From Klenkia soli (GTDB taxonomy: Bacteria; Actinomycetota; Actinomycetes; Mycobacteriales; Geodermatophilaceae), in assembly GCF_900103975.1 (NCBI RefSeq), contig NZ_FNIR01000003.1, positions 124,001-188,000 of the forward strand: a DNA stretch of 64,000 nucleotides, written 5' to 3'. Below the pieces are notes generated by a model. It had not been told where the DNA came from, did no database searches, and saw nothing but the letters and a program-made list of their open reading frames with translations. This document shows positions 1 through 64,000 of the stretch, piece by piece (the stretch's first letter is position 1; every line of letters starts with the position of its first letter). Made by a program: the position numbers and the translations under genes.

Positions 1-82
1 TGGGGGAAGTGGTTAGGGGGGCGGTCGCAGGGGCGCTCTGGTCGACGGCGGCCTGCTCGACGGCGTCATGCGTGGTGGTCAT
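1..82 (-). CDS. N-terminal fragment of an unidentified protein (runs off the left edge)
   Basis: An ATG at 82 reads leftwards for 27 codons without a stop and leaves the window. A GGAG-like ribosome binding site lies a few bases upstream. The visible residues (MTTTHDAVEQAAVDQSAP, then Ala/Pro/Thr) look like a flexible N-terminal tail with no recognisable domain. It lies beyond the terminator of the hydroxylase operon, so it is probably a separate transcription unit. The function cannot be told from 27 residues. Confidence 0.5.
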   Translation of the reverse strand, partial: MTTTHDAVEQAAVDQSAPATAPLTTSP

Positions 83-139
83 GGTGGTAGCTCCAGTTCG
101 GGGGCGGCGGGGGGTGTCAGGCAGGAGGTGCTGCTCGGA

Positions 140-184
140 CCGGGTGGTGCCGGCGGCGCGCTCAGGGCCGCCGGCACCACCCGG
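140..184 (-). terminator. Perfect 18-bp stem-loop after the hydroxylase gene
   Basis: Positions 140-157 and 167-184 are perfect inverted complements (18 bp) around a 9-base loop. The hairpin starts 16 bases after the stop codon of the HpaB-type gene. There is no clear U-tract, as is common for actinobacterial terminators. It most likely ends the leftward hydroxylase/flavin reductase transcript. Confidence 0.75.
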
Positions 185-199
185 TGGGTCTGCAGGGAG

Positions 200-1795
200 T
201 CAGTTCCGACGGTTGCGGAAGAAGGACACGTCGTCGTTGCCGATCAGGTCCGGCACGGTCCAGCCGTCCAGGTCGTACTCGGCGAGGCAGGCCTCGGCCA
301 GGCCCTTCATGGCCCCGGTGGTGCCCTGCGCGTCGGCGGCGAAGAGGAGTTCGGCCTTGACGTTCTCGTGGTTGCCCGAGTAGTTGCGCTCGTACAGCTC
401 GTGGCGGCCACCGAACTCGCTGCCCACGGCGTCCCAGAGGGCCTTCATGACCTTGACGCGGTCGACGGCGTCGTAGCCGTTGGAGCCGCGGACGTACTTG
501 TCGAGGTAGGGCCGGACCTCGGGGGTCTTGAAGTCCATCGAGTGCGAGTTCAGGTAGATCAGTCCGCTGGCGACGTCGGACTCGATGATCTCCTTGATCC
601 GGGGGTAGGCCTGGATCATGAGCATGCGGTAGGTCAGGCCGTAGTCCAACTTCGGCAGCAGGGCGCCGTTCTCCCAGCCGTCGGGGTTGCGGGCCATGGC
701 GTCGGCGAGGGCGTAGAAGGTGTTGCGCCAGCCGATGACCTCACCGACCCGGGTCTGCACACCGCGGAAGTCCTTGCTGCCGGTGATCTCCAGGGCCTTG
801 AGCAGTAGCCCGGCGATGAAGTCGATCTTCGTGGCGAGGCGGATGCAGCCATGGAAGGTAAACCGGGGAATGAACCCGGACACGGGGAAGAAGCCGTTGA
901 TCTTCTCGACGTCGCCGTAGAGGAAGACGTTCTCCCAGGGGACGAGGACCTTGTCGAAGACGAAGATGGTGTCGTTCTCGTCCATGCGGGAGGACAGCGG
1001 GTAGTCGAAGGGGCTGCCCATGACCGCGGCCTGCTGGGTGTAGGAGGTGCGGCAGATCAGCTTCACGCCCGGTGCGTCCATGGGCACCGTGCAGATGACG
1101 GCGAACTCCTTCTTCTTGATGGGGAGTCCGTAGTGGGCGATGAAGTTGTAGTTGGTGATGGCCGAGCCGGTGGCGACGACCTTGGCCCCGGACACGATCA
1201 GGCCGGCGTCGGTTTCGCGCTCCACGCGCATGAAGACGTCGCCGACCTCGTCGGGGGACATGTTCCGGTCGACCGGGGGGTTGATGATGGCGTGGTTCCA
1301 GTAGAGGACCTTCTCCTGGGACTCCTTGTACCAGCGCTTCGCGTTGTCCTCGAAGGGTGCGTAGAACTCGCTGTTGGCGCCCAGGGTGCCCAGGAAGCTG
1401 GCCTTGTAGTCAGGGCTGCGGCCCATCCAGCCGTAGCTCATCCGGGCCCAGCCCTCGATGGCGTCGCGGTCGGCGAGCAGGTCCTCCACCGAGTGCGGGC
1501 TGCGGAAGAAGGGGTGGGTGACCCCGCCGTTGCCGGTGTCGGTGGGGACGATGAGCTTCTGGTTCTGGGTCGGGTCGTGCAGAGCGTCGTAGAGCCGGGC
1601 GGTCATGCGCACCGGGTTGCGGAACGCCGGGTGGGTGGTGACGTCCTTCACCCGCTCGCCGTAGATCCAGACCTCACGGTTGTCCTTGAGGCTCTCGATG
1701 TACTCGTCACCGGTCATCGGTCGGCTGGCGGTGGGCTTGTCGAGGTCGATGGCGCCGGTGGTCGGGGCGATCGGGCGGTCTTCCTGCAGCGTCAC
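200..1795 (-). CDS. HpaB-family FADH2-dependent aromatic monooxygenase, large component
   Basis: A 531-residue protein of the 4-hydroxyphenylacetate 3-hydroxylase family. These enzymes use FADH2 from a separate reductase to hydroxylate phenolic rings ortho to the OH. The characteristic N-terminal stretch [20 protein letters not shown] and the central Arg/Gly-rich flavin and substrate region are present over the full family length. The GTG start at 1795 follows an AAGAAGGG site; a longer frame reaching 1993 overlaps the reductase gene and reads as low-complexity Pro/Thr sequence, so it was rejected. The partner reductase lies immediately upstream. With hydroxyquinol 1,2-dioxygenase and maleylacetate reductase nearby at 11.3-13.2 kb, a likely role is to make hydroxyquinol from a phenol, resorcinol or nitrophenol-type substrate. 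The exact substrate is not readable from sequence. Confidence 0.9.
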
Positions 1796-1925
1796 GGTGG
1801 AACCCTTCTTCGTCGGTGGAGACGGGTGTCGGTCTTCTTGTGGGGTGGTGCTCGTGCCGAGCGCTCCCGGCCGTCTGACCGGTCGCGCTTCGTTCTCAGG
1901 GGCCAGCTGGGCAGTGGCTGGCTGA

Positions 1926-2495
1926 TCAGGAGGCGACGCGGTCGCGGTGTGCCGGGAGGGCGGTGAAGGTGGTCGCTGCGTCGAACCAGCCACTCTCGGG
2001 GGAGTCGAGGGAGGCGCCCCAGTGCGCGCTGGTGCGAGGCTGGCCCAGCTCGCGGAACTTGCCGCCGAAGAAGAGCAGCGGGTCCCGGTCGCTGACGTCG
2101 ATGTCGGTGACCTCGCCGATGACGATGAGGTGGTCGCCGCCGTCGTAGGTGCGCCACGGCTGACAGGAGATGGTGGCCGCGTTGCCGAGCAGGACCGGGC
2201 TCGTCGGCCCCTCCGCCCACTCGGGTGCGGGGTCGGCCGGTCGGCCGGCGAAGTGCCATGCCACGTCGACCTGCCCGGCGGCCAGGACGTTGACCGCGAA
2301 CGGTGCGCCGTCCAAGTAGCTGCATGCCTTGGATTGACGGGTCAGCGTCACCTGGCACAGCGCCGGCTCGAGGGACACCGCCGTGAACGCGTTCACGGTG
2401 GCCCCGTGCGGCACGCCGTCCCCCTTGGCGCACGTCACCACGGTGACCCCGGTGGCGAACTTGCCGAAGGCGTTCCGGATGGCTCTGGGCTCCAT
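1926..2495 (-). CDS. Flavin reductase, HpaC-like small component
   Basis: A 189-residue protein of the flavin reductase-like (FMN-binding split barrel) family. It begins with the typical helix and strand [13 protein letters not shown], followed by [16 protein letters not shown], and contains FAVNVLAA. It would use NAD(P)H to supply reduced flavin to the HpaB-type oxygenase encoded directly downstream on the same strand, 130 bases away. It diverges from the IclR regulator gene, which probably controls both genes. The ATG start has a GGAG-type site (reverse of ctcactcctt). Confidence 0.9.
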
Positions 2496-2517
2496 TGCTC
2501 ACTCCTTCCGAACGCTC

Positions 2518-2542
2518 TGCGTACATACCGCACGCACTGCGT
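2518..2542. promoter_or_regulatory. Candidate IclR operator in the divergent promoter
   Basis: The divergent gap holds TGCGT at 2518-2522, its inverse ACGCA at 2532-2536 (9-base spacer), and a further TGCGT at 2538-2542. The two direct copies are 20 bp apart, two helical turns. IclR/PcaR-type regulators often bind such short repeated half-sites between divergent catabolic and regulator genes. Assignment to this regulator is inference. Confidence 0.45.
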
Positions 2543-2617
2543 CTTGGACGGGAGTGTGCCGCCGGTCACGGCGGCCGTCAAGCCCCTGCCGTTCGACGGA
2601 TAGGAAAGACTGAGGGC

Positions 2618-3466
2618 ATGGCGGTGGAAGATCCTTCGGAGCAGGTCACGACGTCGGCCGCTGTGGGGTCGGACCGGGACTACGTCCAGTCGCTGGACCG
2701 CGGTCTGGCGCTGCTGCTGGCCTTCGACGGTGAGCACCCCGACCCCACGTTGGCAGAACTGGCCCAACTGACCGGGTTCTCCCGCCCGGCTGTCCGTCGG
2801 TTCCTCATCACCCTCGAGCGACTGGGCTACGTGCGCGCCCACGGTGGTCGGTTCTCCCTCACGCCCCGCGTCCTGCTGATCGGCCAGCACTACACCGAGT
2901 CCCACGCGCTCATCGGCGTCGCGCAGCCCTACCTGCTGCAGCTGGCCGAGCGCACGGGGGAATCCGCGTCACTGGCGGTGCTGGACAACGCGGAGGTGGT
3001 CTACGTCGGTCGGGTACCGGTCCGGCGGATCATGAGCATCAATGTCCAGGTCGGCACCCGAGTCCCCGCGCACGCGACGTCGATGGGCAGGGTGCTGCTC
3101 GCCTGGTCCCCGGCGGCGGTGGTCGACGACGTCCTCACCCGCCGCCCTCCGGTAGCCCTCACGGCCACGACCATCACCGACGGGGTCGCCCTCCGCGACG
3201 CGCTGCACCTCGTCCGCCAGCAGGGGTGGTCCATCGTCAACGAGGAACTGGAGCCCGGTCTGCTCTCGGCGTCGGCTCCCGTGCGTGACCGCAGCGGCAC
3301 CGTGGTGGCCGCGCTGGCCACGTCAACCTCGACCGGACGGTCCAGCCCGGACGAGCTCGAACGCGACGTCATCCCCTTGCTCCTCGACGCCGCGGGACGG
3401 ATCAGCAGCGAACTCGGATTCGGACCAGCCCCGATCAGGCAGTCGGCACACGAGGGCTTCTACTGA
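2618..3466 (+). CDS. IclR-family transcriptional regulator
   Basis: A 282-residue IclR-type regulator. It has an N-terminal winged helix-turn-helix (TLAELAQLTGFSRPAVRRFL, then LERLGYV) and a GAF-like effector domain with YVGRVPVRR and a C-terminal ISSELG helix. PcaR/PobR-type members respond to aromatic acids. The ATG at 2618 was chosen because it begins just before the HTH segment; the upstream extension from 2495 overlaps the divergent reductase start. It probably regulates the HpaBC-like pair transcribed in the opposite direction. Whether it also controls the hydroxyquinol genes at 11-13 kb is unknown. Confidence 0.9.
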   Translation: MAVEDPSEQVTTSAAVGSDRDYVQSLDRGLALLLAFDGEHPDPTLAELAQLTGFSRPAVRRFLITLERLGYVRAHGGRFSLTPRVLLIGQHYTESHALIGVAQPYLLQLAERTGESASLAVLDNAEVVYVGRVPVRRIMSINVQVGTRVPAHATSMGRVLLAWSPAAVVDDVLTRRPPVALTATTITDGVALRDALHLVRQQGWSIVNEELEPGLLSASAPVRDRSGTVVAALATSTSTGRSSPDELERDVIPLLLDAAGRISSELGFGPAPIRQSAHEGFY

Positions 3467-3564
3467 CTCGAGTCCACAGCAGCAGAGGGTGAGCGGTCCA
3501 CGGGACCCTGCTGTACAGGGCGTGGATCGACTCCGTACCAGGACGAGGATCGATCTCGCTCAGG

Positions 3565-3777
3565 GTGGATCGGTGGTCGTCACCGGCCTGGGAGCGGACC
3601 ATCGAGAGGTTGATGCCCGCGGCGATCGCGATGTGGTCGCAGCGGACCCACTACAGCAACCGGTACAGCAACGCGGCCCGCACGGTGGCGCTCATGGACA
3701 GACGGCAGCGAACGCCGCCGCCCTTTGATCTGCGGAAACCGTACCCGGACGAACGGCGGCGGACACCCCGCGTCTAG
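3565..3777 (+). pseudogene. Short coding remnant at the island edge
   Basis: A 70-codon frame from GTG 3565 has coding-like third-position GC in its first two thirds. It reads WERTIERLMPAAIAMW and HYSNRYSNAARTVALMD before an Arg/Pro-rich tail. No ribosome binding site is evident and it resembles no complete family known to me. It may be the truncated end of a gene carried by the integrative element, or a chance frame. The rest of 3467-3826 holds only a weak imperfect hairpin (about 3480-3513) after the IclR gene. Confidence 0.25.
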
Positions 3778-3826
3778 CTGGGGGTCAAAGGGTCACCGGA
3801 CCGCCCGCCCCCTTGTTCGTCGGGTA

Positions 3827-4054
3827 CTACACGGCGACAGCGCCTTCTGAACTCGCCGACCCGGCAGTACCCACCCCCAGGTGTGCCATGAGCGGCAGTC
3901 GCGGAATGAGCAGGCGACGCCCTACGCGGAGAACGGGTAGGTCACCGTTGTTCATCGCCCGCGAGACCGTGCGGACGTCAACCCCGAGAAGATCTGCGGC
4001 TTGAGCGACGGTCACGACAGCTGCGTTGCTCTTCACCAAGTCGTCCAGGTCCAT
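3827..4054 (-). CDS. Excisionase-like small helix-turn-helix protein
   Basis: A 75-residue protein with a MerR/excisionase-type HTH: VVTVAQAADLLGVDVRTVSR, then MNNGDLPVLRVGRRLLIPR. This is the usual pattern of the excisionase/DNA-binding domain family (HTH_17). The gene lies 314 bases from the tyrosine integrase and is transcribed divergently from it, as in integrative elements where Xis sets recombination direction and can regulate int. A GGAAGGAAG motif precedes the ATG. A plain transcriptional regulator is the alternative. Confidence 0.75.
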   Translation of the reverse strand: MDLDDLVKSNAAVVTVAQAADLLGVDVRTVSRAMNNGDLPVLRVGRRLLIPRLPLMAHLGVGTAGSASSEGAVAV

Positions 4055-4368
4055 CGACGTGGTCTTCCTTCCACTGGTCGCGTCCAGCCCCGGCCTCGAT
4101 CCACAAGCTTCGAGGCGACTGAGCTAGTTGCTGATGAAGGTGTCACCGGTGCCGCACTGATGACGGCTGCCCCGGGCGCGTGCCGAGCTCGCATTCAGAG
4201 GTGCGCCGGTTCCTGACACGCACGCACCTCTGCCGCCACCTCTTCCTGTGGATAGCGCCCGTTGTCCACAACTTCGAGCCCCAGAACCTGCTGGCGGGCT
4301 CCCGCACATTGCATGGGCGTGCAGCGGACGACGGTCTGCCGGAGGAAGGGAAGCAGAGGAGGAAAACG

Positions 4369-5577
4369 GTGGCGAGGACGAAACGACGGCAGGCAGGGGA
4401 AGGCGGGATCAGCGAGTACCGGACGTCGACCGGCACGAAATTCCTCATCAAGTACAACGCCGTCCGACCAGATGGTTCGACGAAGGTCGTGCTAAAGCGC
4501 GGGTTCGCCACCCGGCGTGAGGCGGCCAATGCACTTCGGACCGAGGTACGGAAGGTGGAAACGGGGGAATGGGTCGACCTCTCGAAGGAGACGTTGACCT
4601 CCTACCTGGACGAGTGGATTGGCGCTCAGCGGTTGGCGCCCTCGACGGAGTCGAGCTACGAGAAGAACATCCGACTCCACGTCGACAAGTACATCGGCCG
4701 GACCCCTCTCGACCGCTTGACCGCTATGTCGATCGACACGTGGATGCGCAAGCTCGAATTGTCCGGCCGGGCGGACGGCAAGGGCGGGCTGTCCGCACGG
4801 ACGGTCCGTTACATCTTCACCATCCTGCGTTCCGCCCTCAGCGACGCCGTCAAGCACGGGCACCTCGCCGTCAACCCGACAGACCGCTGTAGCCCGCCCA
4901 CACCCTCCCAGGCTCGGCCACCGGAGATGCTTGCGTGGACGGCCGTCGAGCTGGCGCGGTTCCTGACGTGGAGCGAGTCGTTCGACTCCGAGGCAGCGAT
5001 GGCATGGCGGGTCCTCGGCTTCACCGGGATGCGTCGCGGTGAAGCACTCGCACTCCGATGGAGGGACGTCGACCTCGACGTCATGCGCGTGGCGGTCCGT
5101 CGCAGCGTGGGGTTGGTCCGGACGAAGGACAGGGGAGAGGAGCTCGTAGAAGGCCCCACCAAGACGGGCCAGTCGCGCGTCGTCGAGCTGGACGCCGGGA
5201 CAGTCCAGAAGCTGCGCTTGTACAAGGCTCGCCGGTCGAGCATCTCATCGGAGCTCGTGCGGGACAGCGCGCTGGTGCTGGGTGGCCTCGACGGCTCATA
5301 CCGGCACCCCGAGCGGTTCTCGCGACGCTTCAACAGCCATGTCACCCGCGCGCGCCGCGCCTTCGGCGAGGACAAGCTCCCCAGGATCCGGTTGCACGAC
5401 CTTCGGCACACCCACGCGACTCTCCTGCTGGCCGACGGTGAACCCGTCAAGGTCGTGTCGGAGCGGCTCGGGCACGCCAACGCCACGATCACCCTCGGCG
5501 TGTACCAGCACGTGCACCCAGGCATGGGCCGGCAGGCCGCGGACCGGTTCGCTGCGCTGCTCGACGACCCCGAATGA
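4369..5577 (+). CDS. Tyrosine recombinase / phage-type integrase
   Basis: A 402-residue site-specific integrase. The N-terminal arm-binding and SAM-like domains (about residues 1-165) are followed by a catalytic domain with the full tyrosine recombinase set: Arg222 in TGMRRGEAL, His343 and Arg346 in HDLRHTH, His369 in LGHAN and the nucleophile Tyr379 in GVYQHV. The GTG at 4369 follows a strong AGAGGAGG site and is preferred over the frame opening at 4180. No tRNA or obvious attachment core is visible near its 3' end. It marks 3.5-8.3 kb as an inserted element; the other genes of a conjugative or phage element are absent, so this is a minimal or decayed island. Confidence 0.92.
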   Translation: MARTKRRQAGEGGISEYRTSTGTKFLIKYNAVRPDGSTKVVLKRGFATRREAANALRTEVRKVETGEWVDLSKETLTSYLDEWIGAQRLAPSTESSYEKNIRLHVDKYIGRTPLDRLTAMSIDTWMRKLELSGRADGKGGLSARTVRYIFTILRSALSDAVKHGHLAVNPTDRCSPPTPSQARPPEMLAWTAVELARFLTWSESFDSEAAMAWRVLGFTGMRRGEALALRWRDVDLDVMRVAVRRSVGLVRTKDRGEELVEGPTKTGQSRVVELDAGTVQKLRLYKARRSSISSELVRDSALVLGGLDGSYRHPERFSRRFNSHVTRARRAFGEDKLPRIRLHDLRHTHATLLLADGEPVKVVSERLGHANATITLGVYQHVHPGMGRQAADRFAALLDDPE

Positions 5578-5859
5578 GGGCCGAAGTATCAGCGGAGTAT
5601 CACGGCCCGTCAATTGGGGGTAGAACGACTACGCCCGGCCTCCTGACCTGCAGGAATACCGGGGCGATGTGGTGTCCGAGGGGGGACTTTGTCCTCCTGG
5701 AGTGGGAACCGGCCCACCTGCTGCCGTCCCTGCTGGGGAGGAGCGCGGTGTGCGCGGTGTCGACGTCATTGTCGGAACGTAACTCCCCGGTCGGACACGG
5801 TGCCGGATCGTTGAGCTCTGTCACTCACTTGATGACTGCTCGCTGCCAGACTCATCGGC

Positions 5860-6711
5860 GTGTGGCAGGGCACCATCACCGACGACGACGACGACGACGG
5901 CGAGGCCGCGGCACGCAGGCGTCGAAGCGACATCCCGGCCCGCCGGCTCACCGCGCTGGGCCCTGACGGTGAAGCTCTTGAGGTTGTTCATGCACCCCAT
6001 GAGGGGTCGTCCAACCACGAGTTCTTTCCTGTTCGAGAGATCAAGCCATGCGACTTCGACGTCTGCCCGATCTGCCTCTCGCCCGGCCCTGACACCCTCG
6101 AACACCTCCCACCGGCCGGGCTCGGCGGTGTTCCGATGACCCGGACGTGCGCGCGGTGCAACCACGGCTTCGGTCGCATCGAGGCCGAGCTGATCGACTG
6201 GCGCGATGACGCCCTCCGTCTGACCTCAGTCACCGCTGAGGGCATCGTCGGCGCTCGCCGGCTTCCGCGAATCCTGCACAGGCAGACCCCCACCGGGGAG
6301 TTCGTTCTGCTGGTCGACGGACCGCTGCACCCTGAAGCCGAACCTATGCTCCAGGGGTCGGGGTTCTCGCTGCTCATCACGCCTCCAGCGCCCCACCTGT
6401 ACAAGCTCGCGGCGTTGAAGCAGGCATACCTCGCCGCCTCCCTGGATCTCACGACCATCCCGCAGACACCTGTGGCCGAAGCCGTGAGACGAGAGCTCAT
6501 GGCCGCACGGAATGCGCCCTCGCGCCGGCACATCGTCTCCAGTGAGTTCGTGCGGTCGATGCCGATCATGCGCACCCACGAACATCCGCGCGGGTCGGCG
6601 GCGCTGCTAGGGGTCATCAACCAGGACGACGGGCGGGGTGCGTGGTGGATAGCGCTGGCTTCGACCATCGCGGTCCCGTGGCCGTTCCCAGACCTCCCTC
6701 CTGTCCTGTGA
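5860..6711 (+). CDS. HNH-like zinc-finger protein (possible endonuclease)
   Basis: A 283-residue protein with an HNH/McrA-like treble-clef pattern: Cys69-x2-Cys72, Glu81-His82 and Cys97-x2-Cys100-Asn101-His102 (CPIC, LEHLPP, CARCNHGFG). This arrangement is typical of HNH nucleases whose cysteine pairs bind zinc and whose His/Asn act in DNA cleavage. The C-terminal 150 residues match nothing I recognise. The start is uncertain: GTG 5860 has no clear ribosome binding site and is followed by a run of six Asp from a GAC repeat. It lies between the integrase and the ApeA-like gene, 116 bases before the latter, which suggests a shared defence or mobile-element role. A non-nuclease zinc-binding protein is the alternative. 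The 282 bases before it hold no gene. Confidence 0.65.
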   Translation: MWQGTITDDDDDDGEAAARRRRSDIPARRLTALGPDGEALEVVHAPHEGSSNHEFFPVREIKPCDFDVCPICLSPGPDTLEHLPPAGLGGVPMTRTCARCNHGFGRIEAELIDWRDDALRLTSVTAEGIVGARRLPRILHRQTPTGEFVLLVDGPLHPEAEPMLQGSGFSLLITPPAPHLYKLAALKQAYLAASLDLTTIPQTPVAEAVRRELMAARNAPSRRHIVSSEFVRSMPIMRTHEHPRGSAALLGVINQDDGRGAWWIALASTIAVPWPFPDLPPVL

Positions 6712-6827
6712 CCAGCACCCGGTTCTGCTGCGAAGGCAGTCGTTGCTCGTTCACGTGGAGGCAGGTCCATGCCGGGTCGCCGTCCTGATGGCCACCCAGG
6801 CCGCTGCAGGTTGCGCCAGGATGAGGT

Positions 6828-8294
6828 GTGACTGACGGAGACACTTCGAGGTGGTCTGGACGCTTCTGGCTTGCGGACGCGCCGGAGGTCACGGCCGGTG
6901 GCTGGTTGGATGCTTCCACGCGATGGCCGACCGCGGACCTCGCTGAGGCTCTCACCTCTCCGTACCGACGAACGGAGGCCACCCAACAACCAAACGGCTC
7001 CTGGATGATCACCGCGGACAGCGCTGATGATGACGTTCAGCCAGCGACCTTCACCGTCCATGGCTTCCTCCGCGGCACTGAGGGCCGAGTCACACTGGTC
7101 GACGCTGAGAACACCGGCCGCAACATGACGTTGAACGTGCTGGCCGACCGGGGCAGTGAGCGGCTCATCGCTCGGTATGCCGTCTTGGGTGACCACCTCG
7201 ATGGCCCACACGCTCGCTTCAAGCGGGTGCAGTTCCGTCTCAAGCATCTGGACGCCTGGGCTCAGCTCAGGGAGGGCTTGAGCGTCCGGTTCGCCGAGCA
7301 CGGCAGTCACGCCCAGATGAACTACGCCGGAGCTGAACCCCAGACCGCGGCGACCATCACTACGCCAGGCAGCCTGACTCTCGATGCGACATTCAGACTT
7401 CCGCCACCGAGCGTGGTGGAAGTGCGATTCATCCAACGCGCATTCCTCATGTGGGAGAGCTCTGCAGACGGGCTCTCGGTTGACCAGCTATGGGCGAGAG
7501 TGCTCGACCCAGTCAGGTCATTGCTCACCATCGCGTCTGGCGACGACTGTCCGGTCACCACCATGCACGTACAGGTCGAGGGCGGCAGGTGGCTACGGGT
7601 GCTGCACCCAGGGATCGACAACTCACCGGACGAACTGCGCAGCGGACGCGACATGGTCCTCACCGCACCCGCCCTGTCCCTCAGCGACGTGGCCACGTGG
7701 CTCGACCAGGTCGACAGGCTCAGCCCGGTCCCGCAACTCGTCGCCGGTCACGTCGCCCGTGAACGAGACCAGGTGGTGGAAAGCCAGGTCCTCGAGCTGG
7801 CAGCCGCTGCCGAAGGCCTCCACCGACGGCTTGAGCCAGACGAGCGGGTCATGACCGATGAGCAGGCGCGGCAGATTCGAAGCGCATGTCTGGCGGCCGT
7901 CCCCCCAGATTCCCGTCAGATGGTCGCTAACCGCCTCGGACAACTTGCAGATCCGACGTTCCGGCAACGGCTCGCGCTCCTGGCCGACCGATTGGGGAAC
8001 GCAGCTGCCGACATCACCGGTGTCACGAGTCTTTGGACCAGGTATGTCGCAGAGGCACGCAATGGCTTCGCCCACATGCTTGACCCGAGACGGGAGACCG
8101 ACGTCGAGCACAGCATCGTTCTCCGTGACTCACTGCGGTGGATGCTCACCATCGTTCTCCTCGCCCAGGCTGGCGTCTCGATGGAGACGATCATGCGGCG
8201 AGTGAGCGGCCGGCAGGACTACCAGTTCTTCCTACGCAGGGCGTCGGCCTGGTTGCCGGGGGTGTATGCCGGGCGGTCGGATGAGGATGCGTGA
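6828..8294 (+). CDS. ApeA-like HEPN-domain protein, candidate anti-phage RNase
   Basis: A 488-residue protein resembling ApeA. The N-terminus (about residues 8-200) reads SGRFWLADAPEVTAGGWL, matching the opening of ApeA N-terminal domains (W/F-W-L ... G-x-L). The C-terminal third is helical with the HEPN ribonuclease signature Arg-x4-His at residues 411-416 (EARNGFAHML), followed by helices ending YQFFLRRASAWLPG. HEPN RNases of this type cut RNA during phage infection and stop growth. The GTG start follows GGATGAGG. It sits next to an HNH-like gene and an integrase, the usual setting of mobile defence genes. The domain assignment is by eye and the fold should be confirmed. Confidence 0.72.
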   Translation: MTDGDTSRWSGRFWLADAPEVTAGGWLDASTRWPTADLAEALTSPYRRTEATQQPNGSWMITADSADDDVQPATFTVHGFLRGTEGRVTLVDAENTGRNMTLNVLADRGSERLIARYAVLGDHLDGPHARFKRVQFRLKHLDAWAQLREGLSVRFAEHGSHAQMNYAGAEPQTAATITTPGSLTLDATFRLPPPSVVEVRFIQRAFLMWESSADGLSVDQLWARVLDPVRSLLTIASGDDCPVTTMHVQVEGGRWLRVLHPGIDNSPDELRSGRDMVLTAPALSLSDVATWLDQVDRLSPVPQLVAGHVARERDQVVESQVLELAAAAEGLHRRLEPDERVMTDEQARQIRSACLAAVPPDSRQMVANRLGQLADPTFRQRLALLADRLGNAAADITGVTSLWTRYVAEARNGFAHMLDPRRETDVEHSIVLRDSLRWMLTIVLLAQAGVSMETIMRRVSGRQDYQFFLRRASAWLPGVYAGRSDEDA

Positions 8295-8516
8295 CGGACC
8301 AACTCCAGCACCGTCAGACGCCGCTTCGGCCTTCTCCTGGTTGGTCGCCTCTGTCAAGCCTCATCGTGCCGTGATGGTGTTCAACGGGACCGAGCGTGGC
8401 GCGTCTCTCCCGATCTTCGAGTTCTCGGGACTCGCAGTTGGCCACGAGGAGAGCTGGTGCATTCGAGGTCGAGACGGGCGAGAGGCCCGATTGTCCGGGA
8501 CGGCGACAGCGCGCGG

Positions 8517-9911
8517 TCAGCGGGCACCGACGACGGCGCGGGTGCGTCGCGCGGTGGCGATGGGGGCGGCGTCCACCGCTCGCCAGTTCCTCACGGAGAA
8601 GGCGGCGACAGACACCACCGCCAATCCGGCAGCCAGCAGCAAGCCGTGACCGACGGCCGCCTCGGCGAGGGTGTCCAGCGGGTTGTCCGGCAGGAGCCCG
8701 GTTCGCTCGGCGAGCCACAGCGCGGCCAGGACGGCTGCGATCCCTGCTCCGGCCACCCGCACGCCGGGGTAGAGGCGAGTCCGACTCAGCACGAGCAGCG
8801 AAGGAATGATCAGGGCCACCACGATCAACTGGGTGATCTCGATGCCCAGGTTGAATCCCAGCAACTGCACCACCAGGGCCGATCGTGCCAGGCCCAGGTC
8901 CTGGATGACCGCGGCGAAGGCGAGGCCGTGCACCAGTCCGAAGCCGGCGGCGATGACCGTTTCACCTCCAGGGACCAGTGGCTTGATGGCGTGCACGGCC
9001 GAGGCCAGGATGCTGAGCGCGATCAAGCTCTCCACCAGAGGGCTGTTGATGTGCACGTAGCCGAGCGCTGCCAACGCGAGGGTGATCGAGTGCCCTACGG
9101 CGAAGGCCGAGACGACGTGCACGACCCGCACGCAGCTCCGGGTCAGGCCCGTCCGCCGCACCCACCGCCCACGCGCTGCTGCCAACGGCGCGGGCAGGAG
9201 CAGGGTGAGCAGGAACAGCAGATGGTCCGCACCCCCGGAGATGTGCTCGATCCCCAGATGCACGGCGGTGCTGAAGCCCGCACCGACGCCCGTCGCGCCC
9301 GAGCCGGCCGTGCTCCCGGGAGCGAACCCGTCGATGGGGAGCTCGTGGTTCTGCCAGGTGATCAGGCCCACCGTGGTGTAGTCGGCGGCGCCTTCCGTGC
9401 GCGCTGACACCAGGATCTGGTGCGACAGCAGGTGCTCGACGACGGCGTCGTAGCTGAAGGTGAAGTCAGCGGTCCGGCCGGTCGACGGGGTGAGCGTGAG
9501 CTGCAGGACCAGGTGGTCGACGCCGTCGATGGATTCGATGACGCCGCCGGAGATCTCGCTCGACCAGGCTTCCCCGTCGGCCCCCACGGCGGCCGTGTGC
9601 CGGGAGACGTACGCGCGCAGGTCGGCGAGCTCTGCGGGGACGATCGCTGCCTGCGAGGTCAAGGTGGGATCGCTCAACGCCAGTGCCAGCCGGTCCACGG
9701 GCAGCTGCAGCTCCCCGGTCACTGACCCGGACCCGACGTCGAGCAGGACCGCGGTGGTGCTCAAGGGGTGGGCAGAGGCCTGGCCGGCCCCGCCCACCCC
9801 CAGGAGCGCGAACAGGACACCGCAGGCTGCCACCACGAGGGCGCGTCGCCGGCGACGGGGGGAGCGAACTGGCCGTCGGCCCCCAAGGGCGGTGGGTGTC
9901 GCTGTCCGCAT
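8517..9911 (-). CDS. HupE/UreJ-family membrane protein (copy 1)
   Basis: A 464-residue membrane protein with an N-terminal export signal (VVAACGVLFALLGVGGAGQASAH), an extracytoplasmic domain of about 180 residues, and a C-terminal HupE/UreJ-type domain. That domain has the conserved His/Asp motif GIEHISGGADHLLFLLTLLL, then GHSITLALA, a repeated GLVHGLAFA and NLGIEITQL. HupE/UreJ proteins are associated with nickel or cobalt uptake, but the long extracytoplasmic variant is poorly characterised. It follows the DUF3500 lipoprotein gene with a 4-base gap. The same pair recurs at 32.4-35.1 kb on the other strand. The 222 bases between this gene and the convergent ApeA-like gene hold nothing recognised. 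Confidence 0.85.
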   Translation of the reverse strand: MRTATPTALGGRRPVRSPRRRRRALVVAACGVLFALLGVGGAGQASAHPLSTTAVLLDVGSGSVTGELQLPVDRLALALSDPTLTSQAAIVPAELADLRAYVSRHTAAVGADGEAWSSEISGGVIESIDGVDHLVLQLTLTPSTGRTADFTFSYDAVVEHLLSHQILVSARTEGAADYTTVGLITWQNHELPIDGFAPGSTAGSGATGVGAGFSTAVHLGIEHISGGADHLLFLLTLLLPAPLAAARGRWVRRTGLTRSCVRVVHVVSAFAVGHSITLALAALGYVHINSPLVESLIALSILASAVHAIKPLVPGGETVIAAGFGLVHGLAFAAVIQDLGLARSALVVQLLGFNLGIEITQLIVVALIIPSLLVLSRTRLYPGVRVAGAGIAAVLAALWLAERTGLLPDNPLDTLAEAAVGHGLLLAAGLAVVSVAAFSVRNWRAVDAAPIATARRTRAVVGAR

Positions 9912-9915
9912 CGTC

Positions 9916-11088
9916 TCAGCCCGCGATGTTCGAGCTGCCGTAGTCGTTGTTCTTGTCGCGGTAGACCGAGTGGTAGTGGATGTCGGGGGTCGACTGGCTG
10001 CGGGTGTTGATGAACTCGATCCAGACGCTCGGCCCGTCGATGCGCAGGTAGCTGTTCTCGTCGGTCGGCCCGGTGTTGTTCGACCAGCCGATCGTTGTCT
10101 GGTCCAGCTCGGCGGTGTACTGCGCCATGGTCGCCTGGGCCGCCTCGGTGCTCAGGTCACCGACGTAGGCCTGCAGCACGGCAAGGACCTCCTGCTGCTG
10201 GTCGGCGTCCAGCTCGGAGACGGCCAGCCCCTCGGTCTCGGGGAACTGGCCGTTGTCCATGCCCGGGCCCATGACCAGGTCGTCGAACGTGCCCGATGTG
10301 ATCTCCGCCGCTGTTCGCTGGTCGTCGGTGAGGCCGTCGAACAACGAGAAGAACGCGGTCGACTCGGCTTCGAGTGGCTCGTACTCGGTTCCGTCCGCGG
10401 TGAACGTCGTCGGCTCGGTGCCCACGAACTGCGGGGTCTGGCTGACCGAGTCCCCGTTGTAGGTCAGGTTCCGCGCCAGGTGGTGGCCGCCGAACTGGAC
10501 GGTGAACGGCTCGGTCGTGGAGGGGGTGCCGTAGATGGCGATCGAGTAGTCGACCAAGGATCCGAACCCGTCGGCGCCTTGCCCGCCGAGGCTGTTGAGG
10601 TAGTCGTCGGCGGTCTGGATGTCCTGGTCCTGGGTGGCTCCTGCGGTGCTCAGTGCGGTGGTCAGGATGGCCAGCGCGGCCTGCTGCTGCTCCTCGGTGA
10701 GGTCCCCGAGGACGACGCCTTCGCGCGGTACGGCCGTCTGCGGGAAGTTGGACCACGTCGTCCGGGCCTGCGTGTCGTCGAAGTCGTAGGAGACGGTGTC
10801 GGCGGTGTCGGCGTCCAGCGTGGCCAGGAAGGCCTCCACGACCGGGACGACCGCCGCGGTGTTGGCGCTGCCTGCGCTGACGCCGTCGGTGTCGAGGTCG
10901 ACGGCGGTGAAGGTCTGGCCGACCCCTCCGCCGCCCCCGCCGGGTCCACCGCCCCCCGGGCCCCCGAAACCTTCTGACGCGCTGGCACTGGCCGTGCTGG
11001 TCGAGGACGTCGAGTCACTGGAGCAGGCCGTGACGGTCATCGCGGTTGCCACGAGGGCACCGCCGGCGATCAGTGTGTACTTGCGCAT
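9916..11088 (-). CDS. DUF3500 lipoprotein (copy 1)
   Basis: A 390-residue secreted lipoprotein. The signal peptide ends in a lipobox (MTVTAC) with the cysteine near residue 22, then a Ser/Thr and Gly-rich linker. The mature domain matches the DUF3500 pattern: a WSNFP motif, a conserved QFGGHHLARNLTY segment with paired histidines, GPSVWIEF and a final His-x-His-x-VYRDK segment. The His-rich motifs suggest metal or oxidoreductive chemistry, but the family function is unknown to me. Its neighbour is HupE/UreJ, and a second DUF3500-HupE pair occurs at 32.4 kb. An 18-bp dyad shared with the other redox operons lies 98 bases upstream of the start. Confidence 0.82.
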   Translation of the reverse strand: MRKYTLIAGGALVATAMTVTACSSDSTSSTSTASASASEGFGGPGGGGPGGGGGGVGQTFTAVDLDTDGVSAGSANTAAVVPVVEAFLATLDADTADTVSYDFDDTQARTTWSNFPQTAVPREGVVLGDLTEEQQQAALAILTTALSTAGATQDQDIQTADDYLNSLGGQGADGFGSLVDYSIAIYGTPSTTEPFTVQFGGHHLARNLTYNGDSVSQTPQFVGTEPTTFTADGTEYEPLEAESTAFFSLFDGLTDDQRTAAEITSGTFDDLVMGPGMDNGQFPETEGLAVSELDADQQQEVLAVLQAYVGDLSTEAAQATMAQYTAELDQTTIGWSNNTGPTDENSYLRIDGPSVWIEFINTRSQSTPDIHYHSVYRDKNNDYGSSNIAG

Positions 11089-11185
11089 GTGCGGGGCGAC
11101 CTCATCAACGGGTGGACTGGTCGCTCCAGGATGTCCAGGCCGTCACCGCCTGTCGTCGTCCCGATGCAGGTTGTCTGAGCACCAC

Positions 11186-11203
11186 GTACCGCGCCCGCAG
11201 TAG
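11186..11203. promoter_or_regulatory. 18-bp dyad operator, site E
   Basis: GTACCGCGCCCGCAGTAG, read on the other strand as CTACTGC-GGGC-GCGGTAC, matches the dyad CTAC-W-GC, N4, GC-R-GTAG found at four other sites (24713, 24752, 27475, 32349). It sits 98 bases upstream of the DUF3500 copy 1 start. The only deviation in the outer arms is the last base. It is probably bound by one of the NarL-type response regulators encoded at 26.7 and 36.2 kb. Confidence 0.6.
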
Positions 11204-11300
11204 ACCGCGGAGACGCCACTGGAGGGCCACGAGCCCGGCGGCCTCACGTGGGTGGATCCACGAGCCGGCACGACCGGATGCGTTGCCCTGCAACAGCGGG

Positions 11301-12353
11301 TCAACTGGTGGGGCTGTCGCCCGACCACGCCGCGCCGATCAGCCTTCGGACCCCCTCACGGGTCACCGGGCGGGGGTTGGCGTAAGGATTTCCGACGACG
11401 AGGTCGGCGATCCGGTCGATGTCGGCCTCGATCATCCCGAGGTCAGCGAGCGAGCGCGGTGCGCCGAGGTCGCCGGCCAGGTCCCACAGGGCGCGGGCTG
11501 GGGCGGGTCCCAGGCCGAGTGCGGTGACCGCGTCGGGGGCAGCGGGGGTGTTGTACGCGAGGGCGTGCGGGAGCACGACGGTGTGCGTGGGCGCGTGCGG
11601 CAGGTCGAGGGTGCCGCCGAGGGCGTGGCAGAGCTTGTGGTGCAGCGACATCGTGGTGGCACCCAGGACCGCCCCGCACAGCCAGGCGCCGTACTGCGCG
11701 TCGCCGCGGGCGTCGAGGTCGACCGGGTCGGCCACGATCCGGGGGAGGGCACCGAGCAGTGCACGGGCTCCCTCGGCGGCCATCAGCGACACGACCGGGG
11801 TGGCGTCGGGGGCGTACAGGCCCTCGACGGCGTGGGCGACCGCGTTGAACCCGGACGTCACGGTCATCGGCACCGGCAGGGTCAGGGTCAGCTCGGGGTC
11901 GTACACGACCGACACCGGCAGCACGCGGGGGTCGCGGCCGGTCTTCTTCACGCCGTCGGCGGTCAGCCCCCAGACCGGGGTCATCTCCGAGCCTGCGTAG
12001 GTGGTGGGCACCGCGATAACCGGCAGGCCGTGCTCGAGCGCGATGGCCTTGCCCAGCCCCACGGCCGACCCGCCGCCGACCGCGACGCAGCCGTCGGCCC
12101 CCAGCTCGGCGGCCAGGGCCTGCGCCCGGTGGGCCACCTCGACGGGGACGTGCATCCGGGCCTCGGCCAGCACCCCGGCGGACCGGTCACCCAACGCCGC
12201 GGCGACCTGGTGCCCGGTGGCCTCCTGCTCGGGGGAGCACAGCACCAGCACCCTGGTCAGCCCGAGGGCGGCGACCTCCTCGGGCAGCCGGGCCAGCGAC
12301 CCGGGGCCGAACACGACCCGCATGGGCAGGGCGGCGTAGGTGAAGGCCCTCAT
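11301..12353 (-). CDS. Maleylacetate reductase
   Basis: A 350-residue iron-type alcohol dehydrogenase family protein of the maleylacetate reductase branch. Visible motifs are VVFGPGSL near the N-terminus, the nucleotide-binding GGGSAVGLGKAIAL, PTTYAGSEMTPVWG, and the HHKLCHALGG and PHAPTHTVVLPH histidines. It reduces maleylacetate with NAD(P)H to 3-oxoadipate, the step after hydroxyquinol ring cleavage. Its ATG overlaps the dioxygenase stop by four bases, so the two are translationally coupled. Together with the HpaB-type hydroxylase at 0.2 kb it completes a hydroxyquinol route. Confidence 0.92.
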   Translation of the reverse strand: MRAFTYAALPMRVVFGPGSLARLPEEVAALGLTRVLVLCSPEQEATGHQVAAALGDRSAGVLAEARMHVPVEVAHRAQALAAELGADGCVAVGGGSAVGLGKAIALEHGLPVIAVPTTYAGSEMTPVWGLTADGVKKTGRDPRVLPVSVVYDPELTLTLPVPMTVTSGFNAVAHAVEGLYAPDATPVVSLMAAEGARALLGALPRIVADPVDLDARGDAQYGAWLCGAVLGATTMSLHHKLCHALGGTLDLPHAPTHTVVLPHALAYNTPAAPDAVTALGLGPAPARALWDLAGDLGAPRSLADLGMIEADIDRIADLVVGNPYANPRPVTREGVRRLIGAAWSGDSPTS

Positions 12354-13216
12354 GCCGGCAGCAGCGAGAGGTCGAAGGCGAGGGTGCGGAAAGGGTTGGC
12401 CAACCCGACCTCGGCCGCCCGGGCCGCGTCGTCGACCTCGGGGGTGTCGCGCACCAGGGAGTCCTTGACCCCGAAGACGGCGTCGGAGTCCAGGTAGGGG
12501 GAGTCGGCGACGAAGACGTGCGTGGTGACGGTGCGGTAGCCGTCGGCGGCGGCGATGAAGTGCAGGTGGGCGGGCCGGTTGGGGTGACGGCCGGTGGCGG
12601 CCAGCAGCTTCCCGACCGGGCCGTCGTCCGGGATCGGGTAGTAGCGGGGGACCACCGACCGGAACCAGAACCGGCCGTCGGCGTCGGTGGTGAAGATCCC
12701 GCGCAGGTTGCCCTGCGGCTGCAGGTCGGGCTGCTGGACGTCGTAGAAGCCGTCCTCGTTGGTCTGCCAGACGTCGACCGTCGCCCCGGCCAGGGGTGCG
12801 CCGTCGGGGCCGGTGACCTGGCCCGACACCAGGCAGGGGGTGCCCTTGCCGTCCAGGGCGATGTCGTCCCCGAGCTGCCGGACCGGGGAGGCGACCATGT
12901 GGAAGGGGCCCAGCACGGTGGACTCGGTCGCGGTGCCGCCGGTGCGGTGGTTGATGGTCTCGACCAGCATCGAGACGCCCAGGACGTCGGAGAGCAGGAT
13001 GAACTCCTGCCGGGTCGGAGTGCAGGTCTGGCCGGTGTCAGTGAGGAACCCGATCGCGGTCTCCCACTCGGCCTCGGTGAGCTCGACGTCCTTGACGAAG
13101 TCGTGCAGGTGCCTCACCAACGAGGTGAGCACCTGCCGCAACCGCGGGTCAGAGGTTCCGGCGAAGCTCTCGGCGACGACCTCGGCCGAGTACTCCTCGG
13201 AGAACAGCTGGGACAT
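12350..13216 (-). CDS. Hydroxyquinol 1,2-dioxygenase (intradiol ring cleavage)
   Basis: A 288-residue intradiol dioxygenase. It has the N-terminal helical dimerisation segment (FAGTSDPRLRQVLTSLVRHL) and the beta-sandwich catalytic domain with the four Fe(III) ligands: Tyr in DGFYDVQ, Tyr in PRYYPIPDDGP, and two His in RPAHLHF. The hydroxyquinol branch is favoured over catechol by the coupled maleylacetate reductase. Start ATG 13216 was chosen because it follows an AGGAGG-like site (reverse of cctcctcgg); a longer frame to 13312 adds only low-complexity sequence. The product is maleylacetate. Confidence 0.92.
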   Translation of the reverse strand: MSQLFSEEYSAEVVAESFAGTSDPRLRQVLTSLVRHLHDFVKDVELTEAEWETAIGFLTDTGQTCTPTRQEFILLSDVLGVSMLVETINHRTGGTATESTVLGPFHMVASPVRQLGDDIALDGKGTPCLVSGQVTGPDGAPLAGATVDVWQTNEDGFYDVQQPDLQPQGNLRGIFTTDADGRFWFRSVVPRYYPIPDDGPVGKLLAATGRHPNRPAHLHFIAAADGYRTVTTHVFVADSPYLDSDAVFGVKDSLVRDTPEVDDAARAAEVGLANPFRTLAFDLSLLPA

Positions 13217-13253
13217 GGGGCCTCCTCGGCCTCGTGGGGTCAGGGGGTCAGAG

Positions 13254-14333
13254 TCAGCTGCGGGGCAGCTCGACGCACGCGCCGCCCGCCTGCTCGGAGC
13301 GGTAACAGGCATCGATGAGGCGAGCCACGGCCAGTGCCTCGGACACCGGTGAGACCGGCGCCGAGCCGGCTCGGATGGCCTCGACGAAGCCCTGCATCTC
13401 GGGTCGGAAGTTCGAGATGTTCTCCAGCTCGGGCAGTTCGGAGAACTTGTTGGCCTCGGTCCGCGCGAACGGCGGGGTGAAGTGGCTCTCGGTCCACTCG
13501 GTCCAGCCGTGCCGGTAGCCGGGACGCGGCTCGTCGACGTAGACGCGCAACCGCTGCGGGAGGATGCCGATCTCGAGCATGCCGTTGGTGCCGTAGACCG
13601 AGATGCGGGAGCTCTCGAACCACTCCAGGTGGTCGTGGGTGTCGAAGCTGAACGTCATCGAGACGTCGGGGTAGTTGAGCAGCACCGCCGCGGAGTCCTC
13701 GCGGCTCGTGGCGTCGGACAGCTTGCTCGACTTGCGGACCCGGGCGTTGACGCTCTCCGGCGCACCGAACATGGACACCAGTGCGTCGAGCACGTGGCAG
13801 CCGATGATCCAGAGGGCACCACCCATGTCGGCCGGCTGGTTCAGGTGAGCGGTGAGGTGCTCACCGACGAGGGCAGCGCCGCGAGCGGAGACGGACACGA
13901 CCTCGCCGATCACCCCGGCCTCGATCAGCTGTCGAGCCTCGATCACCGTCCCCGCGAGCTGCACGTTGTAGCCGACCTGCACGACCCGGTCGCTGGCTGC
14001 GCTCAACCGGGCCAGCTTCTCCAGGTCGGCCAGCCGGCCACCCCCGGGCTTCTCCACCAGCACCGCCTTGCCGGCAGCCAGAGCTCGCTCGGCGTGCGGA
14101 ACCATGTCGACGCTCTTGGAGTGGACCAGCACCGCGTCGATCCCGTCGTCGCCGAGCAGGTCCTCGATCGTGGTCGGGGCCAGGTCGTACTTGTCGGTGA
14201 AGTAGGTGAGCCGGTCGTCGGTGTCGGCCGCGCAGCGGACCTCCACCCCGTCGATCTCGCGCAGGGCACGGACCCGGGAGGACGCGTGCGGGTGGGTGAT
14301 GCCGAGCAGACCGACCACAACGGCGTTGGACAT
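13254..14333 (-). CDS. Gfo/Idh/MocA-family oxidoreductase
   Basis: A 359-residue NAD(P)-dependent dehydrogenase of the glucose-fructose oxidoreductase/inositol dehydrogenase family. The N-terminal Rossmann domain (VVVGLLGITHPHASSRVRAL) carries the characteristic VEKPGGG in place of the usual EKP motif. The C-terminal domain shows GGALWIIGCHVLDALVSMFG with the catalytic-region His. The start follows AAAGAGGT. It is divergent from the xylose-type ABC importer and shares its operator-rich promoter, so it probably acts on the imported sugar or polyol. Confidence 0.88.
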   Translation of the reverse strand: MSNAVVVGLLGITHPHASSRVRALREIDGVEVRCAADTDDRLTYFTDKYDLAPTTIEDLLGDDGIDAVLVHSKSVDMVPHAERALAAGKAVLVEKPGGGRLADLEKLARLSAASDRVVQVGYNVQLAGTVIEARQLIEAGVIGEVVSVSARGAALVGEHLTAHLNQPADMGGALWIIGCHVLDALVSMFGAPESVNARVRKSSKLSDATSREDSAAVLLNYPDVSMTFSFDTHDHLEWFESSRISVYGTNGMLEIGILPQRLRVYVDEPRPGYRHGWTEWTESHFTPPFARTEANKFSELPELENISNFRPEMQGFVEAIRAGSAPVSPVSEALAVARLIDACYRSEQAGGACVELPRS

Positions 14334-14462
14334 CGCGAAACCTCTTTTCTCGGGCGGTCGGGCAAGCCGTGCGCACCGGCACGGATCCCGGGTCGGGATC
14401 CCGCCCCGGCTGACTGATGCCGCCGAGTCGGGACGGACCGTACGACGCGATCTCGAGTTTTG

Positions 14463-14565
14463 GCAAACGTTTGCTGTCGGCCGTCGTCGAGCGTCGAGAA
14501 AAGCTGTGCGCGGTCCTTGACAGCGGTGGCAAACGATTGTGAGCATGCCCACTGCAAACCTTTGC
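14463..14565. promoter_or_regulatory. Three LacI-type operators in the divergent promoter
   Basis: Three 12-base sites of one pattern lie here: a perfect palindrome GCAAACGTTTGC at 14463-14474, GCAAACGATTGT at 14529-14540 and GCAAACCTTTGC at 14554-14565. This is the classic LacI/GalR half-site arrangement. They lie between the Gfo/Idh/MocA gene and the ABC importer. The LacI protein encoded at 20473-21516 at the end of the same cluster is the obvious candidate regulator. Confidence 0.8.
14517..14545 (+). promoter_or_regulatory. Promoter of the xylose-type ABC operon
   Basis: A consensus -35 TTGACA at 14517-14522 is followed after 17 bases by a weak -10 (TGAGCA at 14540-14545). The second operator lies exactly between the two boxes and the third just downstream, the arrangement expected for repression. 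The distance to the TTG start at 14647 allows a leader of about 95 bases. Confidence 0.5.
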
Positions 14566-14646
14566 CAGGCCCGCCCGGGATGACCGGGGGGCCGTCCAGC
14601 CCACCCTGCCGGCGCCAGCCGCGGAGCACGGACATAGGAGTCCACG

Positions 14647-15747
14647 TTGACGATCGCGAAGAAGAGCTCGGTGGTCCTGGTGGCCGCGGCCCTCACCCTC
14701 ACCGGCTGCGGGAGCAGTGGGGGGAGCGGTGAGGGGGGCGATGGGTCAGCCTCCGGGCCGGTGTTCCTGCTGCTGCCGAACACCCAGACGACCCGCTTCG
14801 AGGAGCGGGATGCCCCGCTGTTCCAGCAGTTCATGGAGCAGTACTCGCCCGGCACCGAGGTGATCGTGCGCAATGCCGAAGGCGACCCGGACAAGCAGCA
14901 GGACCAGGTCAACGACGCCATCACCCAGGGCGCCTCGGCGATCGTGCTCGTGTCGGCCGACGCGAACCTCGCCTCCGGTTCGCTCGCGCTGGCGGAGCAG
15001 GCCCAGGTCCCGGTGGTCCTCTACGACCACGACGCGAAGGACGGCACCGCGGCCGCACAGGTCGTCTTCGACTCACGGGAGGTCGGCAAGGAGCAGGGGG
15101 ACCGCGCCGCCGAGCTGATCTCCGCCATGCCCGACGGTGTCGTCAAGGTGGCCAGGATCAAGGGCAACCCCGGTGAGTACGGCACCGAGCAGTACCAGCT
15201 CGGCCAGGACGAAGCCCTGCAGCCGCTGATCGACAGCGGCCGGGTCGAGGTGGTCTGCGACCAGAACATCACCAACTGGGACCCGGTCGAGGGGCAGTCG
15301 TTCATGGAGGACTGCCTGACCTCCAACGACAACGACATCGACCTGGTCGTCAGCATGAACGACGGTCTGGCCGGTGCGGCCATCGCGGCCCTCACCACGC
15401 AGAACCTGCAGGGCGTGGTCCCGGTGACCGGCGGCCAGGACGCCAACGTCGAAGCGCTGCAGTACATCATCCAGGGCTACCAGGACAACACGGTCTTCAA
15501 GGACCTCAGCCAGGAGGCCGACGCCGCTGCCCAGATCGTGGCAGCCCTGGTCGCCGGCGACGAGGTCCCGGCCGACCTCATCAACGGCACCGTCGACAAC
15601 GGAGCCATGGAGGTCCCCGCCGCCTTCCTGTCGGTGGAGAACGTGACGATCGACAACATCCAGGACGTCGTGGACGCCGACACCTGGACCTGGGACGAGA
15701 TCTGCCAGGGCATCGAGTCGACCGACCTCTGCGCGGCCAACCTCTGA
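14647..15747 (+). CDS. XylF-like ABC sugar-binding lipoprotein
   Basis: A 366-residue substrate-binding lipoprotein with signal and lipobox LTLTGC and a Gly/Ser linker. The type I periplasmic-binding fold resembles D-xylose/ribose binders: FLLLPNTQTTRFEERD, NAEGDPDKQQDQV, ASAIVLVSAD, PVVLYDHDAK, then TGGQDANVEALQYIIQGYQ. The start is a TTG at 14647 with an AGGAG site nine bases before it. It heads an operon with a single-domain ATPase and one permease. The ligand is probably a pentose or polyol; xylose itself is not proven. Confidence 0.88.
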   Translation: MTIAKKSSVVLVAAALTLTGCGSSGGSGEGGDGSASGPVFLLLPNTQTTRFEERDAPLFQQFMEQYSPGTEVIVRNAEGDPDKQQDQVNDAITQGASAIVLVSADANLASGSLALAEQAQVPVVLYDHDAKDGTAAAQVVFDSREVGKEQGDRAAELISAMPDGVVKVARIKGNPGEYGTEQYQLGQDEALQPLIDSGRVEVVCDQNITNWDPVEGQSFMEDCLTSNDNDIDLVVSMNDGLAGAAIAALTTQNLQGVVPVTGGQDANVEALQYIIQGYQDNTVFKDLSQEADAAAQIVAALVAGDEVPADLINGTVDNGAMEVPAAFLSVENVTIDNIQDVVDADTWTWDEICQGIESTDLCAANL

Positions 15748-15754
15748 CGCGGTC

Positions 15755-15782
15755 GGGCGGGGGCCGCACCCGGCCCCCGCCC
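15755..15782 (+). terminator. 12-bp hairpin between binding protein and ATPase genes
   Basis: GGGCGGGGGCCG at 15755-15766 and its exact complement at 15771-15782 form a perfect 12-bp stem with a 4-base loop, 7 bases after the stop codon. Placed inside the operon, it probably acts as a partial terminator or RNA stabiliser that raises binding-protein levels relative to the membrane components. Confidence 0.7.
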
Positions 15783-15848
15783 GCAGCGAGCTCACCCCTC
15801 GCCGGTTCCGGACCCCGTCCGGCGGCGACCCACCCAGGAAGAGGAACC

Positions 15849-16655
15849 ATGACCACCGCACAGGCGGATCACGCCTCCGCCGGCCCGACCGGCGCAGGAC
15901 CGATCCTCGAGCTCCGTGGCATCAGCAAGACCTTCGGAGGCGTCCACGCCCTGGCCGACGTCGACCTCGCGATCCACCCCGGCGAAGTGGTCGGACTGGT
16001 CGGCGACAACGGAGCCGGCAAGTCGACCCTGGTCAAGACGATGTCGGGGATCCTCCGCCCCGACGGCGGGGAGATCCGGTTCAAGGGCTCCCGCGTCGAG
16101 ATGGACGGCCCGAACGCCGCCAAGAAGCTGGGTATCCAGACCGTCTACCAGGACCTTGCGCTGTGCGACAACCTGGACGCCGTCCAGAACCTGTTCCTGG
16201 GCCGCGAACTCACCGGCCCCAGGTTCCTGGGCTCGCGCATCAAGCGGGCCGAGTCCGAGTCCCGTGCTCGGGAGGTCCTGCGCAAGCTGCGACTGGACAG
16301 CATCTCCTTGACCAGGCCGGTCGGGGCCATGTCCGGCGGACAGCGCCAGAACATCGCGATCGCCCGGTCCATCCTCTGGACGCCCGAGGTCGTGCTGTTC
16401 GACGAACCCACGGCTGCCCTCAGCCACACCGCCGCCGAGCAGGTCGGCAAGCTCATCCGCCAGCTGGCCGACGACGGCCTGGGGGTGCTGGTCATCTCGC
16501 ACGACATCCACCAGTTCGTCGTCGAGGCCACCGACCGCATCGTGGTCATGCGGCTGGGTCGGGTGGCCGCGGAGTTCCGGTCCGCGGACGTCACCGGAGA
16601 ACAGGTCGTCAACGCCATGGTCGGCGGCAACAAGGGAGTGAACTCGGCGCGATGA
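15849..16655 (+). CDS. Sugar ABC transporter ATPase, single nucleotide-binding domain
   Basis: A 268-residue ATPase with Walker A GDNGAGKST, Q-loop YQDLALCDNL, signature MSGGQRQNIAIARS, Walker B VVLFDEPTAAL and switch His in ISHDIHQF. It has one ABC domain, unlike the fused two-domain RbsA/XylG type, so it presumably works as a homodimer as in FrcA-type CUT2 importers. Its stop overlaps the permease ATG (ATGA). An AGGAAGAGGAA site precedes the ATG. Confidence 0.92.
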   Translation: MTTAQADHASAGPTGAGPILELRGISKTFGGVHALADVDLAIHPGEVVGLVGDNGAGKSTLVKTMSGILRPDGGEIRFKGSRVEMDGPNAAKKLGIQTVYQDLALCDNLDAVQNLFLGRELTGPRFLGSRIKRAESESRAREVLRKLRLDSISLTRPVGAMSGGQRQNIAIARSILWTPEVVLFDEPTAALSHTAAEQVGKLIRQLADDGLGVLVISHDIHQFVVEATDRIVVMRLGRVAAEFRSADVTGEQVVNAMVGGNKGVNSAR

Positions 16656-17923
16656 GCACCCACCACAGCACGCAGTCCCCGACGGCCACCGCCGTCGCCA
16701 CCACGCCGGACCCGCCGGCCGATCCGGCGGCGACGCCGTCGCCGCGGCTCACGCCGCGCAGGAGGTTGGCCGAACTCCTGGCCGGCGACCTGCGGGCCCT
16801 GCCCGTTGTCGCCGGGCTGACAGTCCTGGTCCTGATCTTCTCGCTGCAGAGCCCCTTCTTCCTCTCCAGCAGGAACCTGTCCAACCTGCTCGTGCAGGCC
16901 GTCGTCACCGGGATCATCGCCCTGGGCCTGGTCTTCGTGCTGCTGCTCGGCGAGATCGACCTGTCGGTAGCCGCCATCAGCGGGGTCTGCTCGGTGCTGA
17001 TGGCCAAGCTGATGGCCGAAGCGGGCATGAGCAGCGTGCTCGCCGTCGTGGTCGCCGTCGTCCTCGGCGCGGTGATCGGTGCCTTCACCGGTTCCTGGGC
17101 CACCCGCTTCCTGGTGCCGACGTTCGTCGTCACCCTGGGCCTGGGGCTGATCCTCAACGGCGTCCAGCTGCAGCTGCTCCCGCGCACCGGGCGCTACAAC
17201 CTGCTCGGGACAGGCATCGAGGACATCGCCGGGTCCTACGTCACCGGCGCGGCCAGCTGGCTGCTCGTGGTCCTCGCCGTCGTGGTCGTGGCCGGGCTCA
17301 AGCTGACCCATCACCAGCGGAAGGCGTCGCACGGCATCGACTCCTCCGTGGTGAAGAACGTCGTCCTGCCCGTTGCCGTCACGGCCGTGGCAGGCGTGCT
17401 CGTCGTATCCGTGCTGGACGCCAACGCAGGCATCCCCACGCCGGTCGTCATCTTCGGCGTGCTGCTGGCCATCACCAGCTACATCCTGACCGAGACCCGG
17501 TTCGGGCTGTCGCTGTACGCCGTCGGCGGGAACGCCGAAGCGGCCCTCCGCTCGGGCATCAAGGTCAACCGGGTCAAGATCGCGGCCTTCGCCCTGGCCG
17601 GGGGCCTCGCCGCCCTGGCCGGCATCATCGCCGCGTCCCGCCTGCTCGGGGTGTCGGTGTCCTCCGGTGGCGGCATCGGCGGCGGCGCTCTGCTGCTCAA
17701 CGCCATCGCCGCCGCGGTCATCGGGGGAGTGTCGCTGTTCGGTGGCAGGGGGCGGGCGTCCTCGGCCCTGCTGGGTGCGCTCATCATCGCCACCGTGGGC
17801 AACGGGCTCAACCTGCTGGGCGTCTCCACCGACGTCCAGCTGCTGGTCACCGGCGCCCTGCTGGTGCTGGCCGTCACCGTCGACCGCAGCGTCGAGCGAC
17901 TTTCCGGGAGTGTTGGACGATGA
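16652..17923 (+). CDS. XylH-type sugar ABC transporter permease
   Basis: A 423-residue permease of the CUT2 (ribose/xylose) family with a cytoplasmic Pro/Thr-rich N-terminus of about 55 residues and roughly 10-12 hydrophobic helices. Family motifs are LGEIDLSVAAISG, VPTFVVTLG and AVGGNAEAALRSGIKVNRVKI, the latter in the loop that contacts the ATPase. The extra loop around residues 185-260 is typical of XylH-type permeases. It overlaps both neighbours by four bases. Confidence 0.92.
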   Translation: MSTHHSTQSPTATAVATTPDPPADPAATPSPRLTPRRRLAELLAGDLRALPVVAGLTVLVLIFSLQSPFFLSSRNLSNLLVQAVVTGIIALGLVFVLLLGEIDLSVAAISGVCSVLMAKLMAEAGMSSVLAVVVAVVLGAVIGAFTGSWATRFLVPTFVVTLGLGLILNGVQLQLLPRTGRYNLLGTGIEDIAGSYVTGAASWLLVVLAVVVVAGLKLTHHQRKASHGIDSSVVKNVVLPVAVTAVAGVLVVSVLDANAGIPTPVVIFGVLLAITSYILTETRFGLSLYAVGGNAEAALRSGIKVNRVKIAAFALAGGLAALAGIIAASRLLGVSVSSGGGIGGGALLLNAIAAAVIGGVSLFGGRGRASSALLGALIIATVGNGLNLLGVSTDVQLLVTGALLVLAVTVDRSVERLSGSVGR

Positions 17924-19173
17924 GCAGTGCCCTCGACCTCGACGAGACCGCCGGCTGCGTGACCGCCGTCGGGCAGGCGAGCACCGCCTGGGCGGGCCAG
18001 ATCGCCGAGGCGGTGGCCGATCTCCGTGACGGAGCGTGGGTCCTGGTCCTCGACACCGGCCCGGACGCCGGGTTGCAGGCCGACTCCTGGGTCGACCAGG
18101 TCGAGCAGCCCTCCCGGGACCTGCTGGACCAGTTGGCCCGGCGAGGACGGTCCGCCCAGCCGGGCTCGATCACCGTGCTCGTCCGGCACGGCGACCTCAC
18201 CGAACCCCTGGCGGTGTCCCTCGTCGCGGCCGTCCGCGGCACGGTCGGGACGGCGGCCCTCGAGTACGCAACGCACGACATCCGGGTCAACACCGTCCTG
18301 GTGAGCGGGACGACCACCGAGCGCGACATCGCCCGCACCGTCGACTACCTCTCCGACGACGAGGCGGCCGGTTCGGTCACCGGCGCCACGTTCGACCTCG
18401 CGAACGGGACGCAGCCGAAGCCGTCGCCCGCCGAGGCGCAGCCCGTGCTCGTCACCGGAGCAGCCGGTGGACTCGGCAGGGCAGCTGCCGAGGCCTTCGT
18501 CGCGGCGGGGCGATCTGTCGTCCTCACCGACCGACCCGGCCCGGCGCTGGACGCCGTCGCCGAGGCCCTCGGTGCACCCGCGATCGCCTGCGACGTCGTC
18601 TCGCCGGAGTCCGTCGCCGCGCTGGCCGGCCACGCCGAGCTGACCGGCGGGATCTCGGCGCTCGTCGTGCACCACGGCGTCGGGGGGTCGGGGTCCCTGG
18701 CGCACATGGACCGGGCGATCCGCGATCGTTCGCTGACGGTCAACGGCACCGGCGTGTGGAACCTCGTCACCGGTCTGGACGGACTGCTGACCCTGGGCGG
18801 GCCCGGCTCGGTCGTCGTGCTGTCCAGTCAGGCCGGCCTCGGCGCGGAGCCGGGCAACGGGCCCTACTGCGCAGCCAAGTTCGCCGTCGTCGGGCTGGTC
18901 CGCGCCCTTGCCGCACAGACCACGGGCAGCGGCGTCCGGGTGCACTCGCTGTGCCCGGGTCCAGTGGACACCCCCCTCATGCGGGAGGCCTTCGCGGCCA
19001 TGGCCGACGCCGCCGGCGTCACCGCGGACGAGTACATGGCGCAGCGGCTCGCCGGGATCCCGCTGGGCCGCGTCGGCACCACCGGCCAGATCGGTGCTGC
19101 TGCCCGCTACCTGGTCGACCTGGACGCCAGCGGTGTGGTGCTGGCGTCCACCGGCGGCGCCGTCCTCACCTGA
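17920..19173 (+). CDS. Tandem SDR protein: degenerate N-terminal half plus active SDR
   Basis: A 417-residue protein with two short-chain dehydrogenase-like halves. Residues about 170-417 are a complete SDR: TGAAGGLGRAAAEAF, a Ser in VVVLSSQAGLG, and the YCAAK catalytic motif. Residues 1-165 resemble the second half of an SDR (ALEYATHDIRVNTVLVSGTT, TVDYLSDDEAAGSVTG) but lack a glycine-rich cofactor motif and a YxxxK, so they are probably structural or non-catalytic. The likely role is oxidation of the imported sugar or polyol or its derivative. The gene is coupled to the permease by an ATGA overlap. Confidence 0.8.
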   Translation: MSSALDLDETAGCVTAVGQASTAWAGQIAEAVADLRDGAWVLVLDTGPDAGLQADSWVDQVEQPSRDLLDQLARRGRSAQPGSITVLVRHGDLTEPLAVSLVAAVRGTVGTAALEYATHDIRVNTVLVSGTTTERDIARTVDYLSDDEAAGSVTGATFDLANGTQPKPSPAEAQPVLVTGAAGGLGRAAAEAFVAAGRSVVLTDRPGPALDAVAEALGAPAIACDVVSPESVAALAGHAELTGGISALVVHHGVGGSGSLAHMDRAIRDRSLTVNGTGVWNLVTGLDGLLTLGGPGSVVVLSSQAGLGAEPGNGPYCAAKFAVVGLVRALAAQTTGSGVRVHSLCPGPVDTPLMREAFAAMADAAGVTADEYMAQRLAGIPLGRVGTTGQIGAAARYLVDLDASGVVLASTGGAVLT

Positions 19174-19202
19174 CCACCCCGACCATCCACCGAGGAGCAA
19201 CC

Positions 19203-19661
19203 GTGCAGCACATCATCACCGCCGACGTCCCCGCCGTCCTCGAGCACGACGACACCGTGGCCAGCTACTTCATGCTCCCCATGGAGTCGATGCGCGAGGC
19301 CACCCAGGGTTCGCACCTGCAGTTCGTCAACGAGTTCACCGTGGACCCGCTCAAGGCGATCGAGCCCCACTTCCACGACTCGCACGAGTTCTACTACGTG
19401 CTCTCGGGTCGGGGCACCATGCGGGTGGGCACCGACGTCTACGTCGTCACCCCCGGCGACCTGGTGCACACCCCGCCGAACGTGCCCCACTCGATCTTCG
19501 CTCACCACAGCGGTGTTCGATGCCTGGCCTTCGCGGTCAGCTTCGCGGAGAAGGGGCAGCCGGCCCACACCCCGGTGCACTTCGACGACTGGCCGCCGCC
19601 GCCTCCCACCCCCTCGACGTCCCAGGTCTCGCAGCCCTCGGAGGCCAGTAGGGTGCCGTGA
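19203..19661 (+). CDS. Cupin-domain protein
   Basis: A 152-residue single-cupin protein. Cupin motif 1 is PHFHDSHEFYYVLSGRGTMRVG with three metal-binding His/Glu ligands, and motif 2 is GDLVHTPPNVPHSIF. A Pro-rich tail follows. The GTG start comes after GAGGAGCAA. It sits between two SDR genes in the sugar operon, so a sugar isomerase, lyase or dioxygenase-like role is plausible, but the reaction is not predictable. Confidence 0.85.
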   Translation: MQHIITADVPAVLEHDDTVASYFMLPMESMREATQGSHLQFVNEFTVDPLKAIEPHFHDSHEFYYVLSGRGTMRVGTDVYVVTPGDLVHTPPNVPHSIFAHHSGVRCLAFAVSFAEKGQPAHTPVHFDDWPPPPPTPSTSQVSQPSEASRVP

Positions 19662-19662
19662 T

Positions 19663-20457
19663 GTGGACCTGCAGCTGAGCGGACGTACCGCCTACGTCAC
19701 CGGCGCAGCCGGCGGCATCGGATCGGCCGTCGTCCGCTCGCTCGCTGCTGAAGGCGTCCACGTGTTCGCGGTGGACGTCGACGCCGGAGCCCTCGCTGCC
19801 ATCGACAGCGAGGGCTCCGGCTCAGTCCAGGTGCACGAGGCCGACCTGTCCAGCGCCGAGGGGTGCCGTAACGCCGCTGCGGCCGGGACCGCCCACTTCC
19901 AGGGTGCCCCCGACATCCTGGTCAACAACGCCGGGGTGGGTCACATGGCCCCCTTCGAGGAGATCGACGACGAGGAGTTCGTCGCCACCTTCGAGCTCAA
20001 CTTCTTCGCCGTCGTCCGCACCTGCCGCGAGCTTCTCCCGGGCATGCGGGCCGCCACGGGTGGCGGTTCGGTGGTCACCATCTCCTCCGACCTGGCCCGC
20101 CAGCCCGAGGACCTGTTCGTGCACTACGCAGCGAGCAAGGCGGCGCTGTCGAACTTCACCACGGCCATGGCGCGCAGCTACGCACCGCAGATCCGGGTGA
20201 ACGAGGTCTGCCCCGGTCCGGTCTGGACGCCGATGTGGTCCCGGCCCGGGGGCTTCGTCGACACGCTGACGGCCACCCACGGGCTGTCCGGCGAGGACGC
20301 GGTCCGGGCGTTCGTCAGCGAACGGGGGATCCCGATGGGCCGGCTGGGCACCCCGGCCGAGGTCGCCGCGGCGGTGACGTTCCTGGCATCGCCGGTGAGC
20401 TCCTTCACGACAGGTGCGTCGCTCGGCGTGGACGGCGGCACCGTTCGCTCGATGTGA
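19663..20457 (+). CDS. Short-chain dehydrogenase/reductase
   Basis: A 264-residue classical SDR: TGAAGGIGSAVVRSL, NNAGVGHM, Ser in VVTISSDLAR, HYAASKAAL with catalytic Tyr and Lys, and the C-terminal GASLGVDGG. The GTG start at 19663 begins one base after the cupin stop. It is the last gene of the sugar operon and is convergent with the LacI gene 15 bases away. It probably oxidises the sugar or polyol substrate. Confidence 0.9.
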   Translation: MDLQLSGRTAYVTGAAGGIGSAVVRSLAAEGVHVFAVDVDAGALAAIDSEGSGSVQVHEADLSSAEGCRNAAAAGTAHFQGAPDILVNNAGVGHMAPFEEIDDEEFVATFELNFFAVVRTCRELLPGMRAATGGGSVVTISSDLARQPEDLFVHYAASKAALSNFTTAMARSYAPQIRVNEVCPGPVWTPMWSRPGGFVDTLTATHGLSGEDAVRAFVSERGIPMGRLGTPAEVAAAVTFLASPVSSFTTGASLGVDGGTVRSM

Positions 20458-20472
20458 GGCCGGCTCGGGCAA

Positions 20473-21516
20473 TCAGTGCTTGACCGGTGCCGTCGAGTCC
20501 CTGACGACGAGCTCGGGCGGGAGCAGGACCGGCTCGCCATCCGGTGCGCCCTCCTCGAGGACGGCCAGGGCCAGGGCCGCCGCGTGCAGGCCGAGCTCCC
20601 GGCTCGGCAACCGGACCGTGGTCAGGGCCGGGCGGAGGTGCGCGGAGAGCGGTGCGTCGTTGTAGCCGACCACGGACAGGTCACGGGGGCAGTCGAGGCC
20701 CCGTTCACGCATGGCCTCCAGGCACCCGACAGCCATGAGGTCGTTGTGGGCGAACACCGCCGTGGGCCGTCGCCCCACCGGCCCGTCGAGCAGCGCCGAT
20801 GCCAGTCGGTGGCCTTCGTCGACCGTGGGCACGCCCGCGATCGCGGACCGGTCGGAGACGTCCTGCATGCCGTTCCTGCGCACAGCATCCCGGAACCCCT
20901 GAGTGCGTCCGGCGAAGGACGAGATGTCGGCCGGCCCCGGCAACTCGGCCACCAGCCGGTGCCCGAGGGCGTGCAGGTGGTCGACGGCCAGGTGGGCGCC
21001 CATCGCGTCGTCGTGGACCACCGCGGGCAGCACGAGGCCGTCGCCCAGACTGCGCACCGCGAGCACCACAGGCACGATCGCGGAGAAGTCCCGCACCACC
21101 GAGGCATCCGCGGCCCGACCGGCACTCACCACGATCGCATCGACGCGGCGGCTGACCAGGTTGTCCAGGATGCCTTCCAGGGACCCGGGCTCGTCGTGGG
21201 TCTCGGCGATCAACAGGGACATCCCCTCCGCGCGCACCCCCTCCTCGATCCCCCGCAGGAGGGGAGGCAGGAACGGGTTGGCGACATCGGCCACCACCAC
21301 CCCCAGGAGTCCGCTGGCGCCCTTCCGCAGACCTCGAGCGACAGCGTTGACGCGGTAGCCCAGGGTGTCGGCGGCGGCGCGAACCCGCTCGCGGGTGACC
21401 GCGTTCACCCGGTTCTCGTTCGCGGGGTCCAGCGCCCTGGAGGCTGTGCCGACGTGCACCCCGGCCAGCTTCGCGACGTCGGTGAGGGTGCTGCGGTGGG
21501 GCTGCGAGACGGTCAA
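20473..21516 (-). CDS. LacI-family transcriptional repressor (sugar operon 1)
   Basis: A 347-residue LacI/GalR regulator. The HTH is TLTDVAKLAGVHVGTASRAL, with the hinge helix NAVARGLRKGASG, followed by a periplasmic-binding-like effector domain (GVVVADVANPFLPPLLRG, AVFAHNDLMAVG, VGYNDAPLSAHLRPALTTV). The TTG start at 21516 is chosen because GGAGGAG lies seven bases upstream; an upstream extension to 21615 is Arg-rich and lacks a ribosome binding site. It probably binds the three GCAAAC-type operators at 14.5 kb and responds to the imported sugar. Confidence 0.9.
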   Translation of the reverse strand: MTVSQPHRSTLTDVAKLAGVHVGTASRALDPANENRVNAVTRERVRAAADTLGYRVNAVARGLRKGASGLLGVVVADVANPFLPPLLRGIEEGVRAEGMSLLIAETHDEPGSLEGILDNLVSRRVDAIVVSAGRAADASVVRDFSAIVPVVLAVRSLGDGLVLPAVVHDDAMGAHLAVDHLHALGHRLVAELPGPADISSFAGRTQGFRDAVRRNGMQDVSDRSAIAGVPTVDEGHRLASALLDGPVGRRPTAVFAHNDLMAVGCLEAMRERGLDCPRDLSVVGYNDAPLSAHLRPALTTVRLPSRELGLHAAALALAVLEEGAPDGEPVLLPPELVVRDSTAPVKH

Positions 21517-21669
21517 TGCTCTCCTCCGTTCGCGCGTCCCCACGACCCGGCCGTCTCCCGACCGCGCGGTCGAGCCGACGGCCCGCCCTGCAGATCGTAG
21601 ACACCGACCGAGCACTGGCCGAGGCTCTTGAGCACGGGGTCGGGCGTCCTCTTCTGCCTGCTCCTCTGC

Positions 21670-22575
21670 TCAGGAGCTCGGGGCGTGGCCACCACCAGGG
21701 GACAACCGGGCGTCACCGACGCGGTCGTCGAACGGGACGACCAGGACCGGTCGAGGACGGCGGCCCAGGCACCGGTTCGCCGTGGAGGTCAGGAACCAGC
21801 GGACCGACCGCAGAGCTGGGGCCCCGACCACGAGGAGGTCGGCGTCCTGGCCGGCCAGCACGTCTGCTGGTCGTCCGGCGACGATGCTGTGCTCCACCGG
21901 GGTCCGACGGGGTCCGGCCCCGGCCGGGACGTACCGCAGGTCCTCTGCGTCGCGGCGGGCCCGGGCCCCGGGTCGGGCCCAGCTCTGCACCGGGGGCCAG
22001 CCGCTCCTGGTGTCGACGACGGTCACGGCCCGCACCTGACCGTCGGACGCCTCCCACCGCGCCCTCCGCAGGGCTGACCGGGACCGTGCCGACCCGTCGA
22101 TGCCGACGACGACCGTCCACGCCGCCGACGGAACAGCGCTGGCACCCGGCACCACCAGAACGGGGCAGACGGCGTGGCTGAGGCAGTGGGTCACCAGGGG
22201 CAGCAGGCGCCGTCGACCGGGTCGAGGTCGTCGGTCCCCACCGACGACGAGCAGGTCGGCCGTGCTGGCGAGGTGCACGAGCGCGGGTCCCGGGGCCCCG
22301 GTGGTCAGGTGGACCACCACCGGGACGTCGGACCCGCCGGGGGCCTCGGCCAGCACCCTCCCGAGCAGCAGGCGTGCGGCCGCCGCCGACCTCGAGCCAG
22401 CTGGGTCGGCAGAGTGGCTGACGAGCACGTCGAGGCGGGCGCCGTGCTGGACGGCCCAGGCGACGGCCCACCGCAGCGAGGTCCCCTGGTCGTCACGTCC
22501 CTCGGCGGCCAGGCCGACGACGGCTCTCGGCGCACCGGGGTGTCCGTCGTCGTCGTGGGGCACGGGCCATGTCAT
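21670..22575 (-). CDS. Tandem universal stress protein
   Basis: A 301-residue protein with two UspA-type domains (about residues 15-145 and 155-285). Each starts with an AVVGLAAEG or VVVGIDGSARSRSAL strand-loop and ends with a DLLVVG ... CPVLVVP type strand. The ATP-binding glycine motif is only partly kept. It is the last gene of a leftward operon and its ATG overlaps the preceding stop by four bases. The context (heme-flavin reductase) suggests a redox or energy stress role. The window from 21517 to 21669 upstream of the LacI gene holds no other gene. Confidence 0.8.
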   Translation of the reverse strand: MTWPVPHDDDGHPGAPRAVVGLAAEGRDDQGTSLRWAVAWAVQHGARLDVLVSHSADPAGSRSAAAARLLLGRVLAEAPGGSDVPVVVHLTTGAPGPALVHLASTADLLVVGGDRRPRPGRRRLLPLVTHCLSHAVCPVLVVPGASAVPSAAWTVVVGIDGSARSRSALRRARWEASDGQVRAVTVVDTRSGWPPVQSWARPGARARRDAEDLRYVPAGAGPRRTPVEHSIVAGRPADVLAGQDADLLVVGAPALRSVRWFLTSTANRCLGRRPRPVLVVPFDDRVGDARLSPGGGHAPSS

Positions 22576-22868
22576 GACGACGCCTGGCCCGTGGTGGGGT
22601 CGGTCCGCGCCCACCGGTGGCAGGCGTCGAGGAGCTCGTCGAGGGTGTGGAACAGCGCCATGGCGACGTCGGGGTTGCGGTGGAGGGCCGGCCCGAGCGC
22701 TCCGGCCAGCAGGCGCCAGCCCCAGTCGCCGAGCACCGATCCGTGGGTGGGCACGGTGGTCCCGCCCGTGGTGGATGTGCGGGCACCGCGGGGGGGAACC
22801 GTGCCCCGTGCGTCGGTGCGTACGACCGGGCCCGCCGACGGCCTCGGTCCTGCCAGCATGCCGGTCAT
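22572..22868 (-). CDS. Uncharacterised 98-residue protein in the reductase operon
   Basis: A small protein with a Thr/Gly/Pro-rich first half and a helical second half (GDWGWRLLAGALGPALHRNP, then ALFHTLDELLDACHRWAR). I recognise no family. Its ATG overlaps the reductase stop (TGATG) and its stop overlaps the stress protein start (ATGA), which strongly supports it as a real, translationally coupled gene. Confidence 0.65.
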   Translation of the reverse strand: MTGMLAGPRPSAGPVVRTDARGTVPPRGARTSTTGGTTVPTHGSVLGDWGWRLLAGALGPALHRNPDVAMALFHTLDELLDACHRWARTDPTTGQASS

Positions 22869-24223
22869 CAGGCGAACCGTTCCTCGTGGAGCTGCCCGAG
22901 CGGCAGGCCGGCGTCCCGCAGGCAGGCACGGACGGCAGCGGTGAAGCTCGGCGAGCCGCACATGTACACGTCACGGTGGGCGAGGTCGGGCACGGCGTGC
23001 AGCAGCGCGCGGGGATCGCTGAGCCACGGGTCGCCGGTGAGGACGTAGCCAAGCCGCACCCCTCGGCGGGCGGCGATGGCCTGGAGCTCCTCGGCGAAGA
23101 GCACCCCGGCCATGTCGCGGGCCCGGTACAGCAGCAGCAGGTCCTCACCCGGGGCGACGGGCAGCGACTCGAACAGGGCCCGCATCGGGGTGATGCCGAC
23201 ACCGCCGGCGATCAGCAGCACGTTGCGGTGCGTTCGGCGTGCGGCGGTGACCGCACCGTAGGGCCCCTCTGCCGCGATGCGGGTCCCGACCGGCAGGTGC
23301 TGCAGCTGGTGGGTGCCGTCGCCGAGTGCCTTGACCGTGAGCCGCAGGGAGGTGGCGGTGGGCGGTGCGGACAGCGAGAACGGGTGCGCGTTGCGCCAGT
23401 GGTCGCGGGTGAGGAACCGCCAGCGGAAGAACTGCCCGGACTCGGCCGCCAGTTCGTGCAGGTGCCGGCCGGTGACGTGGATGCTGACCACCCCCGGGCC
23501 CTCGGGGCGTACCTCGGCCACGCGCAGGCGGTGCCGGGTGGCCTGCTGGATCGGGGAGATGACCCGGTAGCGCAGCACGAGGGCGAAGACGTGCGTGTAG
23601 GCCAACGCCCAGCCGACCTGCAGCACCGGGTAGCCGGCCAGGTCGGGCCCGGCGAGCATGTGCCCGAAGGACAGCGCCACGGCCACGTACATCAGCAGGT
23701 GCAGGGCGTGCCAGGTCTCGTGGCGGATCCGTCGCCGCGCAGCGCGTGCCGACGCGACGCCCGCGACGACCATCAGGACGGTGCCCACCGTGGCCGCGGG
23801 CAGCCACGGCATGGCCAGGACCGTCCCCACGGCCGAGAGTGGTCCGCTCCCGGTGGCCTGGGCCCACGCGGCGGTGGCGGCGACCCCGTGCACGCCGACG
23901 AGGACGATGACGACACGCCCGAGGACGGCGTGCCACCGGGCCAGCACGTCGGCGCCGACCCCCAGCTCCAGGGCGGGGGTGCGGGCCATCAGCAGCAACA
24001 GGACCAGGACCCCGAACCCGGCGAGCATCCCGCTGACGTGGGCGACGAGCCCCAGCCCGGACACCTCGGGGCCCAGGGTGGCCAGGGCGACGGGCCAGGT
24101 GGCGACCGTCAGCGCGCCGGTGCCCGCGATGGTGAGCGCAGTGGCGCGGTCGACCACCGTTCGCCGACGCTGCGGTGCAGTCCCCGGCTGGCGGGCCGTC
24201 CCCGGCGCCAGGCCGGTTGTCAT
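22868..24223 (-). CDS. Heme-FAD transmembrane oxidoreductase, ferric reductase-like (copy A)
   Basis: A 451-residue protein with about six N-terminal helices of the ferric reductase-like type and a C-terminal ferredoxin-NADP reductase-like module. Two histidines on each of two helices (RWHAVLGRVVIVLVGVHG; WHALHLLMYVAVALSFGH) fit two b-hemes across the membrane. FAD motif NAHPFSLSAPP, NAD(P) motif GGVGITPMRAL and a terminal YMCGSPSF are present. Electrons from cytoplasmic NAD(P)H would cross to an external acceptor such as Fe(III), quinone or a flavoprotein. The ATG start at 24223 overlaps the preceding small gene. It is paralogous to the gene at 28144. Confidence 0.85.
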   Translation of the reverse strand: MTTGLAPGTARQPGTAPQRRRTVVDRATALTIAGTGALTVATWPVALATLGPEVSGLGLVAHVSGMLAGFGVLVLLLLMARTPALELGVGADVLARWHAVLGRVVIVLVGVHGVAATAAWAQATGSGPLSAVGTVLAMPWLPAATVGTVLMVVAGVASARAARRRIRHETWHALHLLMYVAVALSFGHMLAGPDLAGYPVLQVGWALAYTHVFALVLRYRVISPIQQATRHRLRVAEVRPEGPGVVSIHVTGRHLHELAAESGQFFRWRFLTRDHWRNAHPFSLSAPPTATSLRLTVKALGDGTHQLQHLPVGTRIAAEGPYGAVTAARRTHRNVLLIAGGVGITPMRALFESLPVAPGEDLLLLYRARDMAGVLFAEELQAIAARRGVRLGYVLTGDPWLSDPRALLHAVPDLAHRDVYMCGSPSFTAAVRACLRDAGLPLGQLHEERFA

Positions 24224-24495
24224 CGACGACCACCCCCGCGGCCACCCTGGCCAGCGCCACCCTGCGGTCCGGCCCCGCGTGGGGCATCGCCGCCGGTGGC
24301 TCGCTGGTCGGGTGCCTGGCCCGCCTGGCCCGCCTGGCCCGCCTGGTCCGCCTGATCGGTCTGGACGGCCGGAGCGGCGACGGGGGAGACGTCGGGTGCG
24401 CCGATGCCGAACCACAGACCCAGCGCCGTAGCGGAGGTCAGCAGCACCCCGGTGACCCAGGTCAGCGGCCGGGCAACCGCGTGATGGGCGGTCAT
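24220..24495 (-). CDS. Small membrane-anchored Gln/Gly-rich protein
   Basis: A 91-residue protein with one N-terminal transmembrane segment (VTGVLLTSATALGLWFGIGA) followed by an extracytoplasmic low-complexity tail containing a QAG triplet repeat and a Gly-rich end. Both ends overlap neighbouring genes by four bases. It may be an anchor or accessory to the reductase; no family is recognised. It parallels the single-helix protein that precedes the second reductase operon (27580). Confidence 0.6.
   Translation of the reverse strand: MTAHHAVARPLTWVTGVLLTSATALGLWFGIGAPDVSPVAAPAVQTDQADQAGQAGQAGQAPDQRATGGDAPRGAGPQGGAGQGGRGGGRR
24315..24359. repeat. 9-base tandem repeat encoding the QAG run
   Basis: Five consecutive 9-base units (three exact CCTGGCCCG, then CCTGGTCCG and a diverged CCTGATCGG) lie inside the small membrane protein gene. 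Unit gain or loss keeps the frame, so the extracytoplasmic tail length may vary between strains. Confidence 0.8.
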
Positions 24496-24653
24496 GCCGA
24501 CGCCCGCTCCGGCCCGGGGGCCTCGGCCCGGCGACCGTGGCGGGGCGCGCGCAGCTGCACCAGGAGGTGCCCGGCCAGCCCGGCTAGCCACGCCGAGGAC
24601 GTCGGGAGGGCGGGCGCCAGTGGGGCACGCCGTCCGGCGGCGGTCGAGTTCAT
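24492..24653 (-). CDS. Putative 53-residue leader/membrane micro-protein
   Basis: The frame from ATG 24653 gives 53 residues with a short hydrophobic stretch (SSAWLAGLAGHLLVQLRAP) and a basic C-terminus. Its stop overlaps the next ATG by four bases, continuing the chain of coupled starts in this operon. That overlap is the main support; there is no recognised family. It would be the first gene after the two dyad operators. Confidence 0.45.
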   Translation of the reverse strand: MNSTAAGRRAPLAPALPTSSAWLAGLAGHLLVQLRAPRHGRRAEAPGPERASA

Positions 24654-24712
24654 GACGACGACGGTGCCCGGTGGCGGGTCCTCGCGCGTCGTCCAGCGGC
24701 AGGCTCGTCGAC

Positions 24713-24730
24713 CTGCTGCCGACGCGGTAG
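24713..24730. promoter_or_regulatory. 18-bp dyad operator, site B
   Basis: CTGCTGC-CGAC-GCGGTAG, one of five copies of the dyad CTAC-W-GC, N4, GC-R-GTAG. It is 39 bases from site A (start to start) and lies in the divergent gap between the reductase A operon and DedA-kinase-regulator genes. Confidence 0.65.
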
Positions 24731-24751
24731 TCCGCCGCGGCCCGGGAGAAC

Positions 24752-24769
24752 CTACTGCCGCCGCGGTAG
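24752..24769. promoter_or_regulatory. 18-bp dyad operator, site A
   Basis: CTACTGC-CGCC-GCGGTAG, the best match to the shared dyad, with both outer tetramers intact. Sites A and B could control both the leftward reductase A operon (first start 24653) and the rightward DedA-kinase-regulator operon (start 24857). Confidence 0.7.
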
Positions 24770-24856
24770 GCGGTGTGCCTGCGGTGGGACGACGACAAGG
24801 ACTGCGGATCCGAGCAGGCTCATCGGCATGACCTGGACCCCGGCAGGAGACCACCG

Positions 24857-25471
24857 ATGAGCGCGCTGAGCACCGTCGCCGAAGCCGCGACCGCGCTCGT
24901 GGACGCTGCGGGTGACGCCGGGCTGGCCGCCGTGATGGCTGTGGAGGCGGTGCTCCCCATCCCCTCGGAGGTCGTGCTGCCCCTGGTCGGCAGCCAGGTG
25001 GCGGCGGGGCAGCTGTCCTACCCGGGCGCCGTGCTCGCCGCCACGCTGGGCTCGACGCTGGGGGCCTGGGCAATGTTCCTGGCCGGCCGGGCAGGGGGCC
25101 GCACCCGGGTGCAGCAGCTGTCACGGCTGATCGGCCTGGACGCCCGGCGCTGGGACCACCTGGAGTCCTGGTTCGACCGGCGGGGCGCCTGGGTGGTCCT
25201 GCTCGGCCGACTGGTGCCCGGGGTGCGGGTGCTGGTCAACCTGCCCGCGGGGTCGCTGGGCATGCCGACGGCGCGGTTCCTGGCGCTGACCGCTGCCGGG
25301 TCGGCGGTGTGGAACGCGGCCTGGATCGGTGCTGGGTCGACCCTCGTCACGTACTGGGACGCCGTGCTGTCCGCCGTCGCCGATGCCCGCCCGGGGACAC
25401 TGCTGGCCGCGGCGGTCGGGCTGGTCGTCGTGCTGGCCCGGCAGACCCGGGCCCGCGCGGTGTTCGGGTGA
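24857..25471 (+). CDS. DedA-family membrane protein
   Basis: A 204-residue DedA/SNARE-associated-type membrane protein. It shows the family signature EAVLPIPSEVVLPLVGSQVA near the start, GSTLGAWAMFLAGRAGGR, and LGRLVPGVRVLVNLPAGSLGM, with a final hydrophobic helix. Family members are lipid transporters or support membrane homeostasis. The ATG at 24857 follows AGGAGA. Its stop overlaps the kinase GTG, forming a DedA-kinase-regulator operon. Confidence 0.88.
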   Translation: MSALSTVAEAATALVDAAGDAGLAAVMAVEAVLPIPSEVVLPLVGSQVAAGQLSYPGAVLAATLGSTLGAWAMFLAGRAGGRTRVQQLSRLIGLDARRWDHLESWFDRRGAWVVLLGRLVPGVRVLVNLPAGSLGMPTARFLALTAAGSAVWNAAWIGAGSTLVTYWDAVLSAVADARPGTLLAAAVGLVVVLARQTRARAVFG

Positions 25472-26721
25472 GCTCGGCCGCTGCGGTACAACGGTCCACC
25501 ATGTGGCCCCTGCTGACCCGGGCGAACCGTTGGGCGGCCGCGCACCCCCGCGTCGCCGACGCCGTCCTGGCCGCGTTGGCGTTGGCCGTGGCCCTGGGCG
25601 GGTTGTCCGACGGGCGGGACCGGGGCCGTGGCGGGGGAGGCCTGGACGGCCTGGACGCCGCTGGGGGAGCAGTGAGTTCCTTCTCCTCCGGGGCAGTGGC
25701 GCTGCTGGTGCTCGCCTCGGCGGTGCTGCTGGCCCGCCGCACCCACCCGGTCCCGGTGGCCGTGGTGTCGGCCGGTGCGGTGGTGGGGGCGGTGCTGATG
25801 GGCGGCGCCGACCCGCTGGTGTCCGCGCCGCTGCTGGTCGCGCTGTTCACCCTGGGCTGGTTGGCCACGCTGCGCACGACCGTGCTCACCGTCGTCGTCG
25901 CCGGCATCGGGTACGTCCTGGCCCTGGCCGCCGCGCAGGGGGTGTTCCTGGACGAGCGCGGGGACTCCCCGGCGTTGACGGTGCTCGCCCTGGGTGGGGC
26001 GGCCGCGGCCGCCGGGGTGGCGCTGCGCGGGCAGCGGTCGGCCCTGGCGGCGGCGCGGGCCCGGGCCGCGCAGGCCGAGAGCACCCGTGAGGAGGAGGCC
26101 CAGCGCCGGGTGACCGACGAGCGGCTGCGGATCGCCCGTGAGCTGCACGACGTCGTCGCCCACCACATCGCGGTGGTGAACGTGCAGGCCGGCGTCGCCA
26201 AGCACCTCATGCACCGCGACCCGCAGCAGGCCGAGCACGCCCTGACCCTGGTCCGAGAAGCGAGCAAGAGCGTGCTGACCGAGCTGACCGCCGTCGTCGG
26301 ACTGCTGCGCACGGATGGCGGCGACGGACCCGCAGCCCCCGCGCCCGGGCTCGCCCGCCTCCCGGCCCTGGTCGAGGACATCCGTTCGGCCGGGCTCGCC
26401 CTGGACCAGCGGACCACTGGCGAGGCGGTCGACCTGCCCCCCGTCGCGGACCTGACTGCCTACCGCGTCGTGCAGGAGGCCCTGACCAACGCGGTGAAGT
26501 ACGGCGACGGCCACGCCACCCTGGTCGTCGACCACGGGACGGGGGAGGTCACCATCGACGTCGTGAACACCTTCTCCCCCCGCCCTTCCCCGGGGACCGG
26601 CGGGCACGGCCTGATCGGCATGCGCGAGCGGGTCGACGCCGTCGGCGGCCGGTTGGACGCCGGCCCTGACGGCTCCGGTGGCTGGCGGGTGCGGGCGACG
26701 ATCCCGCGGGGCACGGTGTGA
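25468..26721 (+). CDS. NarL-type sensor histidine kinase (copy A)
   Basis: A 417-residue membrane kinase with about four to five hydrophobic helices, a coiled linker (AAARARAAQAESTREEEAQ), and a HisKA_3 dimerisation domain with the phospho-acceptor His at about residue 227 (RIARELHDVVAHH). The ATPase domain has VVQEALTNAVKYG and GGHGLIGMRERV. The start is either GTG 25468, overlapping the DedA stop, or ATG 25501; the overlap favours the former. It pairs with the response regulator gene immediately downstream and is paralogous to the kinase at 35094. Confidence 0.88.
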   Translation: MSSAAAVQRSTMWPLLTRANRWAAAHPRVADAVLAALALAVALGGLSDGRDRGRGGGGLDGLDAAGGAVSSFSSGAVALLVLASAVLLARRTHPVPVAVVSAGAVVGAVLMGGADPLVSAPLLVALFTLGWLATLRTTVLTVVVAGIGYVLALAAAQGVFLDERGDSPALTVLALGGAAAAAGVALRGQRSALAAARARAAQAESTREEEAQRRVTDERLRIARELHDVVAHHIAVVNVQAGVAKHLMHRDPQQAEHALTLVREASKSVLTELTAVVGLLRTDGGDGPAAPAPGLARLPALVEDIRSAGLALDQRTTGEAVDLPPVADLTAYRVVQEALTNAVKYGDGHATLVVDHGTGEVTIDVVNTFSPRPSPGTGGHGLIGMRERVDAVGGRLDAGPDGSGGWRVRATIPRGTV

Positions 26722-27407
26722 CCATCCGGGTGCTGCTGGCCGACGACCAGGTGCTCATCCGGTCCGGGTTCGCCGCGCTCATCGGCAGCGCCGAGGACCT
26801 CGTGGTGGTCGGGGAGGCCGGGGACGGCGCCACCGCGGTCGACCTGGCCCGGTCGCTGCGACCCGACGTCGTGCTCATGGACGTCCGGATGCCCGGCACC
26901 GACGGGCTGTCGGCCACCCGCCAGATCACCGCCGATCCCGACCTGGGTGACGTCCGCGTGGTCGTGCTGACCACCTTCGAAGCCGATGAGATCGTGCTGG
27001 ACGCCCTGCGCGCCGGCGCCAGCGGGTTCCTGGGCAAGAGCGTGGAACCCGAGGAGCTGCTCGAGGCGGTCCGGGTGGTAGCCGGCGGGGACGCGCTGTT
27101 GTCGCCGCGCGCCACCCGCAGCCTCATCGCCCGGTTCCTCGCCGCCCCCGAGGACGCGGCACCCCGGGCGGGTGCGGTGCCGGTGTCGCTGGCGGGGCTG
27201 ACCGACCGTGAGCGGGAGATGGTCGCCCAGGCCGCGCTCGGCCTCAGCAACGACGAGATCGCCGCCCAGCAGTTCCTGTCACCGCTGACGGTCAAGACCC
27301 ACCTGAACCGGGCGATGAGCAAGCTCGACGCAAGGGACCGCGCCCAGCTGGTGGTCCTGGCCTACCAGAGCGGCCTCGTGCGCGTCGGGGACACCGGAGC
27401 CCCCTGA
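26718..27407 (+). CDS. NarL/LuxR-type response regulator (copy A)
   Basis: A 229-residue regulator. The receiver domain has LLADDQVLIRSGF, phospho-acceptor Asp in VVLMDVRMPG, the Thr in VVLTTFE and the Lys in GFLGKSVEP. The C-terminal LuxR HTH reads LTDREREMVAQAALGLSNDE and SPLTVKTHLNRAMSKL. Its GTG overlaps the kinase stop. It and copy B are the natural candidates to bind the 18-bp dyads around these operons. Confidence 0.92.
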   Translation: MTIRVLLADDQVLIRSGFAALIGSAEDLVVVGEAGDGATAVDLARSLRPDVVLMDVRMPGTDGLSATRQITADPDLGDVRVVVLTTFEADEIVLDALRAGASGFLGKSVEPEELLEAVRVVAGGDALLSPRATRSLIARFLAAPEDAAPRAGAVPVSLAGLTDREREMVAQAALGLSNDEIAAQQFLSPLTVKTHLNRAMSKLDARDRAQLVVLAYQSGLVRVGDTGAP

Positions 27408-27474
27408 CCCAGAGCGGGTCGCCGCCGGCCGAGGGCCTGCGGGCGCAGGAGCCACCGCCTCCGTGCGGTGTCGT

Positions 27475-27492
27475 CTACTGCGACGGCAGCAG
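27475..27492. promoter_or_regulatory. 18-bp dyad operator, site C
   Basis: CTACTGC-GACG-GCAGCAG, matching the shared dyad with one change in the right outer arm. It lies 88 bases before the start of the second reductase operon. The 172-base gap between 27407 and 27580 holds no gene. Confidence 0.65.
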
Positions 27493-27579
27493 GTCAGGAG
27501 CCTGCACCGGGACGACGACGGCGGGCGGTCGGACGGCGAGGCTTGAGCCGTACCCGCCCCCGGATCCCAGGAGAACTGC

Positions 27580-28068
27580 ATGCCCACCGACCGCGACGAC
27601 GTCCCCGCTCAGCAGCCGCCCGTCGGCGCCACCGTGCCCGTCGACGCCCCGACCGGCGCCGAGAGCCAGTGGACCTCCACACCGACCGCCGGCGTCGGCC
27701 CCGCCACCGGCCGCCGTGACCGCCTGCGCCGCGCACTGACGCGGCGACCCACCACCCGCCGCGGCCGCGGCCTGCTGGCCGCCCTGGCCGCGGTCGTCCT
27801 GCTGCTCCTCGGCGGCGGCGCCGGCTTCGCCATCGGCCACGGGACCGGTGGCGGCGACGGCCGCGGCGCCGCCCAGGGCGACGACCGCGGTGGAGACCGC
27901 GGGGGTTCCAACGACGGAGACCACGGCGGCCGCGGTGACCGCGACCAGGACGGGGACCAGGACGGGGATGGCAGCACGAGCTCGTCCACGACGAGCCCGT
28001 CGACCACCAGCCCCTCCACCTCGTCCCCGTCCGCCAGCGCGCCGGCCACGTCGTCCCCGACGACCTGA
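27580..28068 (+). CDS. Single-helix membrane protein with Asp/Ser-rich tail
   Basis: A 162-residue protein: disordered cytoplasmic N-terminus, Arg-rich segment, one transmembrane helix (LLAALAAVVLLLLGGGAGFAI), then an external Gly/Asp-rich stretch (DGDQDGDGS) and a Ser/Thr/Pro tail. The Asp-rich segment resembles calcium- or metal-binding low-complexity sequence, but no domain is recognised. The ATG follows a CAGGAG site. It is the first gene of the flavin-linked reductase operon. Confidence 0.7.
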   Translation: MPTDRDDVPAQQPPVGATVPVDAPTGAESQWTSTPTAGVGPATGRRDRLRRALTRRPTTRRGRGLLAALAAVVLLLLGGGAGFAIGHGTGGGDGRGAAQGDDRGGDRGGSNDGDHGGRGDRDQDGDQDGDGSTSSSTTSPSTTSPSTSSPSASAPATSSPTT

Positions 28069-28099
28069 CCGACCCACCCCTACGCAGCAGGAGCAACCG

Positions 28100-28147
28100 A
28101 TGCACCCGTCAGGCGCTCACCCCCGCACCGGCGGGGGCGCCCGGTGA
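28100..28147 (+). CDS. Putative 15-codon leader peptide
   Basis: ATG 28100 with an AGCAGGAG site eight bases upstream encodes MHPSGAHPRTGGGAR and stops at 28147, overlapping the GTG of the reductase gene (GTGA). It may provide translational coupling or act as a regulatory leader for the reductase, which otherwise has no obvious ribosome binding site of its own. It is too short for family assignment. Confidence 0.45.
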   Translation: MHPSGAHPRTGGGAR

Positions 28148-29553
28148 CCGCCGTCGCGGCCCGCCCGGCGGCGGTCCCCACCGCACCGGGGACCGTCCCG
28201 GGGGGCCGGGCCCGCCGCGACGCCGCGGTCCGCCTGGGCTCGCTGGTCGTGCTGTGGTCCGGGCTGCTGCTGGTCAGCTACTGGTGGGCCACCGGCGGCG
28301 GGTTCCAGGCGCTGGGCTCCTGGGCCGGCGGGCTGACCTCGACCGGCCGGCTGACCGGTCTGCTGGCCTCGGACCTGCTGCTCGTGCAGCTGCTGCTCAT
28401 GGCCCGGGTCCCGGTGCTCGAACGCGCCTTCGGGCAGGACCGGCTCGCCGCGCTGCACCGGCTGGTGGGGTTCAGCTCCTTCACCCTGATGGTCGCCCAC
28501 ATCGGCCTGATCACCTGGGGCTACGCCGCCGGCGAGCTCAGCGCCGCACCGGGGGAGCTGTGGGACCTCACCGTCACCTACCCCGGCATGCTTCTGGCCG
28601 CCGCCGGCACGCTGTGCCTGGTCATGGTGGTGGTGACCAGCGTGCGGGCGGCCCGGCGCCGGTTGCGCTACGAGTCCTGGCACCTGCTGCACCTCTACGC
28701 CTACCTGGGCGTCGGACTGGCCCTGCCGCACCAGCTGTGGACCGGGCAGGACTTCCTCGCCTCCCCGGCCCGCACCGTCTTCTGGTGGACCTCCTGGGCC
28801 GCGGCCGCCGGCGCGGTGCTCGTCTGGCGGGTGGCCCTGCCGCTGGTCCGCAGCACCCGCTCGGCGCTGCGGGTCACCTCCGTCGTCGCCGAGGGCGACG
28901 GCGTGGTGTCGGTGACCATGGCCGCCCGCCGCGGGCGGTGGGTGGACGCCGAGGCCGGCCAGTTCTTCTCCTTCCGGTTCCTGGCCGGGGCCGGCTGGAC
29001 CCGGGCGCACCCCTACTCGCTGTCCGCGGCGCCCGACGGCCGCGGTCTGCGGATCACCGTCGCCGAGGTCGGCGACGGCAGCTCCGCCCTGCGCCACCTG
29101 CGGCCGGGCACCCGGGTCCTGGTCGAGGGCCCCTACGGCCGGCTCTCCGAGCGGGCCCGGACCCGCCGCCGGGTCGCCCTCATCGGTGCCGGTGTCGGTA
29201 TCACCCCGCTGCGTGCCCTGGCCGAGGGCATGGCCTACGCCCCCGGCGAGGTCGCCGTCCTGCACCGCTACCGGGACCGCCCGCTGTTCCAGCGCGAGTT
29301 CGAGCAGCTCTCCCGCGACCGCGGCCTGCAGCTGTTCTGGCTGCCGGGCCACCGCCGGGCCCAGGGGTCCTGGCTGGGCCACGGGGTCGGCGACGCCGAC
29401 GACCTCACCGCGCTGACCTGGTGGGTGCCCGACATCGCCGACCGCGACGTCTACGTCTGCGGTCCCCGCCCCTGGGCCGAGGACGTCGTCCGCACCGCCA
29501 CGGCGGCCGGCGTCCCGGCCGACCACATCCACGTCGAGAGCTTCGGTTGGTGA
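28144..29553 (+). CDS. Heme-FAD transmembrane oxidoreductase, ferric reductase-like (copy B)
   Basis: A 469-residue paralogue of the gene at 22868. Six or so helices carry histidine pairs suited to two b-hemes (LHRLVGFSSFTLMVAHIG; WHLLHLYAYLGVGLALPH). The C-terminal reductase module has AHPYSLSAAP for FAD, GAGVGITPLRAL for NAD(P) and YVCGPRPWAEDV. It would pass electrons from NAD(P)H across the membrane. Here the next genes encode an exported FMN-binding protein and ApbE, suggesting the FMN protein is the external electron acceptor. The GTG start overlaps the 15-codon leader. Confidence 0.88.
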   Translation: MTAVAARPAAVPTAPGTVPGGRARRDAAVRLGSLVVLWSGLLLVSYWWATGGGFQALGSWAGGLTSTGRLTGLLASDLLLVQLLLMARVPVLERAFGQDRLAALHRLVGFSSFTLMVAHIGLITWGYAAGELSAAPGELWDLTVTYPGMLLAAAGTLCLVMVVVTSVRAARRRLRYESWHLLHLYAYLGVGLALPHQLWTGQDFLASPARTVFWWTSWAAAAGAVLVWRVALPLVRSTRSALRVTSVVAEGDGVVSVTMAARRGRWVDAEAGQFFSFRFLAGAGWTRAHPYSLSAAPDGRGLRITVAEVGDGSSALRHLRPGTRVLVEGPYGRLSERARTRRRVALIGAGVGITPLRALAEGMAYAPGEVAVLHRYRDRPLFQREFEQLSRDRGLQLFWLPGHRRAQGSWLGHGVGDADDLTALTWWVPDIADRDVYVCGPRPWAEDVVRTATAAGVPADHIHVESFGW

Positions 29554-29557
29554 CCCC

Positions 29558-30070
29558 GTGAAGAAGATCGTCCTGTGGTGCATGAGCACCCTGACGGTGC
29601 TGGTGCTGCTCTTCGGCTACCACACCTCCACCTCCTCCCAGGCAGCCGCGACCGCGGAATCCTCCACGGTCACCCCGGTGGCCGGCTCGCTGGCCGCCAC
29701 TCCCTCCACGTCGGCCTCGGCAACTGCACCGGCGGCGGCGACCCCGTCGGCAGCCGCCTCTGCGACAGCCGCGCCGGAGTCGACGACGGCCACCACGACC
29801 ACCGTGACCGGCAGCGCCGCCGACACCCGCTACGGCCCGGTCCAGGTCCAGCTGACCGTCTCCGGCGGCACCATCACCGACGTCAGCGTCATCGACTACC
29901 CCAGCAGCAACGGCAAGGACCAGCAGATCAACGGCCGGGCCCTGCCGGTGCTGGTTCAGGAGACCCTGGACGCGCAGAGCGCCGACATCGACATGGTCAG
30001 CGGCGCCACCTACACCAGCGACGGCTACCTGCAGTCCCTGCAGAGCGCCCTGGACCAGGCCGGCCTGTGA
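29558..30070 (+). CDS. Exported FMN-binding-domain protein (ApbE substrate)
   Basis: A 170-residue protein with an N-terminal signal or anchor helix (VLWCMSTLTVLVLLFGY), a long Ser/Thr/Ala linker (residues 30-88) and a C-terminal FMN_bind domain. The flavinylation motif D-M-V-S-G-A-T ends at Thr151, the residue to which ApbE attaches FMN by a phosphoester bond. It sits between the transmembrane reductase and apbE, overlapping the latter by four bases. It probably serves as an extracytoplasmic one- or two-electron carrier. Confidence 0.88.
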   Translation: MKKIVLWCMSTLTVLVLLFGYHTSTSSQAAATAESSTVTPVAGSLAATPSTSASATAPAAATPSAAASATAAPESTTATTTTVTGSAADTRYGPVQVQLTVSGGTITDVSVIDYPSSNGKDQQINGRALPVLVQETLDAQSADIDMVSGATYTSDGYLQSLQSALDQAGL

Positions 30071-30852
30071 ACCGGACCGCGGCCGAGGCCCCAACCCGCT
30101 ACGTCGAGCACGTCATGGGGATGCCGATCAGCCTGGCCCTGCGCGGCCGGCACACCACCGACCGCGCCGCCCGCGACGCCTGGGCCGAGGTGATGACCGA
30201 GCTGCGCGACGTCGACCGGGTCTTCAGCACCTACCGGGCCGACTCCGTGATCAGCCGGCTCGGGCGCGGCGAGGTCACCGTAGAGGACTGCGTGCCCGAG
30301 GTCGCCGAGGTCCTGGCGCTGGCCGCCGCCGCCGAGCACGACTCGGGTGGCGCGTTCAGCGCCTGGCTGCCCGGCCCGGACGGCGTCCGCTGGCTGGACC
30401 CCAGCGGCGTGGTCAAGGGCTGGGCCACCGAACGCGCCGCGGCCTGGTTGGCCCAGCTGCCCGACACCGACTTCTGCCTGTCCGCCGGCGGCGACCTGAC
30501 CTGCCGCACCCTGGACCCCGACGGCCCGCCCTGGCGGATCGGCATCGAGCACCCGACCGACCCCGGACGGGTGCTGGCCGTCCTCCCGGTCGCCACCGGT
30601 GCCGTCGCCACCTCCGGCACCGCCCACCGCGGCGCCCACCTGGTCGACGCCCGCACCGGACTGGCCCCGACCGGCGTCGCCCAGGTGACCGTCTGGGGCG
30701 ACTCGCTCACCGCCGCCGACATCGACGCCACAGCAGCCTTCGCTCTCGGCTCGGGAGCAGCCGTCTGGCTGGCCACCCGGCCGGGCCGCTCATCGTTCGT
30801 CGTCTGGGCGGACGGGTCGACCACCACCGTGGACGGCAGCGCAACGATCTGA
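30067..30852 (+). CDS. apbE: FAD:protein FMN transferase
   Basis: A 261-residue ApbE-family protein without a clear signal peptide. It shows MGMPISLAL, VFSTYRADSVISRLGRG, a conserved GVVKGWATERAA, SAGGDLTCR and the C-terminal VATSGTAHRGAHLVDARTG and ADIDATAAFALG magnesium-site segment. It transfers FMN from FAD to the Thr of its target motif, most likely Thr151 of the FMN-binding protein encoded directly upstream. Lack of an obvious signal leaves open whether modification occurs before export. Confidence 0.93.
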   Translation: MNRTAAEAPTRYVEHVMGMPISLALRGRHTTDRAARDAWAEVMTELRDVDRVFSTYRADSVISRLGRGEVTVEDCVPEVAEVLALAAAAEHDSGGAFSAWLPGPDGVRWLDPSGVVKGWATERAAAWLAQLPDTDFCLSAGGDLTCRTLDPDGPPWRIGIEHPTDPGRVLAVLPVATGAVATSGTAHRGAHLVDARTGLAPTGVAQVTVWGDSLTAADIDATAAFALGSGAAVWLATRPGRSSFVVWADGSTTTVDGSATI

Positions 30853-30913
30853 ACCCCGGCACGGCCACCGCGCCCGCACGACCACCCGGACGACAGACCC
30901 CCGGAGGAAGACG

Positions 30914-31189
30914 ATGAGCCCTGCCCACCAGCTGGCCCCTGCCCTGCGCGACGCGCTCGCCGTGCTCGCCGCCTGCGCCGACGAGCAGGACAGCTTCGCG
31001 CTGACCCGGGACACCGTCTGGTCCACCGTCCACGACAGCAGCCCCGACGACCACGTGGCGGGCGCGCTCCGCCTGGTCACGGGGCTGGTCGGGGTGAGCA
31101 CCCTGCTCCTGGACGAACTGGCCCGGTCGACCGGGCTCACCCACCAGCAGGTTCTCCACCAGCTGGGCACGTCGGTGGCCCAGGCGTGA
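30914..31189 (+). CDS. Uncharacterised 91-residue helical protein
   Basis: A small all-helical protein (ALRDALAVLAACADEQDSF; HVAGALRLVTGLVGVSTLLL; TGLTHQQVLHQLG) with no membrane segment or known domain. It starts after a CCGGAGGAAG site, 61 bases after apbE, and its stop overlaps the next gene by four bases. It is probably a soluble accessory of the operon. Confidence 0.65.
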   Translation: MSPAHQLAPALRDALAVLAACADEQDSFALTRDTVWSTVHDSSPDDHVAGALRLVTGLVGVSTLLLDELARSTGLTHQQVLHQLGTSVAQA

Positions 31190-31680
31190 ATGGGACCCGG
31201 ACCGGACCGGCCCACGCCCCCGTCAGCCGGCCCCAGCTCACCGGCACCCGGCGTCCAGGACGTACCACGCTGACGTGGGGGGTGGTGACCACCCTGCTGG
31301 CCGTTGCACTGATCACCCTGGTTCCATCCGGTTCCGGGTGGACCTGGGCGGATCCCGCGACGGAGCTGGGCTGGTACCTGGCGGGCCTGGACGACGACAC
31401 GACCCGTCTCCAGCTGGTGGGCAACCTGCTGCTGCTGGTCCCGACCGCGGCGCTGGCCGCCGCCCGGTGGCCGGTGCTGCGCCGTCCCGCCGCACTGCTG
31501 CCGGCCTGTCTGGTCCTGGCGTCAGGGATCGAGACCCTGCAGTTCCTGCTGCCCCTGGGACGGGTCGTGTCCGTCGTCGACGTCGGGCTCAACACCCTCG
31601 GCGCAGTGCCCGTGCTGGTCGCAGCGGCCCTGCTGCGACCGCCGACCCGGCCTTCTCCGGGTCGGGGTGATCAGGCGTAG
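31186..31680 (+). CDS. VanZ-like membrane protein
   Basis: A 164-residue membrane protein of the VanZ-like family. It has four helices and the typical sequence LQLVGNLLLLVPTAALAA, then SGIETLQFLLPLGRVVSVVDVGLNTLGA, matching the N-x-L-L-F-x-P and E-x-x-Q and D-x-x-x-N-x-x-G features. The GTG overlaps the preceding stop. Family function is ill-defined beyond teicoplanin resistance in enterococci. The gene ends 10 bases inside the convergent gene. Confidence 0.82.
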   Translation: MNGTRTGPAHAPVSRPQLTGTRRPGRTTLTWGVVTTLLAVALITLVPSGSGWTWADPATELGWYLAGLDDDTTRLQLVGNLLLLVPTAALAAARWPVLRRPAALLPACLVLASGIETLQFLLPLGRVVSVVDVGLNTLGAVPVLVAAALLRPPTRPSPGRGDQA

Positions 31681-32231
31681 CCGTCGACCAGGGCACCCTT
31701 CTGCTGGTTCGACGACAGCTGGGCCGCGACCTTCGGGTTGCTGTCGAGCAGGTCCTGGATGCCGGTGCCGTCGGTCAACCGGGCCATCAGGTCCTCGGTG
31801 CTCACCCCCAGGGCGCTGGAGAGGGCCTGGATCCCGCTCTGCGCGTCGACGGCCGGCTTGTGGTGGCCGCGGCCGGCGGCACCGGGACCACCCATCGCGC
31901 CGCTGGCGATGTCGGAGGCCATGCTCTGCGGCGCGTCGGCGGGCAGCGTGGCCTGGATGGTGGCCACCAGATCGTCGTTGCTGACCCCGGCGGCCTGGGC
32001 CAGCTCGGCCATCGTCTTCCCGCTGCTCAGCTGGGCCTTGAGCGTGTCGGCGTCGATGCCCAGCAGGTCGGCGACCGCCGCGTTGGTCTTCTCCGGCCCA
32101 CCGCCCGGCGGCGGTCCGGACGGGCGCTGGGTGGCGGAGGTGGCCCAGGTCGATGCCGAGGACGAGAGGGCGCTGATGCTGCTCACGGACGATGCCTCCG
32201 AGGAGTCGAGTGGTGCGGTCGCGCCGTTCAT
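31671..32231 (-). CDS. Uncharacterised protein with repeated LG-x-x-x-x-x-L modules
   Basis: A 186-residue soluble protein. A Ser-rich N-terminus is followed by small helical modules seen in several actinobacterial and firmicute proteins: LLGIDADTLKAQLSSGKTMA with ELAQAAGVSNDDLVATIQ, and ALGVSTEDLMARLTDGTG. A His-containing linker (GRGHHKPAVD) joins them. No enzyme motif is seen. It is divergent from the second DUF3500 gene and shares its upstream region with dyad site D. Confidence 0.65.
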   Translation of the reverse strand: MNGATAPLDSSEASSVSSISALSSSASTWATSATQRPSGPPPGGGPEKTNAAVADLLGIDADTLKAQLSSGKTMAELAQAAGVSNDDLVATIQATLPADAPQSMASDIASGAMGGPGAAGRGHHKPAVDAQSGIQALSSALGVSTEDLMARLTDGTGIQDLLDSNPKVAAQLSSNQQKGALVDGYA

Positions 32232-32348
32232 CGGCACGCCCGGACCGGTGCTCCACGGCTGGCCCCGCACTCACAGCCCGGTGACAGCAACCCACAGCTG
32301 ACCGACAGTGCGGCGTCGGGAGCCAGGAACCCGCCGCGGCCGGCACGA

Positions 32349-32366
32349 CTACAGCGAACGCAGTAG
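32349..32366. promoter_or_regulatory. 18-bp dyad operator, site D
   Basis: CTACAGC-GAAC-GCAGTAG, a perfect inverted repeat of 7-base arms and one of five copies of the shared dyad. It lies 37 bases before the DUF3500 copy 2 start and 118 bases before the divergent gene start. Confidence 0.75.
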
Positions 32367-32402
32367 AGGCGGCCGCAAGAGCCTTCGCAGGGATGACGAC
32401 CG

Positions 32403-33647
32403 GTGGCCGGGCCGATCCGCAGGCTGCGTGGTGTGAACCCCCGTCTCCCCACCTCAGCCATCGCCGCGAGCGCGGTCGTGCTCCTGTCCCTGGGCCTGGT
32501 CGGCTGCGGCACCGACGACTCCGGCGACACCGCGTCGACGTCCTCGCCCGCGACGACGAGCTCGTCGTCGTCCTCGGCCGCGTCCTCCGGTGACGTCGCC
32601 GCCCTCGCCGAGGCCTTCGCCGCCACCCTGGCCGACGACCAGCTCGAGGCCCTGAACCAGGACTACACGTTCGCCAACGCCAGCAACTGGTCCAATTTCC
32701 CCAATGCGCTGCTCACAGGCGGCTCCGGTGGGTTCGGAGGCGGGGGATCTGGTGCCCCCGGCGGCGCCCTGCCCAGCGGTGCACTGCCCAGCGGCGGCGC
32801 CCCCGGCGGTGGGGGTGCCGGGTCGACCAGCAGCACCGGCCGGGTCGGGCTGCAGACCGACAGCCTCACCGACGCGCAGTGGACCGCGCTGGAGGACCTG
32901 CTGCGCGCGGTCACCGGCAGCGCGGCGAACGAGGGCTTCGACGAGATCATGCAGCACCTGTCCGCCGACGACTACCTCGCCGACAACGGCGGCGGGGACG
33001 ACTACGGCCGCGGCAACTACTTCATCGCCTTCCTCGGCGAGCCCAGCGACTCGGGCACCTGGGAGCTGCAGTTCGGCGGCCACCACCTGGCGGTGGCCAA
33101 CACCTACGTCGACGGTGTCCTGGGTGGTGCGACGCCGTCATTCCGCGGCATCGAGCCGCTCACGACGGTCACCGAGGACGGCGTCACGGTGCAGCCCGAG
33201 CAGCAGGAGCAGGCCGCCTTCCAGGCGCTGCTGGCCTCGCTGAGCTCGGACCAGCTGGCCACCGCACAGCTGTCGCAGACGTTCGGGGACATCCTGCTCG
33301 GTCCGGGCAACGACTGGGCCTTCCCGACGACCTCGGAGGGCGTGGCCGGCTCGGAGCTGACCGACGACCAGAAGGCGCTGCTGCTGGCCGCGATCGACAC
33401 CTACGTCGACGACGTGGACGACGCCGACGCGGCCACCATCCTGGCCGGTTACGAGAGCGAGCTCGACGACACCTACGTGTCGTTCTCCGGGAACAGCTCC
33501 GTGAGCGAGGTCGGGGACTACGTGCGCATCGACGGCCCGTCGGTGTGGATCGAGTTCTCGCTGCAGAACGGCATCGTGCTGCAGGGCGCGCACCCGCACG
33601 CGGTGTGGCGGGACAAGAAGACCGACTACGCCGGCCTGACCTCCTGA
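32403..33647 (+). CDS. DUF3500 lipoprotein (copy 2)
   Basis: A 414-residue secreted lipoprotein with lipobox LGLVGC and a Ser/Thr tract, paralogous to the gene at 9916. Conserved features shared with copy 1 are the NWSNFPNAL segment, LQFGGHHLAVANTY, GPSVWIEFS and the closing HPHAVWRDKKTDY. A Gly-rich insert with a short GALPS repeat lies at about residues 105-140. It heads a DUF3500-HupE-kinase-regulator operon. The GTG start at 32403 has no strong ribosome binding site; an in-frame downstream start is possible. Confidence 0.82.
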   Translation: MAGPIRRLRGVNPRLPTSAIAASAVVLLSLGLVGCGTDDSGDTASTSSPATTSSSSSSAASSGDVAALAEAFAATLADDQLEALNQDYTFANASNWSNFPNALLTGGSGGFGGGGSGAPGGALPSGALPSGGAPGGGGAGSTSSTGRVGLQTDSLTDAQWTALEDLLRAVTGSAANEGFDEIMQHLSADDYLADNGGGDDYGRGNYFIAFLGEPSDSGTWELQFGGHHLAVANTYVDGVLGGATPSFRGIEPLTTVTEDGVTVQPEQQEQAAFQALLASLSSDQLATAQLSQTFGDILLGPGNDWAFPTTSEGVAGSELTDDQKALLLAAIDTYVDDVDDADAATILAGYESELDDTYVSFSGNSSVSEVGDYVRIDGPSVWIEFSLQNGIVLQGAHPHAVWRDKKTDYAGLTS

Positions 33648-33648
33648 G

Positions 33649-35097
33649 ATGACGGCCACCCCGGTCCGGACCCCGCGCCGGCTCCGCCGTGGGACCCGGG
33701 CCGGGGAGATCGCCCGACGGGCGCTGGGCGCCGTCCTGCTCGCCCTCGTCGGCGTGGTGCTCACCGCCGCGCCGGCGTCGGCCCACGTGGTCCCCTCCAG
33801 CGTCCTGCAGCTGGACATCCGTGCCGACGTCGTGGACGGCGACCTGCTGCTGCCGGCCGCCGACCTGGCCACCGCCAGCGGGCTCACCCTCGTCGACGCC
33901 GACGGTGCGGGGGCGGCCCTCGACACCGCCAATGCCGACGCGGTGGCCGACTACCTCACGGACCACATCGCGGTCACCTCCGACGCCGGCGCGTGGACCG
34001 TGGACGTCGGTGACGTCACCGCCACGACCACCGAGCAGTACGGCACCGGCACCTTCCCCGCCGTCACCGCCGACCTGGTGCTCACCCCGCCCGCCGGGGC
34101 CGACGTGCACGCCTTCGACCTCGACTACGACGCCGTCGTGCACCAGGTCATCACCGCCGACGTCTACGTGATCCTGCGCAGCGACGACACCGGCGCCACC
34201 GACCCGGCCGACCTGCCCGCTTCCCTGGGCGCCGTGGCCGTGGACACCGTCACCGGCACCATCCCCACTCTGCACGTCGACCTGACCGGGAACTCCCCGA
34301 CCAGCACCACCGCCGGATTCCTGGGCATGCTGAGCCTCGGGATCTCCCACATCGCCGAGGGCACCGACCACCAGCTGTTCCTGCTCACCCTGCTCCTGCC
34401 GGCACCCCTGCTCGCCTCGGCTGGCCGGTGGCGCGGCACCGTTCCCGGCCGTCGAGCGGTGCGCCGCATCACCACCACCACGGCGGCGTTCACCGTCGGT
34501 CACTCGGTCACCCTGGCCCTCGGTGCGCTCGGGCTGCCGGTTCCCGGGCAGGCCGTGGAGGCCGCGATCGCGGTCAGCATCCTGGTCGCCGCCGCGCACG
34601 CCGTTCGGCCCGTATTCCCCGGGCGGGAGCCGCTGGTCGCCGGCCTGTTCGGCTTGGTGCACGGGCTGGCCTTCGCCGGCACCCTCACCGAGCTGGACCT
34701 CTCCGGCGGTGACCTGGTGCGCAGCCTGTTCGGGTTCAACATCGGCATCGAGCTGATGCAGCTGGCCGTCGTCGCCCTGGTCCTGCCCCCGCTGGTCGTC
34801 CTGGCGCGCACGCCGTTCTACGGGCGGTTGCGGGTGGGTGCCGCGGTGCTGACCGGGATCGCGGCCGGCGGGTGGCTGCTCGACCGTCTCGGCGTGGCCA
34901 CCCCGCTGGCCGGTGCCGCCGACCGGCTCGGACCGGTCTCGCCCTGGCTGGCGGGGATGCTGTGGGTGCTCGCCCTCGGCACCGTGCTGCACCGCGGCAC
35001 CCCGCGCAGCCACGTAGCGTTCCTGGGATGGCGGGCGGGGCGGGTCGACGGTCTGGTGGTCCCCGTCGACCCCGGGGCGTCCGCTGGTCGCAGGTGA
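33649..35097 (+). CDS. HupE/UreJ-family membrane protein (copy 2)
   Basis: A 482-residue paralogue of the gene at 8517. A signal sequence (VLLALVGVVLTAAPASAH) precedes an extracytoplasmic domain of about 190 residues, then the HupE/UreJ membrane domain with LGISHIAEGTDHQLFLLTLLL, GHSVTLALGALG, GLVHGLAFAGTL and NIGIELMQL. The start is one base after the DUF3500 stop. Metal (nickel/cobalt) uptake is the family association; in this context iron or copper is equally possible. Confidence 0.85.
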   Translation: MTATPVRTPRRLRRGTRAGEIARRALGAVLLALVGVVLTAAPASAHVVPSSVLQLDIRADVVDGDLLLPAADLATASGLTLVDADGAGAALDTANADAVADYLTDHIAVTSDAGAWTVDVGDVTATTTEQYGTGTFPAVTADLVLTPPAGADVHAFDLDYDAVVHQVITADVYVILRSDDTGATDPADLPASLGAVAVDTVTGTIPTLHVDLTGNSPTSTTAGFLGMLSLGISHIAEGTDHQLFLLTLLLPAPLLASAGRWRGTVPGRRAVRRITTTTAAFTVGHSVTLALGALGLPVPGQAVEAAIAVSILVAAAHAVRPVFPGREPLVAGLFGLVHGLAFAGTLTELDLSGGDLVRSLFGFNIGIELMQLAVVALVLPPLVVLARTPFYGRLRVGAAVLTGIAAGGWLLDRLGVATPLAGAADRLGPVSPWLAGMLWVLALGTVLHRGTPRSHVAFLGWRAGRVDGLVVPVDPGASAGRR

Positions 35098-36242
35098 CCG
35101 TGGTCGGGGCCACGGTGCTCGCGGCCGTCGCGGGCGGGCCGCCCGATGCCGGTGCCCCGCGGCCCTGGACGGTCGCCGTCGCGGCGCTGGTGGCCGGGGC
35201 CGCCCTGCTGCTGCTCCTGCGCCGCCGGCCGGTGCTGGGAGCACTCGTCGCCCAGGCGGTGTGCACCGGTGTCCAGCTCCTCGTCGGGGGGCCCACCGGT
35301 GTGGTGATCCTCGTGCTCGTCTCCCTGCTGGTGGTGGGTTTGCGCCGGCCACTGCCGGTGGCCATCGCGCTGCTGGGCCTGTGCTGCGGTGTCTACCTGG
35401 CCGGTGACGTCCTCACCGGCGGGTTCGACAGCCGGGTGCTGGCCCCGCTGGCGTTGATGGCGGCCGTGACCGCAGCCGGACTCGCGGTGGCCGGGCAACG
35501 GGCGCTCGTGCACGCCGCGATTGAACGGGCCGCAGCGGCCGAGCGGACCCGGGAGGACGAGGCGGAGCGTCGGGTTGCCGATGAGCGGCTGCGGATCGCC
35601 CGGGAGCTGCACGACGTCGTCGCCCACCACGTCGCAGTGATGGGCGTGCAGGCCGGAGCGGCCGACCAGCTCATGGACACTGACCCTGCGCAGGCGCGTG
35701 CCGCGCTGGCCCAGGTCCGCACCGCCGGACGCACGGCGCTGGGCGAGCTGGGTGCAGTCGTCGGCCTGCTGCGTAGCCGCCCGCACCCCCGTGAGGTGGA
35801 TGCCGGGGATCTCGAGGACGACCTGGCGCCGGCCGCGGCCGGCCTCGACGGCCTACCCCAGCTGCTGGACGACGTCCGCACAGCCGGTCTCCGGCTCACC
35901 GTCGTCGGTGACCCGCGCGCGGCGGCGGACGCCCTCCGCGGGACCGTGGCGGACATCGCCGCCTACCGGATCGTCCAGGAGTCCTTGACCAACGCGATGC
36001 GTCACGGCACGGGGGATGCCGAGCTTACCCTCGGCGTGACCGGGGACCAGCTCACGGTGACCACGGTGAACCCGCTGGCCGGACCGGGAACGCCACCGCA
36101 CCTGGCCGGGTCCGGCCACGGGCTGCTGGGCATGCGTGAGCGCGCAGTCCTCGCCGGCGCGGAGCTCACCACGGGCCCCACGGACGCCGGCACGTTCGCG
36201 GTACGCGCCGTGTTCGCCACCGGGTTCAGGGACTCCCGGTGA
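35094..36242 (+). CDS. NarL-type sensor histidine kinase (copy B)
   Basis: A 382-residue membrane kinase with roughly four to five N-terminal helices, a coiled linker (AAIERAAAAERTREDEAERR), HisKA_3 motif RIARELHDVVAHHVAVMGVQ and ATPase motifs IVQESLTNAMRHG and GHGLLGMRERAVL. Sequence near the His box is almost identical to copy A at 25468, pointing to duplication. GTG 35094 overlaps the HupE stop; ATG 35028 is an alternative that would overlap by 70 bases. Being in one operon with DUF3500-HupE suggests it senses the state of that system. Confidence 0.85.
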   Translation: MTVVGATVLAAVAGGPPDAGAPRPWTVAVAALVAGAALLLLLRRRPVLGALVAQAVCTGVQLLVGGPTGVVILVLVSLLVVGLRRPLPVAIALLGLCCGVYLAGDVLTGGFDSRVLAPLALMAAVTAAGLAVAGQRALVHAAIERAAAAERTREDEAERRVADERLRIARELHDVVAHHVAVMGVQAGAADQLMDTDPAQARAALAQVRTAGRTALGELGAVVGLLRSRPHPREVDAGDLEDDLAPAAAGLDGLPQLLDDVRTAGLRLTVVGDPRAAADALRGTVADIAAYRIVQESLTNAMRHGTGDAELTLGVTGDQLTVTTVNPLAGPGTPPHLAGSGHGLLGMRERAVLAGAELTTGPTDAGTFAVRAVFATGFRDSR

Positions 36243-36946
36243 GCTCGCCGATCCGCGTGCTGCTCGCCGACGACCAGCCCCTCATCCGCTCCGGGGTCGC
36301 CGCCATGCTCAGCGCCGCCCCGGACATCGTCGTCGTCGCCCAGGCCGGGAACGGCGCCGAGGCCCTCCGTCTGGCTCAGCTCCACCACCCCGACGTCGTC
36401 CTGATGGACCTGCGCATGCCGGTCCTCGACGGACTCGCCGCCACGCGTGCCATCACCGCCCAACCGTCCCTGGACCGCATCCGCATCGTCGTGCTGACCA
36501 CCTTCGAGGACGACCGCAACGTGCTGCTGGCCCTGCGGGCCGGGGCCAGCGGCTTCCTGGGCAAGGGCGCCGAACCCGCCGACCTGCTGGCCGCCGTGCG
36601 GGTGGTGGCCGCCGGTGATGCCCTGCTCTCGCCCCGGGCCACCCGTGCCCTCGTGGAGGACTACGTGCTGGCCGGGGACGGCGCCCCCGACGAGGCGGAG
36701 GTCGACGCCCGGGCGGCGTTCGGGCAGTTGACCGAGCGCGAGTTGGAGTTGGTCACGTGGGTGGCGGTGGGGTCGACCAACGCCGAGATCGCCCATGCCC
36801 TGGTCCTGTCGCCCCTGACCGTCAAGACCCACGTCAACCGCGCGATGGCCAAGGTCGGGGCGCGCGACCGCGCTCAACTGGTGGTGCTGGCCTACCGGAC
36901 GGGCCTGGTGCACCCACGCTCCCGACGACCACCAGCTCCTACCTGA
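36239..36946 (+). CDS. NarL/LuxR-type response regulator (copy B)
   Basis: A 235-residue regulator with receiver motifs LLADDQPLIRSGV, VVLMDLRMP, VVLTTFED and GFLGKGAEP, and LuxR HTH LTERELELVTWVAVGSTNAE followed by SPLTVKTHVNRAMAKV. The recognition-helix region is nearly the same as copy A (SPLTVKTHLNRAMSKL), so both could bind the same operator. Its GTG overlaps the kinase stop. Confidence 0.92.
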   Translation: MSSPIRVLLADDQPLIRSGVAAMLSAAPDIVVVAQAGNGAEALRLAQLHHPDVVLMDLRMPVLDGLAATRAITAQPSLDRIRIVVLTTFEDDRNVLLALRAGASGFLGKGAEPADLLAAVRVVAAGDALLSPRATRALVEDYVLAGDGAPDEAEVDARAAFGQLTERELELVTWVAVGSTNAEIAHALVLSPLTVKTHVNRAMAKVGARDRAQLVVLAYRTGLVHPRSRRPPAPT

Positions 36947-37020
36947 GCGACCGTGATCGGCAAGCCGTGCTGGGTCTGCACGAGGCGTCGGGACGGGCTG
37001 GGTACGACCAGGGCCGGAGA

Positions 37021-37248
37021 TCAGGGGAGGTGGACGCCGACGCTGCGGTCGCGGGGGGCGCCTACCGCCACGGTCCACCCCGAGGACGGCGCCTCGTCGC
37101 ACGTCGCGCCGAGGCACGGTGGTGTGGCACCGCGGACCTGCCACACCACGCCAGCCGGGTCGCTGCTGGCCACGCAGCACGTCCCCGCGCTCGACCGGAG
37201 CCGGTAGGAGGCGCCGACCACGATCGGCAGGTGTGCCGCGCACCCCAT
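37021..37248 (-). CDS. Possible small cysteine-rich protein
   Basis: A 75-codon frame from ATG 37248 has strongly G/C-biased third positions and reads MGCAAHLPIVVGASYRLRSS, then CCVASSDPAGVVWQ and CLGATCDEAPSSGW. Five further cysteines follow the one at residue 3. No ribosome binding site is evident and the frame may extend upstream. It is the only plausible gene in the 736-base gap 36947-37682. Confidence 0.3.
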   Translation of the reverse strand: MGCAAHLPIVVGASYRLRSSAGTCCVASSDPAGVVWQVRGATPPCLGATCDEAPSSGWTVAVGAPRDRSVGVHLP

Positions 37249-37301
37249 GATCGACGAGGGCTCGGCGGCAAGCACCGCACACCCGCTGGCAACCGAGACC
37301 G

Positions 37302-37373
37302 TGTCGAGCCGTCCCGGAGACCTCAGTAGGCACCTGGCCCGTCCACAGCGGACGCCCAGGACGTACGGGCACG
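37302..37373. repeat. 72-bp dispersed repeat, copy 1
   Basis: This 72-base segment aligns without gaps to 60561-60632 with 63 matches. It contains a small hairpin (GTCC, 5-base loop, GGAC). It lies in the intergenic region after the second two-component system. The rest of this 736-base gap holds no recognised element apart from the small frame at 37021. Confidence 0.85.
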
Positions 37374-37682
37374 TTGGACGGGATCGCCACGGTGGACAGC
37401 GGAGCCGAAACTCTCCGCGGTAGCGGATGGCACGTCCCAGTCGGAGCACGTGAACCATGTCCGTACTGCTTGCAGCTCGGAGCCGCAGTTCCCGGCACGA
37501 CGACCTGTCGCGGGACAGAGCTGATCACATCAGCGCTATCGCGATCAAAGCGACACCGGACAGGACCAGCACGACACCTGACGAGACCAGCGCATGACGC
37601 TCAGCTGCGGAGGTTGTCTGAACCGCTGGCTCGGTCATGGTGCGGCCAACCGACAGCAATGCAACACCGACGATGATGGTGA

Positions 37683-38912
37683 TCACCGCCCGGAGGTCGC
37701 AGTGATGCCGACGAAGGTGTCGGCCGGCTGCTCATCGGGGGTCCCCAGCACCCGCGGCCAACCGGCGGGGACGACGACGTCCTCCGGGCGTAGGTCCTTG
37801 ACGTCGCGGTGGCCCAGCCCGAGGACGGCGGAGTCGATGCCCGAGCGGAGGATGTCCAGCACGTTCTCCACGCCGGCCTGGCCGTTGGCGGCGAGACCCC
37901 ACAGGTAGGCGCGGCCGATCATCGCGGCCTTGGCCCCCAGCGCGAGGGCCTTGACGACGTCGGAGCCGCGGCGGATGCCGCCGTCGGTGACGATCTCGAC
38001 CTCGTGTCCGACGGCCTTGGCGATCGCCGGCAGTGCCCGGATCGGGGCGGGGGTGCCGTCGAGGTTGTTGCCGCCGTGGTTGGACACCGAGATGGCGGTG
38101 CAGCCGGCGTCGACGGCGCGGTGGGCGTCGTCGACCCGCATGACGCCCTTGAGCATGAACGGCCCGCCCCACTGCTCGCGCAGCCACGCGACGTCGTCCC
38201 AGGTCGGCAGGGGGGTGCCCATCCACTCGCCGTACGCGCCGAAGAAGGTGGGGGCGTCGCCGCCGCCGGGCGGGGCCAGGTTGGGGGTCTTGAGGTCCGG
38301 GATCTTGCCGGTCTTGGCGAACGTGTAGAGCCACTGCGGCTTGAGGGCGACCTCTGGGGCGAACTTCACGGCGGTCTTCAGGTCGATCTTCTCGGGGATG
38401 GCCGGGGAGCCCCAGTCGCGGCCGTTGGAGAACGACCAGTCCAGCGTCATGATCAGCCCGACGCAGCCCGCAGCCCGGGCGCGCTCCATCCGCTGCACGA
38501 GCACGTCGCGCGAGCCGACCCAGTACATCTGGAAGAACGTCTGCGGGCTGGCCGCGGCCACCTCCTCCACGCTCTTGGACGCGAACGAGCTCAGGCCCAT
38601 CGGGATGCCCCGGGCTGCGGTCGCGCGGGCGACGGCGACCTCGCCGTCGGGGTGCACCGCCTGCACCCCGGTCGGGGAGATCATCACCGGCATCGACAGC
38701 GGCTGGCCCATCACCGTGGTCGTCAGGTCGCGCTCGCCCTGCAGCCCGGCGACGTGCGGGGCAAAACCCAGCTCGGCGTAGGCGCGGGTGTTGTCCTCGA
38801 CGGTCAGGCCGCGCTCGGAGCCGGCGATGAGTGCCCCGTACACCGACTTCGGCAGGCGGCGCTTGGCCCGCCGCTGCGCCTCGGCGACGGTCTCGAACCA
38901 GGTGTTGGCCAT
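37683..38912 (-). CDS. mftD: Pre-mycofactocin synthase MftD
   Basis: A 409-residue FMN-dependent alpha-hydroxyacid oxidase-family enzyme that matches MftD closely along its length: ANTWFETVAEAQRRAKRRLP, GLSSFASKSVEEV, GRDWGSPAIPEKIDLKTA, MLKGVMRVDDAHRAVDAG, SNHGGNNLDGTPA and a C-terminal IGRAYLWGLAANGQAG. MftD oxidises the AHDP intermediate to the redox-active pre-mycofactocin. The ATG follows GAGGAG; a longer frame to 39104 is rejected. No other mft genes (mftA, B, C, E, F) are in this window, so it is separated from its usual cluster. A mycofactocin-type alcohol dehydrogenase lies at 47363. Confidence 0.9.
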   Translation of the reverse strand: MANTWFETVAEAQRRAKRRLPKSVYGALIAGSERGLTVEDNTRAYAELGFAPHVAGLQGERDLTTTVMGQPLSMPVMISPTGVQAVHPDGEVAVARATAARGIPMGLSSFASKSVEEVAAASPQTFFQMYWVGSRDVLVQRMERARAAGCVGLIMTLDWSFSNGRDWGSPAIPEKIDLKTAVKFAPEVALKPQWLYTFAKTGKIPDLKTPNLAPPGGGDAPTFFGAYGEWMGTPLPTWDDVAWLREQWGGPFMLKGVMRVDDAHRAVDAGCTAISVSNHGGNNLDGTPAPIRALPAIAKAVGHEVEIVTDGGIRRGSDVVKALALGAKAAMIGRAYLWGLAANGQAGVENVLDILRSGIDSAVLGLGHRDVKDLRPEDVVVPAGWPRVLGTPDEQPADTFVGITATSGR

Positions 38913-38951
38913 GCGGGTTTCTCCTCGGTGACAGGAAGCGGCCGTCGACGG

Positions 38952-38968
38952 GTGGCACTGAGTGCCAC
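38952..38968. promoter_or_regulatory. Perfect palindrome in the mftD leader
   Basis: GTGGCACTGAGTGCCAC is an 8-bp inverted repeat around one base, placed between the mftD promoter and start codon. That is a typical repressor position, for example for a TetR-type regulator such as MftR. The regulator itself is not encoded in the window. Confidence 0.6.
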
Positions 38969-38980
38969 GCTTGGCCCGCA

Positions 38981-39010
38981 GTTGTAATGCCTGCCACAGT
39001 CGTCGGTCAA
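38981..39010 (-). promoter_or_regulatory. Promoter of mftD
   Basis: On the minus strand TTGACC (39010-39005) and TACAAC (38986-38981) are separated by 18 bases, a good sigma-70-like promoter firing toward mftD about 70 bases upstream of its ATG. Confidence 0.55.
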
Positions 39011-39116
39011 GATGGTCGGTCGAAGAAAGCGTGTTCGAACATCCGCGGACTAAGCGCGGACCCAGGACGCCATCGAGCCACCTGGGCTGCTGTTTCTCGA
39101 CCACCCCGAGGGGTGT

Positions 39117-39147
39117 GTAAATCTTTCAGCCCTCTGAAAAGACTTAC
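39117..39147. promoter_or_regulatory. LacI-2 operator with long inverted repeat
   Basis: GTAAATCTTTCAG (39117-39129) and CTGAAAAGACTTAC (39134-39147) form an imperfect dyad around CCCT. The right part contains GAAAAGACTTAC, one of four related 12-base sites in this locus. It lies 64 bases before the start of the second LacI gene, consistent with autoregulation. Confidence 0.65.
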
Positions 39148-39210
39148 AGAGACGGTAAGGTCGGCGGCACCGGTCCACGGCTCCAACTCGGCAACAGGAG
39201 GCATCAGTCA

Positions 39211-40263
39211 GTGACTGACGGCCAAAGCCCACGCAAGCGTGCCCAGACTTCTCGGGCCGGCTCGAGGCGCGTGAACATTCAGGCTGTGGCCGACGGGGCG
39301 GGCGTCTCCATCGCCACCGTCTCGCGTGTCATGAGCGGCAAGGGAGGCGTCTCCGAACCGCTGGCTGAACGAGTGAGGCGGGCAGCGGCCGAGCTGGGCT
39401 ACCGCCCCAGCTTCGCAGCACAGAGTCTCGCCACCGGGGCGACCCGCATGGTGGGGATGGTCGTACCCAACCTGGCCAACCCGTACTTCTACGACGTCAT
39501 CAAGGACGTCAACGTCGCCGCGGTGGCCGACGGGTACCAGCTGGCGGTTGCCGACGCCAACGAAGACCCGCGAGCCGAGACCGAGCTGAGCGAGAGTTTC
39601 CTGCACAAGCTGGACGGCCTCCTGCTCATGTCACCGCGCATGGACGTTCCAGCGCTGAGGGCCATCGCGCAGGCCACCGACCACCTGGTGCTGCTGAACC
39701 GGGTCGTGCCAGAGGTCGGCATACCCACCATCGCCATCGACTCCATGTCGGGGATGCTCGAACTCTGCGGACACCTGCACGCCCTGGGCCATCGACGAGC
39801 GGTCTACCTGGGCGGACCGGAGCACTCGTGGTCGAACACCGAACGGCTGCGAGGCATACGGCAAGCGGGATCCTTCGGGCTCGACGTGGCCGAGGTCAGC
39901 GCTGGGGGAACGATCGCAGCGGGCTACGACGGCGCGGAGAAGGCCTGGTCCACCCGACCGACCGCGATCATCTGCCACAACGACCTGGTGGCGTTCGGTG
40001 CCCTCACGCGGTTGCAGGAGCTGGGTGTTCGGGTGCCCGAGGACGTCTCGTTGACGGGGTTCGACGACATCCCCTTCGCCAGCTACGGGTCGCCAGCGCT
40101 GACCACCGTCGCCGGCCAGTCCGGTGTGGGCGCGGCGGCGTGGGGCTTGATGAAGCGTCTGTTGGCAGGGCATCCGCAGAACGAGATCAGCCTGGTCCCG
40201 GCCCATGTCGTCGTCCGGGGGTCCAGTGCCGCCCCGAGAGCAGAGCTGGTCGCGGCTGAGTAA
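39211..40263 (+). CDS. LacI-family transcriptional regulator (catabolic locus 2)
   Basis: A 350-residue LacI/GalR protein with HTH NIQAVADGAGVSIATVSRVM, hinge QSLATGATRM, and an effector domain (MVVPNLANPYFYDVIKDV, IICHNDLVAFGALTRL, TGFDDIPFASYGSPALTTV). The GTG at 39211 follows ACAGGAGG. It is divergent from mftD and precedes the ABC importer. Operator-like 12-mers occur before its own gene, the importer, the DUF993 gene and the dehydrogenase operon, so it probably controls the whole 39-57 kb locus. Confidence 0.9.
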   Translation: MTDGQSPRKRAQTSRAGSRRVNIQAVADGAGVSIATVSRVMSGKGGVSEPLAERVRRAAAELGYRPSFAAQSLATGATRMVGMVVPNLANPYFYDVIKDVNVAAVADGYQLAVADANEDPRAETELSESFLHKLDGLLLMSPRMDVPALRAIAQATDHLVLLNRVVPEVGIPTIAIDSMSGMLELCGHLHALGHRRAVYLGGPEHSWSNTERLRGIRQAGSFGLDVAEVSAGGTIAAGYDGAEKAWSTRPTAIICHNDLVAFGALTRLQELGVRVPEDVSLTGFDDIPFASYGSPALTTVAGQSGVGAAAWGLMKRLLAGHPQNEISLVPAHVVVRGSSAAPRAELVAAE

Positions 40264-40319
40264 CGCTTTCACCCGCCAGTAGACCGATCCGGTGCCCGCT
40301 GCAAGACCGTAAACCCCAG

Positions 40320-40331
40320 GTCCGTACGGAC
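40320..40331. other. 12-bp perfect palindrome
   Basis: GTCCGTACGGAC lies between the LacI stop and the -35 box of the importer promoter. It may be a second operator or part of a weak LacI-gene terminator; its role is unknown. Confidence 0.35.
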
Positions 40332-40354
40332 TTGCGCGACCTCCCTCTGATGCC

Positions 40355-40392
40355 TTGACATGTGAACTGGCCCACTGTTAGAAAACGCTTAC
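40355..40392 (+). promoter_or_regulatory. Promoter and operator of the second ABC importer
   Basis: TTGACA at 40355-40360 and TAGAAA at 40379-40384 form a good promoter with an 18-base spacer. The 12-base site GAAAACGCTTAC (40381-40392) overlaps the -10 box, the expected position for repression by the adjacent LacI protein. Confidence 0.7.
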
Positions 40393-40458
40393 CGATGCCG
40401 CAGGGGTGTTGGAGGCGCGCGACGTGTCCTGGCGTCGCGACACAGACAGGTGGGATCG

Positions 40459-41559
40459 ATGAGAGGTTCAGCGATGAGCGGGCTGGGGCGCCGCTTCGCG
40501 GCCCTGGCCGTCGCAGCGGTAGCGACCATGTCGCTGGGGGCGTGCTCGAGCACCAACTCCGGCGGCGGAACGGCCTCGGGGCAGGTCAGCGACGACGACA
40601 TGATCATGGTGTCGGCGGTCCGCTCCCTGACCAACCCCTACGAAGCCGCGTGGGTCGAGGGCAGCCAGGCCTACGCCGACTCCCTCGGGATCGATCTGCA
40701 GACCATCGTCTACAACGGCGATTCGCAATCGGCACTCAGCCAGCTGCAGTCGGTGCTCGCCGGTGGCAAGACGGTGCTCCTGAACATCAACCCCAACACC
40801 ACCGCCGACACCCCGGCCATCGTCAACGCGGTGCGTGCGGCCGGCGGATACGTCGTCACCCAGTGGAGCAAGCCCGAGGACATCAACCCCTGGGACGTCG
40901 GCGACAACTGGGTCGCGTACGTGACCTACAACGGTCAGGAGGAGGGCTACGACACCACCCAGACCCTCATCGACTCCATGGGCGGTAGCGGTGGCGTGAT
41001 CGCTCTGCAGGGTCTGCTCGCCAACGACATCAGCCAGTCCCGCTTCGCCGGGTTCGAGCAGGCGCTCGGCGAGCAGAGCGGTGTGACCCTGCTGGACCAG
41101 CAGCCTGCCGACTTCGACCGCAACAAGGCCTACACGACCACCCAGACCCTGCTGAACCAGTACGGGGACCAGGTGACCGGCATCTGGGCAGCTACGGACT
41201 CGATGGCACTCGGCGCACTCCAGGCGGTCACCGAGGCCGGTCGTGCCGGCCAGGTCAAGATCGCGTCCGCTGCGGACGCCACGCCGGAGGGCCTGCAGGC
41301 CATCCAGGACGGGAACATGGTCGCCACCTACACCACGGACCCCTACTACAACGGGGCCATGGGCTTGGCGCTGTGCTACCAGGCCGCGACCGGCGCCCTC
41401 GACGTGGGATCGCTGCCGCACGAGGACCGTGCCTTCTACGTCTCCCAGACCCTCATCACAGCAGACAACGTCGCCGACTACGCCACCCCGCCGACCGCGG
41501 AGCAGATCGTCGACTCGGTCCAGGATCCGCTCGGCCGCAACGACGGCGCCCTGAGCTGA
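40459..41559 (+). CDS. Sugar ABC transporter substrate-binding lipoprotein
   Basis: A 366-residue binding lipoprotein with an exported lipobox (MSLGAC) and a ribose-type periplasmic-binding fold: VSAVRSLTNPYEAAWVEGSQ, NGDSQSALSQLQSVLAGG, VLLNINPNTT, then IWAATDSMALGALQAVTEAG and MVATYTTDPYYNGAMG. ATG 40459 follows AGGTGGGA; ATG 40474 and GTG 40450 are possible alternatives. It is the first gene of a binding protein-permease-ATPase-permease operon. The ligand is not predictable; the catabolic genes downstream suggest an alcohol, polyol or glycoside. Confidence 0.88.
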   Translation: MRGSAMSGLGRRFAALAVAAVATMSLGACSSTNSGGGTASGQVSDDDMIMVSAVRSLTNPYEAAWVEGSQAYADSLGIDLQTIVYNGDSQSALSQLQSVLAGGKTVLLNINPNTTADTPAIVNAVRAAGGYVVTQWSKPEDINPWDVGDNWVAYVTYNGQEEGYDTTQTLIDSMGGSGGVIALQGLLANDISQSRFAGFEQALGEQSGVTLLDQQPADFDRNKAYTTTQTLLNQYGDQVTGIWAATDSMALGALQAVTEAGRAGQVKIASAADATPEGLQAIQDGNMVATYTTDPYYNGAMGLALCYQAATGALDVGSLPHEDRAFYVSQTLITADNVADYATPPTAEQIVDSVQDPLGRNDGALS

Positions 41560-41570
41560 TCTGACCTGCC

Positions 41571-41608
41571 GGTCCCGTCCCCGGACCGTTGCGTCCGGGG
41601 ACGGGACC
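41571..41608 (+). terminator. 16-bp hairpin after the second binding-protein gene
   Basis: Positions 41571-41586 and 41593-41608 form a perfect 16-bp stem with a 6-base loop, 11 bases after the stop codon and before the permease gene. As in the first importer, it probably attenuates read-through so that the binding protein is made in excess. Confidence 0.72.
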
Positions 41609-41649
41609 ACCACCACCGTTCACCCACAGCTGGACACGAAGGAGCGCCG

Positions 41650-42672
41650 ATGTCGGCGACACCGGTACACGACGTGGCGACGCTCGAGCAGCAGTCGACC
41701 GTCAGCCGTCCCAAGAACAACCGCAGGTTGTTGCTCTCCGCAGGACCCGCCGTCGCGCTCGTTGTCCTGGCGGTCGCCTTCGCCGTTCTCACCCCGGGGT
41801 TCGCCACGGTCAACAACGCGCGGGCGATCGTCGAGCAGGCGTCGATCCCGCTCGTCCTCGCCATGGGGTCCACGCTCGTGGTCCTGCTGGGAAGCGTCGA
41901 CCTCTCCGTCGAGGGCGTGATGGCTGCCTGCGGCCTCACCTTCGTGTTGCTGGCCAGCAACAACCGCAACGACAACGACCTCGGCTGGCTGGCCTTCGTG
42001 ATCGCCATCGGAGTGGGTGCCGTGTTCGGGGTGGTCAACGGGCTCATCCACACCCGCATACGGGTGCCGTCCTTCATGGTGACCCTCGGTACCTGGTTCA
42101 TCGGTCTGGGCATGGCCACGGTGCTGTTCGGCACCACCACGCCTCAGCTGCAGGACCAGACATTCCGGGCATGGGCCGGTGGGCGATGGCTCGGGGTTCC
42201 GGTCGTCATCGTGTTCGCAGCCCTGGTCACCGTCGGCGCCTTCGTGGTGTGCCGGTACAGCAAGCTCGGTCGGTACACCTACGCCATCGGCGGGGACGAG
42301 GCGGTCAGCCGGGTGGCAGGCATCCCCGTCAACCGCTTCAAGGTCATCGTCTTCTGCCTGGCCGGCGCCCTGTCCGGGCTCGGGGGCGTGCTCGCGACCA
42401 TTCGCCTGGGCGTCGGGGACGTCTCGGTCGGGTCAGGTCAACTCTTCCTGACCTTGTCCGCCGTCGTCCTGGGAGGGACCTTGCTGTCCGGCGGTCGCGG
42501 AGGCCCGCTGCACACACTGGTCGGGGTGCTGATCCTGGTCGTGCTGGGCAACGGACTGCTGCTGTCCGGCGCGAATCCCTACGTCCAACAAGCCGCCCAG
42601 GGCCTGGTCATCGTGATCGCCGTCATCGCCACCGGCTGGCCGGTGCGCGACCGTCTGCGGGTCGTCAAGTGA
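41650..42672 (+). CDS. Sugar ABC transporter permease 1
   Basis: A 340-residue CUT2-family permease with about 8-10 helices and motifs GSVDLSVEGVMA, VPSFMVTLGTWFIGLG, AIGGDEAVSRVAGIPVNRFK and LGGTLLSGGRGG. An AAGGAG site precedes the ATG. Its stop overlaps the ATPase GTG. With the second permease at 44180 it forms a heterodimeric pore, as in Lsr- or Rha-type importers. Confidence 0.92.
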   Translation: MSATPVHDVATLEQQSTVSRPKNNRRLLLSAGPAVALVVLAVAFAVLTPGFATVNNARAIVEQASIPLVLAMGSTLVVLLGSVDLSVEGVMAACGLTFVLLASNNRNDNDLGWLAFVIAIGVGAVFGVVNGLIHTRIRVPSFMVTLGTWFIGLGMATVLFGTTTPQLQDQTFRAWAGGRWLGVPVVIVFAALVTVGAFVVCRYSKLGRYTYAIGGDEAVSRVAGIPVNRFKVIVFCLAGALSGLGGVLATIRLGVGDVSVGSGQLFLTLSAVVLGGTLLSGGRGGPLHTLVGVLILVVLGNGLLLSGANPYVQQAAQGLVIVIAVIATGWPVRDRLRVVK

Positions 42673-44183
42673 CCGCCCCGCTGCTCGAGCTGCGCAACGT
42701 GACGAAGCGGTTCGGCGCCACGACAGCCCTCGACGACGTCAGCATCACCGTCCACCAGCACGAGGTAGTGGGCCTCATCGGCGAGAACGGTGCCGGCAAG
42801 TCGACCCTGCTCAAGATGCTCGCCGGACTGCACCGACCCGACGGGGGGCAAGTACTCCTCAGCGGCGACCCGGTCGACCTGGGCAGCCCGGCACGTGCGG
42901 CCCGCCTGGGCATCGGCGTCGTCCACCAGGAGCAATCGCTCCTTCCCAACCTCCGGGTAGCCGAGAACCTCCTCCTCGGGCACGAAGGCGACGCGCTGCG
43001 CGCCGGTTTCTTCCGGCGCAAGCGTCTCGAAGCAGCTGCCGCCGAGGCGTTGGCCACCGTGGAGTCCAAGGTGTCGCCTGCATCGCTCACGGAGGACTTG
43101 ACCTTCGCCGAGCGCCAGATGGTCGAGGTTGCCCGGGCTGTCGCGAGTCGACGCCCTGGACGACCACCTCTCGTGGTGCTCGACGAGCCCACCTCGGTGC
43201 TCGAGGCAGAGGACGTGGCCGTGCTCAAGCGTCAGGTCATGGCTCTGCGGGAAGTCGGCTCGGTGATCTTCGTGTCCCACCGGCTCGACGAGGTGCTCGA
43301 CTTCTCCGACCGTGTCTACGTGCTGCGGGACGGCAAGGTCGTCGGCGAGCGGACGAGCCAGGACGCCACGGAAGCCGATCTGTTCCGGATGATGATCGGT
43401 CGGGACTCGAGCGCCGGCTTCTACGACGAGGGCCGCCAGCGGCCGGCTGATCCGGACGCCGTCCCCGTGCTCTCGGTCAAGGATCTGAGTCGGAGGGGCC
43501 AGTACAGCGGGGTGTCCTTCGACATCCGTCCAGGTGAGGTCCTGGGACTCGTCGGGGTGATCGGTTCCGGGCGTGAGCAGGTGTCGCGGGCCATCTTCGG
43601 GGCCGAACCCCACGACGAAGGCTCGATCGTCCTGGACGGGCAGCCCCTGCGCCTTCGCACCCCTGCCGCGGCGGTTCGTTCAGGCATCGCGTACGTGCCG
43701 GCCGAGCGGCGTGTCGAGGGCATGGTCGGGGGAGCGACGGTCGCCGAGAACATCGCTCTCGTGCACCCGGGCAGGGGTCCGGTCGTCTTGCCCGCGCGTC
43801 GTCGGGTCGTCGCGCAGGAGTGGGCCGAGCGGTTGGACATCCGCCCCCGTGACACCGCGGCAGACATGGCCAGGCTGTCGGGCGGGAACCAGCAGAAGGC
43901 GGCGTTGGCTCGGTGGGTGCTTGCCGATGACCTGCGGCTGTTGATCCTGGATCACCCCACCCGTGGCCTGGACATCGGCGCCAAGGAGGACCTCTACAAG
44001 CTGTTCCGAGACCTCTGCGAGCGCGGAATCGGCATCTTGCTGCTGGCCGACACCCTCGACGAGGCCATCGGCATGAGCCACTCGGTGATCGTCATGAAGG
44101 ACGGGCAGGTCACCGCGCGGTTCGAGAACACCGCAGTCGACGGCAAACCCCAGCCCATCCAACTCCTCGAGAAGATGATGTGA
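42669..44183 (+). CDS. Sugar ABC transporter ATPase, fused two-domain (RbsA type)
   Basis: A 504-residue protein with two ABC domains. Domain 1 has Walker A GENGAGKST, a degenerate signature LTFAERQMVEVARA, Walker B LVVLDEPTSVL and switch SHRLDEV. Domain 2 lacks a Walker A (VGVIGSGREQ), typical of the RbsA/MglA second domain, but keeps a good signature LSGGNQQKAALARW and LLILDHPTRGLDIG. The second Walker B ends DHP in place of DEP, an unusual change at the catalytic Glu. It overlaps both permease genes by four bases. Confidence 0.92.
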   Translation: MTAPLLELRNVTKRFGATTALDDVSITVHQHEVVGLIGENGAGKSTLLKMLAGLHRPDGGQVLLSGDPVDLGSPARAARLGIGVVHQEQSLLPNLRVAENLLLGHEGDALRAGFFRRKRLEAAAAEALATVESKVSPASLTEDLTFAERQMVEVARAVASRRPGRPPLVVLDEPTSVLEAEDVAVLKRQVMALREVGSVIFVSHRLDEVLDFSDRVYVLRDGKVVGERTSQDATEADLFRMMIGRDSSAGFYDEGRQRPADPDAVPVLSVKDLSRRGQYSGVSFDIRPGEVLGLVGVIGSGREQVSRAIFGAEPHDEGSIVLDGQPLRLRTPAAAVRSGIAYVPAERRVEGMVGGATVAENIALVHPGRGPVVLPARRRVVAQEWAERLDIRPRDTAADMARLSGGNQQKAALARWVLADDLRLLILDHPTRGLDIGAKEDLYKLFRDLCERGIGILLLADTLDEAIGMSHSVIVMKDGQVTARFENTAVDGKPQPIQLLEKMM

Positions 44184-45187
44184 GCACCGTGGCCACCACC
44201 TCCACCCCCACACGCGAGCCCATCAGCTCGTCGAAGCCCGCGACGCCGAGGACGGCTCGACCGTGGCGGCAGTTGCTCCCCCTGGGCATCCTCGTCGCGC
44301 TCGTGCTCGCGGTCTCCCTAGCTGAACCCGCCTTCCTGCGGACCAACAGCCTGACCGTCGTCGCCAACCAGGCCATTCCCATCCTGCTGCTCGGACTGGG
44401 GCAGATGTTCGTGGTCCTCGTCGGTGGGATCGACCTGTCGTCAGCCGCGCTGGCCTCGCTGACCACGGTGCTCGTCGCCACATGGCTCCCCGGCATGGGT
44501 GGCGCGGCCCTGGTGCTGACCTTGGTCGCACTGACCGTGGTCGGGCTCATCACCGGCGCCCTGGTGGCCTGGGGACAGGTGCCGTCCTTCGTCATCTCGT
44601 TGGGTGCCCTGGGCTTCTGGGGTGCTGTCTCGCTGGTCGTCTCCGGTTCCACGACGATCTACGTCAGCCAGGGGTACGGGAGCATCAGTTGGCTGACCAA
44701 CATGGGTATCGCCGGGGTCTCCTCGGCGATCATCCTGTCCGTCGCGCTGGTCGCCGTCATCTGGGCGGTCATGCGCTACACCCCTCGCGGCAACGTCTTC
44801 CACGTCGTGGGGCTGAACGAACGTGCCGCGCTGATGGCGGGCGTCCGAGCACGCTGGGTCAAGACCGCAGCGTTCGGGCTCTCCGGGCTGTTCGCCGGCC
44901 TGGCAGGGATCGTGCTCACCGCCCAACAGCAGAGCGGAGCACCACAGCTCGGGGACGCTCTCCTCCTCCCCGCCATCGCGGCCGCCGTGGTCGGCGGGTG
45001 CGCGATCACCGGGGGGATCGGTGGCCCGTGGCGCGTGCTGGTCGGGGCGCTGGTCGTGACGGTGCTGCGAGTAGGGGGCGCCGTGGCCGGTATCGACCCC
45101 AACTACCAACAGATCATCTACGGGGCCGTGGTCATCCTGGCTGTCGCGCTGACCATCGACCGGACGAGGTTGTCGATCATCAAGTAG
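44180..45187 (+). CDS. Sugar ABC transporter permease 2
   Basis: A 335-residue CUT2-family permease with GGIDLSSAALASL, VPSFVISLGALGFWG, VVGLNERAALMAGVRARWVK and GGCAITGGIGGPWRV. It partners the permease encoded at 41650. Its GTG overlaps the ATPase stop and it closes the importer operon before a bidirectional terminator. Confidence 0.9.
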   Translation: MSTVATTSTPTREPISSSKPATPRTARPWRQLLPLGILVALVLAVSLAEPAFLRTNSLTVVANQAIPILLLGLGQMFVVLVGGIDLSSAALASLTTVLVATWLPGMGGAALVLTLVALTVVGLITGALVAWGQVPSFVISLGALGFWGAVSLVVSGSTTIYVSQGYGSISWLTNMGIAGVSSAIILSVALVAVIWAVMRYTPRGNVFHVVGLNERAALMAGVRARWVKTAAFGLSGLFAGLAGIVLTAQQQSGAPQLGDALLLPAIAAAVVGGCAITGGIGGPWRVLVGALVVTVLRVGGAVAGIDPNYQQIIYGAVVILAVALTIDRTRLSIIK

Positions 45188-45210
45188 GTCTCGGTCCGGT
45201 ACGCCACGGC

Positions 45211-45239
45211 CCCCGATCCCGTCGTCGACGGGATCGGGG
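45211..45239. terminator. Bidirectional terminator between convergent operons
   Basis: CCCCGATCCCGTC (45211-45223) pairs perfectly with 45227-45239 around a 3-base loop. It lies between the rightward importer operon (stop 45187) and the leftward TIM-barrel gene (stop 45250), so it can end both transcripts. Confidence 0.75.
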
Positions 45240-45249
45240 CCGCGCCGAC

Positions 45250-46062
45250 TCACAGCTGGCGCAAGGCGGGGACGAGCTGCGCGAGGACGTCCTGGGCGTC
45301 CATGGCCCACACCTCGTCGCTGAGGACCTCGACCTCCACCGCTCCCCGGTACTCGGTCGAGGACCGCACGTCGGCCAGGAACCCGGGCAGGTCGATGCAT
45401 CCCTGACCGGGCAACCCACGGCTGGAGAGCTCGCCGTGGATGGGTCCCGTCCAGTCGGAGACCTGGACGGAGAGCACCCGGTCGGCGGCTCTTCCCAGCT
45501 CGTCGTGGAGCGCCGCGTCCCACCAGAGGTGGTAGGCGTCCACGGCCAGACCGAGGGCCGCGGAGCCGATGGAGTCCAGCAGGTCGTTGGCTTCACGCAC
45601 CGAGGTGATGACCGAACGCGAGGCCGCCATCATCGGGTGCATGGGCTCGACGGCCAGGTCGACGCCGGCGGACTCCGCCTGGACGGCCAGGTCGGCGAGC
45701 CCTTCGGAGACCATCTGCCGCGAGCCCTGGAGGTCTCGGCCCTGGATGCCGCCGACCACGACGACCAGGCACGCTGCGCCCAGGCTGACCGCCTCGTCCA
45801 ATGCCCGAGTGTTGTCCTCCCTGACGGCGCGTCGACTGCGTGCGTCGACGGCGGTGGTGAACATCCCCGCGCGGCAGATGCTGCTCACCGCCAGGTCATG
45901 CATGCCCACGAGACGGGCAGCTGCATGGACACCGACGTCGTCGTAGGTGTCCCTCCACAGGCCCACCGCACCGAAGCCCGCTGCTGCTGCTGCAGCCAGC
46001 AACCGGGGGAGCGGCAGCGACCGCAGAGTGATGGAGTTCAGGCTGCACGTGTCCAGCTCCAC
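45250..46062 (-). CDS. TIM-barrel sugar phosphate isomerase/epimerase-type protein
   Basis: A 270-residue protein of the xylose isomerase-like/AP endonuclease 2 TIM-barrel family. It shows GFGAVGLWRDTYDDVG, DNTRALDEAVSLGAACLVVV, the metal-site Glu in LAVEPMHPM, Asp/His in AVDAYHLWWD and a final Glu in GAVEVEVLSDEVW. Members isomerise, epimerise or dehydrate sugars or inosose-like compounds. The GTG start lies three bases after the DUF993 gene stop, so the two form a small operon. The reaction is not predictable. Confidence 0.85.
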   Translation of the reverse strand: MELDTCSLNSITLRSLPLPRLLAAAAAAGFGAVGLWRDTYDDVGVHAAARLVGMHDLAVSSICRAGMFTTAVDARSRRAVREDNTRALDEAVSLGAACLVVVVGGIQGRDLQGSRQMVSEGLADLAVQAESAGVDLAVEPMHPMMAASRSVITSVREANDLLDSIGSAALGLAVDAYHLWWDAALHDELGRAADRVLSVQVSDWTGPIHGELSSRGLPGQGCIDLPGFLADVRSSTEYRGAVEVEVLSDEVWAMDAQDVLAQLVPALRQL

Positions 46063-46065
46063 CGG

Positions 46066-47226
46066 TCAGCTCACCCCGTGCGCGCCGAACGTGGCCGAAG
46101 CGCGGCGGGCGGCGAGTTCCGGGTCGGGAAAGGCCCCCAGATCGTTGGCGCAGCGGAACACCTCGGCCAGGTGCACCAGGCTCCGGCCGGACTCGAGGCC
46201 CCCGATCATCCGGAAGTGGTCCTGTGCGCCGCTGAGGTAGGCCAACCAGACAATGCCCGTCTTGTAGAACCTGGTCGGCGACGTGAAGATCAGGCGGTTC
46301 AGGTCCTGCGTAGGACCCAGTACCTCGCGAAACCCTGCCTCGTCACCGGCGTCGAGCCGGGCCAACGCTGCCGACGCGAACGGCGCCACTGCCGCGAAGG
46401 CCCCCAGCAGGGCGTGGCTGTGGCGCTCGCCGTCACCGGCGATCAGGTCCACGTAGGAGTAGTCGTCGCCGGTGAACAGCTTGACCCCGTCAGGCAGTCG
46501 CCGACGCAGCTCGACCTCCCGCCCGGCGTCGAGGAGGGACATCTTGATGCCTTCCACACGGTCGTGGTGTGCGGCGATGAGGTCGACCACCGTGTCGGCG
46601 GCGACGTCGAGGTCGGTGCCGCCCCAGTAGCCACGCAGAGCGGGGTCGAAGGCCTCGCCCAGCCAGTGCAGCACGACAGGGTTCTGGGCCTGCTGGATCA
46701 CGCTGGAGTAGACCCGTAGGTAGTCCGCGGGTGACGCGGCGACGGCTGCCAGGTGCCGGCTGGCCATCAGCACCACCCGCCCACCGAGCTCCTCGATCGA
46801 TGCCACCTGCTCCACGTAGGCGTCGATGACCTCGCTCAGGCCGGGGCGGGCATCGGCGGCGAGTTGGTCGGTCGCCACACCGACCACTACGCGTCCGTCG
46901 TGGGCTGCCGCCTCTCGCAGTGTCCGACCAGCTAGTTCACGTGCCTCTGACCACCCGAGGCCCATGCCGCGCTGGGCGGTGTCCATGGACTCGGCGACGC
47001 CGAGGCCGAGGGCGAAGAGCCGTCGCCTGGCGGCCATGGTGGCGTCCCAGTCGATGTCGACGCACCCACCCTCGGCGCTGGCCGTCCACGGCTGAGCCAC
47101 GACGTGGGCAGCCGCGTAGGCCGTGCGGGACGTGGCCGGCCGAGCCGAGACGGCCAGCTCGGCCGGTGCGTTCATCGTGATCTGCCGGGTCCGGCCATCG
47201 GCAGCGGGGATGGTCACGGTGGTCAT
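46066..47226 (-). CDS. DUF993 protein (aldolase-superfamily-like)
   Basis: A 386-residue DUF993-family protein related to dihydrodipicolinate synthase/NAL-type TIM barrels. Features are DIDWDATMAARRRLFALGLG near the N-terminus, GRVVLMASRHLAAVA, NPVVLHWLGEAFDPALRGYW, VEGIKMSLLD with the presumed Schiff-base-position Lys, and LFTGDDYSYVDLI. It is commonly found with TIM-barrel isomerases and dehydrogenases in sugar catabolic loci. The likely role is aldol cleavage of the imported compound, by inference only. A LacI-type site lies 27 bases before the start. Confidence 0.82.
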   Translation of the reverse strand: MTTVTIPAADGRTRQITMNAPAELAVSARPATSRTAYAAAHVVAQPWTASAEGGCVDIDWDATMAARRRLFALGLGVAESMDTAQRGMGLGWSEARELAGRTLREAAAHDGRVVVGVATDQLAADARPGLSEVIDAYVEQVASIEELGGRVVLMASRHLAAVAASPADYLRVYSSVIQQAQNPVVLHWLGEAFDPALRGYWGGTDLDVAADTVVDLIAAHHDRVEGIKMSLLDAGREVELRRRLPDGVKLFTGDDYSYVDLIAGDGERHSHALLGAFAAVAPFASAALARLDAGDEAGFREVLGPTQDLNRLIFTSPTRFYKTGIVWLAYLSGAQDHFRMIGGLESGRSLVHLAEVFRCANDLGAFPDPELAARRASATFGAHGVS

Positions 47227-47252
47227 CAGAGAGATCCTCCAAGCAGGATGCT

Positions 47253-47264
47253 GTAATCGCTTAC
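47253..47264. promoter_or_regulatory. LacI-2 operator before the DUF993 operon
   Basis: GTAATCGCTTAC matches the shared 12-base site (G-W-AA-N-C-R-CTTAC) and lies between the divergent DUF993 and alcohol dehydrogenase genes. Confidence 0.65.
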
Positions 47265-47340
47265 GACGGGCCTTGCGCCCACGTTTGAGGCGGTGTTACA
47301 TGTCACACAGCTTGCAGGACGCACGAAGACGCGGTCAAGA

Positions 47341-47352
47341 GAAAGCACTTAC
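47341..47352. promoter_or_regulatory. LacI-2 operator in the dehydrogenase leader
   Basis: GAAAGCACTTAC, a further copy of the shared site, abuts the ribosome binding site (AGGAGGA) of the alcohol dehydrogenase gene, where a bound repressor would block transcript elongation or the promoter just upstream. Confidence 0.6.
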
Positions 47353-47362
47353 AGGAGGATCT

Positions 47363-48475
47363 GTGAACGTCAAGGGAGCTGTCATCGACCGGGTCGGCGG
47401 CAAGTGGGCCGTCCAGGAGCTCGACCTCGTCGAGCCCGGACCGACCGAGGTCCGGATCAAGGTGATGGCGTCGGGCCTGTGCCACTCCGACGACCACCTC
47501 GTCACCGGCGACATCCCGAACCTGCTGCCCATGGTGGGCGGTCACGAGGGCTCGGGAATCGTCGAGGCGGTCGGCAGCGCCGTCACGCGGCTGGCCGTCG
47601 GAGACCACATCGCCACCGCCTACCTGCCCGCCTGCGGGGTCTGCAACTGGTGCGCGCAGGGCATGCAGTACATCTGCAACACCGGGGCCGGCATGGAGAA
47701 CGGGTTCGCCGTCGATGGCTCCCCGCGCTTCCGGACCCTGGACGGAACCCCGGTAGGGGCCATGCAGCGGCTGGGCACCTTCGCGAACTACTTGGTCACC
47801 GACCAGGCCCAGGCAGTCAAGATCGACCGGGAAATCCCGTTCGACGTCGCAGCCCTGGTCTCCTGCGGGGTCGCCACCGGCTGGGGGGCGGCGGTGAACG
47901 GCGCAGGAGTCCGGCCGCGGGACACCACCCTGGTCGTGGGGGTCGGCGGGGTCGGCATGAACGCCGTCCAGGGCGCCGCGCACGCCGGTGCAGCCAACGT
48001 GATCGCCGTCGACCCCGTCTCTTTCAAGCGGGAGCAGGCCGAGGAGATGGGAGCAACCCACTCCTTCGCGTCGATCGCCGAGGCCATGCCGTTGATCCAC
48101 TCGGTGACCGAGGGGCAGGGAGCGGACAACGCCGTCCTCACGGTCGGGGTCGTGGACGGCGGACTCATCGCCGAGGCCTTCGCCGCACTGCGCAAGCAGG
48201 GCACCTTGGCCGTGGTGTCCATCGGCCAGAACGAGCCCGGCATCCCGATCAGCCCACTGGAGCTGGTCGTGTACGCCAAGCAGCTGCGCGGGGTGCTCTT
48301 CGGGAACTGCAACCCCACCCGCGACATCCCCGCGCTGCTCGACTACTACCGCAGCGGCCACCTGCGCCTGGACGAGCTCATCACCCGCCGCTACGGGATG
48401 GACCAGGTCAACCAGGCATACGAGGACATGCACGCGGGTCGCAACATCCGCGGCGTCCTCGTCCACGAGCACTGA
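47363..48475 (+). CDS. NDMA-dependent, mycofactocin-type zinc alcohol dehydrogenase
   Basis: A 370-residue medium-chain zinc alcohol dehydrogenase. Catalytic zinc ligands sit in GLCHSDDH and GGHEGSG, and the structural zinc site is CGVCNWCAQGMQYIC. The Rossmann motif is VVGVGGVGMNAVQGA. The sequence follows the Rxyl_3153-type NDMA-dependent group, whose members hold NAD tightly and pass electrons to mycofactocin. The GTG at 47363 follows ACAGGAGGA. The presence of mftD at 37.7 kb supports mycofactocin use. It is the first gene of a nine-gene operon and probably oxidises the primary alcohol released from the imported substrate. Confidence 0.88.
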   Translation: MNVKGAVIDRVGGKWAVQELDLVEPGPTEVRIKVMASGLCHSDDHLVTGDIPNLLPMVGGHEGSGIVEAVGSAVTRLAVGDHIATAYLPACGVCNWCAQGMQYICNTGAGMENGFAVDGSPRFRTLDGTPVGAMQRLGTFANYLVTDQAQAVKIDREIPFDVAALVSCGVATGWGAAVNGAGVRPRDTTLVVGVGGVGMNAVQGAAHAGAANVIAVDPVSFKREQAEEMGATHSFASIAEAMPLIHSVTEGQGADNAVLTVGVVDGGLIAEAFAALRKQGTLAVVSIGQNEPGIPISPLELVVYAKQLRGVLFGNCNPTRDIPALLDYYRSGHLRLDELITRRYGMDQVNQAYEDMHAGRNIRGVLVHEH

Positions 48476-48521
48476 GCGGTACGCCCGCAGCGACGGCCGA
48501 CATCCGAGGCAGGGGAACACC

Positions 48522-50048
48522 ATGACCACCACCGAGCAGCAGACCCGAGCGGCCCAGCCGGCCGACGCGCCACGGGTCTACGGCCACCACATCGGCGGGC
48601 GCGAGCTCCAGCCAGCCGAGGACCTGATCCACCGCCGGGCACCGGGAACCGGTGAGGTCGTGGCCAGCTGGTCGGCCGGGACCGCAGCGGACACCGAGAT
48701 GGCGATCGCAGCTGCCCGCGCCGCCTTCGACGCAGGCACCTGGAGCGGGCTGCCCGGTGTGGAGCGGGGACGCATCCTGCTGCGCGTCGCCGAGCTCATG
48801 CGGGCCGACGCCGACCGCCTCGCCCGCATCGAGGCCGACGAGTCCGGGAAACCACTGGTCCTCGCCGCCGGCGACGTCGCGGGGAGCATCGACCTGTTCG
48901 AGTACGCCGCCGCCGTGACGATGACCTCCACCGGGGAAGCCCACACCAACCTGGGGGAGGACTTCACCGCCTGGGTCGTCAGGGAGCCTGCCGGGGTGGT
49001 CGCCATGATCATCCCCTGGAACTTCCCTCTGCTGCTGCTGGCCCAGAAGCTGCCGTTCGCCCTGGGCGCGGGCTGCACCGCGGTGGTGAAACCGTCTGAG
49101 TTCACGTCGGGGACGGCGCTGGAGCTGATGCGGATCCTGCGCGAGGCAGGTGTCCCCGACGGGGTCGTGAACGTGGTCACCGGCACCGGTCCGGCGACTG
49201 GGCAGATCCTCGCGGAGAGCCAGGACGTCGACCTGCTGTCCTTCACCGGCAGCACGGCTACCGGGCAGGCAATCACCGCGGCCTCCGCCGGCAGCATCAA
49301 GCGCCTGTCCCTCGAGCTCGGCGGCAAGGCCGCGTCCATCGTGTTCGCCGACGCCGACCTCGACGACGCCCTGGACGGGGTGCTCTTCGGTGTCTTCTTC
49401 AACCAGGGCGAGTGCTGTGTGTCCGGTGCGCGGCTATTGGTCCAGGAATCCATCGCCGACGACTTCGTCGCCAAGCTGGTGTCGGCTACCCAGCGGATCG
49501 TCGTCGGCGCACCGCTCACCCCAGGCTCGGAGCTGGGCGCGATGATCAGCCCTGAGCACCTCCAGACCGTGCTGGGCCACATCCAGCGGGCCGAGGAGCA
49601 GGGGGCACGCGTGGTCGCCGGCGGCCACCGTCTCACCACAGGTGAGCTCGCCGCCGGCGACTTCGTCGCCCCGACCATCATCGACGGCGTCGCACCGGAC
49701 CACGCAGCGTTCCGTGAGGAGATCTTCGGACCCGTCCTGACCGTCACCCGGTTCCGCGACCTTCCCGAAGCGGTCGATCTGGCCAATGCCACGCCCTACG
49801 GCTTGGCCGGTTCGGTGTGGACCAAGGACATCGACAAGGCCCTCGACACCGCCCGGCAGGTTCGGGTCGGGCGGATGTGGATCAACACGACCATCGACGG
49901 TGCGCCCTCGTTGCCCGCCGGGGGCATGAAGCAGAGTGGCTACGGCCGCGAGATGGGTCGGGCGGGGTTCGACGAGTTCACCGAGATCAAGACGGTCCAG
50001 GTGCGCACCGGCCCCCGGTCCCGTGTCTTCGGGGGGTGGACGGCATGA
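48522..50048 (+). CDS. NAD(P)-dependent aldehyde dehydrogenase
   Basis: A 508-residue ALDH superfamily enzyme: IIPWNFPLLLLAQKLPFALG, KPSEFTSGTALELM, FTGSTATGQAI, catalytic Glu in LELGGKAASIVF, catalytic Cys in NQGECCVSGARL, and EIFGPVLTV. It would oxidise the aldehyde from the preceding alcohol dehydrogenase to an acid. The ATG follows a GGCAGGGG site 46 bases after the dehydrogenase stop. It overlaps the CoA-transferase gene by four bases. Confidence 0.93.
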   Translation: MTTTEQQTRAAQPADAPRVYGHHIGGRELQPAEDLIHRRAPGTGEVVASWSAGTAADTEMAIAAARAAFDAGTWSGLPGVERGRILLRVAELMRADADRLARIEADESGKPLVLAAGDVAGSIDLFEYAAAVTMTSTGEAHTNLGEDFTAWVVREPAGVVAMIIPWNFPLLLLAQKLPFALGAGCTAVVKPSEFTSGTALELMRILREAGVPDGVVNVVTGTGPATGQILAESQDVDLLSFTGSTATGQAITAASAGSIKRLSLELGGKAASIVFADADLDDALDGVLFGVFFNQGECCVSGARLLVQESIADDFVAKLVSATQRIVVGAPLTPGSELGAMISPEHLQTVLGHIQRAEEQGARVVAGGHRLTTGELAAGDFVAPTIIDGVAPDHAAFREEIFGPVLTVTRFRDLPEAVDLANATPYGLAGSVWTKDIDKALDTARQVRVGRMWINTTIDGAPSLPAGGMKQSGYGREMGRAGFDEFTEIKTVQVRTGPRSRVFGGWTA

Positions 50049-51637
50049 GCGTCGCCGCCGCGTCCCCGATCCGGACGACCCCCGGCCGCCGCGCCGCCCG
50101 CCCGGCCGTCTGCTCAGCCGAGGAAGCAGTCGACTCCATCCCGGTGGAAGGCGCCACCATCGCGCTCACCGGGTCCGGTGGCGGGATCCTGGAACCGGAC
50201 GTCCTGCTCGACGCTCTCGAGCGCCGCTGGCTGCTGACTGCAGCACCTCGCGGGATGACCATCGTGCACGCCTTGGGGATCGGGGACCGCAAGACGCGCG
50301 GCACCAACCACCTCGCCCACGCCGGGATGGTCACCAAGGTCATCGGCGGGCACTGGACGTGGTCGCCGACGATGATCGAGCTGGTCCGGGACAACACGGT
50401 CGCCGCGCACTCCTTGCCCGCCGGCGCCATCAGCTTGCTGCTGCGGGAGATCGGGGCTCGACGACCTGGACTGATCACCCGCACTGGCCTGGGCACCTTC
50501 GTGGATCCACGCAACGGCGGCGGCCGCTTCAACGATGCCGCGCAGGACGAACTCGTCGAGCTCATCGAGCTCGACGGCGACGAGTACCTGCGCTACAAGC
50601 CGTTCCCGGTCGACGTCGCTCTGGTGCGTGGGGACACCATGGACCCGGCGGGCAACATCTCCTGCGCGCACGAGGCAGCCCAGCTGGACGTCCTGGCGGT
50701 GGCGCAGGCAGCGAAGGCCTCGGGCGGGATGGTGATCGCTCAGGTCAAGACGCTGTCGGACACCCCTCTGGACCCCCGACAGGTGCACCTACCCGCGGTG
50801 CTGGTCGACCGGGTGGTCCACGCGCCGGCCCAGCAGCAGACCTACGCCGGCGAGTACGACCCCGCGCTGTGCGGAGAAGCGCCGGCCGGCCCGCTCATCC
50901 CGGCCTCCGTCGACCCCGTCAGGCAGCTGATCGCCCGCCGGGCGGCCGCCGAGGTGCACGACGGCGACGTGCTCAACGTCGGGTTCGGGGTCTCGGCCCT
51001 GGTGGTCGACGTGCTGGCCGAGGACCGCCGCCTGGACACCATCACACTGGCCATCGAGCAGGGCCTCATCGGTGGTGTGCCGACCACCGGTGACCTGTTC
51101 GGGGCAGCCCGAGGTCCGGCGGTCATCCACGCCTCCACGACGCAGTTCGACCTCTTCGCCGGTGGCGTCCTCGACGTGTGCGCCTTGGGCATGGCACAGG
51201 TGGGCGCGGACGGTTCGGTGAACGTCAGCAGGATCGCCGGAGGAATCGTCGGCCCCGGCGGCTTCATCGACATCTCCCAGAACGCCCAGCGGGCCATCTA
51301 CTGCGGCACCTTCACAGCCCGCGGCCTCGACATCGAGGTAGCAGACGGACGACTGCACATCCGCCGCGAGGGCAGCGTTCCCAAGTTCGTCGCCGAGGTG
51401 GACGAGGTGACCTACTCGGGTCCGCTGGCGGTGCAGGAGGGCCGCGAGGCCATCTACGTGACCGAACGAGCCGTCTTCACCCTGACCCCCGACGGTCTGG
51501 AACTGACCGAGGTCGCCCCCGGGGTCGACATCGAGCGCGACATCGTCGCCCACATGGGGTTCACCCCCCTCATCCGAGACCCACGACCCATGGACGCCGC
51601 GCTCTTCGCCGGCGTCGCCGCCGCGGCCGCCCGATAG
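50045..51637 (+). CDS. Family I CoA-transferase, fused alpha-beta (YdiF/acetate-propionate type)
   Basis: A 530-residue fused CoA-transferase. The N-terminal half has the glycine-rich IALTGSGGGILEPDVLLDAL and NHLAHAGMVTKVIGGHW. The C-terminal half has the catalytic Glu in TLAIEQGLIGGVP and FDLFAGGVLDVCALGMAQVG. It probably activates the carboxylic acid made by the aldehyde dehydrogenase to its CoA thioester using another acyl-CoA. The ATG overlaps the preceding stop (ATGA), and nine bases separate it from the acyl-CoA dehydrogenase gene. Confidence 0.88.
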   Translation: MSVAAASPIRTTPGRRAARPAVCSAEEAVDSIPVEGATIALTGSGGGILEPDVLLDALERRWLLTAAPRGMTIVHALGIGDRKTRGTNHLAHAGMVTKVIGGHWTWSPTMIELVRDNTVAAHSLPAGAISLLLREIGARRPGLITRTGLGTFVDPRNGGGRFNDAAQDELVELIELDGDEYLRYKPFPVDVALVRGDTMDPAGNISCAHEAAQLDVLAVAQAAKASGGMVIAQVKTLSDTPLDPRQVHLPAVLVDRVVHAPAQQQTYAGEYDPALCGEAPAGPLIPASVDPVRQLIARRAAAEVHDGDVLNVGFGVSALVVDVLAEDRRLDTITLAIEQGLIGGVPTTGDLFGAARGPAVIHASTTQFDLFAGGVLDVCALGMAQVGADGSVNVSRIAGGIVGPGGFIDISQNAQRAIYCGTFTARGLDIEVADGRLHIRREGSVPKFVAEVDEVTYSGPLAVQEGREAIYVTERAVFTLTPDGLELTEVAPGVDIERDIVAHMGFTPLIRDPRPMDAALFAGVAAAAAR

Positions 51638-51646
51638 GAGAAGGAC

Positions 51647-52816
51647 ATGACCGCACTCACCAGTTCCGTCCCGACCGACGTGTTCGGCGCCGACGAACGC
51701 GATGTCATCCGGCAGTTCGTCGACGAGAAGGTGCGACCCCTCGCCGAGGAGCTCGACCTCACCGAACGGTTCCCGGCCGAGATCTACGCCGAGATGGGCA
51801 AGATCGGCCTGTTCGGCATCACCGTCCCCGAGGCCCTGGGTGGGGCAGGGGCCTCGCCGTTGGACTACCTGCACGTCATGGAGGCCCTGTCCTACGGGTA
51901 CTCCTCCGTGGCCGACCAGTGCGGGCTCGTGGAGATCGTCGGCTCGTTGCTCGCCGCCTTCGCCTCACCGGAGCAGCAGGCCGCCTACCTCTCGCCGCTG
52001 CTGCGGGCCGAGAAGACCTGCGCCTACGCCATGACCGAGGCCGGCTCCGGATCGGACCTGGGCAGCATCAGCACCCGGGCGGTCCGGGACGGCTCGGACT
52101 GGGTGCTGACCGGCGAGAAGATCTACATCCACAACGCCCCCGTGGCGGACTTCGCCGTGGTGCTGGCCGTCACCGATCCGGTGAAGGGCAAGCGTGGCGG
52201 GATCTCCGTGTTCATCGTCGATCTGGACGGGCAGGGAGTCACCCGCGCCTACCACGAGCACAAGATGGGCCAGCGCGCGAGCCAGGTCGGTGGTCTGGTC
52301 TTCGACGAGGCCCGCATCCCCGGGGAGGCGCTCCTCGGTGAGGAGGGACGAGCCTTCGGGTACATGATGGAGGTGCTCGCCAAGGGCAGGCTCGGCATCG
52401 CCGGGCTCAGCCTCGGCATCAGCCGGGCCGCCCTCGCCGCGGCAACCACCCAGGCCCTGGACCGCCAGCAGTTCGGCGCGCCCATCGCAGCCAACCAGGC
52501 CATCGCCTTCCCCCTGGCCACCCTCGCCACCGAACTCCGCGCAGCGGTCGCGCTGTGCACGGACGCGGCCCGGGCGCTCATCGGCGGGGACGCCCAGGCT
52601 GCAGTGCTGTGCTCGATGGCCAAGCTGTTCGCCTCCGAGGGCTGCAACCGACACGTCGACGCCGCGCTGCAGGTGTTCGGAGGCTCGGGCTTCATCCGGG
52701 GCTACGAGGTCGAGCGGCTGTACCGCGATGCGCGCATCACCCGCATCTACGAAGGCACCAGCGAGATGCAGCGCCTGATCATCAGCCGGTCCATCCTGCC
52801 GCGGCGGGCGGCGTGA
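51647..52816 (+). CDS. Acyl-CoA dehydrogenase
   Basis: A 389-residue flavoenzyme with both family signatures: YAMTEAGSGSDLGSI and the C-terminal QVFGGSGFIRGYEVERLYRD, followed by the catalytic Glu in RIYEGTSEMQRL. It introduces an alpha-beta double bond into the acyl-CoA from the CoA-transferase and passes electrons to the EtfBA pair at the operon end. An AGGAGAAGG site precedes the ATG. Confidence 0.93.
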   Translation: MTALTSSVPTDVFGADERDVIRQFVDEKVRPLAEELDLTERFPAEIYAEMGKIGLFGITVPEALGGAGASPLDYLHVMEALSYGYSSVADQCGLVEIVGSLLAAFASPEQQAAYLSPLLRAEKTCAYAMTEAGSGSDLGSISTRAVRDGSDWVLTGEKIYIHNAPVADFAVVLAVTDPVKGKRGGISVFIVDLDGQGVTRAYHEHKMGQRASQVGGLVFDEARIPGEALLGEEGRAFGYMMEVLAKGRLGIAGLSLGISRAALAAATTQALDRQQFGAPIAANQAIAFPLATLATELRAAVALCTDAARALIGGDAQAAVLCSMAKLFASEGCNRHVDAALQVFGGSGFIRGYEVERLYRDARITRIYEGTSEMQRLIISRSILPRRAA

Positions 52817-53592
52817 CGGCCCCGGGCAGGACGGCCCTCCGGCCGTCCCGAGCAGCAGACGGCGACCGCTTCCGCGGGCGCAGTGCCTTGGTGACCGGGG
52901 CCGCCGGCGGGATCGGGTCGGCGATCGCCCGAGCCCTGGCCGGCCAGGGCGCCGACGTCGTGCTGCTCGACGCGGCCGCCCACGTCGGCACCGTGGCCAC
53001 CGACCTGGGCGGTCTGGCCGTGTGCGGCGACCTGACCGACCCCGCGATCACCGACGCGGCCGTCGGCCTGGCCCTAGAACGCCACGGGCGCCTCGACATG
53101 CTCGTCAACGCCGCAGGCATCCAGCTGCGAGTCCCGGGAGTCGATGTCCGCGACGAGGACTGGGAGCGGCTGCTGTCGGTCAACCTGACCGCGGCCTACC
53201 GACTGTGCCGTGCCGCCGCCCCCGCGCTCGTCCAGACCCGTGGATCGATCGTCAACATCACGTCGTTGTCCGCCGATCGAGCCGTTGCGGGAATCGTCCC
53301 CTACGGAGCGACGAAGGCCGCCCTGTCGCAACTGACCAAGGGATTGGCGGTGGAACTGGGGCCCGAGGGTGTTCGGGTCAACGCCGTGGCCCCCGGATAC
53401 ATCGAGACGCCGATGACGGCGGAAGTGCTCGGACAGGAGGATTTCCGGACCCGCGTCCTCGGCCGGATCCCGCTGCGGCGGCTGGCCGATGGCGATGACG
53501 TGGCCGACGCCGTCGGCTTCCTGCTGTCGGATGCGGCTCGGTACGTGACCGGTGTCGTGCTGCCCGTGGACGGCGGGTACTCCATCACGTGA
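52813..53592 (+). CDS. Short-chain dehydrogenase (3-hydroxyacyl-CoA dehydrogenase-like role)
   Basis: A 259-residue classical SDR: TGAAGGIGSAIARAL, NAAGIQLRVPG, Ser in IVNITSLSADRA, YGATKAAL and the terminal GVVLPVDGG. The GTG overlaps the acyl-CoA dehydrogenase stop and the gene overlaps the MaoC gene by four bases. By position it probably oxidises the hydroxyacyl-CoA formed by the hydratase. Confidence 0.9.
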   Translation: MTAPGRTALRPSRAADGDRFRGRSALVTGAAGGIGSAIARALAGQGADVVLLDAAAHVGTVATDLGGLAVCGDLTDPAITDAAVGLALERHGRLDMLVNAAGIQLRVPGVDVRDEDWERLLSVNLTAAYRLCRAAAPALVQTRGSIVNITSLSADRAVAGIVPYGATKAALSQLTKGLAVELGPEGVRVNAVAPGYIETPMTAEVLGQEDFRTRVLGRIPLRRLADGDDVADAVGFLLSDAARYVTGVVLPVDGGYSIT

Positions 53593-54050
53593 GCCAGCAG
53601 CAAGGGGCACCGCACGCGGACCCACCCGTGCAGATCGGCCAGTCGGTCACCTTCGCCAAGACCGTCTCGGAATCCGACGTCTACGGTTTCGCAGGCATCA
53701 CCGGGGACTTCGCCCCCAACCACGTCGACGAGTCCTTCATGGCCGGCACCCGCTACGGCGGCCGGATCGCCCACGGAGTCCTCGTGCTGGGCTACACGTC
53801 CACAGCATCGACCCAGATGGCCGCCTCCCTCGGTGGTCATGCGGTCTCCCTCGGCTATGACCGGGTGCGGTTCACCGGTGCCGTGCGCTTCGGGGACACC
53901 ATCACCGTGCACTACCGCCTTGCCCACTGGGATGCCGACCGACGACGTGCGCACTCGGACATCGAGGTGCGCAACCACCACGGAGAGGTGGTCCTCGTCG
54001 CCACCCACGTTCTCGCCTTCGTGGAACCACCTGGGCCCATCGATGGGTGA
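53589..54050 (+). CDS. MaoC-like enoyl-CoA hydratase
   Basis: A 153-residue hot-dog-fold protein with the hydratase-2 motif: Asp and His in GITGDFAPNHVDESF, then GGRIAHGVLVLGY. It would hydrate the enoyl-CoA from the acyl-CoA dehydrogenase. The GTG overlaps the SDR stop and its 3' end overlaps the glycerate kinase start by eight bases. Confidence 0.9.
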   Translation: MSQQQGAPHADPPVQIGQSVTFAKTVSESDVYGFAGITGDFAPNHVDESFMAGTRYGGRIAHGVLVLGYTSTASTQMAASLGGHAVSLGYDRVRFTGAVRFGDTITVHYRLAHWDADRRRAHSDIEVRNHHGEVVLVATHVLAFVEPPGPIDG

Positions 54051-55215
54051 GCGGCCGCTTCGGGTGGCTGTGGCGCCCGACAAGTTCAAAGGGTCGCTGT
54101 CCGCAGCGGCAGTCGCGGAAGCCATGACGCGTGGAATCCATCGCGCCGCGTCCGCCGCGGAGGTCCGCAGCATTGCGGTCGCCGACGGGGGAGAGGGCAC
54201 GCTGGCCGCAGTCGCAGCGGCCGGTGCGCTCCTGGTTCCGACCAGGGTGACGGGGCCCACCGGCCGACCCGTCGACACCCACGTCGCCGTCCTGGACCGC
54301 ACGGCCTACGTCGAGCTGGCCGACTGCTGCGGCCTGCAGCGTCTACCGGGCGGCAAGCTGGCCCCTCTGCGAGCGGGCACCAGGGGAGCTGGCGAGGCCG
54401 TCCTCTGCGCACTGGCCCAGGACGTCGACACCGTCGTCGTCGGAGTGGGCGGCAGCGCCTCCACCGACGGCGGGATCGGTTTCCTCGACGCGTTGGGCTT
54501 CCACCCGCACGCGCAGGACGGCGCACCACTGGCAGCGACGGTCGAGAACCTGCACCTCGTCACGGGCTTCACCGCGCATCACGTGCCCGAGCACCTCGCC
54601 TCCATCCCGCTCGTGATCGCGACGGACGTCTCCAATCCCATGATCGGCCCCGAAGGGGCGGCTCACGTCTTCGGACCCCAGAAAGGTGCCAACCCCGAAC
54701 AGGTGCGTTTCCTCGAGGATCAGCTCGCGCATCTCGCCGCGGTCTACGCAGCCGAGGCAAGGGATCCGGAGTTGGCAGAGCGGCCGGGTACCGGCGCGGC
54801 CGGCGGTATCGCGGCAGCAGCAGTGGCACTGCTGGGCGCCAGCATCAAGTCCGGCGCCCAGGCTGTCCTCCAGCTCTCCCGGGCAGCCGAGACCATCGAC
54901 TGGGCTGACCTGGTCTTCATCGGCGAAGGCAGCCTGGACGAGCAGACGCTCCGTGGCAAAGCCCCGAGCGAGGTAGCGGCCCTGGCGCAGGCGCACCGCA
55001 CCCCGGCGTATGCCGTGGCTGGGCGGATCGACGCCCCGCTACCGGCATTGCGCGCTCGGGGCATCGCCGATCAGGTGTCGCTGGTAGAGCTCGCACGCCT
55101 CGACCAGTCAGACACCTACGCCCACGCGGAGCGGTTGATCGCGTCGGCGACAGCACAGCTGGTGGAACGCCACCGCTTCCGCTCATCCCGACAACACCTC
55201 GAGGAGATCTCGTGA
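54043..55215 (+). CDS. Glycerate kinase (GlxK type)
   Basis: A 390-residue glycerate kinase of the GarK/GlxK family: VAPDKFKGSLSAAAVAEAM, VADGGEGTLAAVAAAG, GVGGSASTDGGIGFLDALG, ATDVSNPMIGPEGAAHVFGP with QKGANP, GTGAAGGIAAAAVALLGA and IGEGSLDEQTLRGKAP. It phosphorylates glycerate into central metabolism. Its presence implies that the pathway yields glycerate or glyoxylate-derived tartronate semialdehyde as one product. ATG 54043 was chosen because the family start motif follows directly. Confidence 0.93.
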   Translation: MGERPLRVAVAPDKFKGSLSAAAVAEAMTRGIHRAASAAEVRSIAVADGGEGTLAAVAAAGALLVPTRVTGPTGRPVDTHVAVLDRTAYVELADCCGLQRLPGGKLAPLRAGTRGAGEAVLCALAQDVDTVVVGVGGSASTDGGIGFLDALGFHPHAQDGAPLAATVENLHLVTGFTAHHVPEHLASIPLVIATDVSNPMIGPEGAAHVFGPQKGANPEQVRFLEDQLAHLAAVYAAEARDPELAERPGTGAAGGIAAAAVALLGASIKSGAQAVLQLSRAAETIDWADLVFIGEGSLDEQTLRGKAPSEVAALAQAHRTPAYAVAGRIDAPLPALRARGIADQVSLVELARLDQSDTYAHAERLIASATAQLVERHRFRSSRQHLEEIS

Positions 55216-55991
55216 ACATCGTCGTTCTTGTCAAGCAGGTCCCCGACTCCGGCAGCGAGCGTGCGCTGGACAGCTCGGACAACACCGTCGCCCGCGCCAG
55301 CGCGGACAACGTCATCAACGAGATGGACGAGTACGCCGTCGAGGAGGCGCTGACGGTCAAGGAGTCGCAGGGCGGTGAGGTCACCGTGCTGACCGTCGGC
55401 CCGGCCGGCGCCACCGACGCGATCCGCAAGGCGCTGTCCATGGGCGCCGACAAGGCCGTGCACGTGACCGACGACGCGATCCACGGCTCGTGCGCGGTGC
55501 AGACCTCGGCCGTCATCGCCGCGGCGCTCTCGCAGCTCGAGTACGACCTGGTGATCTGCGGTGCCGAGTCCACCGACGGGCAGGTGTCGGTCATGCCGGC
55601 CCTGCTGTCCGAGCGCCTGGGTGTGCCGCACCTGTCCGGTGCCCGCAAGCTCACCGTCGACGGCACCTCGCTGAAGGTGGAGCGCCAGACCGATGGGGGC
55701 TTCTGGGCCCTGGAGGCGCAGACCCCGGCGATCGTGTCCACCTGGGACACCATCAACGAGCCCCGCTACCCCTCGTTCAAGGGGATCATGGCCGCCAAGA
55801 AGAAGCCGGTGACCACCCTGTCGCTGGCCGACCTGGGCGTCGACGCCGGCTCGGTGGGCCTGGCCAGCGCGACCAGCCAGGTGCTGGACTTCGCCGGCCG
55901 CCCGCCCAAGGGCGAGGGCGTGAAGGTGACCGACGAGGGCGACGGCGCCGAGAAGCTCGTCGGCTACCTGGCCGCCCAGAAGATCGTCTGA
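55212..55991 (+). CDS. etfB: Electron transfer flavoprotein, beta subunit
   Basis: A 259-residue EtfB with MNIVVLVKQVPDSGSERAL, NEMDEYAVEEAL, the adenine-binding IRKALSMGADKAVHV and CGAESTDGQVSVMPALLSERL. With EtfA it passes electrons from acyl-CoA dehydrogenases to the respiratory chain. The GTG overlaps the glycerate kinase stop, and a GAGGAG site precedes it. Codon use is very uniform, as for a highly expressed gene, so it may also have its own promoter. Confidence 0.96.
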   Translation: MNIVVLVKQVPDSGSERALDSSDNTVARASADNVINEMDEYAVEEALTVKESQGGEVTVLTVGPAGATDAIRKALSMGADKAVHVTDDAIHGSCAVQTSAVIAAALSQLEYDLVICGAESTDGQVSVMPALLSERLGVPHLSGARKLTVDGTSLKVERQTDGGFWALEAQTPAIVSTWDTINEPRYPSFKGIMAAKKKPVTTLSLADLGVDAGSVGLASATSQVLDFAGRPPKGEGVKVTDEGDGAEKLVGYLAAQKIV

Positions 55992-56019
55992 CCCGGTAGC
56001 TCGAGGAAGAGAGGCAGTC

Positions 56020-56988
56020 ATGGCTGAAGTCCTGGTCCTGGTCGAGGTCGCCCCCGACGGCTCCGGCGTCCGCAAGACCACCCTGGAGGCACTCACCGCC
56101 GCCCGCGTGCTGGGTGAGCCCTCGGCCGTCGTGCTCGGTGCCCCCGGCACCGCGGCGTCGGTCAAGGACGCCCTGGCCGAGTACGGCGCGGCCAAGGTGT
56201 ACGTCGGTGAGTCCGACGACATCGATGCCTACCTGGTGGCCCCCAAGGCCGAGGTGCTGGCCCAGCTGGTGGCCGACCGCTCGCCGGCCGCCGTGGTCAT
56301 CCCCTCCACCCCGGAGGGCAAGGAGATCGCCGGTCGTCTGGCGATCAAGACCGGCTCGGGGTTCCTGACCGACGTCACCGACATCGCCGCCGACGGCACG
56401 GCCACCCAGGTGGCCTTCGCCGGCGCGACGGTCGTGCACTCCAAGGTCACCACCGGCACCCCGATCTACACCCTGCGCGGCAACTCGGTCACCCCCGAGC
56501 CGGCCGCCGGTGCCGCCGAGGAGGAGACGGTCACCGTCGCCGTCTCCGATGCCGCCAAGCAGACCCGGGTGGTCGACCGGGTGGTCGAGCAGAAGTCCGA
56601 CCGCCCCGAGCTGACCGAGGCCTCGATCATCGTCTCCGGTGGTCGCGGCGTGGCCTCGGCGGAGAACTTCTCCGTCATCGAGGGCCTGGCCGACTCCCTC
56701 GGTGCCGCCGTCGGCGCCTCCCGGGCCGCGGTCGACTCCGGCTTCTACCCGCACTCGTTCCAGGTGGGGCAGACCGGCAAGACCGTCTCGCCGCAGCTCT
56801 ACATCGCCGTCGGCATCTCCGGGGCCATCCAGCACCGGGCCGGCATGCAGACCAGCAAGACGATCGTCGCGGTCAACAAGGACCCCGAGGCGCCGATCTT
56901 CGAGCTGGCCGACTTCGGCGTCGTCGGCGACCTGAACACCGTCGTCCCCGCCGCGACGGAGCAGATCACCGCCCGCGCTCGCGCCTGA
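56020..56988 (+). CDS. etfA: Electron transfer flavoprotein, alpha subunit
   Basis: A 322-residue EtfA with the FAD-binding C-terminal domain: [49 protein letters not shown] and [20 protein letters not shown]. It follows etfB by 28 bases with a GAGGAAGAGAGG site. It closes the nine-gene operon and serves the acyl-CoA dehydrogenase encoded at 51647, and possibly others in the cell. Confidence 0.96.
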
Positions 56989-57430
56989 CCTGTCGGAGGT
57001 CGCTCGATGGTGTCGATGAAGAGCACGGAAGCGCGAGGTGGCCGGCACCGGGCTGGCCTGGACTGCGGTGCCGTTCTGCACTATGCCGGACAAGGGCTGG
57101 TGCCGGAGGTTGGCCAACGCGTGCCGTGTCTTCGGCACGGGTTCTGCGCCGTGGTCAGTGCGGAGCACCCCGGCGAGCGGCACCCTCCTGGCGTTCCGCG
57201 TTCTCCACGTAGAACCCATGATGAGCTGGTAGCTCATCTGGTGGACATGGGCCCGTCCTCACTGCGAGAGCTGCGCCGTCACCGCTTCACGCTGCGCTTG
57301 GTCACCGACGCTCAGCGCTGTGGCCTCGTACAGATCGATGCAGTGTCCGAAGCGGTGCGGCTCTGTACGGGTAGAGGAGTTCCTGAAGCACCTTCACTAC
57401 GGTGCGAGCCGTGATGAGGGTGGCGCCGGT
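56989..57430. other. Intergenic region without a supported gene
   Basis: This 442-base stretch has open frames but no ribosome binding sites, no recognisable motifs and mixed third-position composition. No strong terminator hairpin follows etfA. It may hold decayed coding sequence; nothing can be assigned. Confidence 0.4.
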
Positions 57431-57826
57431 ATGAGTACCCGGTACGGGCTGGGGGAGCCTGACCCTACGTGGGATCTGGCTGCTGGCTCAGTACTGGTCG
57501 CCTCGGAGAAGTTCCAGGCTCATCTCCAGGCCACGGCCGGAACGCACCCGCTTCCGAGGCTCTCCATCCTGACCGCGTTGTCACGGCTGGCGGACAAGCT
57601 GGGAAGGATCCAGCATCTAGACCTGCAGCAGCTCAGCTCGGATCTGGATGAGATGTTGGCGCACACCTCGGGTTGCTGCCGCCCCGATGCTGCAGATCCG
57701 GGCCCGTTCCTGGAGCTCGTGCTGGTCACCGAGCTATCTGATCTGCACAGTCAAGGTTTCCTGGGCAGGGGGCGCGCGCGGAGCACCATGAGTTTCCACC
57801 TGGCGTGGCCGGAGCGAGGACGCTGA
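57431..57826 (+). CDS. Uncharacterised 131-residue protein
   Basis: A soluble protein from ATG 57431: STRYGLGEPDPTWDLAAGSV, a helical middle (LSILTALSRLADKLGRIQHL, DLQQLSSDLDEMLAHTSGCC) and a C-terminal FLELVLVTELSDLHSQG. No family is recognised and the upstream site (GATGAGGG) is weak. The composition looks lower in GC than the neighbours. It could be a small accessory gene. The bases from 57827 to 58099 hold nothing recognised. Confidence 0.45.
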   Translation: MSTRYGLGEPDPTWDLAAGSVLVASEKFQAHLQATAGTHPLPRLSILTALSRLADKLGRIQHLDLQQLSSDLDEMLAHTSGCCRPDAADPGPFLELVLVTELSDLHSQGFLGRGRARSTMSFHLAWPERGR

Positions 57827-58099
57827 CCAAGCCGGGCGTGATGGCTGGTGCCCCCCTTCCCCGGGACAAGCGAGACCCGGGAGCACCGGGCAGGTTGCCC
57901 AGCCACAGCCTCCCCGGACCATGACGACCCACGTCACCCGGCGATCGCAAAGGCCGGTGCCCGTGACCGAGACTCGGCTGGTCGCGCTGGCCCAGCACAT
58001 CGGCCCGGTGCACCCCCGCTCCGCAGACCGCGGGGGCCCACCTGACCCACCACGACGTGGACCTCCCGCGATCCCCTCCTGGGTGGCAGCGACCGCCGC

Positions 58100-58789
58100 T
58101 CAGGCCGCCGGGGTCGTCACCCCGGAGTCGGTGACCGTTCCCCGGGTGATCTTCAGCCGGCGCTGTGCCCGGCGGGCGACCCACGAGTCGTGGGTGACGA
58201 CGATCAGGGTCAGACCCTGCTCGCGCCACAGCTGCTCGAGCAGCTCGATGATCTCGTCCCGGGTGGCTTCGTCCAGGTTCCCGGTCGGCTCGTCGGCGAG
58301 CAGGACCTTGGGCTTCCGGACCAGTGCCCGGGCGATGGCCACCCGCTGCTGCTGGCCACCGGACAGCTCCAGGGGGAGGTGGGCACTCCGCTCGCCCAGA
58401 CCCACGGACTCCAGGGCCGCGGCTGCCCGCTCGGCCCGCTCCCGGGCGGGGACGCCGAGGGGGACCAGCGCCGTCTCGACGTTCTGCTGGGCGGTCAGCG
58501 TGGGGATCAGGTTGAAGCCCTGGAACACGATGCTGATCTCGCTGGCCCGCAGCTGGGTGAGCCTGGCGTCGGAGACCTTCGCGAGGTCGTCGCTGCCCAG
58601 CAGCACGGAGCCCGACGTGGGCCGGTCCAGGGCCCCGAGCATCTGCAGCAGGGTCGACTTGCCCCCACCGGTCGGGCCCTGGATGGCGACCATCTGGCCG
58701 TCGGGGATCGTCAGGTCGACGTTCTTGAGGGCTTCGACCTTCTTCTTACCGGTGGTGTAGGTCTTGCTGACGTCGGTGAGCGTGTACAC
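58100..58789 (-). CDS. MacB/LolD-type ABC transporter ATPase
   Basis: A 229-residue ATPase with Walker A GPTGGGKST, Q-loop FQGFNLIPTLTAQQNVE, signature LSGGQQQRVAIARAL, Walker B VLLADEPTGNLD and switch VVTHDSWV. The sequence is that of the MacB/LolD/FtsE-like family, which drives extrusion or mechanotransmission rather than import. The GTG at 58789 follows AGGAAGAG. It is encoded 26 bases after its FtsX-type permease gene on the same strand. Confidence 0.92.
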   Translation of the reverse strand: MYTLTDVSKTYTTGKKKVEALKNVDLTIPDGQMVAIQGPTGGGKSTLLQMLGALDRPTSGSVLLGSDDLAKVSDARLTQLRASEISIVFQGFNLIPTLTAQQNVETALVPLGVPARERAERAAAALESVGLGERSAHLPLELSGGQQQRVAIARALVRKPKVLLADEPTGNLDEATRDEIIELLEQLWREQGLTLIVVTHDSWVARRAQRRLKITRGTVTDSGVTTPAA

Positions 58790-58815
58790 GGTGTCTCTTC
58801 CTGTCGAGGGGGAGG

Positions 58816-60324
58816 TCAGTCGATGCTGCGCAGCGCGGCGGCGGGGCGGAGCCGGGAAGCGCGCCAGCCGCCGATGACGCCGGCGAGCAGCCCGCCCGCC
58901 ACGGCGATGCCGACCCCGATGCCGATGAAGCCGAGATCGACGGGGGCGTGCAGCACGGTCTGGACGGTGCTGCTCACTGCCTGGCCGCCCCCGGCGCCAC
59001 CGCCGGGGCCGCCGAACGCGCCGCCGTCGGGAGCACCGGCCCCGGCCGCCGACACGGCGGTCCCGCCGGTGGTGCCGGCCAGGCTGATGCCCGCGGCGTT
59101 GAGCGCGAGGATCGCGCCGAGGCCGAGGACGAGACCAGCGACGCCGCCGATCAGCCCGGTGACCAAGGACTCCACGCCCACCTGGCGGACGATCCGCCCG
59201 TTGCTCCAGCCCAGCGCCTTGAGCGTGCCGAAGTCGCGGGTCCTGCGGGTCACGCCGGAGATGGTGAACAGGACGGCGAGGGCGAAGGCCGCGGCCAGCA
59301 CCGCGATGGAGAGCCACTTCCCGAGGTTCTGCACCAAGGAGGACGCCGAGGACAGCGAACCGGTGACGCTCGAGGCGAGGTCGGCCTGGGTGGTGACCGT
59401 CGCATCGGGCAGGGCCGTGCTGATGGCCGCGGCCGCAGCGGAGACGGTGTCCGCGCTCTCGGCCTGGACGTAGACGTTCGTGACCTGGTCGGTCAGCCCG
59501 GACAGGGTCTGGGCGACGCTGATCGGCAGGTAGACGTCGGACAACGTGGTGGCCGAGTCGTCGCTGGAGAGGATGCCGACCACCTCGACGGGGGTGCCGG
59601 TCAGGGTGATGGTGCTGCCCACGGCGAGGGTCGCGCTGTCGGCGTAGCTCTGCGAGATCAGGGCGACGTCGGCGGTCGCGTCGGCGGTGGTGAAACCGCG
59701 GCCGTCGGCGACGGTCGCACCGGCCAGCGGGCCCAGCGCGGTGGCGCCCGGGGTGATGCCCTCGACGCTGAAGCTGTCGACGTCGAAGTTGCCGCCGCCG
59801 AATCCGCCCCCGCCCTGCCCGTCTGCCTGTCCGTCGGCCTGTCCGTCGGCCTCGCCTCCCGTGGCGCCCCCGGTCGGGGGAGCAGCCTGCGCGGTGCCTG
59901 CGTCCGGCAGCTGGCCGCTGAAGGTCTGGTCGTTCAGCACGAGGGTGGCCGTGGCGTCGGAGACCCCGTCGGCCCCGGTGATGGTCGCCAGCACGTCGCT
60001 GCTCATGGCCGTCGTGCCCCGACCGACGGTCAGCTGGTCGCTGGCGACGGTCGTCGACCCGTCGGTGCCGGTGGTGCCCGCTCCGCTGCCGAAGGAGAAC
60101 TGACCCCGGCCGCCGTCTGCGCCGGGCTGGGCGGCCTGGGTCACGGTGATGTCGGTGCCGACCCCGTAGACGGAGTCCAGGACGTCCGCCTGGGCGTTCT
60201 TGACGCCGGCGGATGCCGCGTTCACGACGAGCACGAGCGCGATGGCCAGCGCCAGACCCACGGCGACGATAACGGTCTGCCGCATCCGCCCCCTGAGCTC
60301 TCGTCGTACGTAGGTCAGCAGCAT
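58816..60324 (-). CDS. FtsX/MacB-type ABC transporter permease
   Basis: A 502-residue protein with one N-terminal helix (TVIVAVGLALAIALVLVVNA), a large periplasmic-type domain with a Gly-rich low-complexity insert containing GQAD repeats (about residues 155-180), and three C-terminal helices of the FtsX core (WLSIAVLAAAFALAVLFTIS; TRDFGTLKALGWSNGRI). It pairs with the ATPase at 58100. The divergent gene encodes an OmpR-type regulator, which may control this transporter. The substrate is unknown. Confidence 0.88.
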   Translation of the reverse strand: MLLTYVRRELRGRMRQTVIVAVGLALAIALVLVVNAASAGVKNAQADVLDSVYGVGTDITVTQAAQPGADGGRGQFSFGSGAGTTGTDGSTTVASDQLTVGRGTTAMSSDVLATITGADGVSDATATLVLNDQTFSGQLPDAGTAQAAPPTGGATGGEADGQADGQADGQGGGGFGGGNFDVDSFSVEGITPGATALGPLAGATVADGRGFTTADATADVALISQSYADSATLAVGSTITLTGTPVEVVGILSSDDSATTLSDVYLPISVAQTLSGLTDQVTNVYVQAESADTVSAAAAAISTALPDATVTTQADLASSVTGSLSSASSLVQNLGKWLSIAVLAAAFALAVLFTISGVTRRTRDFGTLKALGWSNGRIVRQVGVESLVTGLIGGVAGLVLGLGAILALNAAGISLAGTTGGTAVSAAGAGAPDGGAFGGPGGGAGGGQAVSSTVQTVLHAPVDLGFIGIGVGIAVAGGLLAGVIGGWRASRLRPAAALRSID

Positions 60325-60560
60325 GGATCTCCTCGAGACGGCGACCGGCCCCGGGGCCGGTCAGACAGGTGATGCCCCGCGGACCCCTCGGTCGGCGGGC
60401 ACAGAATGGGTCTGCCGCCATCGTCCGGAGGGACATGTGACTGGGCCAAGAGCTGGTCAGCACCGAGCCTGTGAGTCGGCGCCGTCAGGGGACAGGGTGA
60501 TCGCTCCCCGGACAGGAGCAGTCGTCCCGCCGGCGCATGGTGGGCCGGGACCGCGGACCG

Positions 60561-60632
60561 CGTCGAGACGTCCCGGAGACCTCAGTGGGCCCTTGGCCCG
60601 TCCACAGCGGACGCGTAGGACACACGGGCACG
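60561..60632. repeat. 72-bp dispersed repeat, copy 2
   Basis: It aligns without gaps to 37302-37373 with 63 of 72 matches. It lies between the divergent FtsX-type permease gene and the OmpR-family regulator gene, ending 9 bases before the regulator ATG. Confidence 0.85.
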
Positions 60633-60641
60633 GTGATCGGC

Positions 60642-61400
60642 ATGACCGCAATCGCCTCCCGCCCGGCGGAGATGGACCCCATCTCGCGTGACCAGCTGAC
60701 CCGACCGGACGGCAGTCCCCTGCGGGTTCTGGTCGTGGACGACGAGCCCTCCATCCGGGAGCTGCTCGGCCTTGCTCTCCGGTACGAGGGCTGGGACGTC
60801 GCGACCGCCGCCGACGGCGCCGATGCGGTCCGTACGGCCCGGGAGACCCGGCCGGACGCGGTCCTGCTGGACATGATGATGCCGGGGATGGACGGCCTGG
60901 AGGTCCTGCGGCACCTGCGCGCCGATCTCCCGCACATACCGGTGATCTTCCTGACGGCGAAGGACGCCGTGGAGGACCGCATCGCCGGTCTCACCGCCGG
61001 CGGTGACGACTACGTCACCAAGCCCTTCGTCCTGGAGGAGGTGGCGGCCCGGCTGCACGGCCTGGTGCGCCGCACTCTGCGTGGTCCCGACGACGGTCTG
61101 CTCGTCGTCGGGGACCTGGTGCTGGACGAGGAGGCGCACGAGGTCACCCGCGGCGGTGACGCCGTCGTCCTGACCGCAACCGAGTTCAAGTTGCTGCGGT
61201 ACCTGATGAGCAACCCTGGGCGCGTCCTGTCCAAGGCCCTGATCCTCGACCGCGTCTGGCACCACGACTTCGGCGGGCAGGGCAACGTCGCCGAGCTCTA
61301 CATCTCCTACCTGCGCCGAAAGATCGACGCCGGCCGTGCCCCGATGATCCACACGTTGCGCGGCGCCGGGTACGTGCTCAAGCCCAGTCGCTCCTCATGA
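60642..61400 (+). CDS. OmpR/PhoB-family response regulator without an adjacent kinase
   Basis: A 252-residue regulator with receiver motifs VLVVDDEPSIRELLG, phospho-acceptor Asp in VLLDMMMPGMDG, IFLTAKD and DDYVTKPF. The winged-helix output domain reads LTATEFKLLRYLMSNPGRVL and VAELYISYLRRKID, ending LRGAGYVLKP. The closest relatives by eye are TcrA/MprA-type regulators. No histidine kinase gene is adjacent, since the next frame encodes a serine hydrolase-like protein. ATG 60642 or GTG 60633 may be used. Confidence 0.9.
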   Translation: MTAIASRPAEMDPISRDQLTRPDGSPLRVLVVDDEPSIRELLGLALRYEGWDVATAADGADAVRTARETRPDAVLLDMMMPGMDGLEVLRHLRADLPHIPVIFLTAKDAVEDRIAGLTAGGDDYVTKPFVLEEVAARLHGLVRRTLRGPDDGLLVVGDLVLDEEAHEVTRGGDAVVLTATEFKLLRYLMSNPGRVLSKALILDRVWHHDFGGQGNVAELYISYLRRKIDAGRAPMIHTLRGAGYVLKPSRSS

Positions 61401-62326
61401 CCCCGGTGACCCCACCTGCCGCCGTCAGGAGACGCCGTCTCCTCGCCGCCGTGGCCCCATTGCTCGTCCTGGCCGGAGCCATGACGATCCCGGCCCTGGG
61501 AGGAGCGGGGGACTCCCTGGACACCGCAGCCGCAATCGGCGCGTCGACGCCCAGCTCCGGTCCCGGCAGTGCGGTGAGCGTCCAGGACGGTGGGACAACC
61601 GCAGACCCGACCGCTGCAGCGGCCGTCCTGACCGAGGTCGAGGACATCGCCGCCGCCGCGGGAGGGACCATCGAGGTCACCGTCCTGGACGCCGACGGGA
61701 AGGCCCTGCTGTCCTCTGCCGACGCGTCGACGCCGGTGTACACCGCGTCACTGGTGAAGCTGCTGGTGGTGCACCAGATCCTCCTGCAGGCCGAGACCGG
61801 GACCCTGGTCCTCACGTCTGCGGACCTGCAGCTCATGCAGGCGGCGATCGAGGCCTCCGACGACGACGCGATGAACCAGCTGTGGGTCGACTTCGACGGT
61901 GATGCACTGGTCGACTCGGCCGTGGAGACCTTCGGCCTGACCGGGACCGCTCCGCCCGCCGACGCCGGGCAGTGGGGGCAAACCACGACCACCGCGGCCG
62001 ACTACGCGACGGTGCTGGCCACCTACGCCGACACGCTGACCGACGCGGACGGGGACCTGCTCACCGGCTGGCTGCAGTCCACCACCTCCACGGCCGCGGA
62101 CGGGTTCGACCAGGACTTCGGCCTGCTGTCCCTGGATCTCGACCAGGTCGCAGCGAAGCAGGGGTGGATGTGCTGCCTGGACGACACGCGGTGGCTGCAC
62201 TCCACCGGTGTCCTCGCCGACGGCACCGTGCTCGTCCTGCTCGGCACGTTCCCGGAGTCGACCAGCTGGGCCCAGGCGGGAGAGGCGCTCGACGCAGCTG
62301 CAGCCGCCACGATCGGCGGCACCTAA
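61397..62326 (+). CDS. Exported beta-lactamase-fold serine hydrolase-like protein
   Basis: A 309-residue protein with an N-terminal signal (LLAAVAPLLVLAGAMTIPAL) and a class A beta-lactamase-like domain. The active-site Ser-x-x-Lys is at 118-121 (TASLVKLLV), an SDD replaces SDN at 154-156, and the third motif KTG is replaced by HSTG (WLHSTGVLADG). Loss of the usual Lys suggests it is a peptidoglycan-related or regulatory hydrolase rather than an efficient antibiotic lactamase. It overlaps the response regulator by four bases (ATGA), an unusual partner where a kinase gene would be expected. Confidence 0.78.
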   Translation: MTPVTPPAAVRRRRLLAAVAPLLVLAGAMTIPALGGAGDSLDTAAAIGASTPSSGPGSAVSVQDGGTTADPTAAAAVLTEVEDIAAAAGGTIEVTVLDADGKALLSSADASTPVYTASLVKLLVVHQILLQAETGTLVLTSADLQLMQAAIEASDDDAMNQLWVDFDGDALVDSAVETFGLTGTAPPADAGQWGQTTTTAADYATVLATYADTLTDADGDLLTGWLQSTTSTAADGFDQDFGLLSLDLDQVAAKQGWMCCLDDTRWLHSTGVLADGTVLVLLGTFPESTSWAQAGEALDAAAAATIGGT

Positions 62327-62527
62327 TGCCGGACGAGGACGTCCGCGTCCCCTGCGCCGACGTCATCACCTTCCTCCCGCAGGTGTCCGAGCAGCGCTGA
62401 CCATCACCGGCGCGCGGAGGCCGTTGACGAAACAAGGCGACGAAGCCCGTCAGGCAATGCGTTCAGTGCGCTCCTGGCGACGAGTCCGAGATGCGCGGGG
62501 CGACGACGGTGACCCCAGGCTCGGGTG

Positions 62528-63313
62528 TCACCGTCGCTGCCACACGGCCAGGGTCGCCTGCATCGCGTCTTCCATGGTGTCCAGCGTGCCGATCAGCATG
62601 GCGGGGTTGTCCGGTAGTGGTGTCAGACCCAACGTTTGGCACCAGTACGCCGCGATCTTGTTCTGCGTCGCAGTCCATGCCCTTTGCTCGCTTGGGCTCA
62701 GTTCGCGGTCGGGGTCGGCCAGGAACGGTGTGCGATCGCGTGGTGCGGCCTTGGTCAGCATCAGCGTTCCTGCGTCGGGCGCGAGCAACTGCACCGACCT
62801 CGCCGACGCCCAAGCTCCGACACCCCAGCCTCGGACCTGCGGGATGACCTCTGCGACTCGCAGCACCAGAAGGCGGTCAATCCAGTCTTGGTCAGTGAGG
62901 TCGTAGCAGACCTGGGTCAATACGTCGTCGCGGCCGGCGATCGGCTCGACGACGTCCAGGAGGTCTTGAGCGATCGCATCGGCCGCCTCGAGCAGATCGG
63001 AAGTGTCATCCAGGTCCAGACGCCGCATCCACCGGTCCAGCTCCCCGACCACCAGCTTCATGGTGTCCTCGTCGTGGATCGGGTCCGAGCCTCGCCAGCC
63101 GGAACCGTCGGTCGGCAGGTCCTCGCGAACCCCGCCGTCGACGTACCAGGCCGCGTAGATCGACCCCTCCCAGACCTGCCAGCCGAACTCGTCGGCTTCG
63201 CTGCCCTCGCGACTCTCGGCACGCGTGGTCAGAACGAGCTCGAGGAAGTCCGGGCGCCGCCACGGTCGTACACGGTCATCGCCGTCCGGACCGTTGGGCT
63301 GCTGCGTCATCAT
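62528..63313 (-). CDS. Uncharacterised 261-residue acidic protein
   Basis: A soluble protein with many Trp and Asp residues: FLELVLTTRAESREGSEADE, WEGSIYAAWYVDGGVREDLP, MKLVVGELDRWMRRLDLDDT, SDLLEAADAIAQDLLDVVEP and a C-terminal QNKIAAYWCQTLGLTPLPD. No signal peptide, membrane segment or known catalytic motif is seen. ATG 63313 follows GGAAGG; a longer frame to 63526 is rejected. It could be an immunity- or suppressor-like protein, but this is only a guess from composition. The bases between 62327 and 62527 hold no gene. Confidence 0.7.
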   Translation of the reverse strand: MMTQQPNGPDGDDRVRPWRRPDFLELVLTTRAESREGSEADEFGWQVWEGSIYAAWYVDGGVREDLPTDGSGWRGSDPIHDEDTMKLVVGELDRWMRRLDLDDTSDLLEAADAIAQDLLDVVEPIAGRDDVLTQVCYDLTDQDWIDRLLVLRVAEVIPQVRGWGVGAWASARSVQLLAPDAGTLMLTKAAPRDRTPFLADPDRELSPSEQRAWTATQNKIAAYWCQTLGLTPLPDNPAMLIGTLDTMEDAMQATLAVWQRR

Positions 63314-63517
63314 TGGCCTTCCGTCTGCGACACCGCCATCTAACGGCCCCCGACCTCCTGTGCGACATGAGACTGCCTCGCGCCTCAGCCCCAATCGTGT
63401 GGTGTCGATGATGGGCAGCGGCTCGCAGCCGCTGGCACCCACGGCTCTTGACCGCCATCTTCGATCGTTCGTCGCAAATGCGCCGGACACCCGTTGCATG
63501 GCGAACGAGCGCCGGGC

Positions 63518-63565
63518 GCGCAACAACCTGTTGCGCTATTTCCCCACAGCTTGTGGGGGAATAGC
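63518..63565 (-). terminator. Two abutting hairpins in the 63.3-63.6 kb gap
   Basis: 63535-63548 and 63552-63565 form a 14-bp stem with one G-U pair and a 3-base loop. 63518-63525 and 63529-63536 form a perfect 8-bp stem. They share two bases, so both cannot be fully formed together. They follow the stop of the right-edge gene (63649), so termination is the simplest role. The rest of the 335-base gap 63314-63648 shows nothing else. Confidence 0.55.
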
Positions 63566-63648
63566 GGTTCTTGCGCGGACGCCTCAGCACCCCCCGGTTG
63601 GCCTACACCGCGAGCGACCGCTAGCCGCTCACACGCTCATCAGAACAG

Positions 63649-64000
63649 CTAGCTCCGGATGCTGAGCAGAGTGCCGTCGCGGTACGCGGTGGCGTAGATG
63701 AAATGGTCGCCGGCCGCGGTGACCAATCCCGTATCGGGATTGGCGGCATCGGTGGGCGCCAGGTGGAGGTGGGCCAGCTCCAGGAGCGCAGCCCGCATGG
63801 CGGCCAGCGACACCGGCATGTAGAGGCAGACGTTCAGCATCTCGGTGGTGACGACGATGGCGTCCGCCCCGTCCACCGCGAGAACCACCTCCGCGCCGTC
63901 CGGGGTCATCCTCGGAGTCAGTGTCGCCCGTCGCCCGCCGTGTTCGACCGTCGCAGCGAGCGCGCCCAGGTCGACGAACCGGATGAGTTGGATCTCGCCT
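63649..64000 (-). CDS. C-terminal part of an unidentified protein (runs off the right edge)
   Basis: The frame stays open from the right edge to the stop at 63649 (116 codons), with an internal ATG at 63909 that is probably not the start because upstream codons continue in the same style (IQLIRFVDLGALAATVEHGG). The visible part reads VVLAVDGADAIVVTTEMLNV, YMPVSLAAMRAALLELAHLH and DHFIYATAYRDGTLLSIRS. No family is recognised. Confidence 0.6.
   Translation of the reverse strand, partial: GEIQLIRFVDLGALAATVEHGGRRATLTPRMTPDGAEVVLAVDGADAIVVTTEMLNVCLYMPVSLAAMRAALLELAHLHLAPTDAANPDTGLVTAAGDHFIYATAYRDGTLLSIRS

Follow-up and report, generated by a model that had tools for sequence, protein, structure and literature searches.

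The dyad TACYGC-N4-GCRGTA is very probably the operator of those NarL-type regulators in which NR[AV]M follows the recognition helix, and three regulators of Klenkia soli (RR1, RR2 and a copy on contig C20) would read it at composite promoters and so activate a local regulon. Within the window (the whole 64,000-nt stretch analysed here), the predicted regulon consists of the DedA-HK1-RR1, reductase-1 and reductase-2/FMN-binding/ApbE operons together with DUF3500_1-HupE1 and DUF3500_2-HupE2-HK2-RR2 (Table 1). More generally, the dyad would be the high-affinity operator of actinobacterial HisKA_3/NarL systems with NR[AV]M. An earlier note on this DNA had proposed a single regulon read by NarL regulators encoded inside it. 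This proposal is strongly supported by the position of the sites, the promoter anatomy, the orthologous loci and the match between subclade and site, but the dyad does not mark DUF3500 genes in general. The sites, the promoter anatomy and the association of site with regulator are read directly from the sequence.

The five 18-mers given in that note lie exactly where it placed them, each upstream of a gene. The form ascribed to all five, CTACWGC-N4-GCRGTAG, is exact at 24752 and 32349 only (mean of 0.00 in 100 shuffles), whereas the dyads at 24713 and 27475 have one mismatch each, as does that at 11186 when read on the minus strand, which is the strand of its gene. With up to one mismatch tolerated, a pattern scan of the Klenkia genome (4.76 Mb) gave seven distinct places, five of them within this 21-kb stretch, the sixth ahead of a second reductase//DedA-kinase-regulator unit, on C20, and the seventh inside an ORF. 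The reversed pattern had 19 and 24 matches, so the dyad is clustered rather than over-represented genome-wide.

Other matches were rejected: a two-mismatch match at 6725-6742 in a relaxed scan of the window, taken as chance; C8:58196, inside a 258-aa ORF; C12:9728, an exact core match flanked by matching inverted arms and, therefore, probably part of a longer hairpin; and CTACAGC-N4-GCTGTAG at contig ends of G076, G080 and G082, which belongs to another repeat with flanks of its own. There are 13 core matches outside the regulon in the genome, and 11 were inspected (all except C17:543107 and C25:36676), of which 8 are inside predicted ORFs and 10 are without the second element described below. 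The exception, C22:20313, is upstream of a non-NR[AV]M system and has GGACGACG 20 nt away, with no -10-like hexamer at +28/29. An Rfam scan of 8000-37500 gave no match above gathering scores.

Table 1. Genes, dyads and promoter elements of the predicted regulon (window coordinates).
Feature	Position	Strand	Evidence or remark
HupE1: signal peptide, N-terminal-His extracellular domain, HupE/UreJ_2 membrane domain	8517..9911	-	PF13795 5e-43
DUF3500_1, secreted lipoprotein-like	9916..11088	-	PF12006 1.6e-77; PDB relative 9x86
Second element GGACGACG (11161-11154) and -10-like CATCCT (11133-11128)	11128..11161	-	24-nt spacer from dyad
Primary dyad CTACTGCGGGCGCGGTAC	11186..11203	-	upstream of DUF3500_1-HupE1
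Red1, heme-FAD-NAD reductase (MsrQ/NOX-like)	22868..24287	-	PF01794+PF08022+PF00175; start codon uncertain
sTM1, 91-aa one-TM protein	24220..24495	-	matches in L010, L096, L099
53-aa small ORF, predicted leaderless, first in reductase-1 operon	24492..24653	-	ATG 41 nt after GGA
Second element GGACGACG (24694-24687) and -10-like CACCGT (24666-24661)	24661..24694	-	reductase-1 promoter
Primary dyad CTACCGCGTCGGCAGCAG	24713..24730	-	reductase-1 operon
Primary dyad CTACTGCCGCCGCGGTAG	24752..24769	+	DedA-HK1-RR1 operon
Degenerate dyad GCCTGC-N4-GGACGACG (24777-24794) and -10-like CAGGCT (24815-24820)	24777..24820	+	DedA promoter
DedA-family membrane protein	24857..25471	+	PF09335 7e-23; under NCBIfam cut-off for UptA
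HK1, HisKA_3 kinase, multi-TM sensor region	25468..26721	+	PF07730; hydropathy; start inferred
RR1, NarL-type regulator, SPLTVKTHLNRAM	26718..27407	+	PF00072+PF00196
Primary dyad CTACTGCGACGGCAGCAG	27475..27492	+	reductase-2 operon
Second element GGACGACG (27510-27517) and -10-like GAGGCT (27538-27543)	27510..27543	+	reductase-2 promoter
sTM2, one-TM low-complexity protein	27580..28068	+	
Red2, heme-FAD-NAD reductase (MsrQ/NOX-like)	28144..29553	+	PF01794 5.5e-17, PF00175; PF08022 20.2 bits, below cut-off of 22
Secreted FMN-binding-domain protein	29558..30070	+	PF04205 2.2e-11; SGATYTS, presumably a flavinylation-like motif
ApbE-type FMN transferase	30067..30852	+	PF02424 1.7e-35
Primary dyad CTACAGCGAACGCAGTAG	32349..32366	+	DUF3500_2-HupE2-HK2-RR2 operon
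Second element GGATGACG (32391-32398) and -10-like CAGGCT (32420-32425)	32391..32425	+	DUF3500_2 promoter
DUF3500_2, start re-assigned to leaderless GTG	32433..33647	+	PF12006 3.9e-57
HupE2	33649..35097	+	PF13795 4.3e-38
HK2, HisKA_3 kinase, multi-TM sensor region	35019..36242	+	PF07730 1.1e-17; start uncertain
RR2, NarL-type regulator, SPLTVKTHVNRAM	36239..36946	+	PF00072+PF00196

All five window dyads make up the upstream half of a composite promoter: TACYGC-N4-GCRGTA is followed, after a gap of 17-24 nt, by another dyad, of degenerate form (GCCTGC-N4-GGACGACG), that occupies the -35 region, and then by a -10. The second element, GGAYGACG, stands at this distance from all five window dyads, only on the strand of the downstream gene, and a -10-like hexamer, xAnnnT, lies 28 or 29 nt beyond it in 5/5. 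Overall, 34 composites were picked by having the second element, so its presence among them is not an independent count. The -10 played no part in the picking; it was found at +28/29 in 29 of the 34, with two at most at any other offset, and in 24 of the 25 that have an identified downstream gene. The five composites without it include the G058 site before FMN-binding/ApbE. Many pattern matches without the full dyad in the family and order scans were judged by eye to be due to chance. In a wide set of 25 sites at 19 loci, xAnnnT stood 44-47 nt past the dyad at 16 sites (15 loci), as against 0-5 sites in any other 4-nt bin.

GTGAAC or ATGAAC starts were found 41-42 nt past GGA in 4/4 DUF3500_2 and 3/3 reductase-1 cases; for the counterparts of the 53-aa ORF in L010 and L096, the distance from GGA is 41-42 nt. 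If these leaderless genes mark the transcript start, the second dyad would be centred near -43/-44. DUF3500_2 probably begins at the GTG at 32433 and not at the 32403 of the ORF list. With that start, the protein would have a signal that looks, by eye, like the lipoprotein type, and the transcript would be leaderless. The alternative that GGACGACG is an independent sigma-factor site is not favoured because the distance of this element from the -10 is constant and it supplies the right-hand half-site of a 7-4-7 dyad. At the level of sequence, both this promoter anatomy and the class of the regulator are well supported.

RR1 and RR2 are of the NarL/FixJ type, with a receiver and a GerE/LuxR HTH. 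The near-identical recognition helices that had been remarked on in these paralogues are borne out by the stretch SPLTVKTHxNRAM, which is present in both and in the third copy on C20, so all three have NR[AV]M after the helix. Among 80 regulator loci, the dyad was found directly upstream of the kinase or directly after the regulator gene in 18 of 24 with NR[AV]M and in none of 56 others (Fisher 3.8e-13, a value that overstates independence since the loci share ancestry). Two more NR[AV]M loci (L135 and L173) have the dyad at the operon start, and four (L128, L144, L162 and L198) are without it. In Millisia (L139), where the regulator has QRAM and falls outside NR[AV]M, a one-mismatch 18-mer with an exact 16-mer core sits at the start of a transporter-kinase-regulator operon, 3.7 kb upstream; counted by operon, the table would thus become 20/24 against at least 1/56. 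L139, L171 and L193, all non-NR[AV]M loci, have one-mismatch 18-mers farther away, which fall outside the counted intervals.

The exact dyad occurs 12 times among the 80 loci, with nine occurrences in these intervals, and it ranks first of 360 permuted half-sites. When spacers of 0-10 were tried, exact matches in the intervals were obtained with spacer 4 only, and allowing one mismatch gave 18 loci with spacer 4 versus 0-2 with the others. Neither the dyad nor the composite was found as a published site for NR[AV]M-type NarL regulators in the open-licence literature. With an operator and a complete promoter layout assigned to this actinobacterial subclade, regulons would become predictable in Nocardia, Actinomadura, Micromonospora, Arthrobacter and others.

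The unit on C20, which the earlier note had missed, is a second reductase//DedA-HK-RR unit with a further pair of sites. When orthologous DUF3500-HupE upstream regions were compared, the dyad and second element were present in all four DUF3500_2-HupE2-HK2-RR2 loci found (G000, G057, G064 and G076), but the pair in G084 had no dyad at one mismatch or fewer. Nor was any core match found, at the same tolerance, in 25 DUF3500 loci without an adjacent HupE match (L237-L261), in 30 high-scoring loci of about 4 kb each (L062-L091) or in the C6 locus, which together are a subset of all DUF3500 matches; the dyad was, therefore, rejected as a general DUF3500 marker. Among other Klenkia, G077, G080, G082 and G083 yielded regulators of the SELTVKTHVGRIL type, G079 yielded none at the cut-off, and a composite match with a full dyad was found in 0/5 of these genomes. 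The VanZ-like and DedA genes of the window both lie within the cluster.

The binding and activation, the signal and the metal are what we infer. A multi-TM kinase would sense an envelope or metal/redox signal, and its regulator would be phosphorylated; one dimer would then occupy the primary dyad, the centre of which would lie at about -67 or, for the DUF3500 promoters here, at about -74 to -76, and help a second dimer onto the degenerate dyad. The latter would replace the -35 element and bring the regulator next to RNA polymerase, which would work from a weak -10 (xAnnnT). This arrangement would resemble class II activation, and its outcome would be positive autoregulation and co-induction of the whole group, although the regulators might instead act as repressors. 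In DosR/DevR and VraR-type promoters, a NarL/LuxR-type regulator uses tandem sites, the proximal one over the -35 and the stronger one upstream, with autoregulation. The tandem layout of the window composites is similar, but their half-site (TACYGC), N4 spacer and targets are different.

As to function, the heme reductases would take electrons from NAD(P)H and hand them to an extracellular protein with covalently bound flavin. A copper-binding HupE permease and a DUF3500 lipoprotein would work alongside, and the most likely purpose would be the reductive handling of copper or iron. MsrQ-like flavinylation clusters, known mainly from Actinobacteria (Meheust et al. 2021, PMC8238504), resemble the reductase-2 operon in having a PF01794 heme protein with an NAD domain, an FMN-binding protein and ApbE, and 28144-30852 encodes just such a set (PF01794+PF00175, FMN_bind and ApbE). 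Section 10 of that paper reports no regulator or operator for these clusters, and its main text does not include HupE or DUF3500. Franco Cairo et al. (2025, PMC12537917) describe HupE/UreJ-2 proteins with an N-terminal His that bind Cu2+, and Ang-2 as restricted to Actinomycetota. In MmAng-2a, Asp33 serves as the second ligand. HupE1 and HupE2 are like Ang-2 in having a His right after the signal peptide, an extracellular domain and a PF13795 permease, and A-H at the end of the signal peptide is invariant in the six sequences aligned (cleavage site by eye). Unlike Ang-2 in that report, the main text of which does not mention DUF3500, they are paired with DUF3500 under a dyad promoter. The two DUF3500 proteins score 261.4 and 194.5 bits against PF12006 (cut-off 27.2), and this domain has a relative of solved structure, 9x86 'Amc20' (PDB; E about 1e-22), with HHL and HxHSV histidines in common. 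Nothing relevant to the function of Amc20 or the regulation of DUF3500 was found in the open-licence literature, and an AlphaFold model of DUF3500_1 (mean pLDDT 34.5) was set aside. In this regulon, one testable circuit would bring together reductases of the MsrQ-like flavinylation kind, HupE permeases of the copper-binding type and the uncharacterised DUF3500 family.

Metal handling, as had been suggested, is plausible for HupE, but its extension to the regulon is inferential. In other genera, the composite is found ahead of MMPL transporters, of ABC transporters or of the kinase and regulator genes. These transporters argue for a general envelope or efflux role, and there is a chance only a little short of even that the system is an envelope-stress or efflux response, comparable to LiaSR/EsrSR, in which redox genes were recruited against membrane damage and not for metal uptake. 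The multi-TM kinases with no evident extracellular domain and the DedA and VanZ-like genes would fit such a response, whereas the copper binding of N-terminal-His HupE proteins (PMC12537917) would weigh somewhat against it. So would a locus of Tessaracoccus (L127), where a ferric-reductase-like/ABC fusion with a one-mismatch dyad ahead of it is followed by genes for a MacB-like permease and for a copper P-type ATPase. An envelope-stress response would leave the regulatory part of the explanation preferred here intact.

A further, rather doubtful idea is that of a bacterial analogue of reductive copper/iron uptake under one operator code. With a division of labour like that of Fre/Ctr, NOX-like reductases would supply electrons to a covalently flavinylated carrier, which would reduce the metal for the copper-binding HupE permease and a DUF3500 metallochaperone. 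The spacing of the two dyads might be what distinguishes paralogous regulators. The RR1 and C20 operons have a spacing of 17-18 nt, and RR2 operons have one of 23-24 nt. For DUF3500_1, the spacing is 24 in the window genome, which has both RR1 and RR2, and 17 in G078, where the search found RR1 and not RR2; spacings of 21 in G058 and 28 in G048, both with RR1 types, blur the rule.

Palindromes near promoters are often repressor operators, and the dyad could be read by another regulator (a repressor or one-component factor) that merely shares these clusters. This is improbable: the dyad follows one regulator subclade across many families, it adjoins HK/RR genes even where the neighbours differ, and its distance from the -10 is that of an upstream activator. 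It is least likely of all that the sites are alike because whole promoter regions were recently duplicated, with no regulation in common: the C20 unit does look duplicated from that of the window (Red1 87% and RR1 89% identical), but the window promoters share mainly the dyad, second element and -10, the DUF3500_2 orthologues keep these three across genera, and 7-4-7 dyads recur in other families beside NR[AV]M regulators.

The 18-bp dyads that the earlier note had placed upstream of genes in the window are all five present, and the form that it gave them, CTACWGC-N4-GCRGTAG, is exact in two; the other three are one base off on their better strand. A pattern scan of the 4.76-Mb genome at up to one mismatch found seven distinct places, namely the five window dyads, one on contig C20 and one on C8. 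Reversed-pattern controls gave 19 and 24 matches in the genome, which indicates that the signal of the dyad lies in its clustering and not in its abundance. At the level of sequence evidence, the regulon is real, and its site, promoter anatomy and regulator class are well supported. Our searches of a collection of open-licence papers listed no description of this dyad operator or of DUF3500 regulation; one may be in print elsewhere.

Coordinates of the features in the window and, where a contig is named, elsewhere in the Klenkia soli genome
Position	Strand	Feature	Remarks
11186-11203		Dyad	
24713-24730		Dyad	
24752-24769		Dyad	
27475-27492		Dyad	
32349-32366		Dyad	
25468		HK1, HisKA_3 kinase (start predicted)	
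26718		RR1, NarL-type regulator	
35019		HK2, HisKA_3 kinase (start uncertain)	
36239		RR2, NarL-type regulator	
6828-8294	+	ApeA-like protein (ApeA_NTD1 + HEPN_Apea)	Adjoins DUF3500_1-HupE1 operon; candidate anti-phage gene
11301-14417	-	Fe-ADH and intradiol dioxygenase genes	Adjoin an ABC transporter of the sugar type; the cluster is probably catabolic and without relation to the dyads
31186-31680	+	VanZ-like gene	3' of ApbE; has relatives in G078 and close to the C20 copy
31671-32234	-	Conserved protein, no Pfam or NCBIfam match	Divergent from DUF3500_2; G078 has a relative (82% over 71 aa), as does G076 (77% over 156 aa)
C20:9000-19000		Locus L010, with a second copy of the divergent reductase//DedA-HK-RR unit	Own composite-site pair; USP and VanZ relatives also present
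C20:13706		Dyad match	Two-mismatch partner site 39 bp off
C8:58196		Dyad match	Within an ORF

On one side of the C20 site pair lies a divergent reductase that shares 87% identity with the window's heme-FAD-NAD reductase Red1; on the other lies a DedA-kinase-regulator operon, and its regulator shares 89% identity with RR1. This unit and its pair bring the genome to three systems and seven sites.

A second element, GGAYGACG, lies 3' of all five window dyads, on the strand of the downstream gene only and at spacings of 17, 17, 18, 24 and 24 nt. In most promoters GCCTGC-N4 precedes it, with GGTCC-N4 instead in remoter members of the family, and the two halves thereby make up a degenerate 7-4-7 dyad resembling the primary one. 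Among 34 such composites, drawn from genomes of the same family and related ones, a -10-like hexamer xAnnnT (often CAGGCT or GAGGCT) stands 28 or 29 nt past GGA in 29, and at any other offset in at most two. For 16 of the 25 sites of the named wide set, representing 15 of its 19 loci, the hexamer falls 44-47 nt past the dyad, the same distance as in the composites; each other 4-nt bin has 0-5 sites. All four DUF3500_2 orthologues begin 41-42 nt past GGA and 7-8 nt beyond the hexamer, and so, in three of three cases, does the small ORF that opens the reductase-1 operon; since this is the expected transcription start, leaderless mRNAs are predicted. With +1 at that start, the centre of the second dyad falls near -43/-44 and that of the primary dyad near -67 (about -74 to -76 where the spacer is 23-24 nt), positions that would nearly fit the geometry of class II activators. 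The composite promoter is presumably comparable to the DosR and VraR promoters.

The nearly identical recognition helices reported for the two window regulators were borne out: RR1 and RR2 both carry SPLTVKTHxNRAM, as does the C20 copy. The next relatives in the genome, at C15 (55% identical to RR1), C20:199082 (58%), C22 (51%) and C17 (a gene recovered in two pieces, with 64% and 55%), have SEATVKTHVGRVL, SELTVKTHVGRIL, SESTVKTHVGAVL and AATTVKTHVARIL, and no convincing composite was found at them, C22:20313 being a partial exception. There (L211), a one-mismatch core match with GGACGACG 20 nt away, and without a -10-like hexamer at the usual distance, lies 5' of a regulator lacking NR[AV]M, the residues after the recognition helix.

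The association of site and regulator was examined around RR1 relatives in named genomes, the best 80 of 391 among 593 pattern matches. The 1.23 Mb around these 80 hold 12 exact copies of TACYGC-N4-GCRGTA, nine of which lie in short intervals 5' of the kinase or just 3' of the regulator; TACYGC ranks first of 360 half-site permutations (8 loci, the next having 4), and, when spacers of 0-10 were compared, exact matches near these genes came from N4 only. In the same 80, a site at up to one mismatch adjoins 18 of 24 NR[AV]M versus 0 of 56 other regulators (Fisher 3.8e-13, optimistic given kinship among loci). Two loci scored as misses, L135 and L173, have the site at the head of a longer operon; no site was found at the NR[AV]M loci L128, L144, L162 and L198. 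Counting operon starts, one of the 56 others, a QRAM regulator locus of Millisia brevis (L139), has a one-mismatch dyad at 203-220, preceding a 757-aa transporter-like gene that leads the kinase-regulator operon. This observation suggests that the site-linked class may be wider than NR[AV]M.

Elsewhere, the site has other putative targets. In four genomes (G041, G089, G091 and G102), one composite precedes an MMPL transporter (identified by Pfam in G041, and by similar N-terminus and length in the others) and another lies 3' of the regulator gene. The dyad also precedes an MMPL gene in Arthrobacter and Microbacterium, and an ABC transporter in G048 and a Propionibacteriaceae MAG. In Tessaracoccus (L127), whose regulator shows 68% identity, the regulator and a one-mismatch dyad are directly followed by a ferric-reductase-like module fused to an ABC ATPase. 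The PF01794 score of the module is 27.9 bits, just below the cut-off of 28, and its FAD and NAD domains are above their cut-offs; next come a MacB-like permease and a copper P-type ATPase that passes the cut-off of TIGR01511. The likely target at several loci of Nocardia, Micromonospora and Actinomadura is either the operon of the kinase and regulator or a small gene 3' of that operon. Such targets suggest that the ancestral role was probably membrane or envelope related, of which the Klenkia redox-metal regulon would be one specialisation.

Both window reductases have ferric-reductase, FAD and NAD domains. The genes after Red2 encode an FMN-binding protein, which has an SGATYTS motif, and ApbE; this arrangement is the one that Meheust et al. 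2021 (PMC8238504) describe for MsrQ-like flavinylation clusters. All six aligned HupE sequences have Ala-His where the signal peptide ends, a hallmark, according to Franco Cairo et al. 2025 (PMC12537917), of copper-binding anglerase-HupE proteins, of which that of Microbacterium maritypicum binds Cu2+ at 62.3 nM (PMC12537917). In DUF3500, the histidines HH and HxH are invariant in six aligned sequences and are shared by one relative of solved structure (9x86, 'Amc20'). From these features, we infer that the products may serve reductive copper/iron handling.

The dyad that the earlier note saw before both DUF3500-HupE pairs stands upstream of six of the seven pairs compared, these two included, and is absent from that of G084. 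It is also absent at 25 DUF3500 loci without an adjacent HupE match, at 30 high-scoring ones and at the one on C6; together with the G084 pair, these loci counter a DUF3500-specific reading of the dyad. In G078, of the same genus, the cluster is kept, with sites before sTM2 (a one-TM protein gene)-Red2 and DUF3500_1-HupE1 and a site pair between DedA and Red1. In G058, sites lie 5' of DedA-HK-RR1 and of FMN-binding/ApbE genes; at the latter, the Red2 match is limited to a 34-aa piece and the -10 is away from its usual offset. The DUF3500_2-HupE2-HK2-RR2 genes are present with a composite in G057, G064 and G076. Klenkia G077, G080, G082 and G083 yielded regulators of type SELTVKTHVGRIL, G079 yielded none at the cut-off used, and no composite with a full dyad was found in these five genomes. 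In L099 (G092), the genes for HupE1, Red1, sTM1 and the FMN-binding protein lie together on one strand, along with a partial match to Red2. The P-type ATPase ORF beside HupE1, Red1 and the FMN-binding gene has a composite site 5' of it. This locus connects HupE with the reductases independently of the window.
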